A DNA stretch of 64,000 bases, taken from Aquimarina latercula DSM 2041 (GTDB taxonomy: Bacteria; Bacteroidota; Bacteroidia; Flavobacteriales; Flavobacteriaceae). Shown here one piece after another: positions 1 to 64,000 of the stretch. The notes beneath the pieces are model-generated. The model worked only from the letters and a program-made list of their open reading frames with translations, was not told the origin of the DNA and did no database searches. The translations under genes and the position numbers were made by a program. The first letter of the stretch is position 1; every line of letters starts with the position of its first letter. Location: positions 1 through 64,000 of the forward strand of contig NZ_AUMK01000004.1 of NCBI RefSeq assembly GCF_000430645.1, written 5' to 3'.

Positions 1-4
1 CGTT
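1..4 (+). repeat. Right end of a truncated attC-like site
   Basis: The window opens with CGTTGTGTAGC. GTT at 2-4 is the right core of a site whose body lies off-window, and GTTGTGTAGC is the exact reverse complement of GCTACACAAC at 466, after the first gene. Confidence 0.75.
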
Positions 5-22
5 GTGTAGCATTAAAAAATT

Positions 23-484
23 ATGTGTGATTTCGAAAATAGAATAAAATTTTGTTCTTGTGATAAAGAAAGTATAAAGTTTCGAAAACCAAAAAAATTT
101 ATAAGAAAGAAAGGGAAGCTAGTCGAGCAGATTAATCCAAAAGACTCTAAAATTCCGTTAGAATACATTTGGACTCTTTTCAAATTTGATGGAGAAAAAG
201 AAATTACGGAAATAGGTCGATATATGATGCCAATAAATGATTTAGGTAATGGATTAAATGCGGAATGGATTGCTTTGAATTTAAACTGTGAAGATTGTTT
301 TGACTTTGAATATACTCCTAGTGAAGGCGATAATTTGAAAATTCATGAAAATGTTATTATGAGTGCTTATCTTTCTTTTATATATAGAAATGGTGAATGG
401 ATTATCGATCATCACAGTCCTTGGTCGACAGAAATATCTAAATTAAAAGAGGGAAAGATAAAAACGCTACACAACAAAGTATAA
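23..484 (+). CDS. Unrecognised 153-aa cassette protein
   Basis: First cassette gene. ATG at 23 follows the cassette start by 19 bases. The protein has no signal peptide or membrane segment and looks cytosolic. It has a Cys cluster near the N-terminus (C2, C11, C13), a basic stretch around residues 20-35, and a later NCEDC motif, which might bind metal or simply be structural. The C-terminal residues HNKV and the stop codon are encoded by the attC-like site that follows, since the reading frame runs through its left core. The size and solitary soluble nature would fit a small immunity or antitoxin-like protein, but no family is recognised. Confidence 0.75.
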   Translation: MCDFENRIKFCSCDKESIKFRKPKKFIRKKGKLVEQINPKDSKIPLEYIWTLFKFDGEKEITEIGRYMMPINDLGNGLNAEWIALNLNCEDCFDFEYTPSEGDNLKIHENVIMSAYLSFIYRNGEWIIDHHSPWSTEISKLKEGKIKTLHNKV

Positions 485-516
485 AAAGCATTAAAACGAT
501 TTTTATACAAACCGTT
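466..516 (+). repeat. attC-like site 1 (family M, short)
   Basis: Left core GCTACACAAC matches the cassette start at position 2. The body is a simple hairpin, GTATAAAAA/TTTTTATAC, and the site ends CCGTT at 516. This is the shortest site in the array, about 50 bp. Confidence 0.8.
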
Positions 517-531
517 AGCAACAATAGAAAT

Positions 532-1074
532 ATGAAGATTGAATATAAATTAAATGAGGAGGATTTTCTAATTCATCTTTGGTATCAACTGGAGAACCAT
601 AAGGACTTCCACAAAGCAAAATTGCAATACTATTTTAGAGTTCCTTCTATAATTATTCTAGTTGGACTTGTATTGTCGTTTGTTTTGAATGACTATTCTT
701 ATTTAACAATTTGTTTATTAATATCTCCAGTTTGGTTATTTTTTGCTCCTAAGCTTTATAAAAAAGAAAAGCAGAAGGAAATAGAAATGATTGCTAAAAA
801 TCATGTTAGAAAGAGAGACAGTGAGAGTGCTATATTAATTATTAAAGATGATCACATTATAGGCAAAGAGGATTTTTCTGAATCTAAGCACTATAAAACT
901 GAAATCGCTAATCTTACGGAAATCGAAAATTATTACATAATTAATTTAAAAGATCAGGTTAATAAGCTTCTCATTCCTAAAGAGTATATAACCAAACCAA
1001 AAGAATTTGTTAATAAATTGACTAATATGGACGTCCAATATATCGACAACTCGCACTGGCGATGGGAAAAATAA
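532..1074 (+). CDS. YcxB-like membrane protein
   Basis: A 180-aa protein with a cytosolic N-terminal stretch, two adjacent membrane segments (about residues 36-53 and 57-72), and a soluble C-terminal domain of about 100 residues. That layout, with a short N-terminal arm, a hairpin of two helices and a PH-like tail beginning near the basic stretch KKEKQKEIE, is that of the YcxB-like family, whose function is not known. It is the only gene of its cassette, starting 16 bases after the core GTT. The assignment rests on architecture and general sequence character. Confidence 0.7.
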   Translation: MKIEYKLNEEDFLIHLWYQLENHKDFHKAKLQYYFRVPSIIILVGLVLSFVLNDYSYLTICLLISPVWLFFAPKLYKKEKQKEIEMIAKNHVRKRDSESAILIIKDDHIIGKEDFSESKHYKTEIANLTEIENYYIINLKDQVNKLLIPKEYITKPKEFVNKLTNMDVQYIDNSHWRWEK

Positions 1075-1076
1075 AA

Positions 1077-1245
1077 TGTTGCTAACATTATATATGAAAT
1101 CAGAGCAATTTAGTGCCAAATCAAAAGGTTATTTCATTTTTGCAAAGGCGCTAGATTTTTATAAGTTTAATAAGAAATAAAAATGCGCAGATAGATCGAT
1201 TGGTTCTGGCTTGTTTGCCTTGCTCCGATTCATATATTTGGCGTT
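1077..1245 (+). repeat. attC-like site 2 (family F)
   Basis: Left core TGTTGCTAAC complements the cassette start GTTAGCAACA at 514. It ends TTTGGCGTT at 1245. A TATATTTG box (TAnnTTTG pattern) lies about 10 bases before the crossover and could promote the next cassette gene. Confidence 0.88.
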
Positions 1246-1274
1246 GTACACAATATCATTACGCAAAAACAAGA

Positions 1275-1727
1275 ATGAAAAAACAAAAAAAAGATTCTCA
1301 TAGGATAGATTTTATTGAAAGTTGGAATTCTATTGAAGAATTTTATAGTTCTTTTGATGGAGATTGGAGTTCAAGAGGTAAAGATGCTTTACGTTTGATT
1401 AAACAAATGCGAGATTTAGGGCTAGATGAAAAAATAAGAGCCGGACAGGCATTGACGACTTTAGTATTATCAAGGAATAGAAACCATGGTTTAAACAAGG
1501 AACCTCACATACAAATCCATTTTTCTGGAAACAATAAAATGAGTGTCATTTCAAATTTTAATGGAGAAGATATTTTTAATAGTCCAGATATAAGTATTAA
1601 ACTTGAAGTTAATTATTCTGGATATATTTATGAAATGATTCAAAAGTTACTAGATAAAGAAATAATATTGAATGAATATGAAGAAGAAGACCTTGACACA
1701 TTTTTTGCTTCTTTAGATAATGATTAA
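1275..1727 (+). CDS. Unrecognised acidic cassette protein, paralogue of 21004..21463
   Basis: A 150-aa soluble protein. An open frame extends upstream to 1200 but lies inside the recombination site, so ATG at 1275 is chosen. It is clearly homologous to the gene at 21004, sharing blocks DFIESW, LIKQMRDLGLD, RAGQ, LSRN, KEPHI, SNFNGE, VNYSGY and an acidic C-terminus ending ASLDND. The two cassettes also begin with the same bases (GTTGTACACAATATC), so they are diverged copies of one cassette now followed by different site families. No named family is recognised. The compact acidic form would suit an immunity-type protein, which is only a guess. Confidence 0.8.
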   Translation: MKKQKKDSHRIDFIESWNSIEEFYSSFDGDWSSRGKDALRLIKQMRDLGLDEKIRAGQALTTLVLSRNRNHGLNKEPHIQIHFSGNNKMSVISNFNGEDIFNSPDISIKLEVNYSGYIYEMIQKLLDKEIILNEYEEEDLDTFFASLDND

Positions 1728-1752
1728 CTAAAAGTAGAATTCTAAAAAGTAC

Positions 1753-1948
1753 TGTGTACAACACGGTGTATAAAACATAGCTAATAAGTGCTAAACCGAA
1801 AAGTTTATGTTTATTTACAAAGTCCGCCAAATTTTTAATTTGGCTTTTAAAAAGAGAAAAATTAAAAACAAAATATAAAAATTTGGCTCGGTGTTAAATC
1901 CAAAATGCAGTATCTTTTTACACGCTACGATTTCACACACAAACCGTT
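1753..1948 (+). repeat. attC-like site 3 (family B)
   Basis: Left core TGTGTACAAC complements GTTGTACACA at 1243. The outer stem is GTGTATAAAACATAGC with GCTACGATTTCACACAC, and the inner pair CCGCCAAAT/ATTTGGC. It ends CCGTT. Length about 196 bp, longer than the roughly 57-141 bp usual for known attC sites. Confidence 0.88.
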
Positions 1949-2008
1949 GTAGAGCATATAGAAAAAAGCCTTCTGAAATTTATCTTGTATAAAGAATAAA
2001 GTCTTTCT

Positions 2009-2563
2009 ATGGAATATCAAAAACTTGGAAAACATAATAAATCAGTCTTATTATTAATCTTAATACCTTTTATTTTTTGTTCTTGTGCTACAGCATTAAA
2101 AATAAAAAAAACCGAGATCCTGAATATTGATAACAATTTTTCTGGAGTGTATCAAAATTCCCCTGAAAAATCAAAAAGTAGTAATCACGTCCGAAACGAT
2201 AAGTCAGAATTATTATCATTATTTAAACTGTCGCGACCTAATATAGACTCTGTTTCCATAAGCTTTACTGAGGATAACATCCTCCAAATTTCTTTTAAAA
2301 ATGGCTCTTTAAAAAAAACTGAAAAATTTAAAGGTAAATTTAAAAACAAAGGATATTACGAGTTTTTCTTTAATAAGAAAAATATTCAGATACTACCCTT
2401 TATTCCGATTATTTATAGTAATATCTATATAGATAGAATTAGAATTTATCTGACGATAGATGGAGATTTGATTATTGAAAAGTATTGGGATCATAGTGGC
2501 AATATATTCATTCTAGGATCTAGTCATAGCGGAAAAATTCAAAATTTCTTTAAAAAGACTTAA
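2009..2563 (+). CDS. Putative lipoprotein, unrecognised
   Basis: A 184-aa protein whose N-terminus carries a basic stretch, a hydrophobic run (SVLLLILIPFIFC) and a lipobox-like FCSC, so it is probably an inner- or outer-membrane-anchored lipoprotein. The mature part is basic and beta-rich in character, with no motif I can name. It starts 61 bases into its cassette with ATG at 2009. Nothing in its sequence indicates a substrate or partner. Confidence 0.72.
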   Translation: MEYQKLGKHNKSVLLLILIPFIFCSCATALKIKKTEILNIDNNFSGVYQNSPEKSKSSNHVRNDKSELLSLFKLSRPNIDSVSISFTEDNILQISFKNGSLKKTEKFKGKFKNKGYYEFFFNKKNIQILPFIPIIYSNIYIDRIRIYLTIDGDLIIEKYWDHSGNIFILGSSHSGKIQNFFKKT

Positions 2564-2608
2564 AATCTATAGTTTATAGAGATAATTAGACAAAATAAAT
2601 AACAATAC

Positions 2609-2779
2609 GCTCCACAACATCATATATGAAATCAGAGCAAAATATAGTGCTAGATCAGAAGGTCATTTCCTTTTTGCAATGGCGCTAGATTTTTATAAAT
2701 TAAACAAGAAATAAAAATGCGCAGATAGATCGATTGGTTTAGGCTTTTTTGCCTTGCTCCGATTCATATATTTGGCGTT
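2609..2779 (+). repeat. attC-like site 4 (family F)
   Basis: Left core GCTCCACAAC pairs with the cassette start GTTGTAGAGC at 1946 with one mismatch. It ends TTTGGCGTT at 2779. Nearly identical in body to sites 2 and 15. Confidence 0.87.
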
Positions 2780-2794
2780 ACCTGCAAGCTGAAA

Positions 2795-3481
2795 ATGAAA
2801 ACCGAACGAAAAATAAAAATAGCCGAATCATTCTCGAATAAATATGCTGATACTGAATTGGATATTGACTTATCACAAAAAGAGTTCGAACTTTTAGACA
2901 GAGGAATTTTTGCCGGAAGTATGGATGAAAAATGGAATATCTTCATTCATAACGATTCGTTATTCTTTGCAAGAAGTTGGACTAACAATTGTATTTACAA
3001 AGCTGATTTAGAAATTAAAAGACGTGGAATAAAACTCAAGAACTTAAAAGTTACAAGAAATACAGATGAATACAAGGGAACAGATTTAAAGTCGGACACA
3101 GACCTCTTTAAAAAATTGCTTCAAATGTATTTGGATAGAGAAGATTTATATATTGACGAGAGAGTTAATCTTCCACTAATTAAATTAACGATAGAAAAAT
3201 ATAGTGAAGAGAATAAATTAAAAAAAAGCATTGGTTCTCAAAGTATCGAATTGAATCTACGGATTTATAACTCTTTGATAGAATCAAGTTCCGATTATAT
3301 AACTGTAAACGGACTTGATGAATTGACTAACAATACTAAAAAATATGACTCGAATTACGAACTGTTAAGTTTGCATATTTCGAATAAAGAAAACCCAAAG
3401 GATTCGACAACTTTCTTTTTCAATCAAGAAGGAACAGAATTAGTTGGGAAAATTACAACCGAAAGAAAAGCCAGCAGGTAA
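2795..3481 (+). CDS. Unrecognised 228-aa cassette protein
   Basis: Soluble, charged protein with ATG at 2795, 16 bases after the core GTT. It has no signal peptide and no membrane helix. An N-terminal part with the segment AGSMDEKWNIFIHNDSLFFARSW and a later Asp-rich region suggest a globular alpha/beta protein. The stop codon TAA lies inside the left core of the following site (GCAGGTAAC), so coding sequence and recombination site abut without spacing. No family is recognised. Confidence 0.75.
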   Translation: MKTERKIKIAESFSNKYADTELDIDLSQKEFELLDRGIFAGSMDEKWNIFIHNDSLFFARSWTNNCIYKADLEIKRRGIKLKNLKVTRNTDEYKGTDLKSDTDLFKKLLQMYLDREDLYIDERVNLPLIKLTIEKYSEENKLKKSIGSQSIELNLRIYNSLIESSSDYITVNGLDELTNNTKKYDSNYELLSLHISNKENPKDSTTFFFNQEGTELVGKITTERKASR

Positions 3482-3664
3482 CACGGTGTATAAAACATAG
3501 CTAATAAGTGCTTAATCGAAAGGTTGGCTTTTATTTACGAAAACCGCCAAATTTTTAATTTAGCTTTAAAACTAAAAAATTAAAACAAAATATAAAAAAT
3601 TGGCTCTGTGCTAAACTCAAAATGTAGTATCTTTTTACACGCTACGTTTCATACACGAACCGTT
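3474..3664 (+). repeat. attC-like site 5 (family B)
   Basis: Left core GCAGGTAAC complements GTTACCTGC at 2777 and contains the stop codon of the preceding gene. It ends ACCGTT at 3664. Confidence 0.87.
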
Positions 3665-3685
3665 AGGTGCAATTCCAAAAAACCG

Positions 3686-4414
3686 ATGAAAATACCGAAA
3701 ATAAAAGGAATAATAGACAGAAGGATTTTAATCAATTATCAAGTTGACAAAGAAGTTCTGGCAAATTACTTACCAAAACCTTTTAAACCTAAATTAGTAA
3801 ACGGAAAAGGAATTGCTGGAATTTGTCTAATCAGACTAAAAGAAATTCGACCTAAAGGTTTACCAAAACAAATCGGAATATCTTCTGAGAATGGAGCTCA
3901 CAGAATTGCAGTTGAATGGACTGAAAATGGCATTCAAAAAGAAGGAGTTTATATTCCAAGGAGAGATACTTCTTCTAAACTGAATTCTTTGGCTGGAGGA
4001 ACCATATTCCCTGGAATTCATCATTTAGCAGATTTCTCAGTAAGTGAAAATAATGGCAATTACGAAGTTGGATTTGTAAGCGATGACAAAACTTCTCTAT
4101 CGATTAAAGCAAAAGAAACTGACACTTGGAATAACGAAAGCGTGTTTGAAAATCTCCAATGTGTATCTGATTTCTTTGAAGATGGCTCTATTGGATATTC
4201 CCCCGACAAAAATGACTACGATGGACTTGAGTTAAAAGCTTATAATTGGAAAATATCGCTTTTAGATGTTGAGGATGTAAAATCAAGCTTTTTTGAGAAT
4301 GAAAGTATTTTCCCAAAAGGCTCTGTAAAATTTGACAATGCACTTTTGATGAAAGACATTGAACACGAATGGATAGGATTGGACAAAATAAAAACTACAC
4401 CTAACAAGGTATAA
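3686..4414 (+). CDS. DUF2071 family protein
   Basis: A 242-aa protein resembling the YqjF-like DUF2071 family: an N-terminal IDRRILINYQVDKEVLANYLPKPFKP segment, then GIAGICLIRLKEIRPKGLP, HRIAVEW, GVYIPRRDT and GIHHLADF blocks in the expected order. The family folds as an acetoacetate-decarboxylase-like beta barrel; its reaction is not established. The frame is open back to 3608 but that part is recombination-site sequence, so ATG at 3686 is chosen. The C-terminus (TPNKV and stop) is encoded by the next site. The gene is alone in its cassette. Confidence 0.82.
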   Translation: MKIPKIKGIIDRRILINYQVDKEVLANYLPKPFKPKLVNGKGIAGICLIRLKEIRPKGLPKQIGISSENGAHRIAVEWTENGIQKEGVYIPRRDTSSKLNSLAGGTIFPGIHHLADFSVSENNGNYEVGFVSDDKTSLSIKAKETDTWNNESVFENLQCVSDFFEDGSIGYSPDKNDYDGLELKAYNWKISLLDVEDVKSSFFENESIFPKGSVKFDNALLMKDIEHEWIGLDKIKTTPNKV

Positions 4415-4589
4415 AAAACATAGGGCATTTGTGTTAACTCCAAAGTTCTGTGTCTACTTGCAAAGCCCGCCAAATATAAAATTTGACGTTTTCAATAAAA
4501 AAAGATAAAAGCAAAATATTATATTTGGCTTAGTACCAAACCGAAACGTATTGCTTATCACCTGCCCTACGTTTCTTACACGAGACGTT
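4398..4589 (+). repeat. attC-like site 6 (family C)
   Basis: Left core CACCTAAC complements the cassette start GTTAGGTG at 3662. It ends GACGTT at 4589. It supplies the last codons of the DUF2071 gene. Confidence 0.87.
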
Positions 4590-4604
4590 AGCTAACATAT
4601 ACTA

Positions 4605-5318
4605 ATGAATAAATTAAATATATTTCTGCTCCTGGTTCTTACCCTACTTAGTTGTAATGAAGAGTTCGAATCGGCTAATATCTCAAGTGAATTAAGAGGA
4701 AAAACTTTTAATATGATCGCGGAATCTGAAAAAGACACTCTAATTATTGATTTTAAAGATTCAACATATTTAATGGTTCAGCATAATGATAAATTACGTC
4801 CATATAGAGTTTCCACTTTTAAAAATTCTAATTTCTTGATTCTAGACAATGGAGTAATGGGAATTAAAAAAAATGGAACTGACAGTTATGAAGGATTATT
4901 TATTGGTGAAGAAGATCATATAGTTAAAATGATTCGTAGAAAAACAAATTGGACAAAAGAAATGTTATATGGAAAATGGATCCAAGATGAATATAAAAAT
5001 CAAACGAAAGAAACTGCTCCTCCTCCACCTCCTCTTATAACAAATACAGATTTTGAATGGCCTCCATATTATGAAATCACTGAAGAAAAAATCAAACTTA
5101 ACTCATTTGAAATTTCAGAATCTGATATAAAAATTAATCACTCAAATGAATTTATCTTGATGGAATTACTCAATCCTATCGACGGACAAGAAAGAAAATG
5201 GAGAATAAAAGAATTGACGGATAAAACGATGGTCATTAATAGAATGGTAAGAAGTGGACAAAAGTTTGAATTTATGGATAAATATTCAGGAGATATAAAA
5301 CTGACAAAAAAACGTTAG
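4605..5318 (+). CDS. Putative lipoprotein with a proline run
   Basis: A 237-aa protein with a lipoprotein signal (MNKLNIFLLLVLTLLSC, Cys17 the likely lipidated residue). The mature part holds two repeated-looking halves typical of extracytoplasmic lipocalin-like proteins and a PPPPP run near residue 140. It is alone in its cassette, with ATG 18 bases after the core, and its stop codon TAG lies within GTTAGCTAAC of the next site. No named family. Confidence 0.75.
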   Translation: MNKLNIFLLLVLTLLSCNEEFESANISSELRGKTFNMIAESEKDTLIIDFKDSTYLMVQHNDKLRPYRVSTFKNSNFLILDNGVMGIKKNGTDSYEGLFIGEEDHIVKMIRRKTNWTKEMLYGKWIQDEYKNQTKETAPPPPPLITNTDFEWPPYYEITEEKIKLNSFEISESDIKINHSNEFILMELLNPIDGQERKWRIKELTDKTMVINRMVRSGQKFEFMDKYSGDIKLTKKR

Positions 5319-5483
5319 CTAACAACATATATGTGATCATAGCAGCTAAGTGATGAATCGAATGGTTGTAGTATTTTTGGTAAGGCGCAATGCTTGCAGA
5401 ATGAAAAAGTTAGCAACCAATGCGCAGAAATATCGAAAAGCAAGGTAACATTTTGCCCTGCTACGACACATATATTAAACGTT
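5315..5483 (+). repeat. attC-like site 7 (family A)
   Basis: The left core GTTAGCTAAC is itself palindromic and matches the cassette start GTTAGCTAAC at 4587. It ends TAAACGTT at 5483. Confidence 0.88.
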
Positions 5484-5489
5484 ATGGCA

Positions 5490-5651
5490 CATACTCAGAA
5501 TGTGAAAAGCAATACGCTACGGCGGACAAAAGCCAGACCTGTGACTTGAGTATGTTTTTGATAGTTAGTCCCAAATCGAAAAAAAGCGATGGAAAAACCA
5601 ATATCGACAAGTGTTTTGAAGTAATAACTTGTTAAAAAAAAATCGCTTTTT
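5490..5651 (+). repeat. Nested inverted repeats in the leader of cassette 8
   Basis: CATACTCA at 5490 pairs with TGAGTATG at 5547, and AAAAAGCGAT at 5581 pairs with ATCGCTTTTT at 5642. They fill the 207 bases between the site and the next gene, where no convincing gene exists. They may be a worn or unlisted short recombination site, or a structured leader RNA. Confidence 0.45.
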
Positions 5652-5690
5652 ACACTGATCAGCATCGGAATTAAAAACAACATTCGGAAA

Positions 5691-5930
5691 ATGAAAGAAA
5701 GTGAATTGGAAAAAAAGATAAAAGATCTAATCAAGGATAAAATAATCGTTGAACGAATAAATTTAGAAAAATCAATTTATATCTACAGTAAAGAAAAAGA
5801 AGATCAGAAATTTGCTGGTCCTCCTTTATACGTGAATAAGGAAACAGGTGATTACAAGTTCTTATATGTTGCCGATGTAATAAATGATCATCAAGACTTA
5901 AAAGATTACTTTGATTCCAATAATGATTGA
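5691..5930 (+). CDS. Small unrecognised acidic protein
   Basis: A 79-aa soluble protein starting at ATG 5691. The N-terminal third is a charged helix (ESELEKKIKDLIKDKI). The rest contains AGPPLYVNKETGDYKFLYVADVINDHQDL and an Asn/Asp-rich end. Its position well inside the cassette, after a structured leader of about 200 bases, is unusual for this array. Possibly a small immunity or antitoxin-like protein, without direct support. Confidence 0.65.
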   Translation: MKESELEKKIKDLIKDKIIVERINLEKSIYIYSKEKEDQKFAGPPLYVNKETGDYKFLYVADVINDHQDLKDYFDSNND

Positions 5931-5970
5931 GAAGAATACATTCAATACTGTTTAATCAAAAAAGATACAC

Positions 5971-6138
5971 GCCATAACAACATATATGTGATCATAGCAG
6001 CTAGGTGATGAATCAAATGGTTCGTCTATATTTGGTGAGGCACAATGCTTGCCGAAAGTAAAAGTTAGCAATCAATGCGCAGAAAAATCGAAAAGCAAGG
6101 TAACATTTTGCCCTGCTACGACACATATATTAAACGTT
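5971..6138 (+). repeat. attC-like site 8 (family A)
   Basis: Left core GCCATAAC complements the cassette start GTTATGGC at 5481. It ends TAAACGTT at 6138. Confidence 0.88.
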
Positions 6139-6164
6139 ATAGCACATTCCAGAAAATCAATTAG

Positions 6165-6710
6165 ATGAAATTATTAAACTTCTTAAAAAATAAAAAGTCG
6201 AATAAAAATCGCTTGGAAATTTATGATGGTTCAGGTTTTATTGGATTTGTAAACACTCAATTATATAAGACATTCATTAATGAGGATTGGGAATTGGAAG
6301 ACGTACTTAAGCGATTTAACGATGAAACGAATAACAAAAATTGTGTTATTTGGAATACTGGAACTCAAAATTTAATGACTATTGATTTACTTGATGAGTT
6401 TACGTCCAAATCAGCTTTCAGAGATATTAAAACTCAAGTCAAAGTAACTAATGAATGCCTATATCTTGTTAATTATGATGATTTAACAATGTGTGCCCAA
6501 TATTCTGATGAAAAATTACCATCTGATATGAATGCGGATTTAAAATTGGAATTAGAAAACGGACTTTACGATATAGAAATAAGACAAATGTTTGACCCTG
6601 AAAATTATACATTGGAGAATTACCCTGAACCCTGCTTTGAAATCAAACTAAAGTTGAATGAGTCTGAAATTGATTCGAAGTTTGAAAAAGTAATATGGTG
6701 GAACGAATAA
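6165..6710 (+). CDS. Unrecognised 181-aa cassette protein
   Basis: Soluble protein beginning with ATG at 6165, 29 bases after the core. The start MKLLNFLKNKKSNKN is basic. The central part (DGSGFIGFVN, NCVIWNTGTQNLMTIDLLDE) and an acidic C-terminus ending KVIWWNE suggest a globular cytosolic protein. No signal peptide or membrane segment is seen. It is the only gene of its cassette. I do not recognise the family. Confidence 0.75.
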   Translation: MKLLNFLKNKKSNKNRLEIYDGSGFIGFVNTQLYKTFINEDWELEDVLKRFNDETNNKNCVIWNTGTQNLMTIDLLDEFTSKSAFRDIKTQVKVTNECLYLVNYDDLTMCAQYSDEKLPSDMNADLKLELENGLYDIEIRQMFDPENYTLENYPEPCFEIKLKLNESEIDSKFEKVIWWNE

Positions 6711-6711
6711 C

Positions 6712-6900
6712 GTGCTATAACAACACCTATGCGATAATGCGGTTTTTGGTATAATCGAAATGTCATTACTTATTTGGTTTGTCGCCAAAGTATTAAATTT
6801 AGTATTTTAGAAAAAATAAAAACAAAACATAAACTTTGGCTAAGTGCTAGCTCGAAAACCAGTTATTTTCTGCTACCGCACTACGCATAGGCAGAACGTT
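6712..6900 (+). repeat. attC-like site 9 (family D)
   Basis: Left core GTGCTATAAC is the exact reverse complement of GTTATAGCAC at 6136. It ends GAACGTT at 6900. Confidence 0.9.
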
Positions 6901-6916
6901 GTAGGTAATAAAAAAA

Positions 6917-7942
6917 ATGAACGGAAACGATAATTCAAATGGGTACTTTTTTTCTAAAGGAAAATATGGCTATTCTCTTTCAATCTACGATATGGGTGAC
7001 GAAATAGAATTGATTTCTTGGGATTTAAATGGTAATCTTATCACTTTAGATTCTTTAAATTTAAAAAAAGAACACCTTGATATCGATTATTTTATGGCAA
7101 GATACCCTAAGGTAATAAAACATATTGATGAAATAGCCAATGGTCAATTATGGAGTAGTTTAAGTGAAGTTGCATATATAGGCTCTGGAGTTAGTGAAGA
7201 ATTAGGAAGGAGATTGACTTGGGCTTATGAAAGAAAATTAAGAATAAAACAAGGTCTTTACAATTTTAATAATGATTTAATACCATATTTCATTGAGCAA
7301 AATGAAATGAAAGAGAAGGTTGTTAAAAAAGATGTGTTTTCTAATCCTTTAAAATTAATTGGAGGTGTAGATGTTGCATATAATGAAGAGCAACAAAAAA
7401 TGATTGGTGCAATTGTAGTTCTTGATAGACAAAACTTTGAAATAATAGATAAATCGTATTTTGAAATGGAAATTTCATTTCCTTACGTACCTGGTTTATT
7501 TTCATTTAGAGAAGTCCCTTCAATCATTGAAGCATATAATAGATTAAAAATAAAACCAGACATTATAATATGTGATGGTCAAGGTATTGCTCACCCTAAA
7601 GGAATTGGAATGGCAACACATTTAGGGATTAAACTAAATATACCAACAATAGGATGTGCTAAAAAAAAATTAATCGGTATTTGGGAAGAGAATAAATTAA
7701 ATATAGAAAGAGGTAGTTTAACTCCTTTGAAATGGAATAATGAGATTATAGGAAACGTATTAAGAACACAACATAACATAAAACCTCTATATATTAGTAT
7801 AGGACATAAAATAAGCTTAGAGACAGCTACATCATTAGTTTTAGAGTTATGCCCAGAGTTTCGCTTACCTGAAACAACAAGGAGATCTGACCAAATGGTT
7901 AATAAATTAATGAAGGATAGATTATCTAATGAGGAAGAGTAA
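6917..7942 (+). CDS. nfi: Endonuclease V with N-terminal extension
   Basis: Residues from about 140 on match endonuclease V, which cuts DNA or RNA one base 3' of deoxyinosine/inosine. The matching motifs are GGVDVAY (catalytic Asp near 152), the PYVPGLFSFREVPS block (Glu of FRE), DGQGIAHPKGIGMATHLG (Asp and substrate-loop residues) and IGCAKKKLIG. The protein is 341 aa against about 220-230 usual for the family. The first 115 or so residues form an added domain with no motif I can name (YGYSLSIYDMGDEIELISWDL). It sits alone in a cassette and starts at ATG 17 bases after the core site. A repair or RNA-editing-surveillance enzyme as a mobile cassette is unusual. Confidence 0.92.
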   Translation: MNGNDNSNGYFFSKGKYGYSLSIYDMGDEIELISWDLNGNLITLDSLNLKKEHLDIDYFMARYPKVIKHIDEIANGQLWSSLSEVAYIGSGVSEELGRRLTWAYERKLRIKQGLYNFNNDLIPYFIEQNEMKEKVVKKDVFSNPLKLIGGVDVAYNEEQQKMIGAIVVLDRQNFEIIDKSYFEMEISFPYVPGLFSFREVPSIIEAYNRLKIKPDIIICDGQGIAHPKGIGMATHLGIKLNIPTIGCAKKKLIGIWEENKLNIERGSLTPLKWNNEIIGNVLRTQHNIKPLYISIGHKISLETATSLVLELCPEFRLPETTRRSDQMVNKLMKDRLSNEEE

Positions 7943-7950
7943 AAAGACAC

Positions 7951-8142
7951 TACCTACAACAATAGCTATAATTAATATGGGTTTTGGTTCTTAACTCAAA
8001 GTTTAGAGCTTTTAACAAAGACCGCCAAATCTTTTGATTTGGCTTCAAAATGAAAAGATAAAACAAAATAAAAAGTTTTGGCTAAGTGCTTAATCGAAAG
8101 GACAGTTCCTTTTAATCCCGTACTAACCATAGCCGAGACGTT
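7951..8142 (+). repeat. attC-like site 10 (family E)
   Basis: Left core TACCTACAAC complements GTTGTAGGTA at 6898. Stem GCTATAATTAATATG with CGTACTAACCATAGC. It ends GACGTT at 8142. Confidence 0.88.
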
Positions 8143-8172
8143 GTAGCACATTACTCAAAAAAAATATAGAGA

Positions 8173-8829
8173 TTGAAAATATATGGAATAAGTGGACTTG
8201 GTGCTGACAAAAGAGTTTTTGATTCTTTATCATTGGAGTTTGAATTTATTCCCATTGATTGGATTGATCCACATAAAAATGAATCTATTGAAAATTACTC
8301 TAAGAGGTTAAGTGTTGTAATAGATACTAAAAATGATTTCTGTTTAATTGGAGTTAGTTTCGGAGGATTAATAGCAAGTGAAATAAGTAAGATTCTCAAT
8401 CCTAAAACAACAATTCTGATTTCTTCAGCTCATACAAAAAATGAATTAAGAACAATATTCAGGTGGTTTGGAAAAACGAAATTGATAAAACTGATGCCTA
8501 CTTCTCTATTCGACCCTCCAAGGTTAATTGCTAAATATTTATTTGGAGCAAAAAACACCAAATTACTTAATGATATTTTGGATGATACTGACCTGTTGTT
8601 TGCTAAATGGGCTGTTAATGAATTGACAAACTGGAAAAATATAACTCAATTAAAAAATGTCCTAAAAATAAATGGAACGAAAGACAAATTGATTCCACCT
8701 AAAGGAAATACTAAAATGGAATTAATTGAAAATGGAGGGCACTTTATGATTGTGGATAAAGCTGATGAAATAAGTGAAATAATAAACAATCAAATAAAAC
8801 GTGCTACAACAAGGTATAAAAAAACATAG
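8173..8829 (+). CDS. Alpha/beta hydrolase
   Basis: A 218-aa cytosolic alpha/beta-hydrolase: the N-terminal YGISGLGADKRVFDSL oxyanion-region block, the nucleophile elbow GVSFGG (Ser62), the Asp of NGTKDKLIP (near 171) and the His of NGGHF (near 190) form a complete catalytic triad. The substrate cannot be told. The start is TTG at 8173, since no ATG fits the conserved beginning. The C-terminal residues RATTRYKKT are read from the following recombination site, which the frame enters. Sole gene of its cassette. Confidence 0.85.
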   Translation: MKIYGISGLGADKRVFDSLSLEFEFIPIDWIDPHKNESIENYSKRLSVVIDTKNDFCLIGVSFGGLIASEISKILNPKTTILISSAHTKNELRTIFRWFGKTKLIKLMPTSLFDPPRLIAKYLFGAKNTKLLNDILDDTDLLFAKWAVNELTNWKNITQLKNVLKINGTKDKLIPPKGNTKMELIENGGHFMIVDKADEISEIINNQIKRATTRYKKT

Positions 8830-8993
8830 GGCTTTTGTGCTTAACCAAAAGGCCTGTGATTCTTTGCAAAGTCGCCAAATATAAAATTTGGCATTTTCAA
8901 CAAAAAAGATAAAAGCAAAATATTATATTTGGCTCAGTACCAAACCGAAACGTATCGCTTATAAACTGCCCTACGTTTCTTATACTGAACGTT
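8801..8993 (+). repeat. attC-like site 11 (family C)
   Basis: Left core GTGCTACAAC is the reverse complement of GTTGTAGCAC at 8140. It ends GAACGTT at 8993. It overlaps the 3' end of the hydrolase gene. Confidence 0.88.
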
Positions 8994-9002
8994 GTAGCAC
9001 AT

Positions 9003-9422
9003 TTGAAAAAACGAATAAAAAGCATAATTCCTATTCTGATTTTAATAATATTCACTTCTTGTGACCCTGGAGTTGTGAACAAATATGTTGTTGAAAACAG
9101 AACTGAATCTGAATTGAAAATTGATTCGAAACTGAAATTCGAAAATAGAAGTATAACCGAAAAAGATTCTGTAAAGAACGTTGAAATAAATCCTACGACA
9201 GAATTAATAATTGCGGAATATGGAGAAATAGGAAATGCTCACGATAAAGGAATTGATTTTCTAAATGGAATAGATACCATAATTGTAAAAATGGACAATC
9301 GAACTTTGAGAAAAAACATAAATGACCGAAAAAACTGGAAATATAGAGTATTGAAAAATGGACTTTTATCAATGGACGAAGTAGAATACAAACTGATATT
9401 AACAGAAAAAGATTTTGAATAA
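9003..9422 (+). CDS. Small lipoprotein, unrecognised
   Basis: A 139-aa protein with a lipoprotein signal (MKKRIKSIIPILILIIFTSC, lipidated Cys20). The start is TTG at 9003, ten bases after the core. The mature part is charged, with the segment VENRTESELKIDSKLKFENRSI and a run of beta-strand-like stretches, as in small periplasmic lipoproteins of unknown role. It is alone in a cassette that begins with the same ten bases as the preceding hydrolase cassette. Confidence 0.75.
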   Translation: MKKRIKSIIPILILIIFTSCDPGVVNKYVVENRTESELKIDSKLKFENRSITEKDSVKNVEINPTTELIIAEYGEIGNAHDKGIDFLNGIDTIIVKMDNRTLRKNINDRKNWKYRVLKNGLLSMDEVEYKLILTEKDFE

Positions 9423-9427
9423 AAAAC

Positions 9428-9616
9428 GTGCTACAACAATGTATAAAAAACATAGGGCGGTTTAGGCTTAACTTAAAAGCCTGTGTTTATTAACAAAGTC
9501 GCCAAATATAAAATTTGGCATTTTCAACAAAAAAAAAGCAAAATATTATATTTGACTTAGTACCAACCCGAAACGTATCGCTTATCACTTGCCCTACGTT
9601 TCTTATACTTAACGTT
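9428..9616 (+). repeat. attC-like site 12 (family C)
   Basis: Left core GTGCTACAAC complements GTTGTAGCAC at 8991. It ends TTAACGTT at 9616. Close copy of site 11. Confidence 0.88.
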
Positions 9617-9632
9617 AGCATACATTCTCAAA

Positions 9633-10079
9633 ATGGAATTCCAAATAGATAAATTTAAAGGAAAAGTAGACGAACCTATACGGAAAAAGATTACCTTTTT
9701 CAAAGTGAGTGGAGAAAAAAAAGGTTCCGAATTTATACCTATGATTTTTTGGTTGATAACCTCTGACAAGAAATGTAATCGGTTTTTTATGGATGCTTGG
9801 ATGCTACATTGGACAGAATACACTCAAAAAGAAATGGAGGAGTTAATAAAGGAAGATTTTGAGGAATCTGATACATACAGAATTATTGATTTGATGTTAG
9901 ATTATAATTTAGCCGATAAGCTGATTCGGAATGTTGAAGTGGACTATTTGAAAGAAACTGAATCGTTAACTGGAAAACTATGGATTGAAATTGAAGGCAG
10001 TGAAATAATAGAGTTGTTAGATTTTGGAGACGAAAAAGAACAAGAACTGAAAATAAACGATTTAAAAATTGGACTTTAA
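9633..10079 (+). CDS. Unrecognised 148-aa cytosolic protein
   Basis: First of two overlapping genes in one cassette, with ATG at 9633. It is a charged soluble protein with MEFQIDKFKGKVDEPIRKKITFFKV at the start, an aromatic RFFMDAWMLHWTEYT block and an acidic helical C-terminal half. It overlaps the next gene by 11 bases, so the two are probably translationally coupled and may act together. No family is recognised. Confidence 0.75.
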   Translation: MEFQIDKFKGKVDEPIRKKITFFKVSGEKKGSEFIPMIFWLITSDKKCNRFFMDAWMLHWTEYTQKEMEELIKEDFEESDTYRIIDLMLDYNLADKLIRNVEVDYLKETESLTGKLWIEIEGSEIIELLDFGDEKEQELKINDLKIGL

Positions 10080-10509
10080 AAGAATTAGAATATTTTTTGG
10101 ATTTTGGTTAATTTGTCTAATTATGACATTAATAGAATCACAAATAATTTACTCCTCAAGTCACTATAAAACGAGAGTATCTATTCAATATGCAGAATTC
10201 AACTCATTTATAACAATTGGATGGCTATGGTTTACCCCTATCCTATTACTAATAATTGACAAAATATATGTAAAGAGATTATTTAGAATTTTAATACTAT
10301 TGACACCTCTATTAATATCGTCAATATATTATACAATACTCTGGAAAAACCAAACGACAGAAATTGATTTTAGGCTTTTTGCCGGATTTTATTATAGATA
10401 TCCATACTGCTTTGATTTGATTCTTGCTGTATTTTTATCAACAATAATTGAGGTTGCTCTAGTCGAAGTAAAAGCAAAAAAACGTATGCTAACAACACCT
10501 ATGCGGTAA
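10069..10509 (+). CDS. Small membrane protein, unrecognised
   Basis: A 146-aa protein with about four membrane segments (residues near 8-24, 46-64, 72-90 and 116-133). The start is TTG at 10069, overlapping the preceding gene by 11 bases. Its C-terminal residues RMLTTPMR come from the recombination site that follows, because the frame runs through the left core GTATGCTAAC. A soluble plus membrane pair in one cassette may form a functional unit. Confidence 0.7.
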   Translation: MDFKRIRIFFGFWLICLIMTLIESQIIYSSSHYKTRVSIQYAEFNSFITIGWLWFTPILLLIIDKIYVKRLFRILILLTPLLISSIYYTILWKNQTTEIDFRLFAGFYYRYPYCFDLILAVFLSTIIEVALVEVKAKKRMLTTPMR

Positions 10510-10672
10510 TGCGAGATTTTGGTTTAATCGAAAGACCGTTGTCTATTTGGTTTGTCGCCAAAGATTTAAATTTAGTATTTTAGAAAATATAAAAACAAAA
10601 CATAAACTTTGGCTAAGTGCTAGCTTGGAAAACAGTGATTTTCTGCTTCCGCACTACGCATAGCTAAACGTT
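10484..10672 (+). repeat. attC-like site 13 (family D)
   Basis: Left core GTATGCTAAC is the exact reverse complement of GTTAGCATAC at 9614. It ends TAAACGTT at 10672. Confidence 0.9.
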
Positions 10673-10697
10673 AGCCTTCACCCCTAAAAAGAAGTTG

Positions 10698-11339
10698 ATG
10701 GAATTGAAAAAAATAAAAAAATTACATAATATAAAAGAAAGTGATTTTGTTAGTTTTGATGAAGATATAAAAAAAATAGAAACTAAATTAGGGATTGAAT
10801 TCCCCGAAATTTTATACGATTTTTATAGAACAATAGGTGTGAATTCGAGTATATTCAGATGGGTTCTAAGTTGCTTAAATATCAACAATTATGGATATTT
10901 AGAAATTAATACTGATGCTCAAACTGGTGATAAATGGGCTATTAATGTTAATGAAAACAACAGCTTACTTTTCAAACCATATAAAGAAAAATGGGTGAAA
11001 GTAAACTATTCAGTAGAAGATTTCTTAATAAATGAAATTCATATAACTTCATGTTTTTCTTTGGAGTTTTCTGCGAAAGGAGAATATACTCAACAAGAAT
11101 TCATCAGAAAAATAAGTGATGGTTTTTTTCGCAAGATTGAAATTGAACCTATTGATTTGGATATCGCAAACATATATAACCTAAAGATGAGTTTCTACGA
11201 AACTTGCATAAATGATATCATAGGAATCAATGGAAATTCTGTGTATTACGCATCTAACAATAAGTCTGACTTTGAAAAGATTACATCGTCATTTGGAAAA
11301 AAATGGCACGTAATGGGTTTCGGATATTTGAATGAATAA
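10698..11339 (+). CDS. SMI1/KNR4 (SUKH)-like protein
   Basis: A 213-aa soluble protein starting at ATG 10698 (a TTG three bases earlier is also possible). The N-terminal part (FDEDIKKIETKLGIEFPEILYDFYRTIG) fits the SUKH pattern of an amphipathic helix, the GIxFP turn and a YDFY helix followed by a glycine. SUKH proteins are often immunity proteins against nuclease or deaminase toxins in contact-dependent systems. The rest of the protein is longer than a minimal SUKH domain and is not recognised. No toxin gene accompanies it, which fits an orphan immunity gene kept as a cassette. Confidence 0.65.
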   Translation: MELKKIKKLHNIKESDFVSFDEDIKKIETKLGIEFPEILYDFYRTIGVNSSIFRWVLSCLNINNYGYLEINTDAQTGDKWAINVNENNSLLFKPYKEKWVKVNYSVEDFLINEIHITSCFSLEFSAKGEYTQQEFIRKISDGFFRKIEIEPIDLDIANIYNLKMSFYETCINDIIGINGNSVYYASNNKSDFEKITSSFGKKWHVMGFGYLNE

Positions 11340-11347
11340 AAAGGCGA

Positions 11348-11516
11348 AAGGCTAACACTATATATGTGATCATAGCAGCTAGGTGATCAATCGAAAGGTT
11401 CGTGTATATTTGGTAAGGCGCAATGATTGCAGAAAGTAAAAGTTAGCAACCAATGCGCAGAAATATCGAAAAGCAAGGTAACATTTTGCCCTGCTACGAC
11501 ACATATATTAACCGTT
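11348..11516 (+). repeat. attC-like site 14 (family A)
   Basis: Left core AAGGCTAAC complements GTTAGCCTT at 10670. It ends TAACCGTT at 11516. Confidence 0.87.
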
Positions 11517-11539
11517 ATAAGCAACAAGATTAATTATTG

Positions 11540-12007
11540 ATGGCAAAACAAGTTTTATACATACTACTTCTTTTGATTTCATACTCATATGCCCAAAAAC
11601 CTGAGAAAAGTGAACTAATTGGTACATGGGAACTAATAGAAGAGATATCAGATAAGCCAAAAATAAATATTGGCCAATTGGAGATTAATGAAACGGAAGA
11701 GGAACGGAGGAAGACGGATAGTATTCAAAAAGTTATAGAGAAACGAAAACTTGAAGATCCGAGGATTACTAAATGGCATTATGTGATTGAAAAAAAATAT
11801 CTTTATGAATATCGCTTTGAATATGGTTCGAAATTTAGATCTAAAATCATCAATAATTCTATATATAAGTTTGACAAACCTTTTTACGAAATAATATCCT
11901 TAAATAAAGACACTCTTAAACTTAAAGAATATAGTAGTAAAATAGTAAGAGTACTCAAAAAAGTAGATGTTAATCTAGATGATTTCGAAATTTTATCTGA
12001 GCAATAA
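11540..12007 (+). CDS. Exported lipocalin-like small protein
   Basis: A 155-aa protein with a cleavable signal peptide (MAKQVLYILLLLISYSYAQ). The mature part opens with KSELIGTWELIEE, a GxW motif at the start of a beta strand as found in lipocalin-like domains, followed by charged helical and strand segments. ATG at 11540 is preferred to the TTG at 11537. It is the single gene of its cassette. The ligand and role are unknown, and the lipocalin suggestion rests only on the GTW motif and size. Confidence 0.68.
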   Translation: MAKQVLYILLLLISYSYAQKPEKSELIGTWELIEEISDKPKINIGQLEINETEEERRKTDSIQKVIEKRKLEDPRITKWHYVIEKKYLYEYRFEYGSKFRSKIINNSIYKFDKPFYEIISLNKDTLKLKEYSSKIVRVLKKVDVNLDDFEILSEQ

Positions 12008-12020
12008 AAATTAGAAAAAA

Positions 12021-12187
12021 GCTTATAACATTATATATGAAATCAGAGCAATTTAGTGTTCGATCGAAGGGTTATTCCTTTTTGCAATGGCGCTAGATTT
12101 TTATAAATTTAATAAGAAATAAAAATGCGCAGATAGATCGATTAGTTCAGGCTTTTTTGCCTTGCTCCGATTCATATCTTTGGCGTT
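12021..12187 (+). repeat. attC-like site 15 (family F)
   Basis: Left core GCTTATAAC is the exact reverse complement of GTTATAAGC at 11514. It ends TTTGGCGTT at 12187. Confidence 0.88.
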
Positions 12188-12194
12188 GTGCTTA

Positions 12195-12644
12195 ATGGGA
12201 AAAATGAAACTATCGGAATATAATATCAACACTTTAATGCTTTTTCTTCAACAAAAAATTGAGGAAAATGCAGAATACGTAGCTGACGAATTGGAAAAAG
12301 GAAACTCTACTGATTTTTTGACTTATCCACCAAATGGAGGTTTAACTGAAATGGAAAAATCTTCTCTGGAAAAATTAAAAAATGACCCGATTTTAAAAGG
12401 TGCATTGAGAAAAATTTTAGCGGATAACTCTGCTGGAGTTTTATTTGAACTACTAAATATTATTGACGGAACTTCCGACCCAGATGAAAATCTTGGAAAA
12501 TGGACTGAAATTAGTTTTGTGGATAAAACGGATGAGTTAGCTGAAAATGCTGAAATGCTCCACGATGAATTGTTTTCTAAATATTGGGACTGGAAAAAAA
12601 TCAGACCGAATAAAAATTGGAAATTGGACAATTACGATGAATAA
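12195..12644 (+). CDS. Unrecognised acidic helical protein
   Basis: A 149-aa acidic soluble protein. An open frame reaches back to 12162 but that is recombination-site sequence. ATG at 12195 or at 12204 (MKLSEYN) is the likely start. It is mostly helical, with an N-terminal LMLFLQQKIEENAEYVADELEKG helix, a PPNGGLT turn, and an acidic C-terminus ending NYDE. No family is recognised. Acidity and size would be consistent with an immunity protein. Confidence 0.72.
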   Translation: MGKMKLSEYNINTLMLFLQQKIEENAEYVADELEKGNSTDFLTYPPNGGLTEMEKSSLEKLKNDPILKGALRKILADNSAGVLFELLNIIDGTSDPDENLGKWTEISFVDKTDELAENAEMLHDELFSKYWDWKKIRPNKNWKLDNYDE

Positions 12645-12650
12645 AAACAC

Positions 12651-12840
12651 TAAGCACAACAATGGCTATAGTTAATACAGTTTGTACATAACCCAAAGTT
12701 TAGAGCTTTAAATCAAGTCCGCCAAATCTTTTGATTTGGCTTTAAAATGAAAAAGATAAAACAAAATAAAAAAATTTGGCTAAGTGCTTAATCGAAAGTT
12801 CACTACTTTTAATTCCCGTACTAACCATAGCCGAGACGTT
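12651..12840 (+). repeat. attC-like site 16 (family E)
   Basis: Left core TAAGCACAAC complements GTTGTGCTTA at 12185. It ends GACGTT at 12840. Confidence 0.88.
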
Positions 12841-12950
12841 GTAGTGCATTTAAGAAACACCTGAACTATCAAGAAGAATCACTGGAAAAGCTGATAATTA
12901 TCATAGGAGAAAGTGTAGTCCAATTATAATTTTGAGGAAAACATAAAACA

Positions 12951-13703
12951 ATGGAAATTCTAAAATTAACGGAAAAAAATATCCAAGATGAACATATTTG
13001 TTGTGCAATAAGCGACAAAAAATGTGCGGACGGATACCAAAAGAAAAAGGATTGGCTAAAAACAGAGTTTAAAAATGGATACAATTTTCAAAAAATAGAT
13101 GTTCGTGGAAAAGTGTTTATTGAATATGTGCCGATTGAAACTTCTTGGCTTCCTCTTTTTGGAAAAAACTTTATGGTAATTAACTGTTTTTGGGTTTCGG
13201 GACAATTTAAAGGTCACGGAAACGGGAAAAAACTACTTCAACAATGTATTAAAGACACAAAAGAAAAAGGAATGGACGGGATTGTTGCAATTTCGAGCGA
13301 CAAAAAAAGACCTTTTATGACTGACCCGAAATTTCTTAAATATCAAGGATTTGAGATTATTGATGAAGCACCGCCTTTTTTTAAATTATGGGGAATTAAG
13401 ACAAATCCGAAAGCTGAATTTCCGAAAATAATGGAATCTGCGAAATCGGGAACTTGTCCTGACAAAAAAGGAATTACAGCATATTATTCAAATACTTGTC
13501 CTTTTACAGACTTTTACACAAATCAAATCCTTCGAGAATATGCAGAAAGAAAGAAAATTCCATTGACAATAAATCATATTTCGAGTAAAGAAGACGGACA
13601 GAAAATGCCGATTCCTTGGATCATTAATAGTGTTTTCTACAAAGGAGAATTAGTGAGTTTAGAAATGAAAGTTGAAAAACATTTAGAGAAACTAATTGGA
13701 TAA
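12951..13703 (+). CDS. YoaP-like GNAT N-acetyltransferase
   Basis: A 250-aa protein with an N-terminal GNAT domain and a C-terminal thioredoxin-like YoaP part. The acetyl-CoA loop is SGQFKGHGNGKKLL (about 83-96), preceded by the core strand NFMVINCFWV. The C-terminal part contains AYYSNTCPFTDFY, a Cys-Pro motif of the thioredoxin-like type, and PIPWIINSVFYKGELVS. This two-domain arrangement is that of Bacillus YoaP-type proteins, whose acceptor is unknown. It lies 110 bases into its cassette with no other gene between. Confidence 0.82.
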   Translation: MEILKLTEKNIQDEHICCAISDKKCADGYQKKKDWLKTEFKNGYNFQKIDVRGKVFIEYVPIETSWLPLFGKNFMVINCFWVSGQFKGHGNGKKLLQQCIKDTKEKGMDGIVAISSDKKRPFMTDPKFLKYQGFEIIDEAPPFFKLWGIKTNPKAEFPKIMESAKSGTCPDKKGITAYYSNTCPFTDFYTNQILREYAERKKIPLTINHISSKEDGQKMPIPWIINSVFYKGELVSLEMKVEKHLEKLIG

Positions 13704-13708
13704 AAAAC

Positions 13709-13775
13709 GCACTACAACAGTTTGTATATTGCATCTGCCGCCTTCGGCAGGCAGACACAACATACAAGAAACGTT
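13709..13775 (+). repeat. attC-like site 17 (family L, short)
   Basis: Left core GCACTACAAC complements GTTGTAGTGC at 12838. The 67-bp hairpin has arms TTGTATATTGCATCTGCC and GGCAGACACAACATACAA around a GCCTTCGGC tip. It ends AAACGTT at 13775. Confidence 0.87.
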
Positions 13776-13819
13776 ACAGCACATTCAATAATATACCTAC
13801 ATCCATAATCAAAAAAGAA

Positions 13820-14218
13820 GTGAAATTTTATAATTTGAAAATATACTTTTTTGCTATTATAGTTAATATTATTCCATCTTTAATATTGTTTATTAACAAG
13901 GAATGTTCAGGAGATAGCTGTATGGTAAAATTATTTGGCTTAGCATATATCTTATTAAGTATTTTTTCATACTTACCTTTATTATTTATAGCTAGAGAAA
14001 AATTCAAAACAAAAATTGAAACTGAAAGAGTATTATTTTTTATACCAACAATGATTTCTATATTAATATTATTATATACCAGTGTAACTTTTCATGGTTT
14101 AGGAGTTGTGATACCATCTATAGTATTAATCCCAAATTTCATATTACAAGTAATTCTATACATAAATTACATAAAGAAGCTAAAAGCAACGTCTGACATC
14201 ACTCAGACGAAAAAATGA
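13820..14218 (+). CDS. Small four-helix membrane protein
   Basis: A 132-aa hydrophobic protein with about four membrane segments (near 8-24, 36-56, 69-87 and 93-114) and a charged tail. The start is GTG at 13820. Two cysteines lie in the first loop (KECSGDSCM). It is followed by 170 bases without a gene before the next site. No family is recognised. It resembles the many small uncharacterised inner-membrane proteins carried in this array. Confidence 0.68.
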   Translation: MKFYNLKIYFFAIIVNIIPSLILFINKECSGDSCMVKLFGLAYILLSIFSYLPLLFIAREKFKTKIETERVLFFIPTMISILILLYTSVTFHGLGVVIPSIVLIPNFILQVILYINYIKKLKATSDITQTKK

Positions 14219-14388
14219 CGGATTTGCGGAAGTTTAACTGGAATCTGAAAGAAAACCTAAGATTGAGGAATGAAACGCAATCAAAACGTGCGGCGAACAG
14301 TACTCGGACGGCTAAATGAAGTGTTTTTACGGAGAATTAACGGAAATTAAACGTGATATTTAAGGAGTATAACTCAGAAAAACAGTAC

Positions 14389-14558
14389 GTGCTGTAACAC
14401 TATATATGTGATCATAGCAGCTAAGTGATGAATCGAAAGGTTGTTGTATTTTTGATAAGGCGCAATGCTTGCTGAGAGGAAAAGTTAGCAACCAATGCGC
14501 AGAAAAATCGAAAAGCAAGGTAACATTTTGCTCTGCTACAACACATATATTAAACGTT
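14389..14558 (+). repeat. attC-like site 18 (family A)
   Basis: Left core GTGCTGTAAC is the exact reverse complement of GTTACAGCAC at 13773. It ends TAAACGTT at 14558. Confidence 0.9.
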
Positions 14559-14589
14559 GTATGCAATTTGACAAAAAAACTAACAATTA

Positions 14590-14985
14590 ATGATTGAATT
14601 TAATGGATGGGCAATAATCAGAGAGTCATTTCGAGAAGAAGATGATGATGACGAACTATTGAATTTAATTGTAACGCAAATAGAACAAAAAATATCGACT
14701 GAACTAGACTATGGAAATGAAATCTATTCACTGAAATGTTTAAATGGGACTTACCATTTGTCAATTATGGTAAATCATAACCATCGAGTAGAACATGTAA
14801 TTGATTTCTTTAAGTGGATTGCGGAAATATCAAAAGGTTCTTACGGAATTTTATATGTTCAAGACGATGAGGATGTTGATAGAGGAAACGAAAACGAATT
14901 CAAAGTTTGGCGTATGAAAAAAGGCAAAGTGACAGAATTAAATGACACTTATCTTTCGCCACTAAATCCAGAAGTTGAAGAATAG
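14590..14985 (+). CDS. Imm7-family immunity protein
   Basis: A 131-aa soluble protein whose ends fit the Imm7 family: the opening MIEFNGWAIIRESFREED, the core YGILYVQDDEDVDRGNENEFKVWRMKKGK, and the closing LNDTYLSPLNPEVEE. Imm7 proteins neutralise toxins of polymorphic toxin systems. Here there is no toxin gene, and the gene is paired five bases upstream of a second small ORF in the same cassette, so it is an orphan immunity cassette. Start ATG 14590. Confidence 0.82.
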   Translation: MIEFNGWAIIRESFREEDDDDELLNLIVTQIEQKISTELDYGNEIYSLKCLNGTYHLSIMVNHNHRVEHVIDFFKWIAEISKGSYGILYVQDDEDVDRGNENEFKVWRMKKGKVTELNDTYLSPLNPEVEE

Positions 14986-14990
14986 TATTT

Positions 14991-15251
14991 ATGGACAACG
15001 AAATACTTGATATTATAAATAATGATTTTAAAATCGAACAGAGGAATTCAGTGATTAAAGAATTATCTTCAATAAACCTGAATCACGTTATGGCAGAATC
15101 TGAATATAATTTAAAGAATACAAGAATGTCTATTTTGTATTTAGCAAAAGGAGAATATTCAGAAGTTGTGGAATTGACTAAAAGAGCGAAAATCGATTTT
15201 CGAGATGTTATTATGTGGGCAACAGAAGAAAAGAATTTAAAAAACAAATAA
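14991..15251 (+). CDS. Small helical protein downstream of Imm7
   Basis: An 86-aa soluble protein starting five bases after the Imm7-like gene, so almost certainly co-transcribed. It is mainly helical (EILDIINNDFKIEQRNSVIKELSSINLNHVM, then YLAKGEYSEVVELTKRAKIDFRDVIMWATE). The FRDVIMWAT motif is common in small proteins found next to immunity genes, but the role is unknown. The stop at 15251 lies five bases before the left core. Confidence 0.75.
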   Translation: MDNEILDIINNDFKIEQRNSVIKELSSINLNHVMAESEYNLKNTRMSILYLAKGEYSEVVELTKRAKIDFRDVIMWATEEKNLKNK

Positions 15252-15255
15252 AAAC

Positions 15256-15385
15256 TGCACACAACAAAGACTATAAGTAATTGCTGGTTCTCGCCTACTT
15301 CTGAAAATCCTTGCGGATTTTCAGTTTGGTGTGTACTTGCTAAGTTAAGTGCTAAACCACGCAACTACTCATAGCCGAGACCGTT
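15256..15385 (+). repeat. attC-like site 19 (family H)
   Basis: Left core TGCACACAAC pairs with GTTGTATGCA at 14556 with one mismatch. Inner hairpin CTGAAAATCCTTGCGGATTTTCAG. It ends ACCGTT at 15385. Confidence 0.86.
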
Positions 15386-15406
15386 GGCAACAAGTTGAAA
15401 AAGACA

Positions 15407-16135
15407 ATGAAAAACCTACTTACATTCATAATTCTGACATTTAGTTTTAGTTGTTTCTCGCAAACTCAAGCGGAAATGAATAAAGAAGCATATGTAGAAT
15501 TTAACGAATCCGATAAAACATTGAATGAAATATATAAGACCATATTATCTAAATATAAATTGGACACAATCTTTGTGGAAAACCTTAAAAAATCACAAAG
15601 ACTTTGGATTCAATTTCGAGATGCTGAAATGGAAATGAAATTCCCAAATTACGCAGATAAAATATATGGTTCAATTCATCCGACTTGTAGAGCACTCTAT
15701 TTAAAAGAACTGACAGATAACAGAATTGAGACTTTAAACGAATGGGTAAGCGGAACTGAAGAAGGAGATGTTTGTAATGGTTCTGTAAAAATTATTGAGG
15801 AAATTGATTCTCAATATATGGGAAAAGCTTTTATCGAAAAAGATAATTCTATTTGGATGACAGGGAATATGAAAAAAGACCACAGAATTTTTGGATACAA
15901 AAACAAAGACATCTATTCAGAAAAAATGATTTTACTATCAGTATTTACAAATGAGGTTGAGAATAATCCTTTTAGTTGTAAATATGGAGCATTTTATGAC
16001 ACAAGTGGAATGAAAGATATTGAATTGAAATATATCACAACCGAAAATGAGTTTTTGAAAATAGAAATAATAAAAAACGGAAAGATCATTGACCAAGTTT
16101 ATATGCTTAAAAAATGGTTTGAATTTGAAAAATAA
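15407..16135 (+). CDS. LprI-like (DUF1311) exported protein
   Basis: A 242-aa protein with a signal peptide (MKNLLTFIILTFSFSCFSQ) and an N-terminal LprI/DUF1311 domain (about 20-120). The LprI features are the NEIYKTILSKYK helix, LKKSQRLWIQFRDAE, and the Cys of HPTCRALYLKELTDNRIETLNEW. LprI-type domains occur in lysozyme-inhibitor and other periplasmic proteins. The remaining 120 residues are a beta-rich domain I do not recognise. ATG at 15407 gives a better signal peptide than the TTG at 15395. Sole gene of its cassette. Confidence 0.82.
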   Translation: MKNLLTFIILTFSFSCFSQTQAEMNKEAYVEFNESDKTLNEIYKTILSKYKLDTIFVENLKKSQRLWIQFRDAEMEMKFPNYADKIYGSIHPTCRALYLKELTDNRIETLNEWVSGTEEGDVCNGSVKIIEEIDSQYMGKAFIEKDNSIWMTGNMKKDHRIFGYKNKDIYSEKMILLSVFTNEVENNPFSCKYGAFYDTSGMKDIELKYITTENEFLKIEIIKNGKIIDQVYMLKKWFEFEK

Positions 16136-16141
16136 AAACCA

Positions 16142-16335
16142 GTTGCCAACACGGTGTATAAAACATAGCTAATAAGTGCTTAACCGAAAGGTTTATGTAT
16201 ATTTAGAGAGTCCGCCAAATTTTTAATTTGGCTTTTAAAAAGAGAAAAATTAAAACCAAAATATAAAAATTCGGCTCTGTGTTAATCCGAAAAGCTAGTG
16301 ACTTTTTGCACGCTACGTTTCATACACAAACCGTT
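16142..16335 (+). repeat. attC-like site 20 (family B)
   Basis: Left core GTTGCCAAC is the exact reverse complement of GTTGGCAAC at 15383. It ends AACCGTT at 16335. Confidence 0.89.
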
Positions 16336-16348
16336 GGCAAACATTAAA

Positions 16349-16909
16349 ATGAAACGCATATTTAAAATAATCGGAATACTTTTAATCGTAGTTTTTGCTT
16401 TGGTGTATATTTTTTCAAATTATATAGCAGGACCTTTAGCCGCTTGGAATTCTCAACAAGTTTGGAAAGAGTATGAAAAAGAATATTTAGCTACTCAATC
16501 AGTCAATAATGAAATAATTGGAGTTTACGAATATCAAACCGAAAATAAAGAAGAAAATCATTCTATTTTTATTGACATAGTGGACAACAAATTAGTTGGA
16601 TTCTATTTCGGAACTGAAGACGGAAGTGGACACGGAGTTTTTCATTACGGAAATCCACTTTTGAATTTTAATCTGACTGAAAACGAAATTTCTTTTGAAA
16701 TTGGACAAAGAGAATTATTCGAAAAAACGCGAAATAAAGTTTACAAAGCGAACGAAAATCCGAAAAAAGAAATCGCAATCGGAGTTTCTAAAAGTCCTTT
16801 AAAATATTCTGGGCAATTTACTGAATCTGGATTTGAATTAAATTGCGAATCGGAATTTCAAGATTGTTGGGAAAATAAAATGGAATTTAAAAAAGTTTAC
16901 GATTTATAA
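16349..16909 (+). CDS. Membrane-anchored 186-aa protein, unrecognised
   Basis: The frame is open from 16298, inside the recombination site, but ATG at 16349 gives a clear start MKRIFKIIGILLIVVFALVYIFSNYI, a single N-terminal membrane anchor (or uncleaved signal). The rest is extracytoplasmic, beginning with an aromatic/charged segment (AAWNSQQVWKEYEKEY) and containing EIIGVYEYQTENKEENHSIFIDIVDNKLVGFYFGTEDG, a beta-sheet-like repeat. Two Cys near the end (NCESEFQDC) could form a disulfide. Function unknown. Confidence 0.73.
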   Translation: MKRIFKIIGILLIVVFALVYIFSNYIAGPLAAWNSQQVWKEYEKEYLATQSVNNEIIGVYEYQTENKEENHSIFIDIVDNKLVGFYFGTEDGSGHGVFHYGNPLLNFNLTENEISFEIGQRELFEKTRNKVYKANENPKKEIAIGVSKSPLKYSGQFTESGFELNCESEFQDCWENKMEFKKVYDL

Positions 16910-16917
16910 AAAAACGA

Positions 16918-17086
16918 TTTGCCAACAACATATATGTGATCATAGCAGCAAAGTGATCAATCGAAAGGTTATCGTATTTTTGGTAAGGCACAATGCTTGC
17001 AAAAAGTAAAAGTTAGCAATCACTGCGCAGAAAAATCGAAAAGCAAGCTAACATTTTGCCCTGCTACGACACATATATTAAACGTT
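16918..17086 (+). repeat. attC-like site 21 (family A)
   Basis: Left core TTTGCCAAC complements GTTGGCAAA at 16333. It ends TAAACGTT at 17086. Confidence 0.88.
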
Positions 17087-17120
17087 AGGGCAAATTTGCC
17101 AAAAAAAACAAAATTGAACT

Positions 17121-18278
17121 ATGAATGAAAAGTTTATTCTTTTAATTACCTTCTTAATATTCGGATTAAATACTTCATTTGCGCAGAAATCTAAAACAAT
17201 TGAAAAACTTGAGTTTGAGAATTATGAACTTAAAGTTATATTTCTTAACCCTTACGAAAATTTAGTTTCAGAAAATCCTGAGTTCAAAAATCTTGATTCT
17301 CTAAAGCAAGAACAGGTTTGGAATAAATACATTCTTAATAATGTTATTTATGATTTTCAGCTAATTCAAAAAAAGAAGATTATTAAACATTATCTTTTAA
17401 AAGGAAATCCATCGAAAAACATTTACCCCAAAAATTTAACGAGAAATAATGTCTATCTGTTAGATATAGTAAATCATAAAAACAACACTAATTTTTATAG
17501 GTTATCAGAATATTCAAAACTGATTGATAAAACAATCGATAAGTTAAGTTTTTATGGAACATTATTCGGAAATATGGAATTATTGAAAGATAATGAAGGA
17601 AAATTAGGCAAAAACCTATTTGGTAGATTTAGACTAAATATTCCTTATTCTACTATCAAGAATAACGTAATGAATTTAATTGGTTCTGACTTATTTGGAG
17701 AAATAGAAACCGAATGGATTGCAAATAACACAGATGAATTTAAAAATTCATTTTTCGATTATCAAGAAAAAATTGACCAATATTTCAAAATCGAAAGAAT
17801 TAAAAAAATATTCGTAAGAACTTATGACCAAAATGGAAATATTCAGAATGAATACCCAAGACTAAATACGGATAAGGATATCAAATCCTATATTGGAAAA
17901 ATGAACAGAATTGGAGATGTAGTTTCTTTGCCTTTTTTCAAATCAACGGACAAAACAGTTTTAATTGAAAAGGATAATTCAACCTCGAAATATAAAGTTG
18001 AATTGACAAATAACGAACCCGTTGAAAAGTATTTGGAAAATATTGTGGTTTCAAAAAATTCGAATGGAGAAATTGAGAATATCACGGCGACTCTTTTGCT
18101 TCACGGCTCGTCAATTGATAGAGGAGATTATATCGATAGAGAAAATTATATTGCATATTTCAAAACTTTTAAAGATATGAGATTACCTTTTAAGATTCTG
18201 TATTCGCCATTAACCGACATAGAATTTGAAAAACCACGAATTGAAATTGAACTAGATTATTTGTTCCATAAAAAATAA
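17121..18278 (+). CDS. Exported 385-aa protein, unrecognised
   Basis: One of the larger single-gene cassettes. The signal peptide is MNEKFILLITFLIFGLNTSFAQ, and the mature protein (about 363 aa) is charged and without membrane segments, so it is periplasmic or secreted. Blocks such as FYGTLFGNMELLKDNEGKLGKNLFGRF and SLPFFKSTDKTVLIEKDNSTSKYKVEL suggest a mixed alpha/beta fold with a beta-rich C-terminal part. No T9SS tail and no lipobox are seen. Family not recognised. Confidence 0.75.
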   Translation: MNEKFILLITFLIFGLNTSFAQKSKTIEKLEFENYELKVIFLNPYENLVSENPEFKNLDSLKQEQVWNKYILNNVIYDFQLIQKKKIIKHYLLKGNPSKNIYPKNLTRNNVYLLDIVNHKNNTNFYRLSEYSKLIDKTIDKLSFYGTLFGNMELLKDNEGKLGKNLFGRFRLNIPYSTIKNNVMNLIGSDLFGEIETEWIANNTDEFKNSFFDYQEKIDQYFKIERIKKIFVRTYDQNGNIQNEYPRLNTDKDIKSYIGKMNRIGDVVSLPFFKSTDKTVLIEKDNSTSKYKVELTNNEPVEKYLENIVVSKNSNGEIENITATLLLHGSSIDRGDYIDRENYIAYFKTFKDMRLPFKILYSPLTDIEFEKPRIEIELDYLFHKK

Positions 18279-18283
18279 AAAAC

Positions 18284-18476
18284 TTGCCCTAACACTATAT
18301 ATAGCAAATAGGGCTATTAGTGTTTAATCTAAAGGTCATTATCTATTTGCAAAGTCGCCAAATCTTTTAATTTGGTATTAAAAGGGAAAAATTAAAACAA
18401 AATAAAAAGTTTTGGCTTGTAGCTAAACCGAAAATAATTACTTGTTTTCTGCCCTACTTGCCATATATTTAACGTT
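18284..18476 (+). repeat. attC-like site 22 (family I)
   Basis: Left core TTGCCCTAAC is the exact reverse complement of GTTAGGGCAA at 17084. It ends TTAACGTT at 18476. Confidence 0.89.
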
Positions 18477-18501
18477 GTGTGTAATTAAAATTAATCCTAA
18501 T

Positions 18502-18834
18502 TTGAAACATAAAGTAAAGCTATCTATAATTTATCTGATGATTTCAGCAGTTTTTATTTCCTGTAAAGAAAGCGTGAAAGTAAATGATGAATTCACTATT
18601 GAGCATATGGAAATGTTTTCATCGATTTCTTTACGTAATAAAAACCAAGGGTTTATCGGAAATCTAACGGAGGCTTATTGGAATAAAGATTCTCTTGTGG
18701 TTTCAGGAGGTAGCGGGTGTTTTCTTATCATACTGCATAAAACTCGATACAATGACGAAATGATTGAAATAGATTGCAAGAATCTAAATATGAAATTAAA
18801 AACAAAACCAATTAAGCGATATTCTATAAAATGA
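18502..18834 (+). CDS. Small lipoprotein, unrecognised
   Basis: The frame is open back to 18442 but that stretch is recombination-site sequence. TTG at 18502 gives a 110-aa lipoprotein with signal KLSIIYLMISAVFISC and lipidated Cys. The mature part includes a SLRNKNQGFIGNLTEAYWNKDSLVVSGGSGCF segment, likely a small beta sheet. Its stop overlaps the start of the next gene (ATGA), so the two are translationally coupled. No family recognised. Confidence 0.72.
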   Translation: MKHKVKLSIIYLMISAVFISCKESVKVNDEFTIEHMEMFSSISLRNKNQGFIGNLTEAYWNKDSLVVSGGSGCFLIILHKTRYNDEMIEIDCKNLNMKLKTKPIKRYSIK

Positions 18835-19202
18835 AAAGAAAATCCTTTCTATTATTCATTTCATTTATAGTGAGTTGGACTTATTCAGTATTCATTTTTT
18901 ATCCTCAACCTGTCAAATTGGGTTGGTTAGGAACTTATATAGCAACATTGTTTTATGGCTTCTCTTGGATTATTCCAATAACATTCTTTGTTTTAGGAAT
19001 AATTAAAGATGAAAATAAAATCCGACATATAATATCGAATAAATATTTTACCATTGGACTTATATTAACATTGGGGGATTTTCTATACATATCTTGGAAT
19101 ACCAAATTTTCAAATGACTTAATTTTTATAGTTTATTGGACTCTAACAACTTTGTTATGGTGGAACACATATCTAAATTTGAAAAAATTGCAAAGAATTT
19201 AA
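18831..19202 (+). CDS. Small four-helix membrane protein
   Basis: A 123-aa protein with about four membrane segments (near 7-24, 34-57, 69-87 and 94-113), opening at the ATGA overlap with the upstream lipoprotein gene. Rich in Trp and Phe, with short loops. The lipoprotein plus membrane-protein pairing in one cassette suggests a joint role at the envelope. Function unknown. A short tandem AAGAT-type repeat lies between its stop and the next site. Confidence 0.72.
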   Translation: MKRKSFLLFISFIVSWTYSVFIFYPQPVKLGWLGTYIATLFYGFSWIIPITFFVLGIIKDENKIRHIISNKYFTIGLILTLGDFLYISWNTKFSNDLIFIVYWTLTTLLWWNTYLNLKKLQRI

Positions 19203-19239
19203 TAAACCATGGTTTTGATAAGATAAGATAAGATAAAAC

Positions 19240-19409
19240 TACACACAACACTATATATGTGATCATAGCAGCTAAGTCATTAATCGAATGGTTATTGTAT
19301 TTTTGGTAAGGCGCAATGCTTGCAGAAGGTAAAAGTTAGCAACCAATGCGCAGAAATATCGAAAATCAGGGTAACATTTTGCTCTGCTACGACACATATA
19401 TTAAACGTT
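19240..19409 (+). repeat. attC-like site 23 (family A)
   Basis: Left core TACACACAAC is the exact reverse complement of GTTGTGTGTA at 18474. It ends TAAACGTT at 19409. Confidence 0.89.
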
Positions 19410-19552
19410 GTAAGCAATCCCTCATAGCTCTCAAAACCCTTTAGTACTATGCGAACGTCAAAAGGCAAGAAAAGTGAGAATTTTGATAAGATTTAAAACA
19501 CTTATAATTAATAAATTAACTTGACGTTAGTCAGAATTAAAACCAAGCATTA

Positions 19553-20788
19553 ATGTCAGTACCAATTGTATTAGATAAATCAACTTTCCAAGGTCTAAAT
19601 TATGGTGACATTATTGAATTGCATAGATACTATAGAGTTAATATAACACCGCTTTTGGTTTCTGAAATATTAGGAGATTTATCTAAAGATGAAAAAGCAG
19701 GAAGAAAAACACCTAAAGAGGAAGTTGTCAATCTTTCTAAAAAGTTATTCCCTTATAATTCCTATGTAAATATGCCTTGCAAACTAATTATAGAAAATTC
19801 ATTTCTTGGAAAGTTTGTAGATAGTGAAAATAGACCATTCTTAATTGCTGACGAATCCATAAAAACAGAAGGCAAAAAAGGATTGACCTTTACAGAAACA
19901 GAAGAAGAGAAATCTATTAAACGATGGAAAATAGGACAATTTGACTCTGTTGATGAAATAACTTCAACTTTATGGCGAAATGAATCTAAAGATGAAAATG
20001 TAATAAATGAGTTTAAAAATAAATTTGAGCACTTAAAAAACATAAAAATCACAAATACAAAAGCTACAAATCCTGAAAAACTCGAAGAATTAAAAAGTAA
20101 ATATTTTGAGCGTATAAATATTGAAATGGAAGAAGAGGATACTCTTATCAGGATGCTTGATTATTTTGAAATAGAAGAAAATAAAAAGACGGAAATCTTA
20201 ACAAGATATAATGATGGAAGTATATATCAATTAGAGGAATTTTCAGGTTATGCATATTATTGTTATTCTATTGTTTCTATGTTCTACATCGGAATGAATA
20301 ATAACCTTTTTGGTGATAGATTAACCAATTTGTTAGACTTAGAATATTTGTTTTATGCTCCATTTTCAAGAGTATTTACTACAAATGATAAGTTTTTAAT
20401 TTCTTTATACAATATCATCCAACCAAAAAATGTTCAATTCATATCATTGAAATCTTTAAAAGACGACTTAAACAAATTTAAGGCGCTGAATACGAGTGAA
20501 GAATGGTCTGACACTCCACCTGATAAAGAAACCGAAACCTATAAAATTTGGAATAATCTTTTTGATTTAGAGTTGACAGCTAAATTAAAACCTACAGATA
20601 AAGATAAAGATAAAGCCAGAGCAAAAAAGGAGTTCGAAGAAATATTAAAAATAGCAGAGTCAGGTAAGACTGGAAACTTTGAAGGAGAACCTGATTTTGT
20701 AGTAAAGGAGAGTTTTATGTCTAAAAATGACCCTTGTCCTTGTGGAAGTGGAAAAACATTAGCTGAATGTCATTTAAAGAATAAATAA
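19553..20788 (+). CDS. SEC-C motif protein, possible PIN-like N-terminus
   Basis: A 411-aa cytosolic protein ending in a SEC-C zinc motif (DPCPCGSGKTLAECH, Zn ligands C-x-C...C-H), the metal-binding tail found on SecA and many phage- or toxin-linked proteins. The N-terminus (PIVLDKSTFQGLNYGDIIELHRYYRVNITPLLVSEILGDL) has the VLDxS and acidic pattern of PIN-like nuclease folds. Such PIN plus SEC-C proteins occur in defence and toxin contexts, but nuclease activity here is inferred only. A 143-base leader without a gene separates it from the site upstream, longer than usual. Confidence 0.75.
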   Translation: MSVPIVLDKSTFQGLNYGDIIELHRYYRVNITPLLVSEILGDLSKDEKAGRKTPKEEVVNLSKKLFPYNSYVNMPCKLIIENSFLGKFVDSENRPFLIADESIKTEGKKGLTFTETEEEKSIKRWKIGQFDSVDEITSTLWRNESKDENVINEFKNKFEHLKNIKITNTKATNPEKLEELKSKYFERINIEMEEEDTLIRMLDYFEIEENKKTEILTRYNDGSIYQLEEFSGYAYYCYSIVSMFYIGMNNNLFGDRLTNLLDLEYLFYAPFSRVFTTNDKFLISLYNIIQPKNVQFISLKSLKDDLNKFKALNTSEEWSDTPPDKETETYKIWNNLFDLELTAKLKPTDKDKDKARAKKEFEEILKIAESGKTGNFEGEPDFVVKESFMSKNDPCPCGSGKTLAECHLKNK

Positions 20789-20789
20789 C

Positions 20790-20981
20790 TGCTTACAACA
20801 CGGTATAAAAAACATAGGGCATTTGTGCTTAATCGAAAGGTCTGTGTTTATTTATAAAGTCGCCAAATATAAAATTTGGCATTTTCAACAAAAAAGATAA
20901 AAGCAAAATATTATATTTGGCTTAGTACCAATCCGAAACGTATCGCTTATCACCTGCCCTACGTTTCTTATACTGAACGTT
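20790..20981 (+). repeat. attC-like site 24 (family C)
   Basis: Left core TGCTTACAAC is the exact reverse complement of GTTGTAAGCA at 19407. It ends GAACGTT at 20981. Confidence 0.89.
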
Positions 20982-21003
20982 GTACACAATATCGAAAATC
21001 GTT

Positions 21004-21444
21004 TTGAAAAATAAATCGAATAAGAAAAATCAAATTGAAGAGGATTTTATTGAGAGTTGGGATTTAATTGAGAAATTCTATAAAGAATACCCTGATGATA
21101 GTGGTCCGTTCACAAATGATGCTCTTAAATTAATAAAAGAAATGAGGAGCTGTAATCTTGACAAAGAATTAAGAGCTGGTCAATCTCTATGGTTTTTCCT
21201 TTTATCAAGAAACAGATGGCATGGCTTGGACAAAGAACCCCATATTCGAATTACTTTTCTAGGTAAGAATAAAATGGATATTAAGTCAAATTTTAATGGG
21301 GAAGAAATAAGCAAAGAATCGGAAGTAAATTATAGTGGGTATTTAAAAAAAATGATTAATAAATTATTAGAACACGAAATAACCCTGAATGAATATGAAG
21401 ATGACGACCTTGATGCATTTTTTGCTTCTATTGATAATGATTAA
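21004..21444 (+). CDS. Acidic protein, paralogue of 1275..1727
   Basis: A 146-aa soluble protein. The frame is open from 20980, within the site, so TTG at 21004 (MKNKSNKK) is preferred. It aligns along its length with the gene at 1275 (DFIESWDLIEKFY, LIKEMRSCNLDKELRAGQ, SRN, KEPHIRITFLGKNKM, SNFNGEE, VNYSGY, a DDLDAFFASIDND end). The cassette begins with the same 15 bases as the cassette of its paralogue. Here the left core expected right after the gene has decayed (TATATACAATAC at about 21470) and a second gene follows before the working left core. No named family. Confidence 0.8.
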   Translation: MKNKSNKKNQIEEDFIESWDLIEKFYKEYPDDSGPFTNDALKLIKEMRSCNLDKELRAGQSLWFFLLSRNRWHGLDKEPHIRITFLGKNKMDIKSNFNGEEISKESEVNYSGYLKKMINKLLEHEITLNEYEDDDLDAFFASIDND

Positions 21445-21483
21445 TACTAATTAGAATTTAAAAAACACTATATACAATACTAT

Positions 21484-21939
21484 ATGAATACACTACCAAT
21501 AGGTATAACAGGATTTTGGAAAATAGGGCAAAGTGGAATCCCAGAAACAGACAAATCTCTGGTTAAAAAATTGGTTAACATCTTTAAAAGTGATTCAGAT
21601 TTTTGGAAAGTTTAACTTGTAGAACAACAAGCTGATAATAATTTCTATTTAATTCTTATTTCCGACAAAAATGGAAATTACAAGATTGGAATTAATACTA
21701 CTTACCCTATTTATTGTGGAATTAAAAGTCTTGAGGACTGGGAAACTGTTGAATTTTGTGATTTACCTGAATATATCACAAAAATAATCCCAACTCAGTT
21801 CACAGAATTACGAACTGACTTTTTAAATGAATCTCTTAAGTCGAAACATATTACTGCTCTTAACAAAGTGGAATTAGAGCAAATTAAATATTGGAAAACG
21901 GAAAAAGTTGGAAACGTAATTTTCAACAAATATGACTGA
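21484..21939 (+). pseudogene. Gene broken by an in-frame TAA, unrecognised
   Basis: Reading from ATG at 21484, the frame encodes MNTLPIGITGFWKIGQSGIP and continues to residue 43. It is then stopped by TAA at 21613-21615 and carries on in the same frame for another 107 codons to TGA at 21937-21939. The part after the stop reads as normal protein (FYLILISDKNGNYKIGINTTYPIYCGIKSLEDWETVEFCDLPEY), so this is a recent nonsense mutation in a protein of about 151 aa rather than noncoding sequence. An internal start after the stop could still make a shorter product. It shares its cassette with the acidic protein upstream. Confidence 0.78.
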
Positions 21940-21947
21940 AAAAATAC

Positions 21948-22119
21948 TGTGTACAACACGATATGATGTGATCATGGCTAATTTGGGATTAATCGAATGG
22001 TTCTTGTATATTTATGATGGCGCAGTGATTTTAAAGTTGAATTAAAGTATAAAATCTGCGCAGAAAATGTCGATGGCTCGGTAACAATTTGCCTCGCCAC
22101 GACACATATATTAAACGTT
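21948..22119 (+). repeat. attC-like site 25 (family A variant)
   Basis: Left core TGTGTACAAC matches the start of the two-gene cassette at 20979 (GTTGTACACA), showing that the SUKH-sized gene and the pseudogene belong to one cassette. Body diverged from other A copies (ATGATGTGATCATGGC). It ends TAAACGTT at 22119. Confidence 0.85.
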
Positions 22120-22140
22120 AGCGGTAATAACAACAAAGTT

Positions 22141-22479
22141 TTGGATAAACAGGATAATTTAAAATTATTTGCTCTAGTCTTAGGTCTAATAATGATTATT
22201 GGATTTCCAACTTATATCATTATAAACAATAAAAACCTTGACAAGAATGGAGTAAAAACCAAAGCAGTCATTCTAAAAAAGGATAAAATTTTGGGAGGAA
22301 AACCATTGAATTATAATTATTATTTAACTGTTAAGTACAGTGTGAATAATAAATCTAAAATTAAAGAAATTAGAATTCCTGAAAAAGCTTTTTACTTATA
22401 TAACAGAAATGATACAGTATCAATTTTGGTTGATCATTTAAATTCAGGAAATATAAAATGGACTATAGAACAAGACTAA
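22141..22479 (+). CDS. Small membrane protein, DUF3592-like
   Basis: A 112-aa protein with one N-terminal membrane helix (LFALVLGLIMIIGFPTYIII) followed by a beta-rich domain with TKAVILKKDKI...YYLTVKYSVNNK...FYLYNRNDTVSILVD, a strand order reminiscent of DUF3592-type proteins, but short. The start is TTG at 22141. One base separates its stop from the next gene's ATG, so the two are co-translated. Function unknown. Confidence 0.72.
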   Translation: MDKQDNLKLFALVLGLIMIIGFPTYIIINNKNLDKNGVKTKAVILKKDKILGGKPLNYNYYLTVKYSVNNKSKIKEIRIPEKAFYLYNRNDTVSILVDHLNSGNIKWTIEQD

Positions 22480-22480
22480 A

Positions 22481-22999
22481 ATGGATTTAAGTTTAGAAGC
22501 ATTCAAATCTCTTGATATTGACCCTAAAACCAATGAAAAATGGAAGCAAACTAATTTCTATGATTTATGTTGTAAATCGGAATTTTTTGGTTGTGCTTTT
22601 TTCACAACAATTGACAAGAGTCTTGTAAACAACCATCTAGAAGCACTTTTGTATATTTTACAAAGGTTTTGTGATGAAATAGAAGGAGGGTTTAAATTTG
22701 ATTTAAATTGGCTACAACTTCACACCTTTTTACATTGCGAAGGATATTTATGCTCTTATAAAAGTAAAGCTTTTTCAGTACCTGATTTTTTAAAAAGTTA
22801 TAGAGAAATAATAGATAAAATGCCCGAATACGAAAACTTTCGGATTACTAAAAATGGTTCTATTCAAACAGAGTTTAACTTGATTGAAAAAAGTAACATC
22901 CTATGGGTAGAAAGTATTATTGATAATTGGAACTACAGACAATACTTTTTGGAAACAGAAACAGAATTTATCTATTTTAGTTGGGATACTCAAGTATAA
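22481..22999 (+). CDS. Unrecognised 172-aa cytosolic protein
   Basis: Second gene of its cassette, one base after the membrane-protein gene. The protein is soluble, rich in aromatic residues and Cys (YDLCCKSEFFGCAFF, an FLHCEGYLCSYK block) and mostly helical, with an acidic C-terminus. No metal-site pattern is clear. A soluble partner following a membrane protein is a repeated arrangement in this array. Family not recognised. Confidence 0.73.
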   Translation: MDLSLEAFKSLDIDPKTNEKWKQTNFYDLCCKSEFFGCAFFTTIDKSLVNNHLEALLYILQRFCDEIEGGFKFDLNWLQLHTFLHCEGYLCSYKSKAFSVPDFLKSYREIIDKMPEYENFRITKNGSIQTEFNLIEKSNILWVESIIDNWNYRQYFLETETEFIYFSWDTQV

Positions 23000-23003
23000 A
23001 AAA

Positions 23004-23193
23004 ACCGCTAACAAGGTATAAAAAACATAGGGCTTTTGGCATTAATCGAAAGGTCTGTGTCTATTTGCAAAGTCGCCAAATATAAAATTTGGCGTTTACC
23101 AAAAATGATAAAAGCAAAATATTTATATTTGGCTTAGTACCAATATGAAACGTATCGCTTATCACCTGCCCTACGTTTCTTATACTAAACGTT
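23004..23193 (+). repeat. attC-like site 26 (family C)
   Basis: Left core ACCGCTAAC is the exact reverse complement of GTTAGCGGT at 22117. It ends TAAACGTT at 23193. Confidence 0.89.
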
Positions 23194-23220
23194 ATAGCGA
23201 ATTAATACCCTAAAAAAACA

Positions 23221-25863
23221 ATGAAAAACCATTACCTACTTACAATTTTATTATTCTCAATTGTACTAAATCTATTTGGCCAAGAAAAAAAGTTTTTGGC
23301 AGATATAAACGGAGATCATAAAGATGATTTTATTACTATATCCGAAGAAGGAGATGAGTTATTAATACGGCAAAATTATATAGGAAATGATGATTTTGTT
23401 TTTACTTTTTTGAGCGAAATAAAGTTTAACCCTTCTAATAACTTTGATTACTTCACCGTAGCTGATGTAACTGGTGATAATAGAGCAAATTTAATCTTAA
23501 TAAAAAACACACCGACCGGAAAGGATTTATGGTATTTTGAAATATTACCAGAACATTTTCCGTATAAAGGACATACGTTTATTCCTATTTCTGGAAGTGA
23601 TGAAGCCAATCAAATATTTGCAGATATCAATAATGACAATAAAGACGAATTAATCCTAATAAAGAACTCTGGTTCAGATAAGGAACTGTGGACATATAAT
23701 TATATCAACGGAGATTTTATTTATCAAGACAGTTCATATACAAAGTTTATTGATGCATATCTAAAAAAGGAGTATTTCGCTGATATAACAGGAGATAATA
23801 AAGAAGACCTAATCTTAGTTCAAGATTATAATAATGATCAACGTGTATGGGTTTATAAATCAAATGGAGTTACATTAGATTACCTGGCATATACTAATTT
23901 AGCCGATCAAAAAGGAAAAGAAGTCTTTTTTATGAACTCTAATACAATTAAAGATAATTTTTCCGATTTAATTTTAGCTAGTAACACACCCGAAGGTAAA
24001 AGACTTTGGCTCTACGAATCTGACGGAGCTAGATTTAACTATGAAATAACAAATACACTTGAAAGTCATAATGATAAGCTTCTTTTGTTTGGAGACTTAA
24101 ATAAAAGTGGAACAGATGATTTAATAGTTAATGAGGGTACAAATATTTGGGCTTATAATAATTATGGAAATGTTTTTACTTATAAAGAGCATTCTTATTT
24201 GAACTTTAAGTCTATCCCTCCAAATAGAGAAAATCAGGAGTTTTCAATATCAGAATGGAAAAATTCTGGTTATCAATCCAATAACATTTCGATTCCAGGA
24301 AACACTTGTTCAAACTGTATTGTTAACTTGGCAAATCCCGTTTCAGATTCAAATCAGAATGATGAAAATCTTAAGAATGCATTGATTGAAGCCGCTAACC
24401 TTAAAATTCAATATCCCAACTACCATATAATCGTGCAATTACAAAAAGGAATATATCATTTTTCAGATACATTAAAATTAGGAGATGACATAAAAGTTAG
24501 GGAAAATCAATATAATCTTTCGAAGATTATCATAAAAGGTAAGGGTACTTTAGTAGACAATAATCCTACTTATACCGAAATAGTTTTTGATATTAATGTA
24601 GACTCATCCGGTATACCTAATAATAACAATTATATCCAAATAACTAATGGCTCAGAAATAGGTGTGGAAAATTTATCTATCAGATATAATCCATCAAATA
24701 CTGTCCAGTGCAATGCAGCTTTAAAAGGATATAGATTAGTCGAATTTAGAGAATCCGATAATTGTTGGATAAAAAACATTGAATTATCAGGCGTTTACAA
24801 CGTAGGAATAAGCCTTGCTTGTTCAAATAACATTGAAATTAGGGATAGTTTTTTTCATGATGCTTTATGTTCTGGAGGCGGTGGACAGGGCTATGGAATT
24901 GCCGTTTCTGGAAAAGAATGTACTGATAATTTAGGAGGAAAATACAATAAAATTGAAAATAACATTTTTAAAAAATTCCGACATTCGATGTTATTAAATC
25001 ACAATGCAAAATATAATGTTTTTGGATATAACTATTCCAGGGAGCAATATGGTAAAAGTAGATTGGATGGAGGCGATCTAATTTTACATGGGAGCAATCC
25101 AAATAGCAATTTATTTGAGGGGAACTATGTTGAATATATTGTTTCAGATTATCAAGGTGGGGAAAACAAAAATGGGAAAAACAATACACTTTTCAGAAAT
25201 TACGTTTACAAGGAACCTCAAAAATTAGGTAACATTTACTTGGATCATACCGAAAAAACAAATGTCGTTGGCAATGAGTATAATGTAATCATCTATGGAC
25301 AAAATGACACAATATCGAAGCCAAGCGTATTTGAGCTGTATGATTTCAATTATGATCTTTACATCAAAGATGGTGATATATTAAAAACATATAATTTTTT
25401 AGGAGAATGGTCATTATACCTGAACGAAAAACCAAGTTTCTTTAACAACTACAACAATGTTTCATGGCCTGCAATAGGACCTATGACTATTGATCAAATC
25501 ACTATCAATCAAAATATACCTGCAAAGCTTAGGTGGGAAAATTATTATAGTTCAAAAAAGAAAAAAATAACCCAAAACAATTCTTCGGATATATTACCCA
25601 AAAAAAATGATTTTATAGTTTCACCAAACCCAAGTAATAATGGTGTTTTTTATTTAGAAATCAATAATAGTCAAAAAATAATTCAAGCAACATTAGAGGT
25701 TAGATCTTTATTGGGAGAACTTCTAAATAATTATAAATATAAAATAGACAAATCAAAACCTAATTTTATAAAAATAGATTTAAGTGATAAAGAAAATGGA
25801 ATTTACATTCTCAAGATAAAAAGTGGTAATAGTAGTTATTACAAAAAAATTGTTAAGAAATAA
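23221..25863 (+). CDS. Secreted FG-GAP-like and beta-helix protein with T9SS tail
   Basis: The largest cassette gene, 880 aa. Signal peptide MKNHYLLTILLFSIVLNLFGQ. Residues about 25-330 hold repeated FG-GAP/VCBS-like units (ADINGDHKDDF, ADVTGDNRAN, ADINNDNKDEL, ADITGDNKEDL, GDLNKSGTDDL), a calcium-binding propeller type. Residues about 350-760 form a right-handed parallel beta-helix with many Asn ladders (NNYIQITNGSEIGVENLSI, NNIEIRDSFFHD), pectate-lyase- or depolymerase-like. The last 80 residues (SPNPSNNGVFYLEI...GIYILKI) are a type IX secretion sorting tail. It is probably exported to the surface and acts on or binds a polysaccharide; the substrate is unknown. A 2.6-kb gene in an integron-like cassette is unusual. 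Confidence 0.85.
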   Translation: MKNHYLLTILLFSIVLNLFGQEKKFLADINGDHKDDFITISEEGDELLIRQNYIGNDDFVFTFLSEIKFNPSNNFDYFTVADVTGDNRANLILIKNTPTGKDLWYFEILPEHFPYKGHTFIPISGSDEANQIFADINNDNKDELILIKNSGSDKELWTYNYINGDFIYQDSSYTKFIDAYLKKEYFADITGDNKEDLILVQDYNNDQRVWVYKSNGVTLDYLAYTNLADQKGKEVFFMNSNTIKDNFSDLILASNTPEGKRLWLYESDGARFNYEITNTLESHNDKLLLFGDLNKSGTDDLIVNEGTNIWAYNNYGNVFTYKEHSYLNFKSIPPNRENQEFSISEWKNSGYQSNNISIPGNTCSNCIVNLANPVSDSNQNDENLKNALIEAANLKIQYPNYHIIVQLQKGIYHFSDTLKLGDDIKVRENQYNLSKIIIKGKGTLVDNNPTYTEIVFDINVDSSGIPNNNNYIQITNGSEIGVENLSIRYNPSNTVQCNAALKGYRLVEFRESDNCWIKNIELSGVYNVGISLACSNNIEIRDSFFHDALCSGGGGQGYGIAVSGKECTDNLGGKYNKIENNIFKKFRHSMLLNHNAKYNVFGYNYSREQYGKSRLDGGDLILHGSNPNSNLFEGNYVEYIVSDYQGGENKNGKNNTLFRNYVYKEPQKLGNIYLDHTEKTNVVGNEYNVIIYGQNDTISKPSVFELYDFNYDLYIKDGDILKTYNFLGEWSLYLNEKPSFFNNYNNVSWPAIGPMTIDQITINQNIPAKLRWENYYSSKKKKITQNNSSDILPKKNDFIVSPNPSNNGVFYLEINNSQKIIQATLEVRSLLGELLNNYKYKIDKSKPNFIKIDLSDKENGIYILKIKSGNSSYYKKIVKK

Positions 25864-25869
25864 AAACTT

Positions 25870-25935
25870 GCTATAACACAAATGTATGAAGTCATAATGC
25901 CTTAAAAGGGCATTACGCCTCATACATAAACCGTT
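25870..25935 (+). repeat. attC-like site 27 (family G, short)
   Basis: Left core GCTATAAC complements GTTATAGC at 23191. The 66-bp hairpin has arms ATGTATGAAGTCATAATG and CATTACGCCTCATACAT. It ends AACCGTT. Confidence 0.88.
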
Positions 25936-25944
25936 AGCGGCAAT

Positions 25945-26652
25945 ATGAAAAAGGTAATTCAATATATTAGTTTATTCTTAGTTTTGGTAAGCTGTTTTCC
26001 TAAACAAAAAGATGCTGTTACCGAAATTGAATTACTTAATGATATATTCGTTGAGCTAATAGGAACGGAGTATTATTATGAGAAACTTCCAATTCCTCCA
26101 ATCCCTCTACAATATGCTAAAAACTGGCAAGACTCGATAAGTCACAAAATTCAAAAGGATAAATTTGACGAAGCTTTTAATAACCCAAAATTGGAAACAA
26201 AAGAATTGGTATTAGGTCTCGACCCTTTTCATCTTAATTCAAAAAAGGAATTTAGAAGTTGGAATATTAAAAAATCATCATTCCCAAGAATGTACTATTC
26301 AGATACTCTACACTCATTGGATTTTGACCAACTCTTCACTCAATTGGTGGACAGTACAACATTTAAGAAAGGTAAATTGGAACTGAATAAAATATCCCAA
26401 ACAGGAAAATATATCATCAAGGATTTAAGAAAACTGGAAAAACAAAATAAAAAGTATTGGAATAATACAGATTATAGGTTCATTGGGGCAATAAGATTCT
26501 CTGATTTTAAAATAAACCCAAAAAACGATAGGGCGGTTTTCTACTTTAATTTTACTTGTGGAAGTTTATGCGGATCAGGCGAAATAATATTCTGTCTCAA
26601 AGAGAATGGAAAATGGAAAATTGTGGATAGGAATACACTTTGGGTTTCATAA
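25945..26652 (+). CDS. Lipoprotein, unrecognised
   Basis: A 235-aa protein with a lipoprotein signal (MKKVIQYISLFLVLVSC, Cys17). The mature part is mixed alpha/beta, with RFIGAIRFSDFKINPKNDRAVFYFNFTCGSLCGSGEIIFCLKENGKWKIV near the end. The CGSLCGSGE motif followed by a GKWKIV strand is seen in uncharacterised flavobacterial exported proteins. It begins only 12 bases after the core. Sole gene of its cassette. Function unknown. Confidence 0.76.
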   Translation: MKKVIQYISLFLVLVSCFPKQKDAVTEIELLNDIFVELIGTEYYYEKLPIPPIPLQYAKNWQDSISHKIQKDKFDEAFNNPKLETKELVLGLDPFHLNSKKEFRSWNIKKSSFPRMYYSDTLHSLDFDQLFTQLVDSTTFKKGKLELNKISQTGKYIIKDLRKLEKQNKKYWNNTDYRFIGAIRFSDFKINPKNDRAVFYFNFTCGSLCGSGEIIFCLKENGKWKIVDRNTLWVS

Positions 26653-26658
26653 AAACAA

Positions 26659-26826
26659 CCGCTAACAACATATATGTGTTCATAGCAAACAAGTGACCAA
26701 TCGAATGGTTATTGTATTTTTGGTAAGGCGCAATGCTTGCAGAATGGAAAAGTTAGCAATCAATGCGCAAATAAATCGAAAAGCAAGGTAACATTTTCAC
26801 CTGCTACGACACATATATTAAACGTT
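26659..26826 (+). repeat. attC-like site 28 (family A)
   Basis: Left core CCGCTAAC complements GTTAGCGG at 25933. It ends TAAACGTT at 26826. Confidence 0.87.
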
Positions 26827-26836
26827 ATCTACAATC

Positions 26837-27328
26837 ATGAAGAAAGATCTAACTTATTGGATTTGTAATAAAGAAGACAACCGAATTAATGATAATAATA
26901 AATTTGAGGATGGAGAGGTATTTGAGATAATCGGAAATGTCAATTTAATAAAATTAAAAGATGGGAGATATCAAGTAGCGGAATTTGGCTCTTTTAAAAA
27001 AATATTAGATGGAGATGGTTTCCCTCTTATAGATAATGAAATTGCAAAGGTTCTCGAAAAACATGCTCCTGATCAAATTGAATTAAGACCTGTTGAGATT
27101 TTCAGAAGAGCCAATAATCAAAAGTGGACAAACTACTCGGAATTGATCACTAAGCGAACTATTGATGTTCAAAGCTATGACAAAACCGAATCAAATGGAA
27201 TTAAAATTTTCACCTTACTGAACACATTTATATACGTTTCTCTTGATCTGAAAAAAATAATTGAGCATGAATTAGATCACTTAACTGATATTAGATTCAA
27301 ACAGGGACTACCTATTATGATCGGATAA
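26837..27328 (+). CDS. Unrecognised 163-aa cytosolic protein
   Basis: Soluble protein starting at ATG 26837, 13 bases after the core GTT. It has an N-terminal beta-rich region (YWICNKEDNRINDNNKFEDGEVFEIIG, IKLKDGRYQVAEFGSFKKIL) and a helical C-terminal part ending LDLKKIIEHELDHLTDIRF. The size, acidity and lack of localisation signals resemble immunity proteins, but no family can be named with confidence. Confidence 0.73.
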   Translation: MKKDLTYWICNKEDNRINDNNKFEDGEVFEIIGNVNLIKLKDGRYQVAEFGSFKKILDGDGFPLIDNEIAKVLEKHAPDQIELRPVEIFRRANNQKWTNYSELITKRTIDVQSYDKTESNGIKIFTLLNTFIYVSLDLKKIIEHELDHLTDIRFKQGLPIMIG

Positions 27329-27331
27329 AAA

Positions 27332-27501
27332 AGTAGATAACACTATATATGTGATCATAGCAGGTCGGTAATAAATCGATAGGTTCGTGTATATTTGGTA
27401 AGGCGCAATGCTTGCAGAAAGTAAAAGTTAGCAACCAATGCGCAGAAAAATCGAAAAAAAGGGTAACATTTTGCCCTGCTCCGACACATATATTAAACGT
27501 T
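27332..27501 (+). repeat. attC-like site 29 (family A)
   Basis: Left core GTAGATAAC is the exact reverse complement of GTTATCTAC at 26824. It ends TAAACGTT at 27501. Confidence 0.88.
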
Positions 27502-27572
27502 ATGCCACATCAACCGCATATAAAAAAGTTCTAATAAAATTAAATTTATTATAATAGAATTATAATCCAAAT

Positions 27573-29468
27573 ATGAATAGTAAACTTTTAATAAGAATCC
27601 TTACTCTATTATTATCATTGAATATTAATCAATCCATTAGTGCTCAAGACATTGAAATAACTGATATTGGATCGACAAGAGGTACCGCATATGCTATGCA
27701 AAATAAAGTTTTAACTATCGTGAGAAATGATAAACTGTACACTTATTTTGGTTTTATTGAAAATATTATAGATAGCGAAGTTTTATTCAATGTTAAAATA
27801 TTAGAATATGAAAAATCAACAGGTAATAAAAAATATATTCAAGTAGGCCAAATAGATGACTCAATAACACCAAGTAATCCACATGGTGGTCCAAGTATTA
27901 CTTTGGATAATGAAGGATATTTACATGTCGTATTTGGGCCACATTTTGGAGATATTCGTTATCGAAAATCAAAGAATTCTTTATATAATTCATCACTCAC
28001 CTTTCTTCCAGAAGAAACAATACCATCCTTAAAGTCTCAAGATTTTAGAACTAAGGATAAATGGACGTACCCTATAATAAAAGTTGATAGCTATGGAACT
28101 ATTCATATCTCCGGAAGTCTTGATGCACAATACAGTAATAATAATGGGGATCAATTAGATGACAGAGATGCAAAAGACATTGGTTATATACGAAAGAAAA
28201 AGAATGGAAATTGGGAATACCCTTTAAGTCCAGGTGATCCACTTGGAGATTTTAATCCAAAATATTTTGTAAGATATGATGTAATGATGAATATTGATAG
28301 CGCTAATAATATTCACGTACTTGCTCCGGATGTAAATCACAAGGCATCCACTGATAATTGGTATTTAGATTATCATTATTTTAAGTCAAATAATGGTGGT
28401 GATTCTTTTGAATATCTCGGTTTAGCATGGAGTCATAATTTAAAATCAGGAGCTGGAAAGGGAAATATCGCTTTTGATAATAATGATAACCCACATTTTT
28501 TAATCACTACTGGAAATAATTCTAGGAGCGAATACATATATTACAACTATTACAATGGAACATCTTGGAAAAATGAAGAAATAGAGATTGAAAACATTTA
28601 CCTGCACGAACCAAAAATTAGAATTGATGATTATGGAAAGATATACATTAGTTTTTATGGCAACTCGGATATAAGTTGGGTTAAAGGGGTTTCTTCTATT
28701 TATTTAGCACATAAAGATCTTAATGTTATCAATTCTAAATTTGAGATAAGTAAATTGAAAGAATCTCCCAGAAACTTACTTTGGATACCTTCCATTGAAG
28801 AAAATAATAATTACAACAATCTCCACAAAAATTGGTTTAATATGATTTGGCAGCAATGTAGAAGCGGACATTATAAAGAAAACCAAACGATATACTCTGA
28901 TAAAATTGTTCCTTTTGATTTTACAATACCAGATCAAACTTATATTGGTTTTACTGATTTTAGAGCAAGAAAATTGCTCAATATTGGAGACAGTATATCT
29001 TTAGAACAACACACTAATAAATCCATAGTTGCAAATAATAGTAATGCCTCATATATCTCTGGAAAAAGAATTAAATTTTCACCAGGTTTTAGTGTACAGC
29101 GGGGTGCAAAGTTTCATGCTTCAATTAATCCTGAATTAAATATAGGTGATACTATAACTATTCTTGCTAATAGATCAAATTATAAATCCGAAAAGACAAA
29201 AGAAGATTTAACACTAGAATCAAAAGTAGGAATTGTCCTTTATCCCAACCCTAATAATGGAAAATTTATAATTGAGATTCCTGGTAGTGAAACTTCTAAT
29301 GAGACCAAAATAAAAGTTTTTGACATTCGTGGTAAATTAATTTTTGACAAAAAATATACTATAAATCAAATAGGTGTTGATCTCACAACTTTCTTAAGTG
29401 GTATTTACTTCATAAATATTTCTTCTAATAAAATTAATAGAACTAAAAAAATATTAATAAACAAATAA
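27573..29468 (+). CDS. Secreted BNR/sialidase-like propeller protein with T9SS tail
   Basis: A 631-aa protein with signal peptide MNSKLLIRILTLLLSLNINQSISAQ. Residues about 75-400 carry repeats with Asp-box-like or BNR-like features (GGPSITLDNEGYLHVVFGP, YPIIKVDSYGTIHISGS, DNNDNPHFLITTGN, IRIDDYGKIYISFYG), indicating a beta-propeller of the sialidase or polysaccharide-lyase type. The DHGGPSIT-like sequence is also seen in BNR-4 ulvan or rhamnogalacturonan lyases. Residues about 460-530 form a linker and the last 75 a type IX sorting tail (LYPNPNNGKFIIEI...SGIYFINI). It is followed after 3 bases by a tail-fibre-like gene in the same cassette. The enzyme activity is an inference. Confidence 0.8.
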   Translation: MNSKLLIRILTLLLSLNINQSISAQDIEITDIGSTRGTAYAMQNKVLTIVRNDKLYTYFGFIENIIDSEVLFNVKILEYEKSTGNKKYIQVGQIDDSITPSNPHGGPSITLDNEGYLHVVFGPHFGDIRYRKSKNSLYNSSLTFLPEETIPSLKSQDFRTKDKWTYPIIKVDSYGTIHISGSLDAQYSNNNGDQLDDRDAKDIGYIRKKKNGNWEYPLSPGDPLGDFNPKYFVRYDVMMNIDSANNIHVLAPDVNHKASTDNWYLDYHYFKSNNGGDSFEYLGLAWSHNLKSGAGKGNIAFDNNDNPHFLITTGNNSRSEYIYYNYYNGTSWKNEEIEIENIYLHEPKIRIDDYGKIYISFYGNSDISWVKGVSSIYLAHKDLNVINSKFEISKLKESPRNLLWIPSIEENNNYNNLHKNWFNMIWQQCRSGHYKENQTIYSDKIVPFDFTIPDQTYIGFTDFRARKLLNIGDSISLEQHTNKSIVANNSNASYISGKRIKFSPGFSVQRGAKFHASINPELNIGDTITILANRSNYKSEKTKEDLTLESKVGIVLYPNPNNGKFIIEIPGSETSNETKIKVFDIRGKLIFDKKYTINQIGVDLTTFLSGIYFINISSNKINRTKKILINK

Positions 29469-29471
29469 AAA

Positions 29472-30542
29472 ATGAGCACTAAAAACTTATATCTATCCTT
29501 GATGTTATTATTCGTTGCTACTTTACGAGGGCAACATAATTATGACAATGAATCTGTAATTTTTTCCGTTAACAACCAGGTAGGAATTGGAACTGAAACA
29601 CCAAATTCAAAACTCCATATTTATGAAAATGAAATTGGTGGCGATGTTGCAATTACAATTCAAAATAGAGCTACATGGGATCCAAATGCAACTTCATCCT
29701 TACTTTTTAATCACAATGTAAATAATTTCAGTGGGGGTAAAATTTCGTCAGTTAGAGAGGGGAATTATTTAACAGGAGATGCAAGCACAGCAAACTCTTC
29801 ACTTGCGTTTTTTACAGCATTAAATGGTTTAAACCAAGAACATCTAAGAATAACAAAAGAAGGAAAGATAGGAGTTGGAACTAATAGCCCTCAATCAAAG
29901 TTTCATATTTTTGAAAATGTAATTGGTGGAGATGTCGCAGTAACCATACAAAATAGAGCAACATGGGACCCAAATGCAACTTCATCTTTGATTTTTAGTC
30001 ATAACGTAAATAACTTTAACGGCGGCAAAATATCTTCTATCAGAGAAGGAAATTATTTAACGGGCGATGCATCTACAGCTAACTCTTCACTTGCATTTTT
30101 TACAACATTAAATGATGTAAACCAAGAACATCTAAGAATAACAAAAGAAGGAAAGGTGGGTATTGGAACTTCACAACCAGGAGATTTTAAACTTGCTGTA
30201 GAAGGGATAATCGGAGCAAGAGAAATTGGTGTTACACTTGATGAAAATTGGAAATGGCCTGATTATGTTTTTAACAATGATTATAATCTACCTTCATTAA
30301 AAACAGTTAAAACTTACATTGATAAAAATGGACACCTTCCAGAAATCCCATCAGAAGAAGATGTAAAAGAAAACGGAATAAAACTAGCCGAACTAAATAC
30401 AGCTATGCTCAAAAAAATAGAAGAACTAACTTTGTATTTAATTCAACAAAACGAAACTATAGAAAAACAAAACAAAGACATTAAAGAGCTTAAGGACGAA
30501 TTAATGAACATCAAAAATAACCTCGATAATACTAAAAAATAA
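29472..30542 (+). CDS. Tail-fibre-like exported protein with tandem repeats
   Basis: A 356-aa protein with signal peptide (MSTKNLYLSLMLLFVATLRGQ). It contains two nearly identical 96-residue units (about 40-135 and 136-231; each with VGIGTxxPxSKxHIxEN, VAxTIQNRATWDPNATSSL, GKISSxREGNYLTGDASTANSSLAFFT and NQEHLRITKEGK). These are followed by a third start of the same motif, a DYNLPSLKTVKTYIDKNGHLPEIPSEEDV block and a long C-terminal coiled coil (about 305-350). This plan is typical of flavobacterial cell-surface fibre proteins. The DNA repeat period is about 288 bp, so the copy number may vary by recombination. It lies 3 bases after the propeller gene. Confidence 0.8.
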   Translation: MSTKNLYLSLMLLFVATLRGQHNYDNESVIFSVNNQVGIGTETPNSKLHIYENEIGGDVAITIQNRATWDPNATSSLLFNHNVNNFSGGKISSVREGNYLTGDASTANSSLAFFTALNGLNQEHLRITKEGKIGVGTNSPQSKFHIFENVIGGDVAVTIQNRATWDPNATSSLIFSHNVNNFNGGKISSIREGNYLTGDASTANSSLAFFTTLNDVNQEHLRITKEGKVGIGTSQPGDFKLAVEGIIGAREIGVTLDENWKWPDYVFNNDYNLPSLKTVKTYIDKNGHLPEIPSEEDVKENGIKLAELNTAMLKKIEELTLYLIQQNETIEKQNKDIKELKDELMNIKNNLDNTKK

Positions 30543-30546
30543 AACA

Positions 30547-30613
30547 TGGCATAACACAAATGTATGAAGTCATAATACCCTATCGGGATATTACACCTCA
30601 TACATAAACCGTT
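30547..30613 (+). repeat. attC-like site 30 (family G, short)
   Basis: Left core TGGCATAAC is the exact reverse complement of GTTATGCCA at 27499. It ends AACCGTT at 30613. Confidence 0.88.
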
Positions 30614-30659
30614 GTGTGTAATGCAAAAATTCCACTCACTAAATGGAAAAAATTAAGTA

Positions 30660-31178
30660 ATGAATAATGAATTTCTGACAATAAAAACTGACCGCCTTTT
30701 ATTACGTGAAATAACTGATTTAGACCTTCAAAATATTTTTAACGGACTTTCAAATCCAGATGTTATTAAGTACTACGGCATTAGTTTTGACAGTTTGGAT
30801 GCTGCAAAGCAACAAATGATTTGGTTTGCAGATAAAAAACAAATGTGGTGGGCGATTTGTTCTCTTGACAACAAAACTTTTTACGGAGCAGGAGGATTAA
30901 ATGATATTGATGATAAAGAAAATAAAGCGGAAATCGGACTTTGGCTACTTCCTGATTTTTGGGGAAAAGGAATTATGAAAGAAGCTTTGCCATTAATTTC
31001 AGATTACGGATTTAGCCAACTCAAATTAAATCGAATTGAGGGGTTTGTTGAAACTGATAATTTGAATTGTAAAATAGCGATGTCTAAACTTGATTTTAAC
31101 TACGAGAAAACAATGAAAGATTGCGAAATAAAAAATGGAAAATCAATAAGTGTAGATGTTTATGCTAAAACAAAATAA
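30660..31178 (+). CDS. GNAT acetyltransferase, RimJ/RimL type
   Basis: A 172-aa GNAT of the RimJ-like group, which acetylates ribosomal-protein N-termini or small amines: TDRLLLREITDLDL at the start, AGGLNDID as the central strand, and EIGLWLLPDFWGKGIMKEAL as the acetyl-CoA loop (about 95-110). Its first 80 residues match the gene cut by the window end at 63737 very closely (NPDVIKYYGIS, WFAD, WWAICS, GAGGLN), so a cassette copy and a chromosomal copy of one enzyme type coexist here. Acceptor unknown. Sole gene of its cassette, with a 47-base leader. Confidence 0.88.
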   Translation: MNNEFLTIKTDRLLLREITDLDLQNIFNGLSNPDVIKYYGISFDSLDAAKQQMIWFADKKQMWWAICSLDNKTFYGAGGLNDIDDKENKAEIGLWLLPDFWGKGIMKEALPLISDYGFSQLKLNRIEGFVETDNLNCKIAMSKLDFNYEKTMKDCEIKNGKSISVDVYAKTK

Positions 31179-31191
31179 TTACGAAAAACAC

Positions 31192-31387
31192 TACACACAA
31201 CACGGTGTATAAAACATAGCTAATAAGCGTTTAACCGAAAGGTATTGTATATTTATAAAGTCCGCCAAATTTTTAATTTGGCTTTTAAAAAATTGATAAG
31301 TTAAAAACAAAATATAAAAATTTGGCTCTGTGTTTATCCGAAAAGTTAGTGTCTTTTTACGCGCTACGTTTCATACACAAGTCCGTT
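31192..31387 (+). repeat. attC-like site 31 (family B)
   Basis: Left core TACACACAAC complements GTTGTGTGTA at 30611. It ends GTCCGTT at 31387. Confidence 0.88.
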
Positions 31388-31409
31388 GTGCGTCATTTAA
31401 ACAAACCAT

Positions 31410-32384
31410 ATGGAAGAAAAGAAAATTGGATTTAGATTATCAAAAGTTAATTGGATATTAGCTCTAATAGTAATCGGAATTTCAGCACTAATTTTTTTAA
31501 GAAGAGATGGAATAAATGGGTTTAGTCTTGGATATCTTTTTGGTTCAATTGTAACATCAGCGATAATACCTTTATTCTTCGCATTTATTGTTTGGCTTAT
31601 AAAAGGAAGGAAACAATATGCTGGAACTTACACATTTAATATTATTCTGCTTCTTATGTGTTTTGGAATTATAAAAGAACTTGGAGCTATAAGCAAAGAA
31701 AAAACTGATAGTCTAGAGGCTATTACTAAATCCGTTTCGGAATACAAGGGTAAAATAAACGACGAAGAAGATGGAATTGATGCATATCAAGAACATATGG
31801 CAAACGTAGATGACGGAATTTCCAAAATGATTAGAAATAGTACTGGAAATGAACAAGAAGTATATAAAAATCTTCAAAAATTCACATCCTTAAACAGTTC
31901 TGTTATGATAGATTGGCAAAAGTCTGTTGATTCAGTTGCTCAAGAAAGAATTTTGGATTATTCACTTTTAAACAATCAAGAAGAGTTTGACTATCAAGTT
32001 GGAGTATTAGAACATTACAAGAACCAATCAGAATCATATAAAAATCATTTTGAGAATAGAAAATCTATCCTTATTGAGTTAAATAAAAATATTCCGAAAG
32101 GAAATCTAACACTCAAAGGTGTTATGACTGGAATAAACAAAAAAGATTCAATCCAAAAACCAATATTTGAACCTTTTATCAAGTCTCATATTGATTACAG
32201 CAGTGATTTGTCAGATATAATCAAATTTCTTCAAGATAATCAAGGAAAATGGGAATATAAAAATGATGAATTGATATTTTCAACAGTAGAACTTGAAGAA
32301 ACGTATTCGAATTTAATTAATAAAATTGCTGAAGACGAAAATCGGATTAATGAATTGACCGACAAACTGATTGAAGTAATGTAA
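31410..32384 (+). CDS. Membrane protein with long helical soluble domain
   Basis: A 324-aa protein with three N-terminal membrane segments (about 14-31, 42-64 and 72-88) followed by a 230-residue helical, coiled-coil-prone domain (SKEKTDSLEAITKSVSEYKGKI... YSNLINKIAEDENRINELTDKLIEVM). No enzymatic motif is seen. ATG at 31410 follows the core by 23 bases. The plan resembles membrane-tethered scaffold or sensor proteins, with no specific assignment possible. Confidence 0.73.
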   Translation: MEEKKIGFRLSKVNWILALIVIGISALIFLRRDGINGFSLGYLFGSIVTSAIIPLFFAFIVWLIKGRKQYAGTYTFNIILLLMCFGIIKELGAISKEKTDSLEAITKSVSEYKGKINDEEDGIDAYQEHMANVDDGISKMIRNSTGNEQEVYKNLQKFTSLNSSVMIDWQKSVDSVAQERILDYSLLNNQEEFDYQVGVLEHYKNQSESYKNHFENRKSILIELNKNIPKGNLTLKGVMTGINKKDSIQKPIFEPFIKSHIDYSSDLSDIIKFLQDNQGKWEYKNDELIFSTVELEETYSNLINKIAEDENRINELTDKLIEVM

Positions 32385-32391
32385 AAAACGA

Positions 32392-32520
32392 ACGCACAAC
32401 AATGGCTATAAGTAATTGCTACAACTCGCCTACTTCTGAAAATCCTCGCGGATTTTCAATTTGGTGTGTACTTGCAAAGTTTCGTGCAAAACCACGCAAC
32501 TACTCATAGCCGAAACCGTT
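32392..32520 (+). repeat. attC-like site 32 (family H)
   Basis: Left core ACGCACAAC is the exact reverse complement of GTTGTGCGT at 31385. It ends AACCGTT at 32520. Close copy of site 19. Confidence 0.88.
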
Positions 32521-32542
32521 ATAAACAATAAAAATTAAATAC

Positions 32543-33667
32543 TTGAAAAAAAAACACATAGCTCTATACTTTCTCTCCTGCTTATTCTTTTATTCATGTT
32601 TGGCTCAAACTAAAAAGGATAGTATAAAATTAAAAATCGATAAACTGTTAGAATCCGAAATTGAACCATCAGGACCAGGAGGTTCAATACTTTTAAAAAA
32701 AGGAAATGATATAATATATCTAAAAAACTACGGACTGGCTAATCTGGAAACAAAAGAAAAAATAACGGAACATACTTCTTTTAATACAGGTTCTATTTCG
32801 AAAACCTTTATCTCTAATGGGATTCTAATATTAAAAGAAAGAGGATTACTCTCTTTAGAAGATAGTCTTTCAATGTATTTTAATGATTTTAGCAATAAAG
32901 AAATAGCAAATAAAGTCCAAATAAAGCATTTATTGTCACATACGTCAGGATTACCAGATAATAGGAAAGTTAAAGAAAATGTTGAGTTTTATTTGACGGC
33001 AAAGGATAGTGGGAATTTTGCGTCGTTAAAGTTAGCGAACAATCTTGAATTTCAATCAGGCGAAAAATATAAATATTCTAATCCTGCATTTAATGGCTTA
33101 GCTTTAATAATAGAAAAAATCACAAAAGATAAATGGCAAAAATTTATTGTCAAAAATATTTTAGAACCGTCTAATATGACTAATAGTAAAATTACAGATG
33201 GTGATTATCCTCAAAAAGATGTTGCCCACGCTTACAAATTTAAAGACGGACATTATACTGAGGATGATTATGGAGAAGTTCCAACATTTGCAGCATCCGG
33301 AAATAGTGGGATTTGGAGCTCAGTAATAGATTTAGCCAATTATGAGCATTCTATACAAGAAAATAAATTTTTAAGTAAGGAGCTTTTAAATAAATCAAGA
33401 ACTATTTATAGACCAAAAAATTGGAAAGACTCGATTAATCCAAGAATAGGATATAGTTGGTTCATAACACCTAAGACTAAGTCTAGATATAAAATGGATA
33501 TGATTTATCATACGGGTGAAGTAGGCGGATTTAATTCATTTTATTTCTATTTCCCCAGTACGGATGTTTTGTTCGTTGGATTATTTAATAAACCTTTAAA
33601 AAACTACTCTAAACTAATCAATGAAACTTTAGATACTTGTAATGACCTTAATTGGTTTGACAAATAA
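32543..33667 (+). CDS. Serine hydrolase, beta-lactamase/PBP-like
   Basis: A 374-aa exported enzyme of the class C beta-lactamase-related group (Pfam beta-lactamase family). It has an N-terminal signal ending near CLAQ, the nucleophile motif S84-I-S-K87, the Y178-S-N180 motif, LLSHTSGLP in between, and H323-T-G325 in place of KTG. It probably acts on cell-wall peptides or esters. A true antibiotic-resistance role is not implied. TTG start at 32543. Related folds occur as the pseudogene at 41892 and the chromosomal gene at 50432. Confidence 0.87.
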   Translation: MKKKHIALYFLSCLFFYSCLAQTKKDSIKLKIDKLLESEIEPSGPGGSILLKKGNDIIYLKNYGLANLETKEKITEHTSFNTGSISKTFISNGILILKERGLLSLEDSLSMYFNDFSNKEIANKVQIKHLLSHTSGLPDNRKVKENVEFYLTAKDSGNFASLKLANNLEFQSGEKYKYSNPAFNGLALIIEKITKDKWQKFIVKNILEPSNMTNSKITDGDYPQKDVAHAYKFKDGHYTEDDYGEVPTFAASGNSGIWSSVIDLANYEHSIQENKFLSKELLNKSRTIYRPKNWKDSINPRIGYSWFITPKTKSRYKMDMIYHTGEVGGFNSFYFYFPSTDVLFVGLFNKPLKNYSKLINETLDTCNDLNWFDK

Positions 33668-33694
33668 TTTGATTTCTATAAGATAATTAAAAAA

Positions 33695-33863
33695 GTTTAT
33701 AACACTATATATGTGATCATAGCGGCTAGGTAATCAATCGAATGGTTGTTGTATTTTTGGTAAGGCGCAATGCTTGCAGAAAGTAAAAGTTAGCAATCAA
33801 TGCGCAGAAAAATCAAAAAGCAAGGTAACATTTTGCTCTGCTACGACACATATATTAAACGTT
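33695..33863 (+). repeat. attC-like site 33 (family A)
   Basis: Left core GTTTATAAC is the exact reverse complement of GTTATAAAC at 32518. It ends TAAACGTT at 33863. Confidence 0.89.
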
Positions 33864-33888
33864 ACCACACATCAGAGAAGTATAAAGT

Positions 33889-34359
33889 TTGAAAATAATT
33901 TTTAAAATATTAATTCTAACATCCCTCCTATCGAGTTGTTCAAATTCGAATCGAGATTTAATAATTATCGAAAATGATTATGAAATTAATTTGGCTGAAT
34001 TAGACTCCGTTCGCGAAAATCTAAACGGATTTTGGGTTCCTGAAAATCAAATTGATGCGGAAGAAATACTCTGGCTAGATTTTCATAGAGAGAAAAATTC
34101 TGCAACTTGGGAAATTATACCATACAATGAACAAATAAAAAGAACTGAATCACTTCCTTATAAACCTTGTCCTACTATAGTTGAATTGATAAAATTGAAC
34201 GGAAAAACTCAAATGGAATTTGTAAGTTTAGGAGGTTCAAGTACAACCGAAATCCAACATTTGACAAAAACCAAATTTAAAATTGACGGAATAACCTACT
34301 TGAGACATAAAGGTTATGATTTTTTGAAATCTTGGAATGTTCACGGATATGAAAACTAA
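33889..34359 (+). CDS. Lipoprotein, first of a three-gene cassette
   Basis: A 156-aa lipoprotein (TTG start, signal MKIIFKILILTSLLSSC) with a mature domain containing LNGFWVPENQIDAEEILWLDFHREKNSATWEII and FVSLGGSSTTEIQHLTKTKFKIDGITYLRHKGY, reminiscent of lipocalin-like periplasmic proteins (GFW motif). It overlaps the next gene by 11 bases. The three genes of this cassette (lipoprotein plus two membrane proteins) are likely co-expressed. No family recognised. Confidence 0.74.
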   Translation: MKIIFKILILTSLLSSCSNSNRDLIIIENDYEINLAELDSVRENLNGFWVPENQIDAEEILWLDFHREKNSATWEIIPYNEQIKRTESLPYKPCPTIVELIKLNGKTQMEFVSLGGSSTTEIQHLTKTKFKIDGITYLRHKGYDFLKSWNVHGYEN

Positions 34360-34660
34360 AAGTAAAACGATACTAACAATATTATTTACGATACTGATTT
34401 TAGCATTTGTCATTTTATCAATAGGAGCTGGACACGGAACAAATTTATTTGCTAAAATATTTTATCCATTCACAATGATAATCGCAATTTTGTCCAAAAA
34501 TGGAATTGGAATTTTTCCAACAATATTAGCAATTGTTCAAATTCCCATTTATGCTTTAATTATGACTAAAAGACCTAAATGGAAATATTACCTAATTGGA
34601 ATTCATATAATTTCGGCAATTATTTGTCTGTATTTACCAACAGAAATTTTTAGCGGATAA
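34349..34660 (+). CDS. Small membrane protein
   Basis: A 103-aa protein with about three membrane segments (near 10-25, 33-49 and 55-69, plus a C-terminal one). ATG at 34349 is preferred to 34337, since the shorter start begins MKTKSKTILTILF. It overlaps the upstream lipoprotein gene by 11 bases, and a single base separates its stop from the next start. Function unknown. Confidence 0.7.
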   Translation: MKTKSKTILTILFTILILAFVILSIGAGHGTNLFAKIFYPFTMIIAILSKNGIGIFPTILAIVQIPIYALIMTKRPKWKYYLIGIHIISAIICLYLPTEIFSG

Positions 34661-34661
34661 A

Positions 34662-35072
34662 ATGAAAAAAGGAATTTTAAAAACATCGTTGCTTTATGGA
34701 ATAGGATTTGGAATTGCAGGAATTGCTTATGCGATTATTGAAAACCCATATATTCACGCTCCTGGATTTCATCATCTAATTTTATTTTTGACGTTAGTTG
34801 TTGGACTTATTTGGACATTGACAAGCACTGGGATTTTCTTTTTTAAGGAAAGAACTGATAAGTTAAAAGGTATAATAATTTCTAATAGCTTAATTATAAC
34901 CTGCTGTTTTTTATACGTAGCAATTCCAATTTATTTAGACTCAAACAAAAAGACATTTATTGAATCTGATTTTGTTCGGACTGAAGTCAAAGGAGATACA
35001 ACAGAATTATATCATAATGATAATCTAATTTATATAAAAGTTAAGGACTCTGTCATTTTAGACTTAAGATAA
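34662..35072 (+). CDS. Small membrane protein, DUF4199-like layout
   Basis: A 136-aa protein with four predicted membrane segments (about 7-25, 38-60, 68-85 and 90-105) and a short C-terminal extracytoplasmic tail (VRTEVKGDTTELYHNDNLIYIKV). It lies one base after the preceding gene, closing the three-gene cassette. It may be a partner of the upstream lipoprotein. Family not recognised. Confidence 0.7.
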   Translation: MKKGILKTSLLYGIGFGIAGIAYAIIENPYIHAPGFHHLILFLTLVVGLIWTLTSTGIFFFKERTDKLKGIIISNSLIITCCFLYVAIPIYLDSNKKTFIESDFVRTEVKGDTTELYHNDNLIYIKVKDSVILDLR

Positions 35073-35092
35073 AATAAAAGGAATAAAAAACA

Positions 35093-35279
35093 TGTGGTAA
35101 CAACACCTATGCGATAATGCGGATTAGTGTTTAATCCAAAGGTCATTGCCTATTTGGTTTGTCGCCAAAGGTTTAAATTTAGTATTTTAGAAAATATAAA
35201 AACAAAACATAAACTTTGGCTAAGTGCTTGCTCGAAAACCAATAGTTTTTTGCTCCCGCACTACGCATAGCTAAACGTT
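35093..35279 (+). repeat. attC-like site 34 (family D)
   Basis: Left core TGTGGTAAC is the exact reverse complement of GTTACCACA at 33861. It ends TAAACGTT at 35279. Confidence 0.89.
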
Positions 35280-35288
35280 AGCATTAAA

Positions 35289-35747
35289 TTGGACAAATTG
35301 AACAGAAAAATATCATCTGACCTAACCAAAATTTTTCAAATCGCATTTATTGGAAAATTTCTAACTTTATCAGTTATATTTTTCATTACACTTTTCATAT
35401 TTGACTTAAAAACTAATTTGATAGTTATTACTTTATGGATTATTGGTTTCGTTATACTTCGTCAAATTGGAATAACTAAATTGAAAACCATTTATTGGAA
35501 TGAACAATCATTAAAAGTCGGAAATCGGAATTCTCAGACGACAATTCTATTTGCGGACATTAAAAAAATAAAAAGGACCTTTCTATTTAATGATTTTCCA
35601 TTTAAGATAAAATTTATGGACTCTGGAAAGGTTAGGGAAGTATATTTTCTTCCAAAAAGCAGTGTGTTTCAGGGCTTTTTGAATGAGAATGAACTGATTG
35701 AAAAGCTTAAAAGTGATATAAAAAAATCCAATGCTAACAATGTATAA
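35289..35747 (+). CDS. Membrane protein with PH-like domain
   Basis: A 152-aa protein with two membrane segments (about 17-36 and 44-58) followed by a beta-rich domain (IYWNEQSLKVGNRNSQTTILFADIKKIKR... FKIKFMDSGKVREVYFLP), a bacterial PH-like layout. TTG start at 35289. The last residues (SNANNV and stop) are encoded by the next site, the frame passing the left core. Sole gene of its cassette. Function unknown. Confidence 0.72.
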   Translation: MDKLNRKISSDLTKIFQIAFIGKFLTLSVIFFITLFIFDLKTNLIVITLWIIGFVILRQIGITKLKTIYWNEQSLKVGNRNSQTTILFADIKKIKRTFLFNDFPFKIKFMDSGKVREVYFLPKSSVFQGFLNENELIEKLKSDIKKSNANNV

Positions 35748-35861
35748 CCGCAATTACGGCGGATTCGACTGCGTCCGAATCCACTCGGAATTGCTAACGC
35801 CAGTTTTAAACCGAAAAATTTGAGTACTTTAACCCGTAACTGACGGTTATACGAGACCGTT
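35730..35861 (+). repeat. attC-like site 35 (family J)
   Basis: Left core AATGCTAAC is the exact reverse complement of GTTAGCATT at 35277. The stem TATAACCGCAATTACGG pairs with CCGTAACTGACGGTTATA, with a central GGATTCGACTGCGTCCGAATCC hairpin. It ends GACCGTT. Confidence 0.87.
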
Positions 35862-35936
35862 ATAAGCAATTTCTCAAAATATTATGGTAACATTCTTTCC
35901 CCTTAAGACACTTATATATAACAATTAAAGAAAATA

Positions 35937-37160
35937 ATGAAAAATATACTATTATCAATCACAATCTTAGCAATTATTTCGGGAGTAAAAGCTCAAGATG
36001 AAACCGTAAACGGTAATTTAAAAGTAACCGGAAACATTCAAGTTACAGCTCCTGGAGGTTCTTGGATAACAGGTAAAACAGGAACAGGAGGTATAATATC
36101 CAACACACAACTTACTAGTAATGCTTACCATCCTTTAGTAAGACAAAAAACAGCTAGTGGGCACTTTATTAACTTAGGAGGTTTAGGCGATTATTTTGGT
36201 TTTTTTGGTTATGATAAAGACAGAACCGTAAATGGTTATGATCATAGTATGATAATGAACTTAAATACTGGTAATATTGGTATTGGAAAAAATCCAAATG
36301 CAAAATTAGATGTGAATGGAAATATACACGTTACTACTCCTGGAAGTTCTTGGATAACAGGTAAAACAGGGACAGGAGGTATAACATCTAGTACTCAGCT
36401 CACCAGTAATGCATATCACTCATTGATAAGGCAAAAAACAGCTAGTGGGCACTTTATAAATATAGGTGGACTAGGTGACTATTTCGGTTTTTTTGGCTAT
36501 GATAAAGATAGAACTAGTAATGGTTTTGATCATAGTATGGTAATGGATTTAAATTCTGGTAATGTTGGAATTGGAACTCATAATCCAAAAACAAATTTGG
36601 AAATTTATCAATATGACGGAACTTCTCAGCTTAGAGTGCATACAAACCAACACGCTGGTGTAGCAAAACTTGAAATCGCTGGAGGATCAGCATTAAAGGA
36701 TACTAATCCAGACAACTATTCAGGATGGTCAATATATCATTCCTATATAAACACGAACAAGGATCTATATTTCAGACACGGTGAGTCTGGTAACCCTAAT
36801 GTTGTTTTTGCAGATAATGGAAATGTTGCTATTTATGGTAAATTAGAATCAAAAGAAATAAAAGTTAGTCTTACACCAACTGCTGATTTTGTATTTGAAG
36901 ATAATTACAGTCTACCTACTCTTGAGTTCATTGAAAATTATATTAAAAAGAAAAAACATTTGCCTGAGATTGCTTCAGCAAAAGAAATGGAAAAAAACGG
37001 AGTGAATATTGGAGATTTTCAAATACAATTACTTCAAAAAATAGAAGAACTCACTCTATATACCATAGCTCAAGAGAAAAAAATTAAAGAAATTGAATCT
37101 TTTAATAAAAAGCTTCTTGAATTGCAATCAAGGCTTGAAAAACTTGAATCTGAAAAATAA
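35937..37160 (+). CDS. Tail-fibre-like exported protein with tandem repeats
   Basis: A 407-aa protein: signal peptide (MKNILLSITILAIISGVKAQ), two 93-residue units (about 30-120 and 124-215, each with PGxSWITGKTGTGGI, TQLTSNAYH, RQKTASGHFIN, GGLGDYFGFFGYDKDR), then a third partial start (GIGTHNPKTNLEIY) and a C-terminal coiled coil (about 360-405) after LPEIASAKEMEKNGVN. The plan matches the protein at 29472 and that group of flavobacterial surface fibre proteins. Its cassette leader begins with the same bases as the following cassette. Confidence 0.78.
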   Translation: MKNILLSITILAIISGVKAQDETVNGNLKVTGNIQVTAPGGSWITGKTGTGGIISNTQLTSNAYHPLVRQKTASGHFINLGGLGDYFGFFGYDKDRTVNGYDHSMIMNLNTGNIGIGKNPNAKLDVNGNIHVTTPGSSWITGKTGTGGITSSTQLTSNAYHSLIRQKTASGHFINIGGLGDYFGFFGYDKDRTSNGFDHSMVMDLNSGNVGIGTHNPKTNLEIYQYDGTSQLRVHTNQHAGVAKLEIAGGSALKDTNPDNYSGWSIYHSYINTNKDLYFRHGESGNPNVVFADNGNVAIYGKLESKEIKVSLTPTADFVFEDNYSLPTLEFIENYIKKKKHLPEIASAKEMEKNGVNIGDFQIQLLQKIEELTLYTIAQEKKIKEIESFNKKLLELQSRLEKLESEK

Positions 37161-37164
37161 AAAA

Positions 37165-37231
37165 GCTTATAACATTATATAACAAAACATAGTTGCCCTT
37201 CGGGACAACAACGTTTGTTATATTAAACGTT
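37165..37231 (+). repeat. attC-like site 36 (family K, short)
   Basis: Left core GCTTATAAC complements GTTATAAGC at 35859. The hairpin TATAACAAAACATAGTTG pairs with CAACGTTTGTTATA. It ends TAAACGTT at 37231. Confidence 0.87.
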
Positions 37232-37300
37232 ATAAGCAATTTCTCAAAAAATACGGGTAACAATTTGAAAAAATAAGACACTAATAGGAAAAAGAGAAAA

Positions 37301-39049
37301 ATGAAAAAACGATTAGGATACTTTATCATTACGATATTATTAGTATTGAGTTGTGAAAAAGATGATATAAATATTCCTCAGGAAAATTTTGATTTTATAC
37401 CATCCAATATTGAAATTCCAGAAAATGGTATTTTTAATGAATTAGTTAAGATCAAGGGCGAAAATATTGTTTTAGATTCTTTAAAATTTTATTTTGATGA
37501 TATTCCTGTTTTCGAATTTTATCAACCTCAAGAAGATTCTATTTTTCTAAAAATACCTCGAAATCTAGAAAAAATAAATTCAAATTTCCTCATTTATGTT
37601 AAAACAGGGGAAAGAGATTCATTAATAACAAGTAAAAGTTTTAGCTTACGACCACCAAAAATTAATGGAGTTAATAAAAGTGCTACAACATTTGGTGAAG
37701 CCATTACAGCTTATGGTGAGGATTTTGATACTACCGAATTTACAGAGATTTATGTAAATGATGAAAAAGCTGAAATTTTATCTAGCTCCAAAGATTCTAT
37801 TCAATTTATAATTTCAAACGAAATACTTACAAATAATCTTACTCTGAAGGTAAATGCGCAATTACAAGAGGATATTCTTGATAACTCTTTGAACCTAAAA
37901 GAACCAGAAATCATTCAAATATTAGATAAAGTTCATATAGGTGATAGAATCACTATCAAAGGGAAAAATTTTAATCTTACACCAGAATATTCAAAAGTAA
38001 TTCTTAATAATGAACTCGAAGCCTCTATAGAAAATATATACAATAATGATTCACTAGATATTAAAATACCTCTTGGACCTTACAAAGAATTTCAGATCAA
38101 TTCTGTAAAATATTCAACCGCAGGAATGGAGACTACCTATTCAAAACCAATAGAGATAATTTCTGACTATATTCTTTATGCAAAAAACAATCCTTTATAT
38201 ATTCGAGAAACGTTTCAACATGATGGTAATATTTTTTCATTAGGCTCAGATCAAAATTCTTCTCAAAATCTACATTTATGGAAATTTGATATAGAAAATC
38301 AAATGTGGTCAAAATACTCAGATCTAAATATACCCGATACAATTTATGCTGCCAACATTTCAAACAATGGAGAGATGTATATTTATTTCCCTTTTGAAGA
38401 AAATAATAATTTTTTAAGTATTAATCTCTTTTCAGAAGCGATAAGGTATTTACAGAACTTTCCTGGTAAATCTAGAGAGTATGCTATATTAATCCCTTTT
38501 TCAGGAAAAGTATATCTTGGCAAAGGAATAACTGGGGGAACTTATAATCCTTCTGAACTACATAAAGATTTATTTGAATATGATGAGGTATTGAATTCTT
38601 GGATTGAAGTAAATACAGATAATTCCATTGTATATTGCTATAATGATTATGAAGAAGTTAATGGACAATATTATTTTTTTACTCCGGATTTTCATAATCC
38701 AGATTTCCCTACTAATGACTGGCCAGAATCTATTGTGAGATTTGATGTTTCAAGTTTAAAATTTGTTCGGGAATATGATGGTTGTACTAGTTGTCATACA
38801 GAAGAGCTTTTTGAATATAAAAACCAACTGTTTTTAGGTGTTTCAAATACTGGTTTCATTCAACTTTACAATTACTTTAATAGAAATGAATATTTGTCAA
38901 TAAATGGAGGAAGATTTTATAATCATCCAAGTAAATTTATATCAGTTCAGGATAATGTATTTTTTTATTCTAATGTTACTAATTATGTTGGCGCTAATGA
39001 TGGATTATATATGATGAATCCAAAATTATTAGAAACTACTTTTTTATAA
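37301..39049 (+). CDS. Surface lipoprotein with IPT/TIG and propeller-like parts
   Basis: A 582-aa lipoprotein (signal ending SCEKDD). The N-terminal half (about 30-290) contains repeated IPT/TIG-like units (NGIFNELVKIKGENIVLDSLKFYF, GEAITAYGEDFDTTEFTEIYVN, GDRITIKGKNFNLTPEYSKVILN). The second half has kelch/propeller-like repeats (NPLYIRETFQHDGNIFSLGSDQNSSQNLHLWKFDIENQ, LFEYDEVLNSWIEV). It is anchored at the outer surface by its lipobox and resembles SusE/SusF- and IPT-type binding proteins. The role as a carbohydrate-binding or adhesive protein is inferred. Its leader of 70 bases is homologous to that of the preceding cassette. Confidence 0.78.
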   Translation: MKKRLGYFIITILLVLSCEKDDINIPQENFDFIPSNIEIPENGIFNELVKIKGENIVLDSLKFYFDDIPVFEFYQPQEDSIFLKIPRNLEKINSNFLIYVKTGERDSLITSKSFSLRPPKINGVNKSATTFGEAITAYGEDFDTTEFTEIYVNDEKAEILSSSKDSIQFIISNEILTNNLTLKVNAQLQEDILDNSLNLKEPEIIQILDKVHIGDRITIKGKNFNLTPEYSKVILNNELEASIENIYNNDSLDIKIPLGPYKEFQINSVKYSTAGMETTYSKPIEIISDYILYAKNNPLYIRETFQHDGNIFSLGSDQNSSQNLHLWKFDIENQMWSKYSDLNIPDTIYAANISNNGEMYIYFPFEENNNFLSINLFSEAIRYLQNFPGKSREYAILIPFSGKVYLGKGITGGTYNPSELHKDLFEYDEVLNSWIEVNTDNSIVYCYNDYEEVNGQYYFFTPDFHNPDFPTNDWPESIVRFDVSSLKFVREYDGCTSCHTEELFEYKNQLFLGVSNTGFIQLYNYFNRNEYLSINGGRFYNHPSKFISVQDNVFFYSNVTNYVGANDGLYMMNPKLLETTFL

Positions 39050-39055
39050 TACAAA

Positions 39056-39122
39056 GTTTATAACACAAATGTATGAAGTCATAATAACCTCAAGGGATAT
39101 TCTGACTCATACATTAAACGTT
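39056..39122 (+). repeat. attC-like site 37 (family G, short)
   Basis: Left core TTATAAC (39058-39064) pairs with GTTATAA at 37229; bases beyond that do not match. It ends TAAACGTT at 39122. Confidence 0.83.
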
Positions 39123-39132
39123 GGCAATAATT

Positions 39133-39576
39133 ATGAACAAACTGTACTGCTTAGCGATTTCAATTTTTATACTTAGCTGTAATAATGATAAGTGTCTTGA
39201 AAAATACGCTACGGACACTTCTTGTTTTGATAGCTTGATAGAAAGGGATTTGACTTCTTTCCAAAAGGAAATTTATTTTTCAGAAAGGATTAATTGTTTT
39301 GAATGGGACAGTTTGGAAGTTGGAGAAAGAGGTTCGTACGAAAATTATCCCTGTTTAAATTTCCATCAAATATGTGAAAAAGGATGTGGAACATATTTGG
39401 GCAAGGACTTAGAGAGCCATATGGATCGGTTGGACAGAGATAGATATTGGACTTTTATATATTTTTATAAAAATGGAACTTTATTGAATGACGTATTGGC
39501 TGTTCCTCTATCCAATTACTTATTTGATAAATTGAAAGAGAATAATGAATCAAATCTATTTCGGAAAATAAAATAA
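39133..39576 (+). CDS. Small lipoprotein, Cys-rich
   Basis: A 147-aa lipoprotein (MNKLYCLAISIFILSC). The mature part has several Cys (NNDKCLEKYATDTSCFDSL, RINCFEWDS, YPCLNFHQICEKGCGTYLG), probably disulfide-bonded. ATG at 39133, only 13 bases after the core GTT, is preferred to TTG at 39121, which lies in the core itself. Function unknown. Sole gene of its cassette. Confidence 0.74.
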   Translation: MNKLYCLAISIFILSCNNDKCLEKYATDTSCFDSLIERDLTSFQKEIYFSERINCFEWDSLEVGERGSYENYPCLNFHQICEKGCGTYLGKDLESHMDRLDRDRYWTFIYFYKNGTLLNDVLAVPLSNYLFDKLKENNESNLFRKIK

Positions 39577-39590
39577 CTGAAATAAATAAC

Positions 39591-39784
39591 TATTGCCAAC
39601 AACGGCTATAGCAAATAGGACAATAAGTGCTTAATCCAAAGACCTATGTATATCTGAAAGGTCGCCAAATCTTTTAATTTGGCTTTTAGAAAAACAAGAT
39701 AAAACAAAATGCAAAAGATTTGGCTTAGTGCAAGACCGAAAGTAAGTGCTTATCACCTGCCCAACTTGCCATATGTTAAACGTT
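39591..39784 (+). repeat. attC-like site 38 (family I)
   Basis: Left core TATTGCCAAC is the exact reverse complement of GTTGGCAATA at 39120. It ends TAAACGTT at 39784. Confidence 0.88.
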
Positions 39785-39805
39785 AGGCTTTATTAACTAA
39801 ACTAA

Positions 39806-40372
39806 ATGAACATACCAAAATATTTATTTCATTATTACGAACTTGAAAACGGACCATTCCGTAACATTACCGAGTATGGTCATGAAAAAGCTGAAAATAT
39901 TCAAGATAAAATTACGGAAGGATGGAATAGTAAAAGACCTGAAAACTATCTTGATTTGAGATTCTCTTTAGAAAAAAAAATTAAAGATGGTTTTATTTTA
40001 AAGGGAGGAAGACCCAACAGGAAGGATCCTTTTTACTTTACTTTAGGAAAATGTGAGTTTGCAAAATCTTGGTATGTAAATCCAGGAGTCATTAAAATTC
40101 CACTAATTGATTTTAAACCTGAGCATATAAGTTTTACGTATCCTGACAGTATGATTTCTTATCAGTTTCATGATGAACCTAAACTTAAAACTTATCGAAA
40201 GAATTGTAACGATCAAATTTTCTTGTTGGATGAAATAAATGATCTTATTGGAGAGTATGGACTTCCTAATGAAGAAAAATCTCAAACTGAGGAGAGGTTT
40301 AAATATGATAAATATATAGAAGCTCAAGTTTGGGATGATCAAATAATAAAAAAATATAAAACAAAAGCCTAA
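39806..40372 (+). CDS. Unrecognised 188-aa cytosolic protein
   Basis: Soluble protein with MNIPKYLFHYYELENGPFRNITEYGHEKAENI at the start and a PFYFTLG motif in the middle. LFHYYE plus GxxxI resembles the start of several ADP-ribosyltransferase-like and toxin-related domains, but the match is too weak to claim. The C-terminus is charged and helical. The stop codon is inside the left core of the following site, whose AAC has mutated to AAT. Confidence 0.7.
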   Translation: MNIPKYLFHYYELENGPFRNITEYGHEKAENIQDKITEGWNSKRPENYLDLRFSLEKKIKDGFILKGGRPNRKDPFYFTLGKCEFAKSWYVNPGVIKIPLIDFKPEHISFTYPDSMISYQFHDEPKLKTYRKNCNDQIFLLDEINDLIGEYGLPNEEKSQTEERFKYDKYIEAQVWDDQIIKKYKTKA

Positions 40373-40533
40373 TACTATATATGATGCCATAGCAGCTAAG
40401 TGATCAATCGAATGGTTGTTGTATTTTTGGTAAGGCGCAATGCTTGCAGAAAGTAAAAGTTAGCAACCAATGCGTAGAAAAATTGAAAAGCATGGTAACA
40501 TTTTGCACTGCTACGACACATATATTAAACGTT
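40364..40533 (+). repeat. attC-like site 39 (family A, core mutated)
   Basis: The left core reads AAAGCCTAAT where AAAGCCTAAC would complement GTTAGGCTTT at 39782, so the invariant AAC is lost. The right end TAAACGTT at 40533 is intact. Confidence 0.84.
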
Positions 40534-40570
40534 GTACAACATATAAATTACTCTTGCGAAAAAATTTACA

Positions 40571-40999
40571 ATGCTAAAAACTCTGACTTTAATTTTACTA
40601 TTATTATGTCTGTTTTCTTGTAAACGAAGAAAATGTTCTTTACCGATTGTTGAAATTGAAATGATCAACAAAACGAAACACTCTTATGGAGGAAAAAACT
40701 CTTTGACGATTACGGATAAAGAAAAAATTAATAAAGTTGAGTCTCTTTTAAAAAAACTTAAAACTGATATTTCTAACAAAACTTCTGCTAAAAATAATTT
40801 TGGATTTATAGAGGTTTTATATTCAACCGCTGACTGTAAGAACGTTGAATTTTTTAATATAATGCTTACTAAAAATTCTGGAGATTTAATTCACTATAAC
40901 TCAGATAATGACTATGATTACGAATACTTCAAGAATGATGAAATTGTTCAATATGTAAAAACGGAAATGATAATGTCAGAAGTTAGAAAGAATAAATAA
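40571..40999 (+). CDS. Small lipoprotein, unrecognised
   Basis: A 142-aa lipoprotein (MLKTLTLILLLLCLFSC). The mature part opens with a basic Cys-containing stretch (KRRKCSLP) and holds TITDKEKINKVESLLKKLKTDISNK and NFGFIEVLYSTADCKNVEFFNIMLTKNSGDLIHYNSDNDYDYEYF, a small alpha/beta domain. No family named. Its cassette is bounded on the right by a decaying site. Confidence 0.73.
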   Translation: MLKTLTLILLLLCLFSCKRRKCSLPIVEIEMINKTKHSYGGKNSLTITDKEKINKVESLLKKLKTDISNKTSAKNNFGFIEVLYSTADCKNVEFFNIMLTKNSGDLIHYNSDNDYDYEYFKNDEIVQYVKTEMIMSEVRKNK

Positions 41000-41004
41000 A
41001 ATAC

Positions 41005-41174
41005 GTTCCAAAACAACATACATGTGATCATAGCAGCAAAGTAATCAATTGGATGGTTATTGTATTTTTGGTTAGACGCAGTGCTTACAAAAAGTAAAAG
41101 TTAGCAACCAATGTGAGGAAAAATCAAAAAGCAAGGTAACATTTTACTCTGCAACGACACATATATTAAACATT
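41005..41174 (+). repeat. attC-like site 40 (family A, decayed)
   Basis: The left core GTTCCAAAAC has two mismatches to GTTGTACAAC. The right core GTT has become ATT at 41172, with several changes in the arms. Probably inactive for its right core. Confidence 0.78.
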
Positions 41175-41188
41175 ACCCAATATTGCCA

Positions 41189-41434
41189 ATGACAAAATTT
41201 ACACCTCCTATTTCTGAACGCACTACTAATGATTTAATAAAGATTATTTATTTAAGTGAAGATAGTTGGAAAAAAGAAGCTATTACTCAAGCTAAACAAG
41301 AGCTTCTAAAACGCAGGGGTTCGCAACAAAAACAAGAAAAAATAATTAAACAATGGGAAAGAGAAACCGATAACTGTATAATTGAATTAAAAAAGACACA
41401 TAAAAAAATACATCCGAAAGTTATTCTAAACTAA
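41189..41434 (+). CDS. Small charged protein, unrecognised
   Basis: An 81-aa soluble protein starting at ATG 41189 (a TTG at 41183 is possible). It contains TPPISERTTNDLIKIIYLSEDSWKKEAITQAKQELLKRRG, a helix pattern common at the N-terminus of flavobacterial membrane-associated proteins with an ELxxR repeat, and a basic C-terminus. It may originally have continued into the next gene, which starts two bases after the stop and is membrane-associated. Confidence 0.62.
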   Translation: MTKFTPPISERTTNDLIKIIYLSEDSWKKEAITQAKQELLKRRGSQQKQEKIIKQWERETDNCIIELKKTHKKIHPKVILN

Positions 41435-41436
41435 GA

Positions 41437-41691
41437 ATGTTATACATTTTCGCAGTTGCTCCTTTTATTCTTGTAGGTAAATGGACTGTTGGAAAAGATC
41501 TTATTGAATTACGGAATGAAAACTTTAAACTAAAATATAAACAACGACTAATTTTGCTTTTAACTGGAACACTATTTTGGATTGCATTTGTTTTTTACGG
41601 GTTTAAAGCATCTGAAAAGAAAAGATTAAGACTATCACCTGAAGATAAAATCGAAATATCTGGCCGGAAAAAGAAACACGGATATGAATAA
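41437..41691 (+). CDS. Small two-helix membrane protein
   Basis: An 84-aa protein starting two bases after the preceding stop. Two membrane segments (about 2-17 and 38-56) with a basic loop and a charged tail ending KKKHGYE. Given the close spacing the two small genes are co-translated and may be parts of one split membrane protein. No function can be given. Confidence 0.62.
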   Translation: MLYIFAVAPFILVGKWTVGKDLIELRNENFKLKYKQRLILLLTGTLFWIAFVFYGFKASEKKRLRLSPEDKIEISGRKKKHGYE

Positions 41692-41698
41692 AAAAACA

Positions 41699-41865
41699 TT
41701 GGGTAACACGATATATGTGATCATAGCAATTAAGTGATGAATCCAATGGTTATTGTATTTTTGGTAAGATGCAATGCTACCTACTAAGAAAAGTTAGCTA
41801 CCAATACACAGAAAAACGAAAAAGCAAGGTAACAATTTGCTCTGCTACGGCATATATATTAGACA
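41699..41865 (+). repeat. attC-like site 41 (family A, decayed)
   Basis: The left core TTGGGTAAC complements the mutated cassette start ATTACCCAA at 41172. The right end no longer shows a GTT (CATATATATTAGACACAAAC). Confidence 0.75.
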
Positions 41866-41891
41866 CAAACCACCATAAAAAAGACATTCTG

Positions 41892-42912
41892 ATGATAACG
41901 AAAATTCCATTTATAATAATCACTATCTCGTTTACAATTCTATCCTGTAAAAAAATCGAAAAAGAAAAAACCAAAGAAACTGTATTATTCGAAAAGACAA
42001 TGCAACAACAAGATTATATCTTCTCTACTTTGGTTTCTAAAAATGGGAAAATTGTTTTTGAAGAATATTATAATGGAAAAACTAAAGATAGCCTTTGCGA
42101 TGTGCAGTCTTTAACAAAAGGAATTATGAGCATTCTCATTGGAATAGCAATTGACAAGGAGTACATAAAAAATATCAATGAACCTATAGAAAAGTATTTT
42201 CCAGAAGAATTTAAAAATTTGACGGATAATAAAAAGAATACTATTACAATTGAACACCTTTTAAATCAGACCTCGGGGCTTTCATGGAAAGGATATTTAG
42301 AACACCAAGAATGGTTAACTAATGAAAATCCTATTTCTTTTGTCTTGAAAAAGAATTTAGAAAACAATCCTGGAGAAAAAATATAACTATAACTCTGGAG
42401 CTACTCATTTATTATCTGTTATCATAAGTAGAGCATATGGAAATTCGACATTAGATTTTGCCGATCAATTTTTATTTAGCCACTTAAACATCTATGATAC
42501 AAATTGGCAAAAAAGAAATAAAGGATACTATGACGGAAGTGGACTTGGTCTCAAAATGAAACCAATTGATTTGATGAAAATAGCTCAATTGTTAGAAAAA
42601 AATGGAAACTGGAAAGGAAAACAATTAGTTTCTAAGGAATGGATTCAAAAACTATTCGATAAAAATGAAAAATCTTCAACTAAATGGGGTTTGAGAAATT
42701 CTAAACATGGATTTTGCTGGTATCAATCTGAATTTAAAGGTAATAAAATTGATTATGGAATGGGTTATGGTGGACAATTTATAATTATGATTCCTAGTAA
42801 AAAAATAATTATTGTTACAACTCACAACCATGATACACCAAACGGAATTGAACAACAGATTAAATTCTTAAATGGAAAATTACCAATACTGATAGAAAAA
42901 TACGATAGTTAA
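41892..42912 (+). pseudogene. Serine hydrolase (beta-lactamase-like) with frameshift
   Basis: A lipoprotein-signal serine hydrolase (MITKIPFIIITISFTILSC) with the nucleophile motif S-L-T-K near residue 75 and LLNQTSGLS, disrupted at about 42385. There a run of six A (gga gaa aaa ata taa) ends the frame, and removing one A restores YNYNSGATHLLSVIISRAYGNST and the rest of the protein through to 42912, including a Y-N-S motif. It is therefore a one-base frameshift in a homopolymer, either genuine decay or a sequencing slip. Its flanking sites are both decayed. Confidence 0.8.
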
Positions 42913-43074
42913 CACACTGCTTAACAAGTATTCAATCAAAAAAATATAATCATTTACAGAAATTTCTAAATTATTTATATTTGGTTTTCAGAATAAAAAA
43001 CAAAAAAATTCGGCTCTGTGTTAATCCGAAAATTTAGTGCCCTTTTGAAAGCTACATTCCATACTCTAACCATT
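42908..43074 (+). repeat. Relic of an attC-like site (family B)
   Basis: The right half (AAATTCGGCTCTGTGTTAAT, then CCGAAAA) matches site 20 nearly base for base, but the left arm is shortened and the right core GTT has become ATT. It is the last recognisable site of the contiguous array. Confidence 0.75.
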
Positions 43075-43097
43075 AATTGCAACAAAACAATGATATG

Positions 43098-43973
43098 ATG
43101 AAAAGATACTTTGTCGTAGTCCTAACTTTAGTTTTCTTTCTTGATTTATCAGGACAGGAAACCAAATATAAACCTGTTAAATATCCTGTAACTTATAAAG
43201 CTAAAATTGACTTAATTTATACTAAAATAGATGATTGGGAAGGGCGCATGGATATTTATTTTAATCCCGTTTCTCAAAAACCTACTCCAATTGTGATTAA
43301 CATCCATGGAGGAGGTTGGAATCATGGTGTTAAAGAATCTAAAACTGGCTTTTCTAGTTTTTTTAAAGAAGGGTTTGCTGTTGCAAATGTAGAATATCGT
43401 TTGGTTAATATTTCAAAGGCTCCTGGAGCAATTGAAGACATACGATGTGCTCTACTCTATTTGCATAAACACGCTAAAGAATTAAATATTGATACTCGCA
43501 AAATTGTTATCATGGGTGGTTCTGCCGGAGGACATTTAGCTCTCATGGCGGGTTTGTTGAATAATAATAGAAAGTTTGATAGAAACTGTATATACGATGG
43601 TAATATTAAAATAGCCGCCATTATTGATAAATATGGACCGACCGACCTAACTCTACTGAAAAATAAAGGTTCTGTGAAAAAATGGTTGGGTGATGGTTCT
43701 AAAAATAGAAAGTTTATTGAATCTGTTTCGCCATTGTATTATGTAGATAAAAACAGCCCTCCTGTATTGATAGTACATGGCACTAAAGACCCAATTATTC
43801 CTTATGAACAGTCATCTCTTCTTTATGAAAAATTAAAGGCACATAATGTTAAAACAGAATTCATATCAATTGAAGAAGGAGTCCACGGTAAATTTTCAAA
43901 AGAGCAGCGCTTAATGTTAAATAAAAAAATGTGGTCGTTTTTAGAAGAACTTGAATTAAAAAAGAATCAATAA
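43098..43973 (+). CDS. Exported alpha/beta hydrolase (esterase)
   Basis: A 291-aa protein of the alpha/beta-hydrolase-3 (hormone-sensitive-lipase-like, acetyl/feruloyl-esterase) type with a signal peptide (MKRYFVVVLTLVFFLDLSGQ). It has oxyanion motif IHGGGWNHG, nucleophile GGSAGGHLA, VHGTKDPIIP (Asp) and EGVHGKF (His). ATG at 43098 (M at 43095 also possible) is preferred to the TTG at 43077. It directly follows the last relic site, so it may have been a former cassette, though no matching left core lies downstream. The substrate is unknown. Confidence 0.88.
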   Translation: MKRYFVVVLTLVFFLDLSGQETKYKPVKYPVTYKAKIDLIYTKIDDWEGRMDIYFNPVSQKPTPIVINIHGGGWNHGVKESKTGFSSFFKEGFAVANVEYRLVNISKAPGAIEDIRCALLYLHKHAKELNIDTRKIVIMGGSAGGHLALMAGLLNNNRKFDRNCIYDGNIKIAAIIDKYGPTDLTLLKNKGSVKKWLGDGSKNRKFIESVSPLYYVDKNSPPVLIVHGTKDPIIPYEQSSLLYEKLKAHNVKTEFISIEEGVHGKFSKEQRLMLNKKMWSFLEELELKKNQ

Positions 43974-44240
43974 AATTCATAAGAGACATTAAAACCACAC
44001 TAGAACAAAATAAACTGGAACGGCAACTTATATAATTAATTACTTTGAATAGTATTTATTTAAGAAATTTCGCAGAACTATTTTATAGCTTACAAATGTT
44101 TACTAAATTAGTTGTTTACAGGGTCACTAACTATATGTGACATGGTTCGAATAATTTAGAAAATGTCTAAAAAAAGAACTCCTAATTCAAACAAAATCTA
44201 GGAATAAGAACTTAGGAAAAAAATCAAAAACGAGCTTGAA

Positions 44241-44834
44241 TTGAACTATAACCAATCACATACACTAATACTTAATAATGTAGCGAGGTTTATTGATTTA
44301 ACCGAGTTAGAAAAGCAAAAATATCTTTCGTTACTTACAGAAATAAAAGTTAAAAAGAAGGCATTTTTAATGCAAGCAGGTGATATTACTAAACATGAGT
44401 ACTTTATCACCAAAGGGTGCTTAAAAGTTTACACCTTAGATGAAGATGGTGCTCCACATATATCCATGTTTGCTGTAGAGGACTATTGGACTGGAGATAT
44501 GGCTAGTTTTATGACTAATGAACCTACCTCCTATTTTATAAAGACAACTGAAGATTCTGAATTATTAGCCATCTCTAGAGCTAATTATGATTTACTATTT
44601 AAAGAAATACCAAAATTTGAAAGGTTTTATCGTATTCTTTATCAAAGATCGCTTATAAGTTACATAAGGCGTTCTAATCATGGTATATCCTTAACTGCAG
44701 AAAAAAGATACATCGAGTTCAAAAAGAAATATCCAAAAATTGTCAACAGAATTACTCAAAAAGACTTAGCCGGTTATATCGGCATTACACCAGAATTTAT
44801 GAGCAAAATTATTACAAAAGTCAATAGAATGTAA
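44241..44834 (+). CDS. Crp/Fnr family transcriptional regulator
   Basis: A 197-aa Crp/Fnr regulator (TTG start at 44241): cyclic-nucleotide-binding-like beta-roll in the first 120 residues (KKKAFLMQAGDITKHEYFITKGCLKVYTLDEDGAPHISMFAVEDYW) and a winged-helix DNA-binding end (ITQKDLAGYIGITPEFMSKII). It lacks the cysteines of Fnr and the full cAMP-binding set. It probably controls the three following genes (44888-46549). The 267 bases before it hold no gene. Confidence 0.87.
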   Translation: MNYNQSHTLILNNVARFIDLTELEKQKYLSLLTEIKVKKKAFLMQAGDITKHEYFITKGCLKVYTLDEDGAPHISMFAVEDYWTGDMASFMTNEPTSYFIKTTEDSELLAISRANYDLLFKEIPKFERFYRILYQRSLISYIRRSNHGISLTAEKRYIEFKKKYPKIVNRITQKDLAGYIGITPEFMSKIITKVNRM

Positions 44835-44887
44835 AAATCTTAAACTAGTTCATTTTTTTTCATGTATTCCTATCGGAATTTTGAAGC

Positions 44888-45532
44888 ATGAAAAAAATAA
44901 TCCTCATTACCTTCATTTTGACCTTTGGATTTGCAAACTACCTGCAAGCACAATTTATGCAAGTAGAACTGTTTTCTGGTTTTGATAAAACAGATTTTAT
45001 AGTATACGCTAGTCATACAATTAACAAGAGTAAGACCTTTAGTATTAATACACTGGCTTTCTTTCAAAAATTTAGAGATGAAGAAAACCAAGTTTTTGAT
45101 GAAACAGGTGTACAACCAACGGTATTTTGGAATATTAATGAGAATATCTCCATTGGTCCATCTCTATATTACAATAGTTTTTCTGGGTATTCAGAACGTT
45201 TGTCAGCAAAGTTCGCTATAAAAAATTCACGAGTATTATTTGTAATTATCCCTACAGTAGCACATTCTGAGCAAAAAGAAGCTAGCTATACCGAGATATT
45301 TGCACAGTTTGAGTTTAATACTCCAATAAATAAAAAAGCATCTCTTTGGTTAAACGGTCAGTTTTTAACCGTATGGGATGAGTTTAAAACTCATTCTAGA
45401 AGTTTCCAACAATTACGTTCTGGTGTATCATTCAATAGGCATCAGTTTGGTATTGGTGTGGACCTTGATCAATATGGGCATAAACCTATAAAAAAATCAT
45501 CTTTCGGACTGTATTACCGAACAACTTTATAA
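44888..45532 (+). CDS. Exported outer-membrane beta-barrel-like protein
   Basis: A 214-aa protein with a signal peptide (MKKIILITFILTFGFANYLQAQ) and alternating aromatic strands (FMQVELFSGFDKTDFIVYASHTI, NISIGPSLYYNSFSGYSERLSAKF, FGIGVDLDQYG, LYYRTTL end), typical of a small outer-membrane barrel ending in a beta-strand with C-terminal Leu. It is followed closely by DoxX and an FMN reductase. Substrate unknown. ATG at 44888 is 54 bases after the regulator. Confidence 0.75.
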   Translation: MKKIILITFILTFGFANYLQAQFMQVELFSGFDKTDFIVYASHTINKSKTFSINTLAFFQKFRDEENQVFDETGVQPTVFWNINENISIGPSLYYNSFSGYSERLSAKFAIKNSRVLFVIIPTVAHSEQKEASYTEIFAQFEFNTPINKKASLWLNGQFLTVWDEFKTHSRSFQQLRSGVSFNRHQFGIGVDLDQYGHKPIKKSSFGLYYRTTL

Positions 45533-45554
45533 ACAATTTTAAATAGTAAACCTT

Positions 45555-46010
45555 ATGAAAAACTTGATAAAAAAACTTTTAAAAACGCACCCAAATATTG
45601 GGTTTAGCATCGCACGATTAACACTTGGTTTAGTCATATTTCCTCATGGCGCACAAAAATTATTAGGATTCTTCGGGGGTTACGGGTATTCAGCAACTAT
45701 GGAGGCATTGACTACACAAATGGGTTTACCTAGTATTGTAGCTGTCTCAGTAATCATGATTGAGTTTTTTGGGGCTATTTCGTTAATCATAGGAATCTTT
45801 AGTAGGTTTTGGGCAATATCACTTGCGGGAATGTTCCTAGGCATCATTTTTACCGCGCAGTTAGAACACGGCTTTTTTATGAATTGGTTTGGTAATCAAG
45901 CGGGTGAAGGTTACGAATATTCTCTTCTAATTATCGGTCTAGCCTTAACAATAATAATACATGGTAGTGGAAAATATTCCATAGATCATCTAATCTCTAA
46001 AAAACAATAA
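45555..46010 (+). CDS. DoxX family membrane protein
   Basis: A 151-aa four-helix DoxX protein (FSIARLTLGLVIFPHGAQKLLGFFGGYG at the start, GVRFLI-type helices after). DoxX proteins act in redox or sulfur metabolism of the membrane and are often paired with quinone-linked or FMN enzymes. Here it precedes the NAD(P)H-dependent FMN reductase at 46013 by 2 bases, so the pair is translationally linked. Confidence 0.88.
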   Translation: MKNLIKKLLKTHPNIGFSIARLTLGLVIFPHGAQKLLGFFGGYGYSATMEALTTQMGLPSIVAVSVIMIEFFGAISLIIGIFSRFWAISLAGMFLGIIFTAQLEHGFFMNWFGNQAGEGYEYSLLIIGLALTIIIHGSGKYSIDHLISKKQ

Positions 46011-46012
46011 TT

Positions 46013-46549
46013 ATGAAAAAAATAATCACAATAGCAGGTACTAATAGTCAAAAATCAATCAATAAAAGTTTACTATCCTATACCTCTAATTTATTAGAAA
46101 ATGTAAAAATCATTTCAATCGACTTAAACGATTATGTTTTACCAATATATGGAGTTGATTTTGAAGCCGAAAATGGAGTACCTACTGCAGTTAAAAGATT
46201 AGATGAGCTACTGAATATTGCTGATGGTTTTATTATATCTCTTGCCGAACATAATGGGACTTATGCGGCAGTATTTAAAAACACCATCGATTGGTTATCT
46301 CGAGTAGACATGAATATATGGCGAGAAAAACCTATGCTTTTAATGGCAACTTCACCTGGCGATAGAGGTGGTACTACAGTTTTGCAAGCTGCTAAGACAT
46401 ACTTCCCCTATTTAGGAGGTAAAATAATTGCAGATTTTTCATTAGCCAATTTCTATGATAATTTTTCAGAAAACGGAATTTCTGATAATGAATTAAAAGA
46501 AGAATTGAGTCGAAAAACCCATCTTTTTGAACAGAAATTAAATAACTAG
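46013..46549 (+). CDS. NAD(P)H-dependent FMN reductase
   Basis: A 178-aa flavodoxin-fold NADPH-dependent FMN reductase (KKIITIAGTNSQKSINKSLLSYTS at the nucleotide site, ADGFIISLAEHNGTYAAVFKNTIDWLSR, KPMLLMATSPGDRGGTTVLQ). It reduces free FMN, quinones or azo compounds with NAD(P)H. Two bases separate it from the DoxX gene. The Crp, barrel, DoxX and reductase genes look like one redox-responsive operon. Confidence 0.88.
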   Translation: MKKIITIAGTNSQKSINKSLLSYTSNLLENVKIISIDLNDYVLPIYGVDFEAENGVPTAVKRLDELLNIADGFIISLAEHNGTYAAVFKNTIDWLSRVDMNIWREKPMLLMATSPGDRGGTTVLQAAKTYFPYLGGKIIADFSLANFYDNFSENGISDNELKEELSRKTHLFEQKLNN

Positions 46550-46855
46550 TTTCAATAACTAAAAAACTATTGTCGCCATCGCTAACCATCACACAAGTCT
46601 ATCTTTTAAAAAAATAAAGTGATTATTGCTTTTTACACAATTTTTAAGTTGTTGGTTTTTCAGTATCAATAAGTTCTTTGAAATTATGAAAATTACTTGC
46701 TTAGATTAAAAACATAGTCTCGCAACAGATTCACAGTATACAACTAGTTATTAGTTGGCAAAGTGAATTCTTAGGATTTTATTACCTTTAATCCTATGTT
46801 TGGACAAGACATTTTAAAAAATTAAAAAGTTGCAATTGTCAGTTCAGTAAGAAAA
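46550..46855 (+). other. Gene-free stretch before the AraC gene
   Basis: About 306 bases without a credible ORF on either strand. The only feature seen is a -7-like box TATGTTTG at 46795, probably the promoter of the following regulator gene. Confidence 0.6.
46795..46802 (+). promoter_or_regulatory. Likely -7 promoter box (TAnnTTTG)
   Basis: TATGTTTG fits the Bacteroidota -7 element and lies 54 bases before the ATG at 46856. No clear -33 TTTG is visible upstream, so this is tentative. Confidence 0.42.
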
Positions 46856-47845
46856 ATGAAATACTTTTCTATAAGTCTATACCTCAAGATAATTAATTGC
46901 GCCATAGCAGAGGGCATGTCTAGGGATGATTTTATCGATTTACCTACTTCAATAGATGCAGCAAAGCATTTACAGGTTGTTGCCGCTGAAGAATTTCTAG
47001 ATTTACACGAGCTACTAGATGATAAACTTGGACCAGGATTTGGGGTTCGGGTAGGCCAGCAAATGATTATTGAGGATTATGGTGTATTAGGACTATCATG
47101 GCGCACTTGTTCTAAAGTAGGAGAAATCTTTGAACGTAGTGATCGTTATTTTAAACTCCTCTCAAATACATTTGTATGGAAAATTAAAAAAGAAGGAAAC
47201 ATTTCTCATGTTATACTCAATAGAGAAGCACATCGAAGAGGTATGGAATTGTCTACAGAAGCTAGCTTATCTGCCACAGTAGTGGTACTGCAAGCCATGT
47301 CTGAAAAAGATATCTCTCCGATTCAGGTTAGTTTTAAACACAGCCCGCCCCAAGACTTAACTAGTTATAATACTGCTTTTAAATGTCCAATACTTTTTAA
47401 TCAACCTCGCTATTCCATAAGTTATAAAACGGCTGACTTAAACTTAAGAACTGCAAAGGCAGATGTCAGTATAAATAATTACTTACTAAAACAGGTAGAT
47501 GAAAACACTAAAGGCATCAAAATACCCGGTAATAAGTTTGTACGCGATGTAGAATCTCTAATTAAAGATGGGCTTCCGACAGGTATCCCTGCGATTCAAA
47601 ATATCAGTGAACTCCTAGCCATGAGTAACAGAACACTCACCAGAAGGCTTTCTGAGGCAGGTGTTACCTATAGGGATTTAGTGAAAAGAACTCAAGAAAA
47701 AATCGCTAAAGACATGCTACACGATAAAAATCAAAGTATTGGTGATATCGCATTCTTAACAGGTTTCTCTGAACAAAGTGCTTTTAATCGTGCTTTTAAA
47801 AAATGGACTAATCAAACTCCTTCAGAATTTAGGAAAAATAATTAA
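46856..47845 (+). CDS. AraC family regulator, OruR/Arabinose_bd type
   Basis: A 329-aa regulator with an N-terminal arabinose-binding-like domain (about 10-190) and a C-terminal AraC HTH (ISELLAMSNRTLTRRLSEAGVTYRDLVKRTQEKIAKDML, then IGDIAFLTGFSEQSAFNRAFKKWTNQTPSEFR). It is oriented like the operon starting at 47949, whose leader has a 21-bp-spaced TGTCAA repeat suited to an AraC dimer, so it probably activates those genes. Confidence 0.88.
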   Translation: MKYFSISLYLKIINCAIAEGMSRDDFIDLPTSIDAAKHLQVVAAEEFLDLHELLDDKLGPGFGVRVGQQMIIEDYGVLGLSWRTCSKVGEIFERSDRYFKLLSNTFVWKIKKEGNISHVILNREAHRRGMELSTEASLSATVVVLQAMSEKDISPIQVSFKHSPPQDLTSYNTAFKCPILFNQPRYSISYKTADLNLRTAKADVSINNYLLKQVDENTKGIKIPGNKFVRDVESLIKDGLPTGIPAIQNISELLAMSNRTLTRRLSEAGVTYRDLVKRTQEKIAKDMLHDKNQSIGDIAFLTGFSEQSAFNRAFKKWTNQTPSEFRKNN

Positions 47846-47866
47846 AAAATCCTTTTTGGCGTAAAA

Positions 47867-47893
47867 TGTCAAGAGATTGTCTTTAAGTGTCAA
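47867..47893 (+). promoter_or_regulatory. Possible AraC-type operator (direct repeat)
   Basis: TGTCAA occurs at 47867-47872 and again at 47888-47893, a 21-bp period as used by AraC proteins. A CACCTTTG sequence at 47915, one base off the TAnnTTTG -7 box, follows at promoter distance. The second copy would overlap a -33 region. Confidence 0.45.
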
Positions 47894-47948
47894 AAAACTC
47901 TTTTGAACACTTGGCACCTTTGTATCATCAAATTAATAACACCATATA

Positions 47949-48320
47949 ATGATGATAACAACAGTAAAATTAATAATAGGATTTTTTACAGTACTAACTA
48001 TCAATTCAAAAAACACTTACGAATTGATTAAAGAGAATACGGAATCTATTTCGGTATACACTTTAAATTATGTAGTAAAAGATTCTAAAGCTGAAGCATT
48101 TAAAATCTTAGAAAGTAAATGTAATGTTTGTCATTACAAAAAGAATAAAAGACGTGTGTTCACATTAGAAAACATGAATTCTTGGGCTAATGATATCTAC
48201 AAGCAAGTCTTCATAAAAAAAAGAATGCCTAAGGGCAAAAAAATAAAACTCAACTCTAAGGAATATCAAGAATTATTATCGTGGATAACTTCTACAAAAA
48301 CATCAATTAATGGAATTTAA
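47949..48320 (+). CDS. Exported protein with a CxxCH haem motif
   Basis: A 123-aa protein with a short N-terminal signal-like run and one CNVCH haem-binding motif (SKCNVCHYKKNKRRVFTLENMN), followed by an MPKGKKIKLNSKEYQELLSWI end. It looks like a small c-type cytochrome or haem-binding domain protein of the DUF1924/cytochrome-c-like kind. First gene of the run 47949-51700 after the AraC operator. It overlaps the next gene by 11 bases. Confidence 0.76.
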   Translation: MMITTVKLIIGFFTVLTINSKNTYELIKENTESISVYTLNYVVKDSKAEAFKILESKCNVCHYKKNKRRVFTLENMNSWANDIYKQVFIKKRMPKGKKIKLNSKEYQELLSWITSTKTSINGI

Positions 48321-48801
48321 ACTAAAATTTATCGTGTTAATGCTCGGTTTACTATTTACTGGTCTTACAGCTGGTTTATGTTTTACTTGGTCTAATGCTG
48401 TTACACCTGGTATTGGTCGACTAGACAACTTAACCTTCTTAAGGTCTTTTCAATCAATGAATAGAGCAATTATAAATGCCCGTTTTATGGTAGTATTTTT
48501 TGGTCCTGTCATATTACTCTTTGTAAATACCTATTTATTTAAAAACAACAATATAAGTTTCTGGTTATTCCTTACGGCTGCAATACTGTTTTTTGTTGGC
48601 ATCGGCTTGGTAACCATTTTTGGAAACGTTCCATTAAATGAGGTTTTGGATACCTCTAACTTAGAAACTCTTTCAAAAATTGAATTGCACGAGCTTCGAA
48701 ACAAATTCGAACAACCTTGGAATCGTTGGCATACCATAAGAACAGTATCATCATTTAGTGCTTTTACACTTTTAATCATAGGCATGCTTTACACAAAATA
48801 A
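48310..48801 (+). CDS. DUF1772 (anthrone oxygenase-like) membrane protein
   Basis: A 163-aa protein with four membrane segments, starting with a TTG within the end of the preceding gene (overlap 11 bases). GLLFTGLTAGLCFTWSNAVTPGIGRL, then FLRSFQSMNRAI and LNEVLD, are characteristic of DUF1772 proteins, some of which act as anthrone oxygenases in polyketide routes. In this operon a redox or stress role with the reductase at 49317 is more likely. Confidence 0.85.
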   Translation: MEFKLKFIVLMLGLLFTGLTAGLCFTWSNAVTPGIGRLDNLTFLRSFQSMNRAIINARFMVVFFGPVILLFVNTYLFKNNNISFWLFLTAAILFFVGIGLVTIFGNVPLNEVLDTSNLETLSKIELHELRNKFEQPWNRWHTIRTVSSFSAFTLLIIGMLYTK

Positions 48802-48848
48802 GACAAGGTATCAGCTTAAAAAAATAATCAATCAAAAAACGAACAATC

Positions 48849-49253
48849 ATGAAACAATTAAGAGCCATAAGCATTGGGGTTATTATCTGGATTATTGGAG
48901 TAAGTATTTACACAATTTCCTTCTACATCCCGATTTTAGAGGACCCAGAATTTCAGGCAAATATTTTATTGTCCTTAGGAATTCTACCTGTAGTGTGGTT
49001 AGGAGCAAAACTATATTACAGAAAAAAAAGTACTATAAAAGGATATTGGTTAGGGGTGATTTTCTTCTTAACCGCAACGGTTTTAGATATTCTAATTACT
49101 GTACCTTTTTTAATAGTTCCTAATGGAGGATCCTATTATAGCTTCTTTGCTGCTGCTGGTTTTTGGCTCATTGGAGTAGAGTTTATAGCAATGAGTACCA
49201 CGTATTGGTATACTAAAGTTTTTAGTAAAACAAATACTGCAAATTGCTTATAA
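48849..49253 (+). CDS. DUF5367-like small membrane protein
   Basis: A 134-aa protein with about four membrane helices (AISIGVIIWIIGVSIYTISFYIPIL, ANILLSLGILPVVWLGAKLYY, GYWLGVIFFLTATVLDILITVPFLIV, FFAAAGFWLIGVEFIAMSTTYWY). The series fits DUF5367 proteins, which often sit next to NmrA-type reductases and regulators. No function is established. It begins 47 bases after the DUF1772 gene. Confidence 0.75.
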   Translation: MKQLRAISIGVIIWIIGVSIYTISFYIPILEDPEFQANILLSLGILPVVWLGAKLYYRKKSTIKGYWLGVIFFLTATVLDILITVPFLIVPNGGSYYSFFAAAGFWLIGVEFIAMSTTYWYTKVFSKTNTANCL

Positions 49254-49316
49254 AAGTAAAATCAAAAAAATTAAATAATTAAAACACAATTAATATCAAT
49301 TTAAAAACGAATAGAA

Positions 49317-50162
49317 ATGAAATCAGAAAACATTTTAGTTATCGGAGGAAACGGTAAAACCGGTCGCCGAGTTGCAGAAAATTTAACAGAATTAGGCCAT
49401 AATGTACGCGTTGTTGGACGAAAAACAACCCCAATGTTTGATTGGGAAAACACAGATACCTATGACGCGGCCTTAAAAAATATGGATAGAGCCTATATTG
49501 TGTATTATCCGGATTTGGCAGTACCAGGTTCAAGAGACGCTATCAGTACACTTACTAAAAAAGCTCTACAAGCTGGCTTAGAAAAAGTGGTGTTACTTTC
49601 TGGAAAAGGTGAGACAGAAGCCGAAGCTTGTGAGAATATCGTAGCAAACTCTGGTTTAAACTACACTTTGGTTAGAGCATCGTGGTTCAATCAAAATTTT
49701 AGTGAAGGTGCTTTCTTAGAATTTGTACTCAATGGTACTGTTGCATTACCAATGCCAGATGCAGAAATCCCATTTGTCGATGTCAATGATATAGCGGATG
49801 TAGTTTCTAAAGTCATCGTAGATGATAGTTATAATGGACAAACCATAACTGTAACAGGTCCTCAAAAAAGAACTTTTAAGGAGGTGGTTGAAATTATGGC
49901 TGAAGCTAGTAACAAGCATATTCAGTTTGTACCAATTTCTATTGATGAGTTTAAGGAAGGTATGAAACAAGCAGGATTACCTGATTCGTATGTATGGCTA
50001 TTCGGTTATTTATTCCAAGAAGTATTAGGAAATCCAGAGAACCAAGAAGTATCTGACGATGTCGCCAAAGTATTGGGTAGACCAGCTATAGATTTTGAAA
50101 CCTTTGCTAAAGAAACTGCTGTAACTGGTATTTGGAATCAAAGCGTTACGCAAACATTGTAA
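49317..50162 (+). CDS. NAD(P)-binding NmrA-like oxidoreductase
   Basis: A 281-aa Rossmann enzyme: NILVIGGNGKTGRRVAENLTELGHNVRVVGR as the NAD(P)-binding site, VVLLSGKGETEAEACENIVANSGLNYTLVRASWFNQNF in the middle, and FVDVNDIADVVSKVI, as in NmrA or quinone-oxidoreductase-related atypical short-chain dehydrogenases. It likely binds NADP for a redox-sensing or reductive job. It follows the DUF5367 gene in the AraC-controlled run. Confidence 0.86.
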   Translation: MKSENILVIGGNGKTGRRVAENLTELGHNVRVVGRKTTPMFDWENTDTYDAALKNMDRAYIVYYPDLAVPGSRDAISTLTKKALQAGLEKVVLLSGKGETEAEACENIVANSGLNYTLVRASWFNQNFSEGAFLEFVLNGTVALPMPDAEIPFVDVNDIADVVSKVIVDDSYNGQTITVTGPQKRTFKEVVEIMAEASNKHIQFVPISIDEFKEGMKQAGLPDSYVWLFGYLFQEVLGNPENQEVSDDVAKVLGRPAIDFETFAKETAVTGIWNQSVTQTL

Positions 50163-50286
50163 TAAAAAACAATCATACAATAGGGCCTTTAAGTCAATTA
50201 ACAATTAAATTATTGGTCCTGTTGTTAATTGTAGATGAACAGTAATTATCAATTGAATATAGAGTAGAAATAATAAAACACATAAC

Positions 50287-50448
50287 ATGAAAAAGAAAGA
50301 TAAAAAATTAGGTCTTGTTTTTGGAGCAGGGATTGGACTTTCTGCAGGAATCTTAACCGGTAATATTGCTATTGGATTAACGCTTGGAGCTGGTGTAGGT
50401 TTAATTTTTGGAACCGTTATTAAAAATCACAATGAAAAGATTTATTAA
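50287..50448 (+). CDS. Small glycine-rich membrane protein
   Basis: A 53-aa protein (MKKKDKKLGLVFGAGIGLSAG start) with one or two glycine-rich membrane stretches (AIGLTLGAGVGLIFGTVI) and charged ends. It begins at ATG 50287 and overlaps the next gene by 17 bases, which supports its being real. Typical of small holin-like or accessory membrane proteins. No function known. Confidence 0.68.
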   Translation: MKKKDKKLGLVFGAGIGLSAGILTGNIAIGLTLGAGVGLIFGTVIKNHNEKIY

Positions 50449-51700
50449 ATACACCTCGCTATCGGCTGCCCTAATTGTTTTATGGACAGTAATGACTTTT
50501 TTAGGTACCGACCAAGGTTGGTGGCATACACCATTCACTGAACAAAAAGAGTCTACAAAGTTTATAGCATCAGCGCACAAAGAACTTAAAAAAGAATTTG
50601 TAGGCAATATGGCTATGGCTATATTTAAAGATGGAGCGCCAGTAACGGAATCTTTCCATTCAAAGAATACTTCAGTTAACCGAAATACAGTGTTTCAAGT
50701 AGCTTCTCTTTCAAAATTTGTCTCGGCTATTGGGGTTATGCGATTAGTTCAAGAAGGGAAATTAGATTTGGATGTTCCCGTATCTAACTACCTTAAACGT
50801 TGGGAATTACCACCTAGTTCGTTTGACAACAATAAAGTTACGGTTAGAAGACTACTTAGTCATACTGCAGGATTGACCGATGGACTTGGATACTCTGGTT
50901 TCGAAAATTTAAAAGATGTGCAGTCTTTAGAATCTTCACTTACCAAAGCAAAGGACGCTGACCAAGGTAGAAATGGTAGCACGCAAGTAGGCATCTTACC
51001 AGGAAGCGAATGGCGATACTCTGGAGGAGGATTTACATTGCTTCAACTCATTGTAGAAGAAGTGAGTAGACAATCTTTTGATCAGTATATGAGAATAGAA
51101 ATTTTTGAACCCTTAGGAATGCAATCGTCTTTCTATCAATGGGATGAAAAGTTTCGTAACAAACTCTGTGATTTTTACAATGCAGATGGTTCCAAAGCGC
51201 CTCATTTTTATTACACCTCTCTGGCTGCAACATCATTATATACAACATTAACCGATTTAGAAAAGCTTTTCGCTCTTTTTAATATAGAAAAAAGCACTCT
51301 AAAACCATTACAGCCAAAATATCAAAGAATGATGTGGCAAGCTGAAGCAAATAAACTTGGTGCTCCTATATATGGTCTTGGCACCTTCCTTTTCGCAGAA
51401 ATTGATAATGGACAATTTATAATAGGACATGATGGTCAAAGCAATCCACCTGTTAATACAGCCTTTCGATATAATCCAACAAATGGAGATGGTATTATCA
51501 TTTTGACAACTGGAAACTCCGATTTTGCTACCCGAATTGCAAGTGATTGGGTATTTCTAAACACTGGAAAAGTAGATACTTTACTATTTGCGATGCAACA
51601 AAATAAGATGGTCAGTAATGTAATAATAGGTAGTGTAGTAATCATACTGCTAATTATAACTATTTCCCTTTCGCGAAAGTACTATAAAAGAAAAGTATAA
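50432..51700 (+). CDS. Serine hydrolase, beta-lactamase-like, membrane-anchored
   Basis: A 422-aa enzyme of the class C beta-lactamase-related family. The start ATG at 50432 is preferred to 50408, which is in the previous gene. It has an N-terminal signal/anchor (FIKYTSLSAALIVLWTVMTFL), nucleophile motif S92-L-S-K95, LLSHTAGLTDG, then Y-S-G in place of Y-x-N, HDGQ near the end, and a C-terminal membrane segment (about 395-413). It is probably a cell-wall or lipid-active serine hydrolase anchored in the envelope. Last gene of the AraC-linked run. Confidence 0.85.
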   Translation: MKRFIKYTSLSAALIVLWTVMTFLGTDQGWWHTPFTEQKESTKFIASAHKELKKEFVGNMAMAIFKDGAPVTESFHSKNTSVNRNTVFQVASLSKFVSAIGVMRLVQEGKLDLDVPVSNYLKRWELPPSSFDNNKVTVRRLLSHTAGLTDGLGYSGFENLKDVQSLESSLTKAKDADQGRNGSTQVGILPGSEWRYSGGGFTLLQLIVEEVSRQSFDQYMRIEIFEPLGMQSSFYQWDEKFRNKLCDFYNADGSKAPHFYYTSLAATSLYTTLTDLEKLFALFNIEKSTLKPLQPKYQRMMWQAEANKLGAPIYGLGTFLFAEIDNGQFIIGHDGQSNPPVNTAFRYNPTNGDGIIILTTGNSDFATRIASDWVFLNTGKVDTLLFAMQQNKMVSNVIIGSVVIILLIITISLSRKYYKRKV

Positions 51701-51737
51701 CCCATAAACATAAAATTATATCTACGTCAAACGCAAT

Positions 51738-51887
51738 ATGACGTTTGCAGAAAGAAAACCTATAGAAAAAAATAATGCACACTCTAATGCATTTGCTGAT
51801 TTTACTAATGATTATTTTAAACCTAGTAAAACACTTAATATTAAAGAATTAAAATTACAAAAAGCTTGGAATGTTTCTGATAACTAA
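51738..51887 (+). CDS. Possible small ORF of 49 aa
   Basis: An open frame ATG-TAA encoding MTFAERKPIEKNNAHSNAFADF and a lysine-rich end, lying between the serine hydrolase and the AraC gene on the same strand. No homologue is recognised, and it may be a fragment or chance ORF. It is listed as tentative because the gap would otherwise be about 220 bases. Confidence 0.32.
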   Translation: MTFAERKPIEKNNAHSNAFADFTNDYFKPSKTLNIKELKLQKAWNVSDN

Positions 51888-51920
51888 ATAAATTTTAAAT
51901 GGAATTTTTAAATTAGCTAG

Positions 51921-52832
51921 ATGAAACATTTCAAAACACTATCATCCTTCTTAAATTATATTGAACTCCCTCCTCCAGAGCATCCTATGCTCAGTGTTTT
52001 CTCTACTAAAGGTGAAGGTTTTTTACCTTGTCCGAAAGAAAGTTCGCCTCCTATTACAAATGATTGCTATTCCATTAGTTTGAAGAAAATCGTAAAAGGT
52101 GATTTAAATTATGGAAGAACAAATTATGATTTTACAAATGGTGTTTTGTTTTTTATTGCTCCAAGACAAGTTTTACAATGGGATAATAGTGTATTCTATG
52201 AACAAAAAGGTTTTTCTCTAAATTTTCATGAAGACTTCCTGAAAGGAACAGAATTGGCGAAGCAAATTAAGAAATATAGCTTCTTTTCGTATTCTGTAAA
52301 TGAAGCGTTACACCTTTCGCCAAAAGAAGAAAAACAAGTAGAATCCATTGTAGAAAATATTAATATTGAATACCAGAATAATCAGGATGAATTTAGTAAA
52401 GAAATTATCATTTCTCAATTAAGTACACTTTTAAAATACGCCAAACGCTTTTATGAAAGACAATTTTTAAATCGCAAAGAGCTATCAAATAATCTACTAG
52501 AGCAATTTAATCAACAATTATCAAAGTATTTTGATTCGGGGCAATTGCAAGAAAAAGGTATTCCAAGCATAGAACAAATTGCAGATCAACTATCCGTTTC
52601 GCAACGTTACCTGAGTGATACGCTCAAAAAAGAATCAGGAAAAACTTCTACTGAACATTTGCAGTTGTATTTAATTGATGAAGCCAAGAATGTGTTACTA
52701 AATCCCAACAAAACAATTTCTGAAGTTGCCTATGAATTAGGTTTTGAATACCCTCCTTATTTTTCAAGATTATTTAAAAAGAAAGAAGGTATCAGTCCTA
52801 AAGAGTATAGAAAAAAACACAAAATGAATTAA
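51921..52832 (+). CDS. AraC family transcriptional regulator
   Basis: A 303-aa AraC regulator: variable N-terminal sensor half (KHFKTLSSFLNYIELPPPEHPMLSVFSTKGEG... FTNGVLFFIAPRQVLQW) and C-terminal HTH (IPSIEQIADQLSVSQRYLSDTLKKESGKTSTEHLQLYLIDEAKNVLLNPNKTISEVAYELGFEYPPYFSRLFKKKEGISPKEYRKKH). Three bases separate it from the YHYH gene. It may sense a ligand at the promoter of that or of a nearby operon. Confidence 0.9.
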   Translation: MKHFKTLSSFLNYIELPPPEHPMLSVFSTKGEGFLPCPKESSPPITNDCYSISLKKIVKGDLNYGRTNYDFTNGVLFFIAPRQVLQWDNSVFYEQKGFSLNFHEDFLKGTELAKQIKKYSFFSYSVNEALHLSPKEEKQVESIVENINIEYQNNQDEFSKEIIISQLSTLLKYAKRFYERQFLNRKELSNNLLEQFNQQLSKYFDSGQLQEKGIPSIEQIADQLSVSQRYLSDTLKKESGKTSTEHLQLYLIDEAKNVLLNPNKTISEVAYELGFEYPPYFSRLFKKKEGISPKEYRKKHKMN

Positions 52833-52835
52833 AAA

Positions 52836-54008
52836 ATGAAACATGCTTTATTTGTAATATTAACTCTTACAATCTTGATTTCTTGCAAATTAAATCAGGA
52901 AAAAAAAGAACAACAAGAACCAAATGGACAACGACCATCTTCTGCGCAATTAATGGATGAATTAGACAGTAACAAAGATGGAAAATTATCCAAAACAGAA
53001 GTTAAAGGACCAATTGCAGATAATTTCAATAATATTGACAGTAATAATGATGGCTTTTTAACTTTAGAAGAGTTAAATAAACAAGAGAATAAGCCATCAA
53101 AAATAGCAAATACAAATAAGGATTTGTCTAATGAAATTGATTCCTCTATGAAGGTAATTCCTGTAAATACAGATTACTTCATTTCAGAAAATATAATTGA
53201 CAGTATTAAAAAGGAAATGGTTGAATTAAATGGCATTAAGACACTATGCTACGTCATTAAAACAAATTCTCAAGCAACTGAACATGAAATGGGTCCTTGG
53301 TGCCCTCGACATATTGAAGATGGGATGGAGAAAGCAGGAATTTGGTTTAAGGATGATAAAGTTTATGATGTTTCGGGACACTTTATTTCCAAATTGAACG
53401 AATTTTATAGTGATGACAAATGGAAATTATATAGAGAAGATGGAACTATTAAAGTTACCGACACCGAAGAAGGTTGCTTGGCGGCGGCAAAACCACAAGT
53501 AGAGGAAAAATATCATAACTATTGTGTAGAATGTTTGCCAGAATATTTTAAAGATCAAGTAACAACCTTTGTGATTCCGGTAACACCAAAATATATAAAA
53601 ACTACTCAAAATTTTGGAAGAGGTGGAATAGGCATTGCTTTCAATGGTGTTAAATATGACCCACCTGCTCCAACACATGCAATATTAGCGGCACATACCA
53701 TTGCTCCTTTGGACGACCACGGAGGTCACGTAAATCCACATGGAGGTTATCATTATCACGCAGTCACTGGCTCTACTAAAGAAATTACCCAAACTAATTC
53801 GCACTCCTCTATGATTGGGTATGCAATTGACGGTTTTGGAATTTATGGTTTGATAGATAAAAAAGGTAATAAATCCGAAAATTTAGACGAATGCGGTGGC
53901 CATTTTGATGATGAACGAGGATATCATTATCATGCGGGCGAACCAGGAGGAAACCAAATTATAAAATGTTTACACGGATTACCTGGCTATACCCAAACAA
54001 AAGAGTAG
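52836..54008 (+). CDS. Exported YHYH-domain lipoprotein with EF-hands
   Basis: A 390-aa lipoprotein (signal ending SCKLNQ). Residues about 45-85 hold two EF-hand-like calcium loops (DSNKDGKLSKTE, DSNNDGFLTLEE). The main domain (about 250-385) is a YHYH domain with GGYHYHAVTG and RGYHYHAG metal-ligand repeats and GPWCPRHI, YAIDGFGIYG and LDECGGH. YHYH proteins are secreted and of uncertain function, probably metal-binding. It sits directly behind the AraC gene. Confidence 0.86.
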   Translation: MKHALFVILTLTILISCKLNQEKKEQQEPNGQRPSSAQLMDELDSNKDGKLSKTEVKGPIADNFNNIDSNNDGFLTLEELNKQENKPSKIANTNKDLSNEIDSSMKVIPVNTDYFISENIIDSIKKEMVELNGIKTLCYVIKTNSQATEHEMGPWCPRHIEDGMEKAGIWFKDDKVYDVSGHFISKLNEFYSDDKWKLYREDGTIKVTDTEEGCLAAAKPQVEEKYHNYCVECLPEYFKDQVTTFVIPVTPKYIKTTQNFGRGGIGIAFNGVKYDPPAPTHAILAAHTIAPLDDHGGHVNPHGGYHYHAVTGSTKEITQTNSHSSMIGYAIDGFGIYGLIDKKGNKSENLDECGGHFDDERGYHYHAGEPGGNQIIKCLHGLPGYTQTKE

Positions 54009-54107
54009 AAAATATAAAACAAAGGCTTTACATATGTGCATTAGATAAGGTACCGTAACCAAATCGTTAGCTGTAATGTTTAGTATCTGAAGTTAATAAA
54101 AAAGGTA

Positions 54108-54842
54108 ATGAACGAACTTTATACCAATTTAGCCGAAGTTTATGAAGCAATGTACTCCTCTTTTATTGATTACAAGAGTGAATTCGAATTTTATGCAAGT
54201 ATTCTTAAAAAAAACGATAAAAAGCAAGTACTAGAATTAGGAAGTGGAATCGGGCATTTGGGTAATTACTTTCAAAAAAATGAATTTGAATATTCAGGTA
54301 TTGATTTAAGTGAAGGAATGGTCAAAATTGCCAAAAGAAAATATCCCAAGTGCAAATTCTCAAAGGAAGATATACGTTCTTTTAAGTTGGATAAGCAAGT
54401 AGGAAGTATGCTAATGGTAGGCAGAACTATCAGCTATCTATTGACTAATAAAGATGTTTTATCCACTTTTCATAATGTATACAATAATCTTAAAGAAAAA
54501 GGAATATTTAGTTTTGACTTTATTGATGCTGAAAAATTTATACCTTCAATTTGGCATAGGAAAGAAGTCTTTCATAATGCAACTTATGAGAACGAGGAAT
54601 ATCTAAGAAAAAGTATATGGAATATAGACTTAGATAAAGGAATGACCTTTAACTGGGAATCTCACTATTTCAAGAAATCGAAAGATGGCTTAAAAGAAAT
54701 CGGAATAGATAAATCAGTGATTAGAACTTTTACTAGAGAGGAAATTAGAATATTTCTAGAGCTTAATGATTTTAAAATAAAAGAAATCATATCGAAAGAA
54801 TCTTACGCATTTCCAACATATGTAATCGTAGCAGAAAAGTGA
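54108..54842 (+). CDS. SAM-dependent methyltransferase
   Basis: A 244-aa class I SAM methyltransferase: VLELGSGIGHLG (SAM loop), GIDLSEGMVKIAKRKYP, DIRSFKLDKQVGSMLMVGRTISYL and LKEKGIFSFDFID. The substrate is unknown (small-molecule or ubiquinone-type methyltransferases share these motifs). It is set 99 bases after the YHYH gene, and the gap contains a CGTTAGCTGTAATG resembling a cassette start. It stands alone. Confidence 0.88.
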   Translation: MNELYTNLAEVYEAMYSSFIDYKSEFEFYASILKKNDKKQVLELGSGIGHLGNYFQKNEFEYSGIDLSEGMVKIAKRKYPKCKFSKEDIRSFKLDKQVGSMLMVGRTISYLLTNKDVLSTFHNVYNNLKEKGIFSFDFIDAEKFIPSIWHRKEVFHNATYENEEYLRKSIWNIDLDKGMTFNWESHYFKKSKDGLKEIGIDKSVIRTFTREEIRIFLELNDFKIKEIISKESYAFPTYVIVAEK

Positions 54843-55044
54843 TGTATTATTCGCATAGAATAATTTCTTTTAAATCTTTTAGTTATATATTATTTTCTTC
54901 AAAATCAATTACGGAATTACGTTTTGTCTAGATTTAATTTTATTTTATTTTAACAATATATTTTTTTCAATTTTAATTCGTTTATACGTTAAATTAAAAA
55001 GCTGCATTTGCTGTTTTAACCTTAAACCAACTAAAATAACCTCA

Positions 55045-56616
55045 ATGAAAAAGATCACACTTCTCTTGGCAATTATTACATTATCTGTAATAAAATTAAA
55101 TGCTCAACTTACACTTCCCTACACTTTTGAAAATAAATCAAGATATGCAGATGAAGATATTTATATTGGATTAGTTGGTAAGATGGAACCTACTGGCGAT
55201 GTTTGGATGAATATAAACAATAGCTCTTTAATCGCTATGTCTGCTGATGATAATACTGTAGATGGACCAGAATGGAGTGAACCTGCCGGATGGAAATATC
55301 CTGACATTTTCACTAAGTTAAGTGACATTAAAGACAGAAAAATCCAAATTCCTCACGGATTATATGCTTGTAGAATTTTTATTTCTTTTGAATCACCTAT
55401 GTATTTGCGTTTTCATGAAACTGGTGGTTACGCCGGTGCTAATTTAAATTCAGAATCAGACCCTAATGATGGGATTCGTTGGGAATTGGTTGAATTAACT
55501 TGGGGAGATGCTGGTTTATGGACCAATACTAGTCGTGTTGATGCGTATCAATACCCAATGGGATTAGAAGTACATGGGTTTTCTGGCGGTGTTACAGGAG
55601 AAACTTATGAAGAATCCTATAACGAAGCTGTCAACGGAAATGGAACTCCTCAATTTAAAAAAATTGGAGAATTATTATCCCATGATGAAATTTTAGCCGC
55701 TTGGGATGAAAATGTGAGTACCGATTATTTGGTTGCTAAAACAATAAAAACCCATTCTTATGACGGAGAACCTATTATAGAACAACCATCTAAAGTAGAT
55801 GAATTCCCAAAAGATGTTTTAGACGCATATATTGATGATATTTGGGAGACTTATAGTATTTATGACTTACATATTAATATTGGAGACCGAGGAACATGGG
55901 TAGGTAGGGTTAATAATGATAACCAATTTATTTTTACCGATCCGGCTGATGGAACTATTGCCACTATTTATGACAAACCTACAACGGTAAATGCAATAGA
56001 AGGTTCTGGCTATTTAGCTTATACTCCTCATGATGCTAGTGTAAATACTGAAGCATATAATGAAGATTTAATGATTCAGGCGCAAATGGCTGCAGCCATA
56101 AGTCGACATGCTATTTATACAAATATCACAGATGAAACTGTTCAATATTCTCATGATGTAACTCGTTTTTTTCAAATAGAACCTTATAACGAATACGTAA
56201 GCTTTTTTCATGATGACGTCATTAGTTTTGAATCTCAAACATATGCATTTGCTTATGACGACGTTGGTGATCATTCATCTACAATTCAATCTACATTCCC
56301 AACGGAAGTAAAAGTAATTATTGGTGGATATTCTGAAGATAATGTTTTATCTAATTCCGAAACATCAATAAATGATGAGTTAATGATACTATATCCAAAT
56401 CCTACAAATGGAAACAATATTATACTATCTGGTATAGAAAATGATGTTATGATAGATATTTATACTATTGAAGGAAAACTAATTAAATCCGAAGAAGCTA
56501 TAAGCACTAAAAATATCCAAATCGAAACCTCTAATTTAACTAATGGTCTATATCTAGCTGAGATAAATAGTAAAGACAATAAGTATACTAAAACATTCAA
56601 GTTTTTAATAAACTAA
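55045..56616 (+). CDS. GH64 beta-1,3-glucanase with T9SS tail
   Basis: A 523-aa secreted enzyme: signal peptide (MKKITLLLAIITLSVIKLNAQ); a thaumatin-like GH64 module (about 22-420) with LPYTFENKSRYADEDIYIGLVGK, PEWSEPAGWKYPDIFTKLSDIKDRKIQIPHGLYACRIFISFESPMYLRF, RWELVELTW (the catalytic Glu position) and WTNTSRVDAYQYPMGLEVHGFSGG (Asp position); and a C-terminal type IX tail (LYPNPTNGNNIILSG...GLYLAEI). It cleaves beta-1,3-glucans such as laminarin or fungal wall glucan and is exported by T9SS. It is alone, with a 200-base AT-rich upstream gap. Confidence 0.88.
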   Translation: MKKITLLLAIITLSVIKLNAQLTLPYTFENKSRYADEDIYIGLVGKMEPTGDVWMNINNSSLIAMSADDNTVDGPEWSEPAGWKYPDIFTKLSDIKDRKIQIPHGLYACRIFISFESPMYLRFHETGGYAGANLNSESDPNDGIRWELVELTWGDAGLWTNTSRVDAYQYPMGLEVHGFSGGVTGETYEESYNEAVNGNGTPQFKKIGELLSHDEILAAWDENVSTDYLVAKTIKTHSYDGEPIIEQPSKVDEFPKDVLDAYIDDIWETYSIYDLHINIGDRGTWVGRVNNDNQFIFTDPADGTIATIYDKPTTVNAIEGSGYLAYTPHDASVNTEAYNEDLMIQAQMAAAISRHAIYTNITDETVQYSHDVTRFFQIEPYNEYVSFFHDDVISFESQTYAFAYDDVGDHSSTIQSTFPTEVKVIIGGYSEDNVLSNSETSINDELMILYPNPTNGNNIILSGIENDVMIDIYTIEGKLIKSEEAISTKNIQIETSNLTNGLYLAEINSKDNKYTKTFKFLIN

Positions 56617-56895
56617 TCAGTTATACAACATACCGTTTAGTAGAAACTCACAGAATCTAAACAGAATAAAGATGAGATCTACAGTAGAAAAAAATGAAAA
56701 AGTGCTACTGTAGTATCTATATCTATCTATCCACTTTATCTAAATATATTGGAGAAATAGAAGACCAATTTGAATTATACAGACAATGTAGATATCTAGA
56801 TAAACTGGTTAATGAATTAACAAAAATTCGCAAAGTGAGAAAATTTATGTGAGAAGAAAAGAAATACTATCGATATCCATAAAATATCTACGATA

Positions 56896-57759
56896 TTATA
56901 AATTTTCTAATTTGGCAAAGCCCACTGTTTTTCTATAAATATCAGGAGAAACTCCTACTTTCTTTTTGAAAAATCTACTAAAATAAAATTCGTCATCATA
57001 CCCAAGACTAGCTGCAATTTGTTTTAAAGGTTTTGAAGTCAAATAAAGTTCGCGTTTAGCCTCGATAACTATTCTATTAGAAATTAATGAACTTGGTGTC
57101 TGTTTCAAATATTTTTTCACAATTCCTGCCAACGTTTTTGTGCTAACACATAAAATATCCGCATACTCTTTAGGAGAATGCAACTTAAAATAATTATTCT
57201 CGATAGAATCTATTAAATTTTGCAAAATCTCGGATTTTCCATCAGAAAACTTCGGTACTATATCCTTATTAAAATGTCTTTTCTGTCTGACTCCTTCTAT
57301 CAAAAACACCTTTAAAAAAGCTACAAGAACTTCATGCTGCGCTATAGAGTCTTTATCCATCTCCTTTGATATTTGATCAATCAGATTAAAAAACAGTGTT
57401 TCTTCTAAAACTTGAAAATGTGGAAGATCATAAAAATTATTAAAAAGAATTCCTTCTGTTTCTATTTCATTTTGATGACGATAGGTACAAAAAAAATCAG
57501 GATGAAAATTTAATAACCATCCGGAGGAAGGTTCCTTGGAAGTAATCATAAAAGGCTGATAAGGCGACATGCAAATCATCTGATTACCTTTTAATTCATA
57601 AGCAAACAAATCTGCATTAAGCCTATAATCACTGCCTTTCAATAAAATAATAGAATAATAATTTTTTCTTTGTAAATGGTCAAACTGACTAAGGTTTTCA
57701 AACCTTTCTAGTCTAAAAGCAAGTTCACCATTTTGTTTATCAATAATAGTTTGGGCCAT
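56896..57759 (-). CDS. AraC family regulator
   Basis: A 287-aa AraC regulator on the minus strand. The N-terminal half is a cupin-like sensor (SYYSIILLKGSDYRLNADLFAYELKGNQMICMSPYQPF) and the C-terminal HTH is PKEYADILCVSTKTLAGIVKKYLKQTPSSLISNRIVIEAKRELYLTSKPLKQIAASLGYDDEFYFSRFFKKKVGVSPDIYRK. It is downstream of the double monooxygenase gene on the same strand, separated by a hairpin terminator (57799-57823), so the two may be regulated separately. Confidence 0.88.
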   Translation of the reverse strand: MAQTIIDKQNGELAFRLERFENLSQFDHLQRKNYYSIILLKGSDYRLNADLFAYELKGNQMICMSPYQPFMITSKEPSSGWLLNFHPDFFCTYRHQNEIETEGILFNNFYDLPHFQVLEETLFFNLIDQISKEMDKDSIAQHEVLVAFLKVFLIEGVRQKRHFNKDIVPKFSDGKSEILQNLIDSIENNYFKLHSPKEYADILCVSTKTLAGIVKKYLKQTPSSLISNRIVIEAKRELYLTSKPLKQIAASLGYDDEFYFSRFFKKKVGVSPDIYRKTVGFAKLENL

Positions 57760-57798
57760 ACCTAATCTATTTTTCTTTTAGAATCACGGATTAAAAAG

Positions 57799-57823
57799 AA
57801 AGGAGTGTAAGAAACACTCCTTT
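57799..57823 (-). terminator. Rho-independent-like terminator
   Basis: AAAGGAGTGT pairs with ACACTCCTTT around a four-base loop. On the minus strand the hairpin is followed by a T-rich run and lies 13 bases after the stop of the gene ending at 57836. Confidence 0.7.
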
Positions 57824-57835
57824 CGAAGATAACAA

Positions 57836-58549
57836 TTATTTTGAAGCCAAAATGTCTATTTTTCGAATTGCGGATGGTTCAAAATTTTCTAGAATAGAAG
57901 AAGCATTTTCCATAAGTGCTGCTGCAACCTTACCTGATAGATGTGCATCTCTACCAGAATCTTCTAAAAAAGTATCAAAGATACCATACGTAGTAGCATC
58001 TATTTTAAAAGCATACCACGACAACGTTTTAGGCTCCTCTCCTACTAGTTGTTTTCCTATATTAAGAAAGTTTTCTACTTCTGCCGTTTTTACTTTTTTC
58101 GCTTTCATAATAACGAGCAAGCCTATATTTTGTGAATCCAGTTTATGATTAGAAGCCAATATATCTATCGTTCTGATATCTTTAATGGGGTCAAAATTTT
58201 CTAATAAATCTGCTGCATTAGTTAGTAATGCCTTAGCAACTTCGCCTTTTAAATGTGCTTGTCTACCTTCTTCTACTTTAAAAGTATCATAGATACCAAA
58301 AGTGTTTTTATCTATCTGAAAAGCAAACCAGGATACTGTATTAGGTTCTCTTTCTACCAGGTGTAATCCTTCAAGTAAGAAGTCTTTAACTTCTTGTTCT
58401 TTTCCTGATTTAGCTTTCATAATTACTAATAATCCGATAGTTTCTTTTTCTTTCATAGTACTTGTATTTATAGATTTTGAAAATGTTTGAACTGAAAATC
58501 CTAGAAAAAATACTAGGAATGTTAATTTTAATGGAACGTTAGTTTTCAT
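57836..58549 (-). CDS. Exported double antibiotic-biosynthesis-monooxygenase-like protein
   Basis: A 237-aa protein. The frame is open to 58687, but ATG at 58549 gives a proper signal peptide (MKTNVPLKLTFLVFFLGFSVQTFS). Two tandem ABM-like units follow (about 32-125 and 137-235), each with GLLVIMKAKxxK, an EVxxFLxxGxxLVxxEPxTxSWxAFxID block, TFGIYDTF/TYGIFDTF, GRxAHLxGxVAxALxxNAxxLLENFDP, and IRxIDILAS. ABM domains act as dimeric quinol or small-aromatic monooxygenases; export of such a protein is unusual. It is divergent to the CPBP gene. Confidence 0.84.
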   Translation of the reverse strand: MKTNVPLKLTFLVFFLGFSVQTFSKSINTSTMKEKETIGLLVIMKAKSGKEQEVKDFLLEGLHLVEREPNTVSWFAFQIDKNTFGIYDTFKVEEGRQAHLKGEVAKALLTNAADLLENFDPIKDIRTIDILASNHKLDSQNIGLLVIMKAKKVKTAEVENFLNIGKQLVGEEPKTLSWYAFKIDATTYGIFDTFLEDSGRDAHLSGKVAAALMENASSILENFEPSAIRKIDILASK

Positions 58550-58799
58550 TTTTTCTCGTTTTTTATTCGGTACAAATTTGGGTTGAAATAAAGATCTATG
58601 GAATGGATATTTATTACTAAAGCATGGACAATTTTCAAAAAAAGAAATACTATCAAATCTACTATCTCTATAATTATGTATAAACACTTGAATGTTTGGT
58701 TTAACAGAAGCTATGTTAATTATCTTAAAGTCAATTAGATAGAGACTCTAACGTTTATTAAAAATAATTATATATTTAGATATAAAATAAAGAAACAGA

Positions 58800-59501
58800 A
58801 TGATAGGAATTTTAGTAATAATAACGATCTCATGGTTGCTTTTACATTTTTTTCTTAAAAAAAATATTTTAGCTTTAGGCTTTCTTCCTTTAGCTAAAAG
58901 ATTAAAGCAATTCCTAATTGGTTTTTTTATTACTGCGGTACTTTGTACTCTTGCACAAAATTTAGAATCCTATTTAAAATCATCCACTTGGATATTAAAT
59001 ACCGGTATTAATATTAGTATTATTTTAAAATCGTTTTGGTGGGATTTTAAATCTGTATTGACTGAGGAATTGATTTTTCGCGGAGCACTATTATATATTA
59101 TAATCCAAAAAATTGGCTCTAGAAAAGGTATTTTAATTTCTGCCATTTCATTCGGAATTTATCATTGGTTTTCTTTTGGTATTTTAGGAAATATTGTTGC
59201 CATGATTTTAGTGTTCATTGGAACTGGATTGATGGGATACGCTTGGGCTTGGGCCTTTTCTAAAACTAAATCTATCTTATTACCTTTTGAACTTCATTTA
59301 GGTTGGAATTTTATTCATAACACCATATTTTCAAGAGGTCCGCTTGGTGAATTAGTACTAATTTCAAAAGGCGGGACTGAATTAACTGATTGGATATCTT
59401 TATTAAATTTCGTCAGTGGTCTGGTGATAGTCCCTATATTGATACTAATCTACGTTAGGTATTTTGTAAAACAAGAAACAGAATTTACATCAATTAATTA
59501 A
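58800..59501 (+). CDS. CPBP intramembrane metalloprotease-like protein
   Basis: A 233-aa membrane protein with about six segments and the CPBP (Abi) motifs: EELIFRG (EExxxR, the glutamates and Arg), YHWFSFG (HxxxF), and HLGWNFIHN (HxxxN) near residue 180. CPBP proteins are putative intramembrane proteases or peptide/bacteriocin immunity factors. It begins at ATG 58800. Its stop adjoins a relic recombination-site half at 59501. Confidence 0.88.
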   Translation: MIGILVIITISWLLLHFFLKKNILALGFLPLAKRLKQFLIGFFITAVLCTLAQNLESYLKSSTWILNTGINISIILKSFWWDFKSVLTEELIFRGALLYIIIQKIGSRKGILISAISFGIYHWFSFGILGNIVAMILVFIGTGLMGYAWAWAFSKTKSILLPFELHLGWNFIHNTIFSRGPLGELVLISKGGTELTDWISLLNFVSGLVIVPILILIYVRYFVKQETEFTSIN

Positions 59502-59573
59502 TAAAAAGTTTTGCTTAGTGCTTAATCTAAAAATCAGTAATTTTAGTTCTGTATTAACTATAACCTAACTCTT
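59501..59573 (+). repeat. Relic right half of a family E attC-like site
   Basis: AAAAGTTTTGCTTAGTGCTT followed by AATC lines up with the right half of sites 10 and 16 (AAAAGTTTTGGCTAAGTGCT) and continues through GTATTAACTATAACC in register. The core GTT is CTT here (CTTAGAGCCCAC). No left half is present. Confidence 0.65.
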
Positions 59574-59596
59574 AGAGCCCACTTCTAAAACATCAA

Positions 59597-61420
59597 ATGA
59601 AAAAACATATATTAATTCTAGCTTGTTTCTATTTTGTATACGGGATTAAAGCACAGGAAAAAATTATGGTGAATGCCATCAATCGCGAATCCACCTCACT
59701 TAATGGTTATTGGAAATATATTGTAGATCCATATGAAAATGGGTTTTACAATTATAGATATGAACCATTTGAAAATCAAGAAAATCCAGGAAACGGTGCT
59801 TTCTTTACCAATGCCAAACGTAAATCAAAATCAGATTTAGTGGAGTATGATTTTGATAAAATGGATAGCCTTAAAGTTCCTGGCGATTGGAACTCACAAA
59901 AGGAAAAGTTATTCTATTATGAAGGTACTTTATGGTATAAAAAATCGTTCGATTATACTAAAAAACAAGAAGATAGTAGAGTATTTGTCTATTTCGGGGC
60001 CTCAAATTATGAAACCGACGTTTATCTCAACGGAAAGAAATTAGGTAAACATATTGGTGGATTTACTCCATTTCAGTTTGAAATTTCCAAATTATTAAAA
60101 CCTAAAGGGAATTATATAGTAGTTAAAGTTGATAACAAAAGAAAAAGAGATGCTGTTCCTACTTTAAATACAGATTGGTGGAATTATGGCGGAATTACAC
60201 GAGAAGTAAAGCTTATAGAAACTAGTAGTACGTTTATTTCTGACTATCAACTTTATTTAGACGATGAGGACACTAAAATAATAACAGGTCAAATAGAGTT
60301 AAATGGCATTAAACAAGCAGAACAAGAAATTACCATCAATATTCCAGAATTAGGTATTAATGAAAAATTAAAAACAGATAATAATGGTAAATGTACTATT
60401 AAATTAAAGTCCAAAAACATTAGATATTGGTCACCAGAATCTCCAAAATTATATGATGTAACAATTAGTACGCAAGAAGATAAAATAGCAGATCAAATTG
60501 GTTTTAGAACCATAAAAACAAAAGGGGCAGAAATTCTAATTAATGAAAAAAGCTTATTTCTCAAAGGTATTTCTATCCACGAAGAAAGTCCTATCAACGG
60601 CGGTAGATGTAATTCTGAAGAAGACGCAAAAAGGTTATTAGAATATGCTCAAAGTTTAGGGTGTAACTATGTTCGATTAGCCCATTACCCTCATAACGAG
60701 TATATGGTTCGGTTAGCAGATAAAATGGGAATTTTGGTTTGGGAAGAAAACCCTGTTTATTGGACAATTTCTTGGGATAATGAAGAAACGTATCTTAATG
60801 CTCAAAATCAGATTTCGGAAGTTATTAGACGAGACAAAAACCGAGCAAGCGTAATCATTTGGTCAATGGCTAATGAAACCCCTAATAGCGATACTAGAAA
60901 TGAGTTCCTTACCAAACTTGCTAAATTTACCAAAGAACAAGATCCTACTCGTTTGATTAGTGCGGCTTTAGAACAGCACGATTATAACGGTAATCCTAAT
61001 ACAAGAACAATTGACGATCCATTTGCCGAAATTGTCGATGTTTTAAGTTTCAATCAATATATAGGTTGGTATGATGGTGAAATAGAAAAATGTCAGCGAA
61101 TCAAATGGAAAATTACTCAAGACAAGCCTGTAATAATTTCAGAATTTGGTGCTGGAGCTAAATATGGACTGCATGGCGAAAAAGATGATAGATGGACAGA
61201 AGAATATCAAGAATTTCTATATCAAGAAACATTAAAAATGGTTGACGGAATAGAACAATTAAAAGGAATATCACCTTGGGTTTTAGTTGATTTTAAATCT
61301 CCCAGAAGAGTTCTACCAGAAATTCAAGATAACTATAATAGAAAAGGGTTAATTTCGGAAAAAGGTGAAAAGAAAAAAGCTTTTTTCGTCCTCAAAGAAT
61401 ATTACGAGACAAAAAAATAA
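59597..61420 (+). CDS. GH2 beta-glucuronidase-like glycoside hydrolase
   Basis: A 607-aa exported GH2 enzyme with a short signal peptide. It has the sugar-binding and Ig-like domains first (NGYWKYIVDPYENGFYNYRY, GTLWYKKSFDYTKK, NLDWWNYGGITREVKL), then a TIM barrel with FLKGISIHEESPINGGRCNSEEDAKRLLEYAQSLGCNYVRLAHYPHNEYM, acid/base in WSMANETPN and nucleophile in ISEFGAG, and the C-terminal block DNYNRKGLIS. The N-x-K of NRK fits the carboxylate-recognising motif of beta-glucuronidases, favouring uronide rather than galactoside substrates. It follows the relic half-site by 24 bases, in the position a cassette gene would take. Confidence 0.87.
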   Translation: MKKHILILACFYFVYGIKAQEKIMVNAINRESTSLNGYWKYIVDPYENGFYNYRYEPFENQENPGNGAFFTNAKRKSKSDLVEYDFDKMDSLKVPGDWNSQKEKLFYYEGTLWYKKSFDYTKKQEDSRVFVYFGASNYETDVYLNGKKLGKHIGGFTPFQFEISKLLKPKGNYIVVKVDNKRKRDAVPTLNTDWWNYGGITREVKLIETSSTFISDYQLYLDDEDTKIITGQIELNGIKQAEQEITINIPELGINEKLKTDNNGKCTIKLKSKNIRYWSPESPKLYDVTISTQEDKIADQIGFRTIKTKGAEILINEKSLFLKGISIHEESPINGGRCNSEEDAKRLLEYAQSLGCNYVRLAHYPHNEYMVRLADKMGILVWEENPVYWTISWDNEETYLNAQNQISEVIRRDKNRASVIIWSMANETPNSDTRNEFLTKLAKFTKEQDPTRLISAALEQHDYNGNPNTRTIDDPFAEIVDVLSFNQYIGWYDGEIEKCQRIKWKITQDKPVIISEFGAGAKYGLHGEKDDRWTEEYQEFLYQETLKMVDGIEQLKGISPWVLVDFKSPRRVLPEIQDNYNRKGLISEKGEKKKAFFVLKEYYETKK

Positions 61421-61428
61421 GGTAACCA

Positions 61429-61944
61429 ATGAAAATATCATATGGAAAAGCAAAACTAACGGACTCTTTGAGAATATCAGTTTTATTGAAAACAATTTAC
61501 ATTGAAACCTATGCTGTTGATGGAATAACATTTGAGTTTGCAAATTTTATAACTAAAAGGTTCTCTTTAGAGCTTATAGAAAACATCATAAAAGAAAATC
61601 CAAATAGACTTATTATTGCTTATCAAAATGAAAATCCAGTTGGTGTTGCCGAAATAATCTATAATAGCACTTGTCCTATTAGAAAAATAAAAGTTCCCGA
61701 GTTAAGCAAATTGTATGTTCTAAAAAGATTTTATGGAAAAGGAATTGGATATGGGTTAATTAACGAGGCAGAAAAAGCAGTTAAAGAACATGGATTTACT
61801 GAGTTTAATCTTGAGGTTTATATCAAAAATGATAGAGCAATAGCTTTCTATGAAAGACAAGGTTATACATCAATTGGAAATGTAGATTTCCCTATGGAAT
61901 CTAACACCTATGAAAATCTAGTAATGAATAAAGTATTCAATTAA
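61429..61944 (+). CDS. GNAT N-acetyltransferase
   Basis: A 171-aa GNAT starting 8 bases after the GH2 stop, so probably co-transcribed: LKTIYIETYAVDGITFE at the start, PVGVAEIIYN, LSKLYVLKRFYGKGIGYGLINEAEKAVKEHGFTEFNLEVYIKNDRAIAFYERQGYTSIG (acetyl-CoA loop GKGIGYG and the C-terminal motif). It acetylates an unknown amine. It is not close to the GNATs at 30660 and 63737. Confidence 0.88.
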   Translation: MKISYGKAKLTDSLRISVLLKTIYIETYAVDGITFEFANFITKRFSLELIENIIKENPNRLIIAYQNENPVGVAEIIYNSTCPIRKIKVPELSKLYVLKRFYGKGIGYGLINEAEKAVKEHGFTEFNLEVYIKNDRAIAFYERQGYTSIGNVDFPMESNTYENLVMNKVFN

Positions 61945-62080
61945 TAAAGCATAGTTATATTCCTATCACTAAACTTTTTTTAATAGGTATAAAGAATTAA
62001 ATCATAAAAGAATACACAAGCAATGATATATCCTTCTACCCGATTTTACTGTTAAAAAATAGTAAAATATTTTTCAGAGC

Positions 62081-62097
62081 GCTACATATTATGTAGC
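62081..62097 (+). promoter_or_regulatory. Palindromic operator 1 of the HxlR gene
   Basis: GCTACATATTATGTAGC is a perfect inverted repeat (GCTACAT, three bases, ATGTAGC), 30 bases before the HxlR start. The TAGCTTTG -7 box at 62094-62101 overlaps its right arm, as expected for autorepression. Confidence 0.75.
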
Positions 62098-62100
62098 TTT

Positions 62101-62117
62101 GCTACCAATAATGTAGC
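62101..62117 (+). promoter_or_regulatory. Palindromic operator 2 of the HxlR gene
   Basis: GCTACCAATAATGTAGC repeats the first operator 20 bp further on with an imperfect left arm. It lies 10 bases before the HxlR start and overlaps the likely transcription start. Confidence 0.72.
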
Positions 62118-62127
62118 AAATTAAACT

Positions 62128-62463
62128 ATGTCACTACCCACACCAGGAAAACCAGTTAGAGGTTCAAAATCAGGAAATCATTTAATGGCACTATTTGACT
62201 TACTAGGAAGAAGTTGGTCGATGGGAATTATTTGGAGACTACAAGAAGGATCTTGTACATTCAGGGTACTTCAGGACAGGTGTGAATCTATTTCGCCAAC
62301 AACATTAAATAGGAGACTGAAAGAATTAACCCAATCATTTTTAATTGAAAGAACAGTTGATGGATATGCGCTTACCGATAAAGGGAAAGAAATTTTCTTA
62401 CTACTAAAACCTTTAGAATCCTGGGCAAAAGATTGGGCAAAAAACTTTGACACCAATGAATAG
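62128..62463 (+). CDS. HxlR family winged-helix regulator
   Basis: A 111-aa HxlR regulator (LPTPGKPVRGSKSGNHLMALFDLLGRSWSMGIIWRLQEGSCTFRVLQDRCESISPTTLNRRLKELTQSFLIERTVDGYALTDKGKEIFLLLKPLESW). HxlR proteins repress their own and adjacent genes and respond to electrophiles or redox. The two palindromes in front match this. It overlaps the following NudC gene by 8 bases, so it probably controls NudC. Confidence 0.9.
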   Translation: MSLPTPGKPVRGSKSGNHLMALFDLLGRSWSMGIIWRLQEGSCTFRVLQDRCESISPTTLNRRLKELTQSFLIERTVDGYALTDKGKEIFLLLKPLESWAKDWAKNFDTNE

Positions 62464-63361
62464 AATACAATCCTATAGCAATTATGACTTTGATAGAGCT
62501 GCTGAACTACGTGAAGTTGACACAAAATTTCGTGAGGTTTCTTATATCCCAATTTTTAAGAATGACTTTTTTATAGTTACATCAGCCTTAAAAGATGAAG
62601 TGTTAATGAATATCCCTTTGGAATTAGCTTCTTTAACTAATCAAAAATATTTTCTTGGCGTATCTAATAATAAAGAAATTTGGTGTATTGATTTATCAGA
62701 AATTGAGCTTTCGACTATAGCAAATTTTATATCATATTCTAAATTACTATGTGTACGAGATTGTTTCCATCTCATTAATGAAAGAGAAGCTTCGTTACTA
62801 GCATATGCTAAAGGAATTACAAACTGGAACAACACGCATCAATTCTGCAATAATTGTGGTTCTACGACAATCAGAGAAGAAAAAGGGCATAGAAGAAAAT
62901 GCATAAACAATCTTTGTAATTCATTACACTTTCCAAGAATTAATCCCGCTGTAATTGTAATAATAGAATACAAACCAAAAAATGGACCTCCACTATGTCT
63001 ATTAAATATGCACGAAAAAGAATATGGTTATATGTGTTCTCTATTTTCGGGGTTTTCAGAAATTGGAGAAAGCCTTGAAGACACTGTTAAAAGAGAAATG
63101 AAAGAAGAAGTAAATCTAGCGGTCACCAATATAGAATATATCGGTTCTCAACCTTGGTCCTTTCCATCGTCATTAATGTTAGGCTTTTCGGCAAAAACAG
63201 AAAGCAAAAATTTTACTATCGATAATAAAGAAATAAAAAAAGCACAATGGTTTTCTGCTAATCAAATCAACAAAATGGTGCAAGAAAATAAACTTGTGAT
63301 TTCTAAAAAGGACTCTATCTCAAATTATATAATACAATTATGGATCGAAAAAAACAGTTAA
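62456..63361 (+). CDS. nudC: NAD+ diphosphatase, NudC type
   Basis: A 301-aa NudC: an N-terminal domain, a zinc ribbon (FCNNCGSTTIREEKGHRRKCINNLC, four Cys), then the Nudix box GFSEIGESLEDTVKREMKEEVNL and the NudC signature SQPWSFPSSLMLGF. NudC hydrolyses NADH/NAD+ to NMN and AMP and removes NAD caps from RNA. ATG at 62456 is chosen (TTG 62447 lies in the HxlR gene), giving an 8-base overlap. With the HxlR gene upstream it looks like a redox-linked NAD turnover operon. Confidence 0.9.
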   Translation: MNRIQSYSNYDFDRAAELREVDTKFREVSYIPIFKNDFFIVTSALKDEVLMNIPLELASLTNQKYFLGVSNNKEIWCIDLSEIELSTIANFISYSKLLCVRDCFHLINEREASLLAYAKGITNWNNTHQFCNNCGSTTIREEKGHRRKCINNLCNSLHFPRINPAVIVIIEYKPKNGPPLCLLNMHEKEYGYMCSLFSGFSEIGESLEDTVKREMKEEVNLAVTNIEYIGSQPWSFPSSLMLGFSAKTESKNFTIDNKEIKKAQWFSANQINKMVQENKLVISKKDSISNYIIQLWIEKNS

Positions 63362-63381
63362 TCTAAATTAAAAAGAAAAAT

Positions 63382-63675
63382 ATGAAAAAAGTTAATGTAA
63401 CAATCGTAGCTACAATAAATCAACAAGGCAACGAGGCATTATCTCATTACTTAGAAAAAGTAGGAATTCTATATAAAAAAGTAGATGCAAAGCCTGTAAA
63501 TAAATTTAAGGTCTCTAAACCTCTTATAGGTGATTACACTCCCAGTTTAGTTTCTATAATGGAATTTCCAGATATGAAATCATTACATGATGTATTTGAT
63601 AGTGATGAATATAAAGAATTATTACCTTACCGTGAAAAAGCTTTTTCCAAACTAGAAGCTTATATTAGTGAGTAA
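63382..63675 (+). CDS. DUF1330-like small protein
   Basis: A 97-aa soluble protein with VNVTIVATINQQGNEALSHYLEKVGILYKKVDAKPVNKFKVSKPLIGDYTPSLVSIMEFPDMKSLHDVFDSDEYKELLPYREKAFSKLEAYISE, which fits the dimeric alpha/beta-barrel (ABM-like) DUF1330 pattern, in particular the SxxEYxxLxPxRxxAF end. It begins 20 bases after NudC and may be part of the same operon. Role unknown. Confidence 0.8.
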   Translation: MKKVNVTIVATINQQGNEALSHYLEKVGILYKKVDAKPVNKFKVSKPLIGDYTPSLVSIMEFPDMKSLHDVFDSDEYKELLPYREKAFSKLEAYISE

Positions 63676-63736
63676 ATCTATTCATATTATATCTATCGTT
63701 TAGTTAACATTTAATTCCTTAGAATTCAATTATAAA

Positions 63737-64000
63737 ATGAACAAAAAATTTCCGGTTTTAGAATCTAAAAGAGTAATCTTAAGACAGTTTAATGATTCGG
63801 ACTTAGAAAATGTTTTTAAAGGGCTTTCGCACCCAGATATAATTAAATATTATGGCATTAGTTATAATAGTTTAGAGGCTACAAGAGAACAAATGTCTTG
63901 GTTTGCTGATCTGGAAGAAAATGAAACCGGAATTTGGTGGGCTGTCTGTTCAAAGGATGATGGAAGTTTTCTAGGTGCAGGTGGATTAAATAATATGAGT
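63737..64000 (+). CDS. GNAT acetyltransferase, partial (cut by window end)
   Basis: 88 codons are visible from ATG at 63737 before the window ends: MNKKFPVLESKRVILRQFNDSDLENVFKGLSHPDIIKYYGISYNSLEATREQMSWFADLEENETGIWWAVCSKDDGSFLGAGGLNNMS. It is the N-terminal part of a RimJ-like GNAT. It resembles the cassette gene at 30660 (DLDLQNIFNGLSNPDVIKYYGISFDSL, WWAICS, GAGGLN). The carboxy-terminal acetyl-CoA part is off-window. Confidence 0.86.
   Translation, partial: MNKKFPVLESKRVILRQFNDSDLENVFKGLSHPDIIKYYGISYNSLEATREQMSWFADLEENETGIWWAVCSKDDGSFLGAGGLNNMS

What the first reader, a model, noticed from the sequence alone, without database searches (positions are those of the whole stretch)
1..43074. 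Long integron-like cassette array in a flavobacterium
Forty-one imperfect inverted repeats separate about fifty + strand genes into cassettes. The decisive point is that the bases after each GTT complement the left core at the far end of the same cassette, not that of the same repeat copy. Examples: GTTATAGCAC (6136) with GTGCTATAAC (6712); GTTAGCATAC (9614) with GTATGCTAAC (10484); GTTGTGCGT (31385) with ACGCACAAC (32392); GTTACCACA (33861) with TGTGGTAAC (35093). That is the logic of integron attC cassettes. Integrons are best known from Proteobacteria; I am not aware of a well-described flavobacterial system of this size with these site families, and a different recombinase cannot be ruled out.
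Basis: partly seen in the sequence, partly recalled or inferred. Interest (0 to 1): 0.96.

Follow-up and report, generated by a model that had tools for sequence, protein, structure and literature searches.

The report
Integron-like cassette arrays without IntI
In a bacterium that is probably a marine Aquimarina, about forty small gene packets sit in a row; packets of this kind recur in related bacteria as whole units cut at one exact point between unrelated neighbours, and the enzyme that likely moves them is not a standard integron integrase and lacks a part that such integrases are held to need.

Summary
A covariance model finds 41 repeat sites on the + strand of window 469-43055. In 33 of 37 window cassettes the variable bases after GTT complement the far end of the same cassette; the same repeat copy does so in 4 of 35.

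The recombinase lies off the window, at an array head on contig C18. It has the catalytic residues but falls outside the IntI clade, lacks the IntI-specific (I2) insertion and reads toward the array. A dyad site ending in TTG|TT follows its stop; sequence is shared up to the G, then diverges. A zinc-finger gene faces it in 41 of 42 loci. Similar heads occur in many Flavobacteriaceae genera. So it works like an integron, but tested defining features of IntI integrons are not met, and recombination itself is untested. Side finding: the "xerD" stub beside tet(X3)/tet(X5) in Acinetobacter plasmids is a truncated relative, with a similar dyad before tet(X).

The parts
1..43074 (+). distal part of the cassette array (runs off the contig start; same sites on contigs C18, C20-C23, C25)
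469..520 (+). attC-like site, short type
   Evidence: E 4.8e-4
1080..1249 (+). attC-like site
1756..1952 (+). attC-like site
2612..2783 (+). attC-like site
3476..3668 (+). attC-like site
4399..4593 (+). attC-like site
5317..5487 (+). attC-like site
5972..6142 (+). attC-like site
6715..6904 (+). attC-like site
7954..8146 (+). attC-like site
8804..8997 (+). attC-like site
9431..9620 (+). attC-like site
10487..10676 (+). attC-like site
11350..11520 (+). attC-like site
12023..12191 (+). attC-like site
12654..12844 (+). attC-like site
14392..14562 (+). attC-like site
15259..15389 (+). attC-like site, weak model score
   Evidence: E 0.0022
16144..16339 (+). attC-like site
16920..17090 (+). attC-like site
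18287..18480 (+). attC-like site
19243..19413 (+). attC-like site
20793..20985 (+). attC-like site
   Evidence: best E 2.4e-35
21951..22123 (+). attC-like site
23006..23197 (+). attC-like site
25871..25939 (+). attC-like site, short type
   Evidence: E 5.1e-4
25934..26824 (+). cassette (891 bp) that is 99.8% identical to a cassette of relative G026, with unrelated flanks and breaks at G|TT on both sides
26660..26830 (+). attC-like site
27335..27505 (+). attC-like site
30549..30617 (+). attC-like site, short type
   Evidence: E 0.0043
31195..31391 (+). attC-like site
32394..32524 (+). attC-like site
   Evidence: E 6.8e-4
33697..33867 (+). attC-like site
35095..35283 (+). attC-like site
35732..35865 (+). 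attC-like site
37167..37235 (+). attC-like site, short type
   Evidence: E 1e-5
39058..39126 (+). attC-like site, short type
   Evidence: E 0.0021
39594..39788 (+). attC-like site
40367..40537 (+). attC-like site
41008..41178 (+). attC-like site
41701..41868 (+). attC-like site
42919..43055 (+). last, degenerate attC-like site (model positions 25-173 only)
   Evidence: E 0.0019
43081..64000 (.). chromosomal flank; matched pieces are 88-97% identical to the DNA that directly follows the array in relative G026, which places the window's array and the C18 recombinase at one locus by synteny

Best explanation
The window holds 43 kb of an array of small cassettes of one or a few genes, such cassettes recur in related genomes as units broken between G and TT, and a tyrosine recombinase outside the IntI clade, found at the head of such arrays, likely makes these cuts by acting on hairpins folded from the cassette ends. 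Proposed cycle (inferred): the bottom strand of a cassette's end site folds, with the left core pairing with the cassette's own first bases and an inner stem with a 5:3 loop marking polarity. The recombinase cuts at G|TT and joins the cassette to the dyad site (...TTG|TT) just after its own stop codon, or to another end site. New cassettes thus enter at the head of the array; attC x attC events excise or shuffle. The recombinase lacks the I2 helix that IntI uses to read the folded site. Its extra N-terminal region, its inner-stem contacts, or the facing zinc-finger protein would have to supply that reading. Shown here: the anatomy, core complementarity, breakpoints, attI-like junctions, the recombinase's clade and missing insertion, and the conserved partner gene. 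Not shown: recombination activity, strand choice, and the role of the zinc-finger protein.
For: Sites and complementarity. Exchange units: window 25934-26824 against G026, cassette 99.8%, flanks 50% and 53% identical. Of the nine pairs printed, four more are 96-97% identical over the whole cassette with unrelated downstream DNA (48-52%); upstream, three are at 47-49% and one at 63%, where both preceding sites are of one family. 33 cross-genome homologous pairs, 63 neighbour sides testable, 0 homologous. Head of array: recombinase on C18 (L017:711-1853, - strand) reads into the first cassette. In one search, nine array heads of eight relatives yielded sites, all downstream on the recombinase's strand; a tenth (G018) yielded none, its contig ending about 120 bp after the stop. 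attI-like: in G000, G006, G014 and G026 the 240 bp up to the G are 89-96% identical, and the 240 bp after it 48-52% in 5 of 6 pairs; G014 and G026 share their first cassette. Dyad before G|TT: >= 9 of 12 paired in 36 of 47 loci scored against 3 of 235 shuffled sequences. Catalytic R, K, H, R, H, Y invariant in 11 aligned orthologues. Clade and insertion. Partner gene: 41 of 42 loci; 27 of 28 hits of at least 100 bits lie beside a recombinase gene, fragment or remnant. Hairpin: R box closes in 143 of 148 sites, 5:3 loop in 96 of 148.
Against: No recombination was observed. Bottom and top strands fold about equally well (bottom lower in 92, top in 47 of 148; median difference -0.2 kcal/mol), and a single-base bulge on the L'' side is seen in only 75 of 148 against 27 on the L' side, so the strand polarity that IntI depends on is not clearly encoded. 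Sites and intact recombinase do not coincide: R1 finds sites in 32 of 33 genus members, but only 20 of 33 have a full-length gene without a stop. The others may be fossils, or another enzyme may act; G022 has a different, shorter recombinase by its array. The window's array and the C18 recombinase are on separate contigs; their linkage rests on synteny with G026. Site model R1 gave no hit in 12 of 27 outgroup loci (in 7 of these the contig ends within 600 bp of the stop). The dyad has no proven role, 11 of 47 scored loci fall short of the threshold, and 19 further loci printed (most of them more distant) were not scored. Some of the 33 shared pairs are several copies of one cassette family in G014.
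Confidence: 0.85

Rival explanations
1. An ordinary integron: a true IntI elsewhere in the cell moves the cassettes, and the recombinase at the array head is a bystander.
For: The sites behave like attC. IntI genes exist in the wider phylum: 84 of 296 genomes are over the TIGR02249 cut-off.
Against: No match over the IntI cut-off in the window's genome or in any of 56 relatives (its control genomes did not ring, but the same model rang in the phylum search). The head recombinase sits next to the first cassette with a conserved site between them.
Confidence: 0.05
2. Passive array: cassettes are swapped by homologous recombination between the repeats, or moved by host XerC/XerD, with no dedicated recombinase.
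For: The repeats are long and similar within families. Some homologous cassettes carry different site families (site identity 0.54-0.55 in two of nine pairs), which suggests exchange inside sites.
Against: Breaks lie at G|TT at both ends, also where the two flanking sites belong to different families. Homologous exchange would not keep each cassette's first bases complementary to its own far end (145 of 177). The attI-like junction breaks at the same bond.
Confidence: 0.06
3. Double-stranded, Xer-like recombination: the recombinase acts on ordinary duplex core sites, and the hairpin-forming symmetry serves another purpose (for example protein binding or transcription).
For: The enzyme scores as XerA-like (231.2 bits, cut-off 220) and lacks I2. 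attI carries a dyad. Top and bottom strands fold about equally well.
Against: The cassette-specific pairing, mostly 9-10 bp, joins bases that are together only in the excised circle or in a folded single strand; duplex cutting at G|TT would not select for it (inference).
Confidence: 0.12

Closest known systems
Sedentary chromosomal integrons (IntI, attI, attC; for example Vibrio superintegrons)
   Same: Tandem cassettes in one orientation; sites with R''/L''/L'/R' layout; break between G and TT; insertion point next to the recombinase gene; clusters of sites without a recombinase elsewhere in the genome (C4, C6).
   Different: Recombinase outside the IntI clade and without the I2 insertion (R-to-H spacing 89-90 against 131-132); gene reads toward the array; dyad attI; conserved facing zinc-finger gene; longer core pairing (9-10 bp). 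The Vibrio comparison is recalled, not run here.
Integrons with IntI reading toward the array (Treponema and others)
   Same: Recombinase and cassettes on the same strand.
   Different: Those are described as true IntI; the orientation is recalled, and the Treponema paper PMC3607928 was seen only in a search listing. Here the recombinase is not IntI by the tests run.
XerA-type recombinases (NF040815; PDB 5hxy)
   Same: Best NCBIfam score and first structural match, with IntI4 close behind; no IntI-type insertion.
   Different: About 105 residues before the domains that Pfam matches, an array of cassettes, a partner gene; the genome's two Xer-like proteins branch apart ('Xer' is my label for them).
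Complete Bacteroidetes integron reported in Salinibacter ruber M1 (IntegronFinder 2.0, PMC9024848, passages read)
   Same: Integron in the same broad phylum.
   Different: The passage reports, for Bacteroidetes proper, In0 elements in the earlier study and this complete integron. That the tool requires IntI-specific features is recalled; a recombinase like this one would then escape it.

Membership tests
Integron (IntI type) | Recombinase belongs to the IntI family (TIGR02249) | tested here: not met
   204 bits against a curated cut-off of 265. IntI rows and type A rows are two separate clades, SH-aLRT 99 each (86 of 124 proteins used, every second of 50 type A rows, quick method).
Integron (IntI type) | IntI-specific additional domain (I2) around patch III | tested here: not met
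   25 residues (284-308) where IntI4 has 68. R-to-H spacing 89-90 in 50 type A rows against 131-132 in 16 of 16 IntI rows; at least one type A row aligns Q at the H position. PMC9668308 (passages) calls the domain unique to IntI and necessary for integron recombination.
Integron (IntI type) | attC sites: cassette-specific R''/R' complementarity and inner L''/L' stem | tested here: met
   145 of 177 cassettes; R box closed in 143 of 148 folded sites.
Integron (IntI type) | Exchange with the crossover between G and TT | tested here: met
   (comparative, not experimental). In one of the nine pairs the left junction reads T|TT in this genome.
Integron (IntI type) | Extrahelical bases on the L'' side, one strand favoured | tested here: inconclusive
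   Single-base bulge on the L'' side in 75 of 148 sites (71 of 81 bulged bases are T) against 27 on the L' side; strand energies nearly equal.
Integron (IntI type) | attI next to the recombinase gene | tested here: met
   Sequence shared up to G, then diverging; dyad in 36 of 47 scored loci. Functional attI not tested.
Integron (IntI type) | intI transcribed away from the array | tested here: not met
   Recombinase reads toward the array in this genome and in nine array heads of eight relatives. Integrons with the gene turned round are known (recalled), so this alone is not decisive.
Integron (IntI type) | Cassette promoter Pc at the array head | not tested
   Only 44 bp lie between the stop and the first cassette; no promoter test was run there.
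Integron (IntI type) | Recombination activity | not testable with these tools
   Needs an in vivo assay.
XerA-like recombinase (NF040815) | Score over the curated cut-off | tested here: met
   231.2 against 220.
XerA-like recombinase (NF040815) | Single dif-type substrate, chromosome dimer resolution | tested here: inconclusive
   Gene sits at an array head with many sites, and two other Xer-like genes exist in the genome; no function test.

The most novel reading that the evidence does not exclude
A second, independently evolved class of integron: across Flavobacteriaceae and some other Bacteroidota, a Xer-like recombinase without the I2 helix, together with a dedicated zinc-finger partner and a dyad attI, captures and shuffles hairpin-ended gene cassettes. 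Cassette capture from folded single strands then arose more than once, and has been overlooked because searches look for IntI. The clinical tet(X3)/tet(X5) modules of Acinetobacter would be first cassettes carried off from such a platform.
Probability: 0.55. Interest if true: 0.95.

Novelty: new variant of a known kind. Interest (0 to 1): 0.88.

Why it matters
Integron theory holds that the I2 helix is the step that let a Xer-like enzyme read folded single-stranded cassette ends; the eLife study of that step mentions a lack of intermediates (PMC7790495; abstract, passages and section 21 seen). A widespread system with attC-like sites and an I2-less recombinase would make that step directly testable, or show a second solution. 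It may also explain why the one survey of which I saw passages reports so few integrons in Bacteroidetes (PMC9024848). And it offers a concrete reading of the long-noted 'xerD' gene beside tet(X): PMC7473080 (passages) asks whether XerD takes part in moving tet(X), and PMC7494873 (one passage) names the xerD-tet(X3) arrangement; the word integron does not occur in the latter's main text.

Tried and rejected
Rfam scan of the window at gathering thresholds: no family. PADLOC on 51 window cassette ORFs: none at E <= 1e-5. In one search the end-pairing count read 0 of 148 because of a one-base offset in my script; one search replaced it. A home-made arm scanner gave 25 candidate sites in the window, two of them beyond the array, and its reversed-sequence control gave 12 raw hits, so it was dropped for the covariance model. 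The zinc-finger model has no convincing PDB match (best E 0.34); its Pfam hits are weak (DUF2116 in 11 of 27 members, best E 1.5e-4). The first R-to-H count by pattern left 10 of 16 IntI rows undetermined and gave two impossible values; one search replaced it. The IntI search of relatives at E <= 1e-40 had a silent control, so I ran the phylum search, where the model rings in 84 of 296 genomes (its 14 control genomes were again silent). Considered and set aside without a call of their own: MITE-like and CRISPR-like arrays (units carry genes and own-end complementarity). No paper on flavobacterial integrons of this kind appeared in searches (open-access PMC only, no preprints; several lists were capped at 15-25 rows). 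Papers not named as seen in passages were seen only in search listings.
Full report
1. What is in the window. The four quoted core pairs are exact. A covariance model from 24 window sites finds 41 + strand sites from 469 to 43055, in several length classes: about 52-69, 130, 170 and 190 bp. The same call finds 42 more on contigs C18, C20, C21, C22, C23 and C25 (1, 10, 11, 8, 6, 6; the weakest at E 0.17), so the array is broken by the assembly at its repeats. Two end cassettes occur twice at 100% identity, so a few sites may be counted twice. It also finds clusters without a recombinase in the stretches taken from C6 and C4 (6 and 5 sites, E <= 0.0046).

2. Cassette logic. Four genomes of the genus gave 189 cassettes (83, 26, 35, 45; those of this genome include the C4 and C6 clusters). 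In 177 with clear cores, all four variable core bases match the cassette's own far end in 145. The same repeat copy matches in 10 of 153, and shuffles give at most 16. This is the integron rule, and it is far above chance.

3. Exchange. Comparing those arrays gave 33 homologous cassette pairs between genomes, 6 of them at >= 95%; several involve copies of one cassette family in G014. Of 63 neighbour sides that could be compared, none is homologous. Only 8 of 83 cassettes of this genome have a relative (>= 70%) in the other three arrays. The best pair, window 25934-26824 and G026, is 99.8% identical over 891 bp while the 300 bp on either side are 50% and 53% identical, with both breaks at G|TT. 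The recombinase proteins of these two genomes are 93% identical, so this cassette is more alike than the recombinase beside the array, which suggests transfer. In the other pairs printed the break falls at the same place; one left junction reads T|TT in this genome.

4. Head of the array. On C18 a 380-residue tyrosine recombinase (L017:711-1853, - strand) reads into the first cassette; the G of G|TT lies 44 bp from its stop codon. Between them lies a dyad followed by ...TTG|TT. In four close genomes the sequence is 89-96% identical up to that G and 48-52% after it in 5 of 6 pairs; the sixth pair shares its first cassette. A dyad of at least 9 of 12 pairs occurs in 36 of 47 loci scored, against 3 of 235 shuffled sequences (19 more loci printed, most of them more distant, were not scored). 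Its letters differ between species while the symmetry stays. The window's right flank (43081 on) and the C18 side match the two sides of the G026 array, so both belong to one locus in that comparison.

5. The recombinase. R, K, H, R, H, Y are invariant in 11 orthologues. NF040815 (XerA-like) scores over its cut-off; the IntI model does not, and skips the stretch of the IntI insertion. IntI4 has 68 residues where this protein has 25. By alignment the R-to-H spacing is 89-90 in 50 type A rows and 89 in 3 type B rows, against 131-132 in 16 IntI rows and 94-96 in the genome's two Xer-like proteins. In a quick tree of 86 proteins, type A, type B and IntI are separate clades with SH-aLRT 99 each. 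An AlphaFold model of the Aquimarina algiphila orthologue (pLDDT 86) matches XerA and IntI4 best; full-length lambda integrase also aligns over about 340 columns, with poor fit, so the N-terminal region could be an arm-type DNA-binding domain (inference).

6. Partner gene. A 125-residue zinc-finger gene (four invariant cysteines in 27 aligned members) faces the recombinase. It is found in 41 of 42 loci (L119 has a fragment, and L120, with a decayed recombinase, has none). Among relatives, 27 of 28 hits of at least 100 bits lie beside the recombinase gene, a fragment or a remnant; genus members also have a weaker hit elsewhere, probably a paralogue. No named family fits well, though some databases call it DUF2116-like.

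7. Spread. R1 finds sites at E <= 0.01 in 15 of the 27, on the recombinase's strand and downstream, except for one further weak upstream hit in L133. A second, shorter recombinase (type B, about 277 residues, also without I2) stands divergent from sites in G022, Meridianimaribacter and Ichthyenterobacterium. The window's genus is probably Aquimarina: G020's contig length equals that listed for Aquimarina sp. MAR_2010_214; this is an inference.

8. Points against. Sites outnumber intact recombinases: 32 of 33 genus members have sites, 20 a full-length gene without a stop. In G003 and G011 a decayed gene or fragment still lies upstream of sites on its strand. Strand preference is weak in folding. 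Nothing here shows activity.

9. Cassette cargo. Of 51 window ORFs, at most 25 match any Pfam family at E <= 0.001: three match the beta-lactamase family, others acetyltransferases, endonuclease V, Imm7 and SMI1/SUKH-type proteins, secretion-tail and repeat proteins. At least 26 match none.

10. Verdict. It works like an integron and is very likely a recombinase-driven cassette platform. It is not a member of the IntI-defined family by the tests run. I file it as a new variant of a known kind; an independent class remains open.

Noticed in passing
L212:4516-5371 (Acinetobacter baumannii plasmid NZ_CP044520.1): The 'xerD' stub beside tet(X5) is a 5'-truncated relative of this recombinase (55.6% identity to residues 141-380; in the tree nearest to a Spirosomataceae protein). 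A dyad of the attI kind ending in TTG|TT lies just before tet(X). 51 plasmid records match the stretch at >= 99%; 50 of the 51 name tet(X3) or tet(X5) under the match, the last (H111, a partial match) names nothing. The matching far-end core was not found downstream in L212, so the unit looks truncated. Described only.
   Followed up: partly
window 2778-3662; L050 cassette at 5852: Homologous cassette bodies (77% and 89%) carry different site families (site identity 0.54-0.55) in other genomes, as if the site can be exchanged apart from the gene.
   Followed up: no
G000:C6:109000-120000 (L059) and G000:C4:242000-260000 (L060): Clusters of the same sites away from the recombinase (6 and 5 sites), like the CALIN clusters of integron surveys.
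   Followed up: partly
L017 about 1890-1930: Palindrome between the facing zinc-finger and recombinase genes, nearly identical in six genomes of the genus and replaced by other sequences in six other loci printed; possibly an operator. Its TTAAACGTT resembles the right end of the cassette sites.
   Followed up: no
cassette sites, all four genomes: 63 of 189 sites carry TAnnTTTG on the array strand (block-shuffled mean 15.5, maximum 24; opposite strand 22 of 189, control mean 23.8). This resembles the Bacteroidetes -7 promoter motif (recalled), so some site families may carry outward promoters. Related sites inflate the count.
   Followed up: partly
L118:7805-8635; L189:5971-6804; L190: Type B: 277-residue recombinase without the N-terminal region or I2, divergent from the sites beside it (only one site seen in L190); a second flavobacterial arrangement.
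   Followed up: partly
window 1-43074, cassette ORFs: One of the 51 cassette ORFs scores as endonuclease V at E 2.4e-71; one search does not say which.
   Followed up: no
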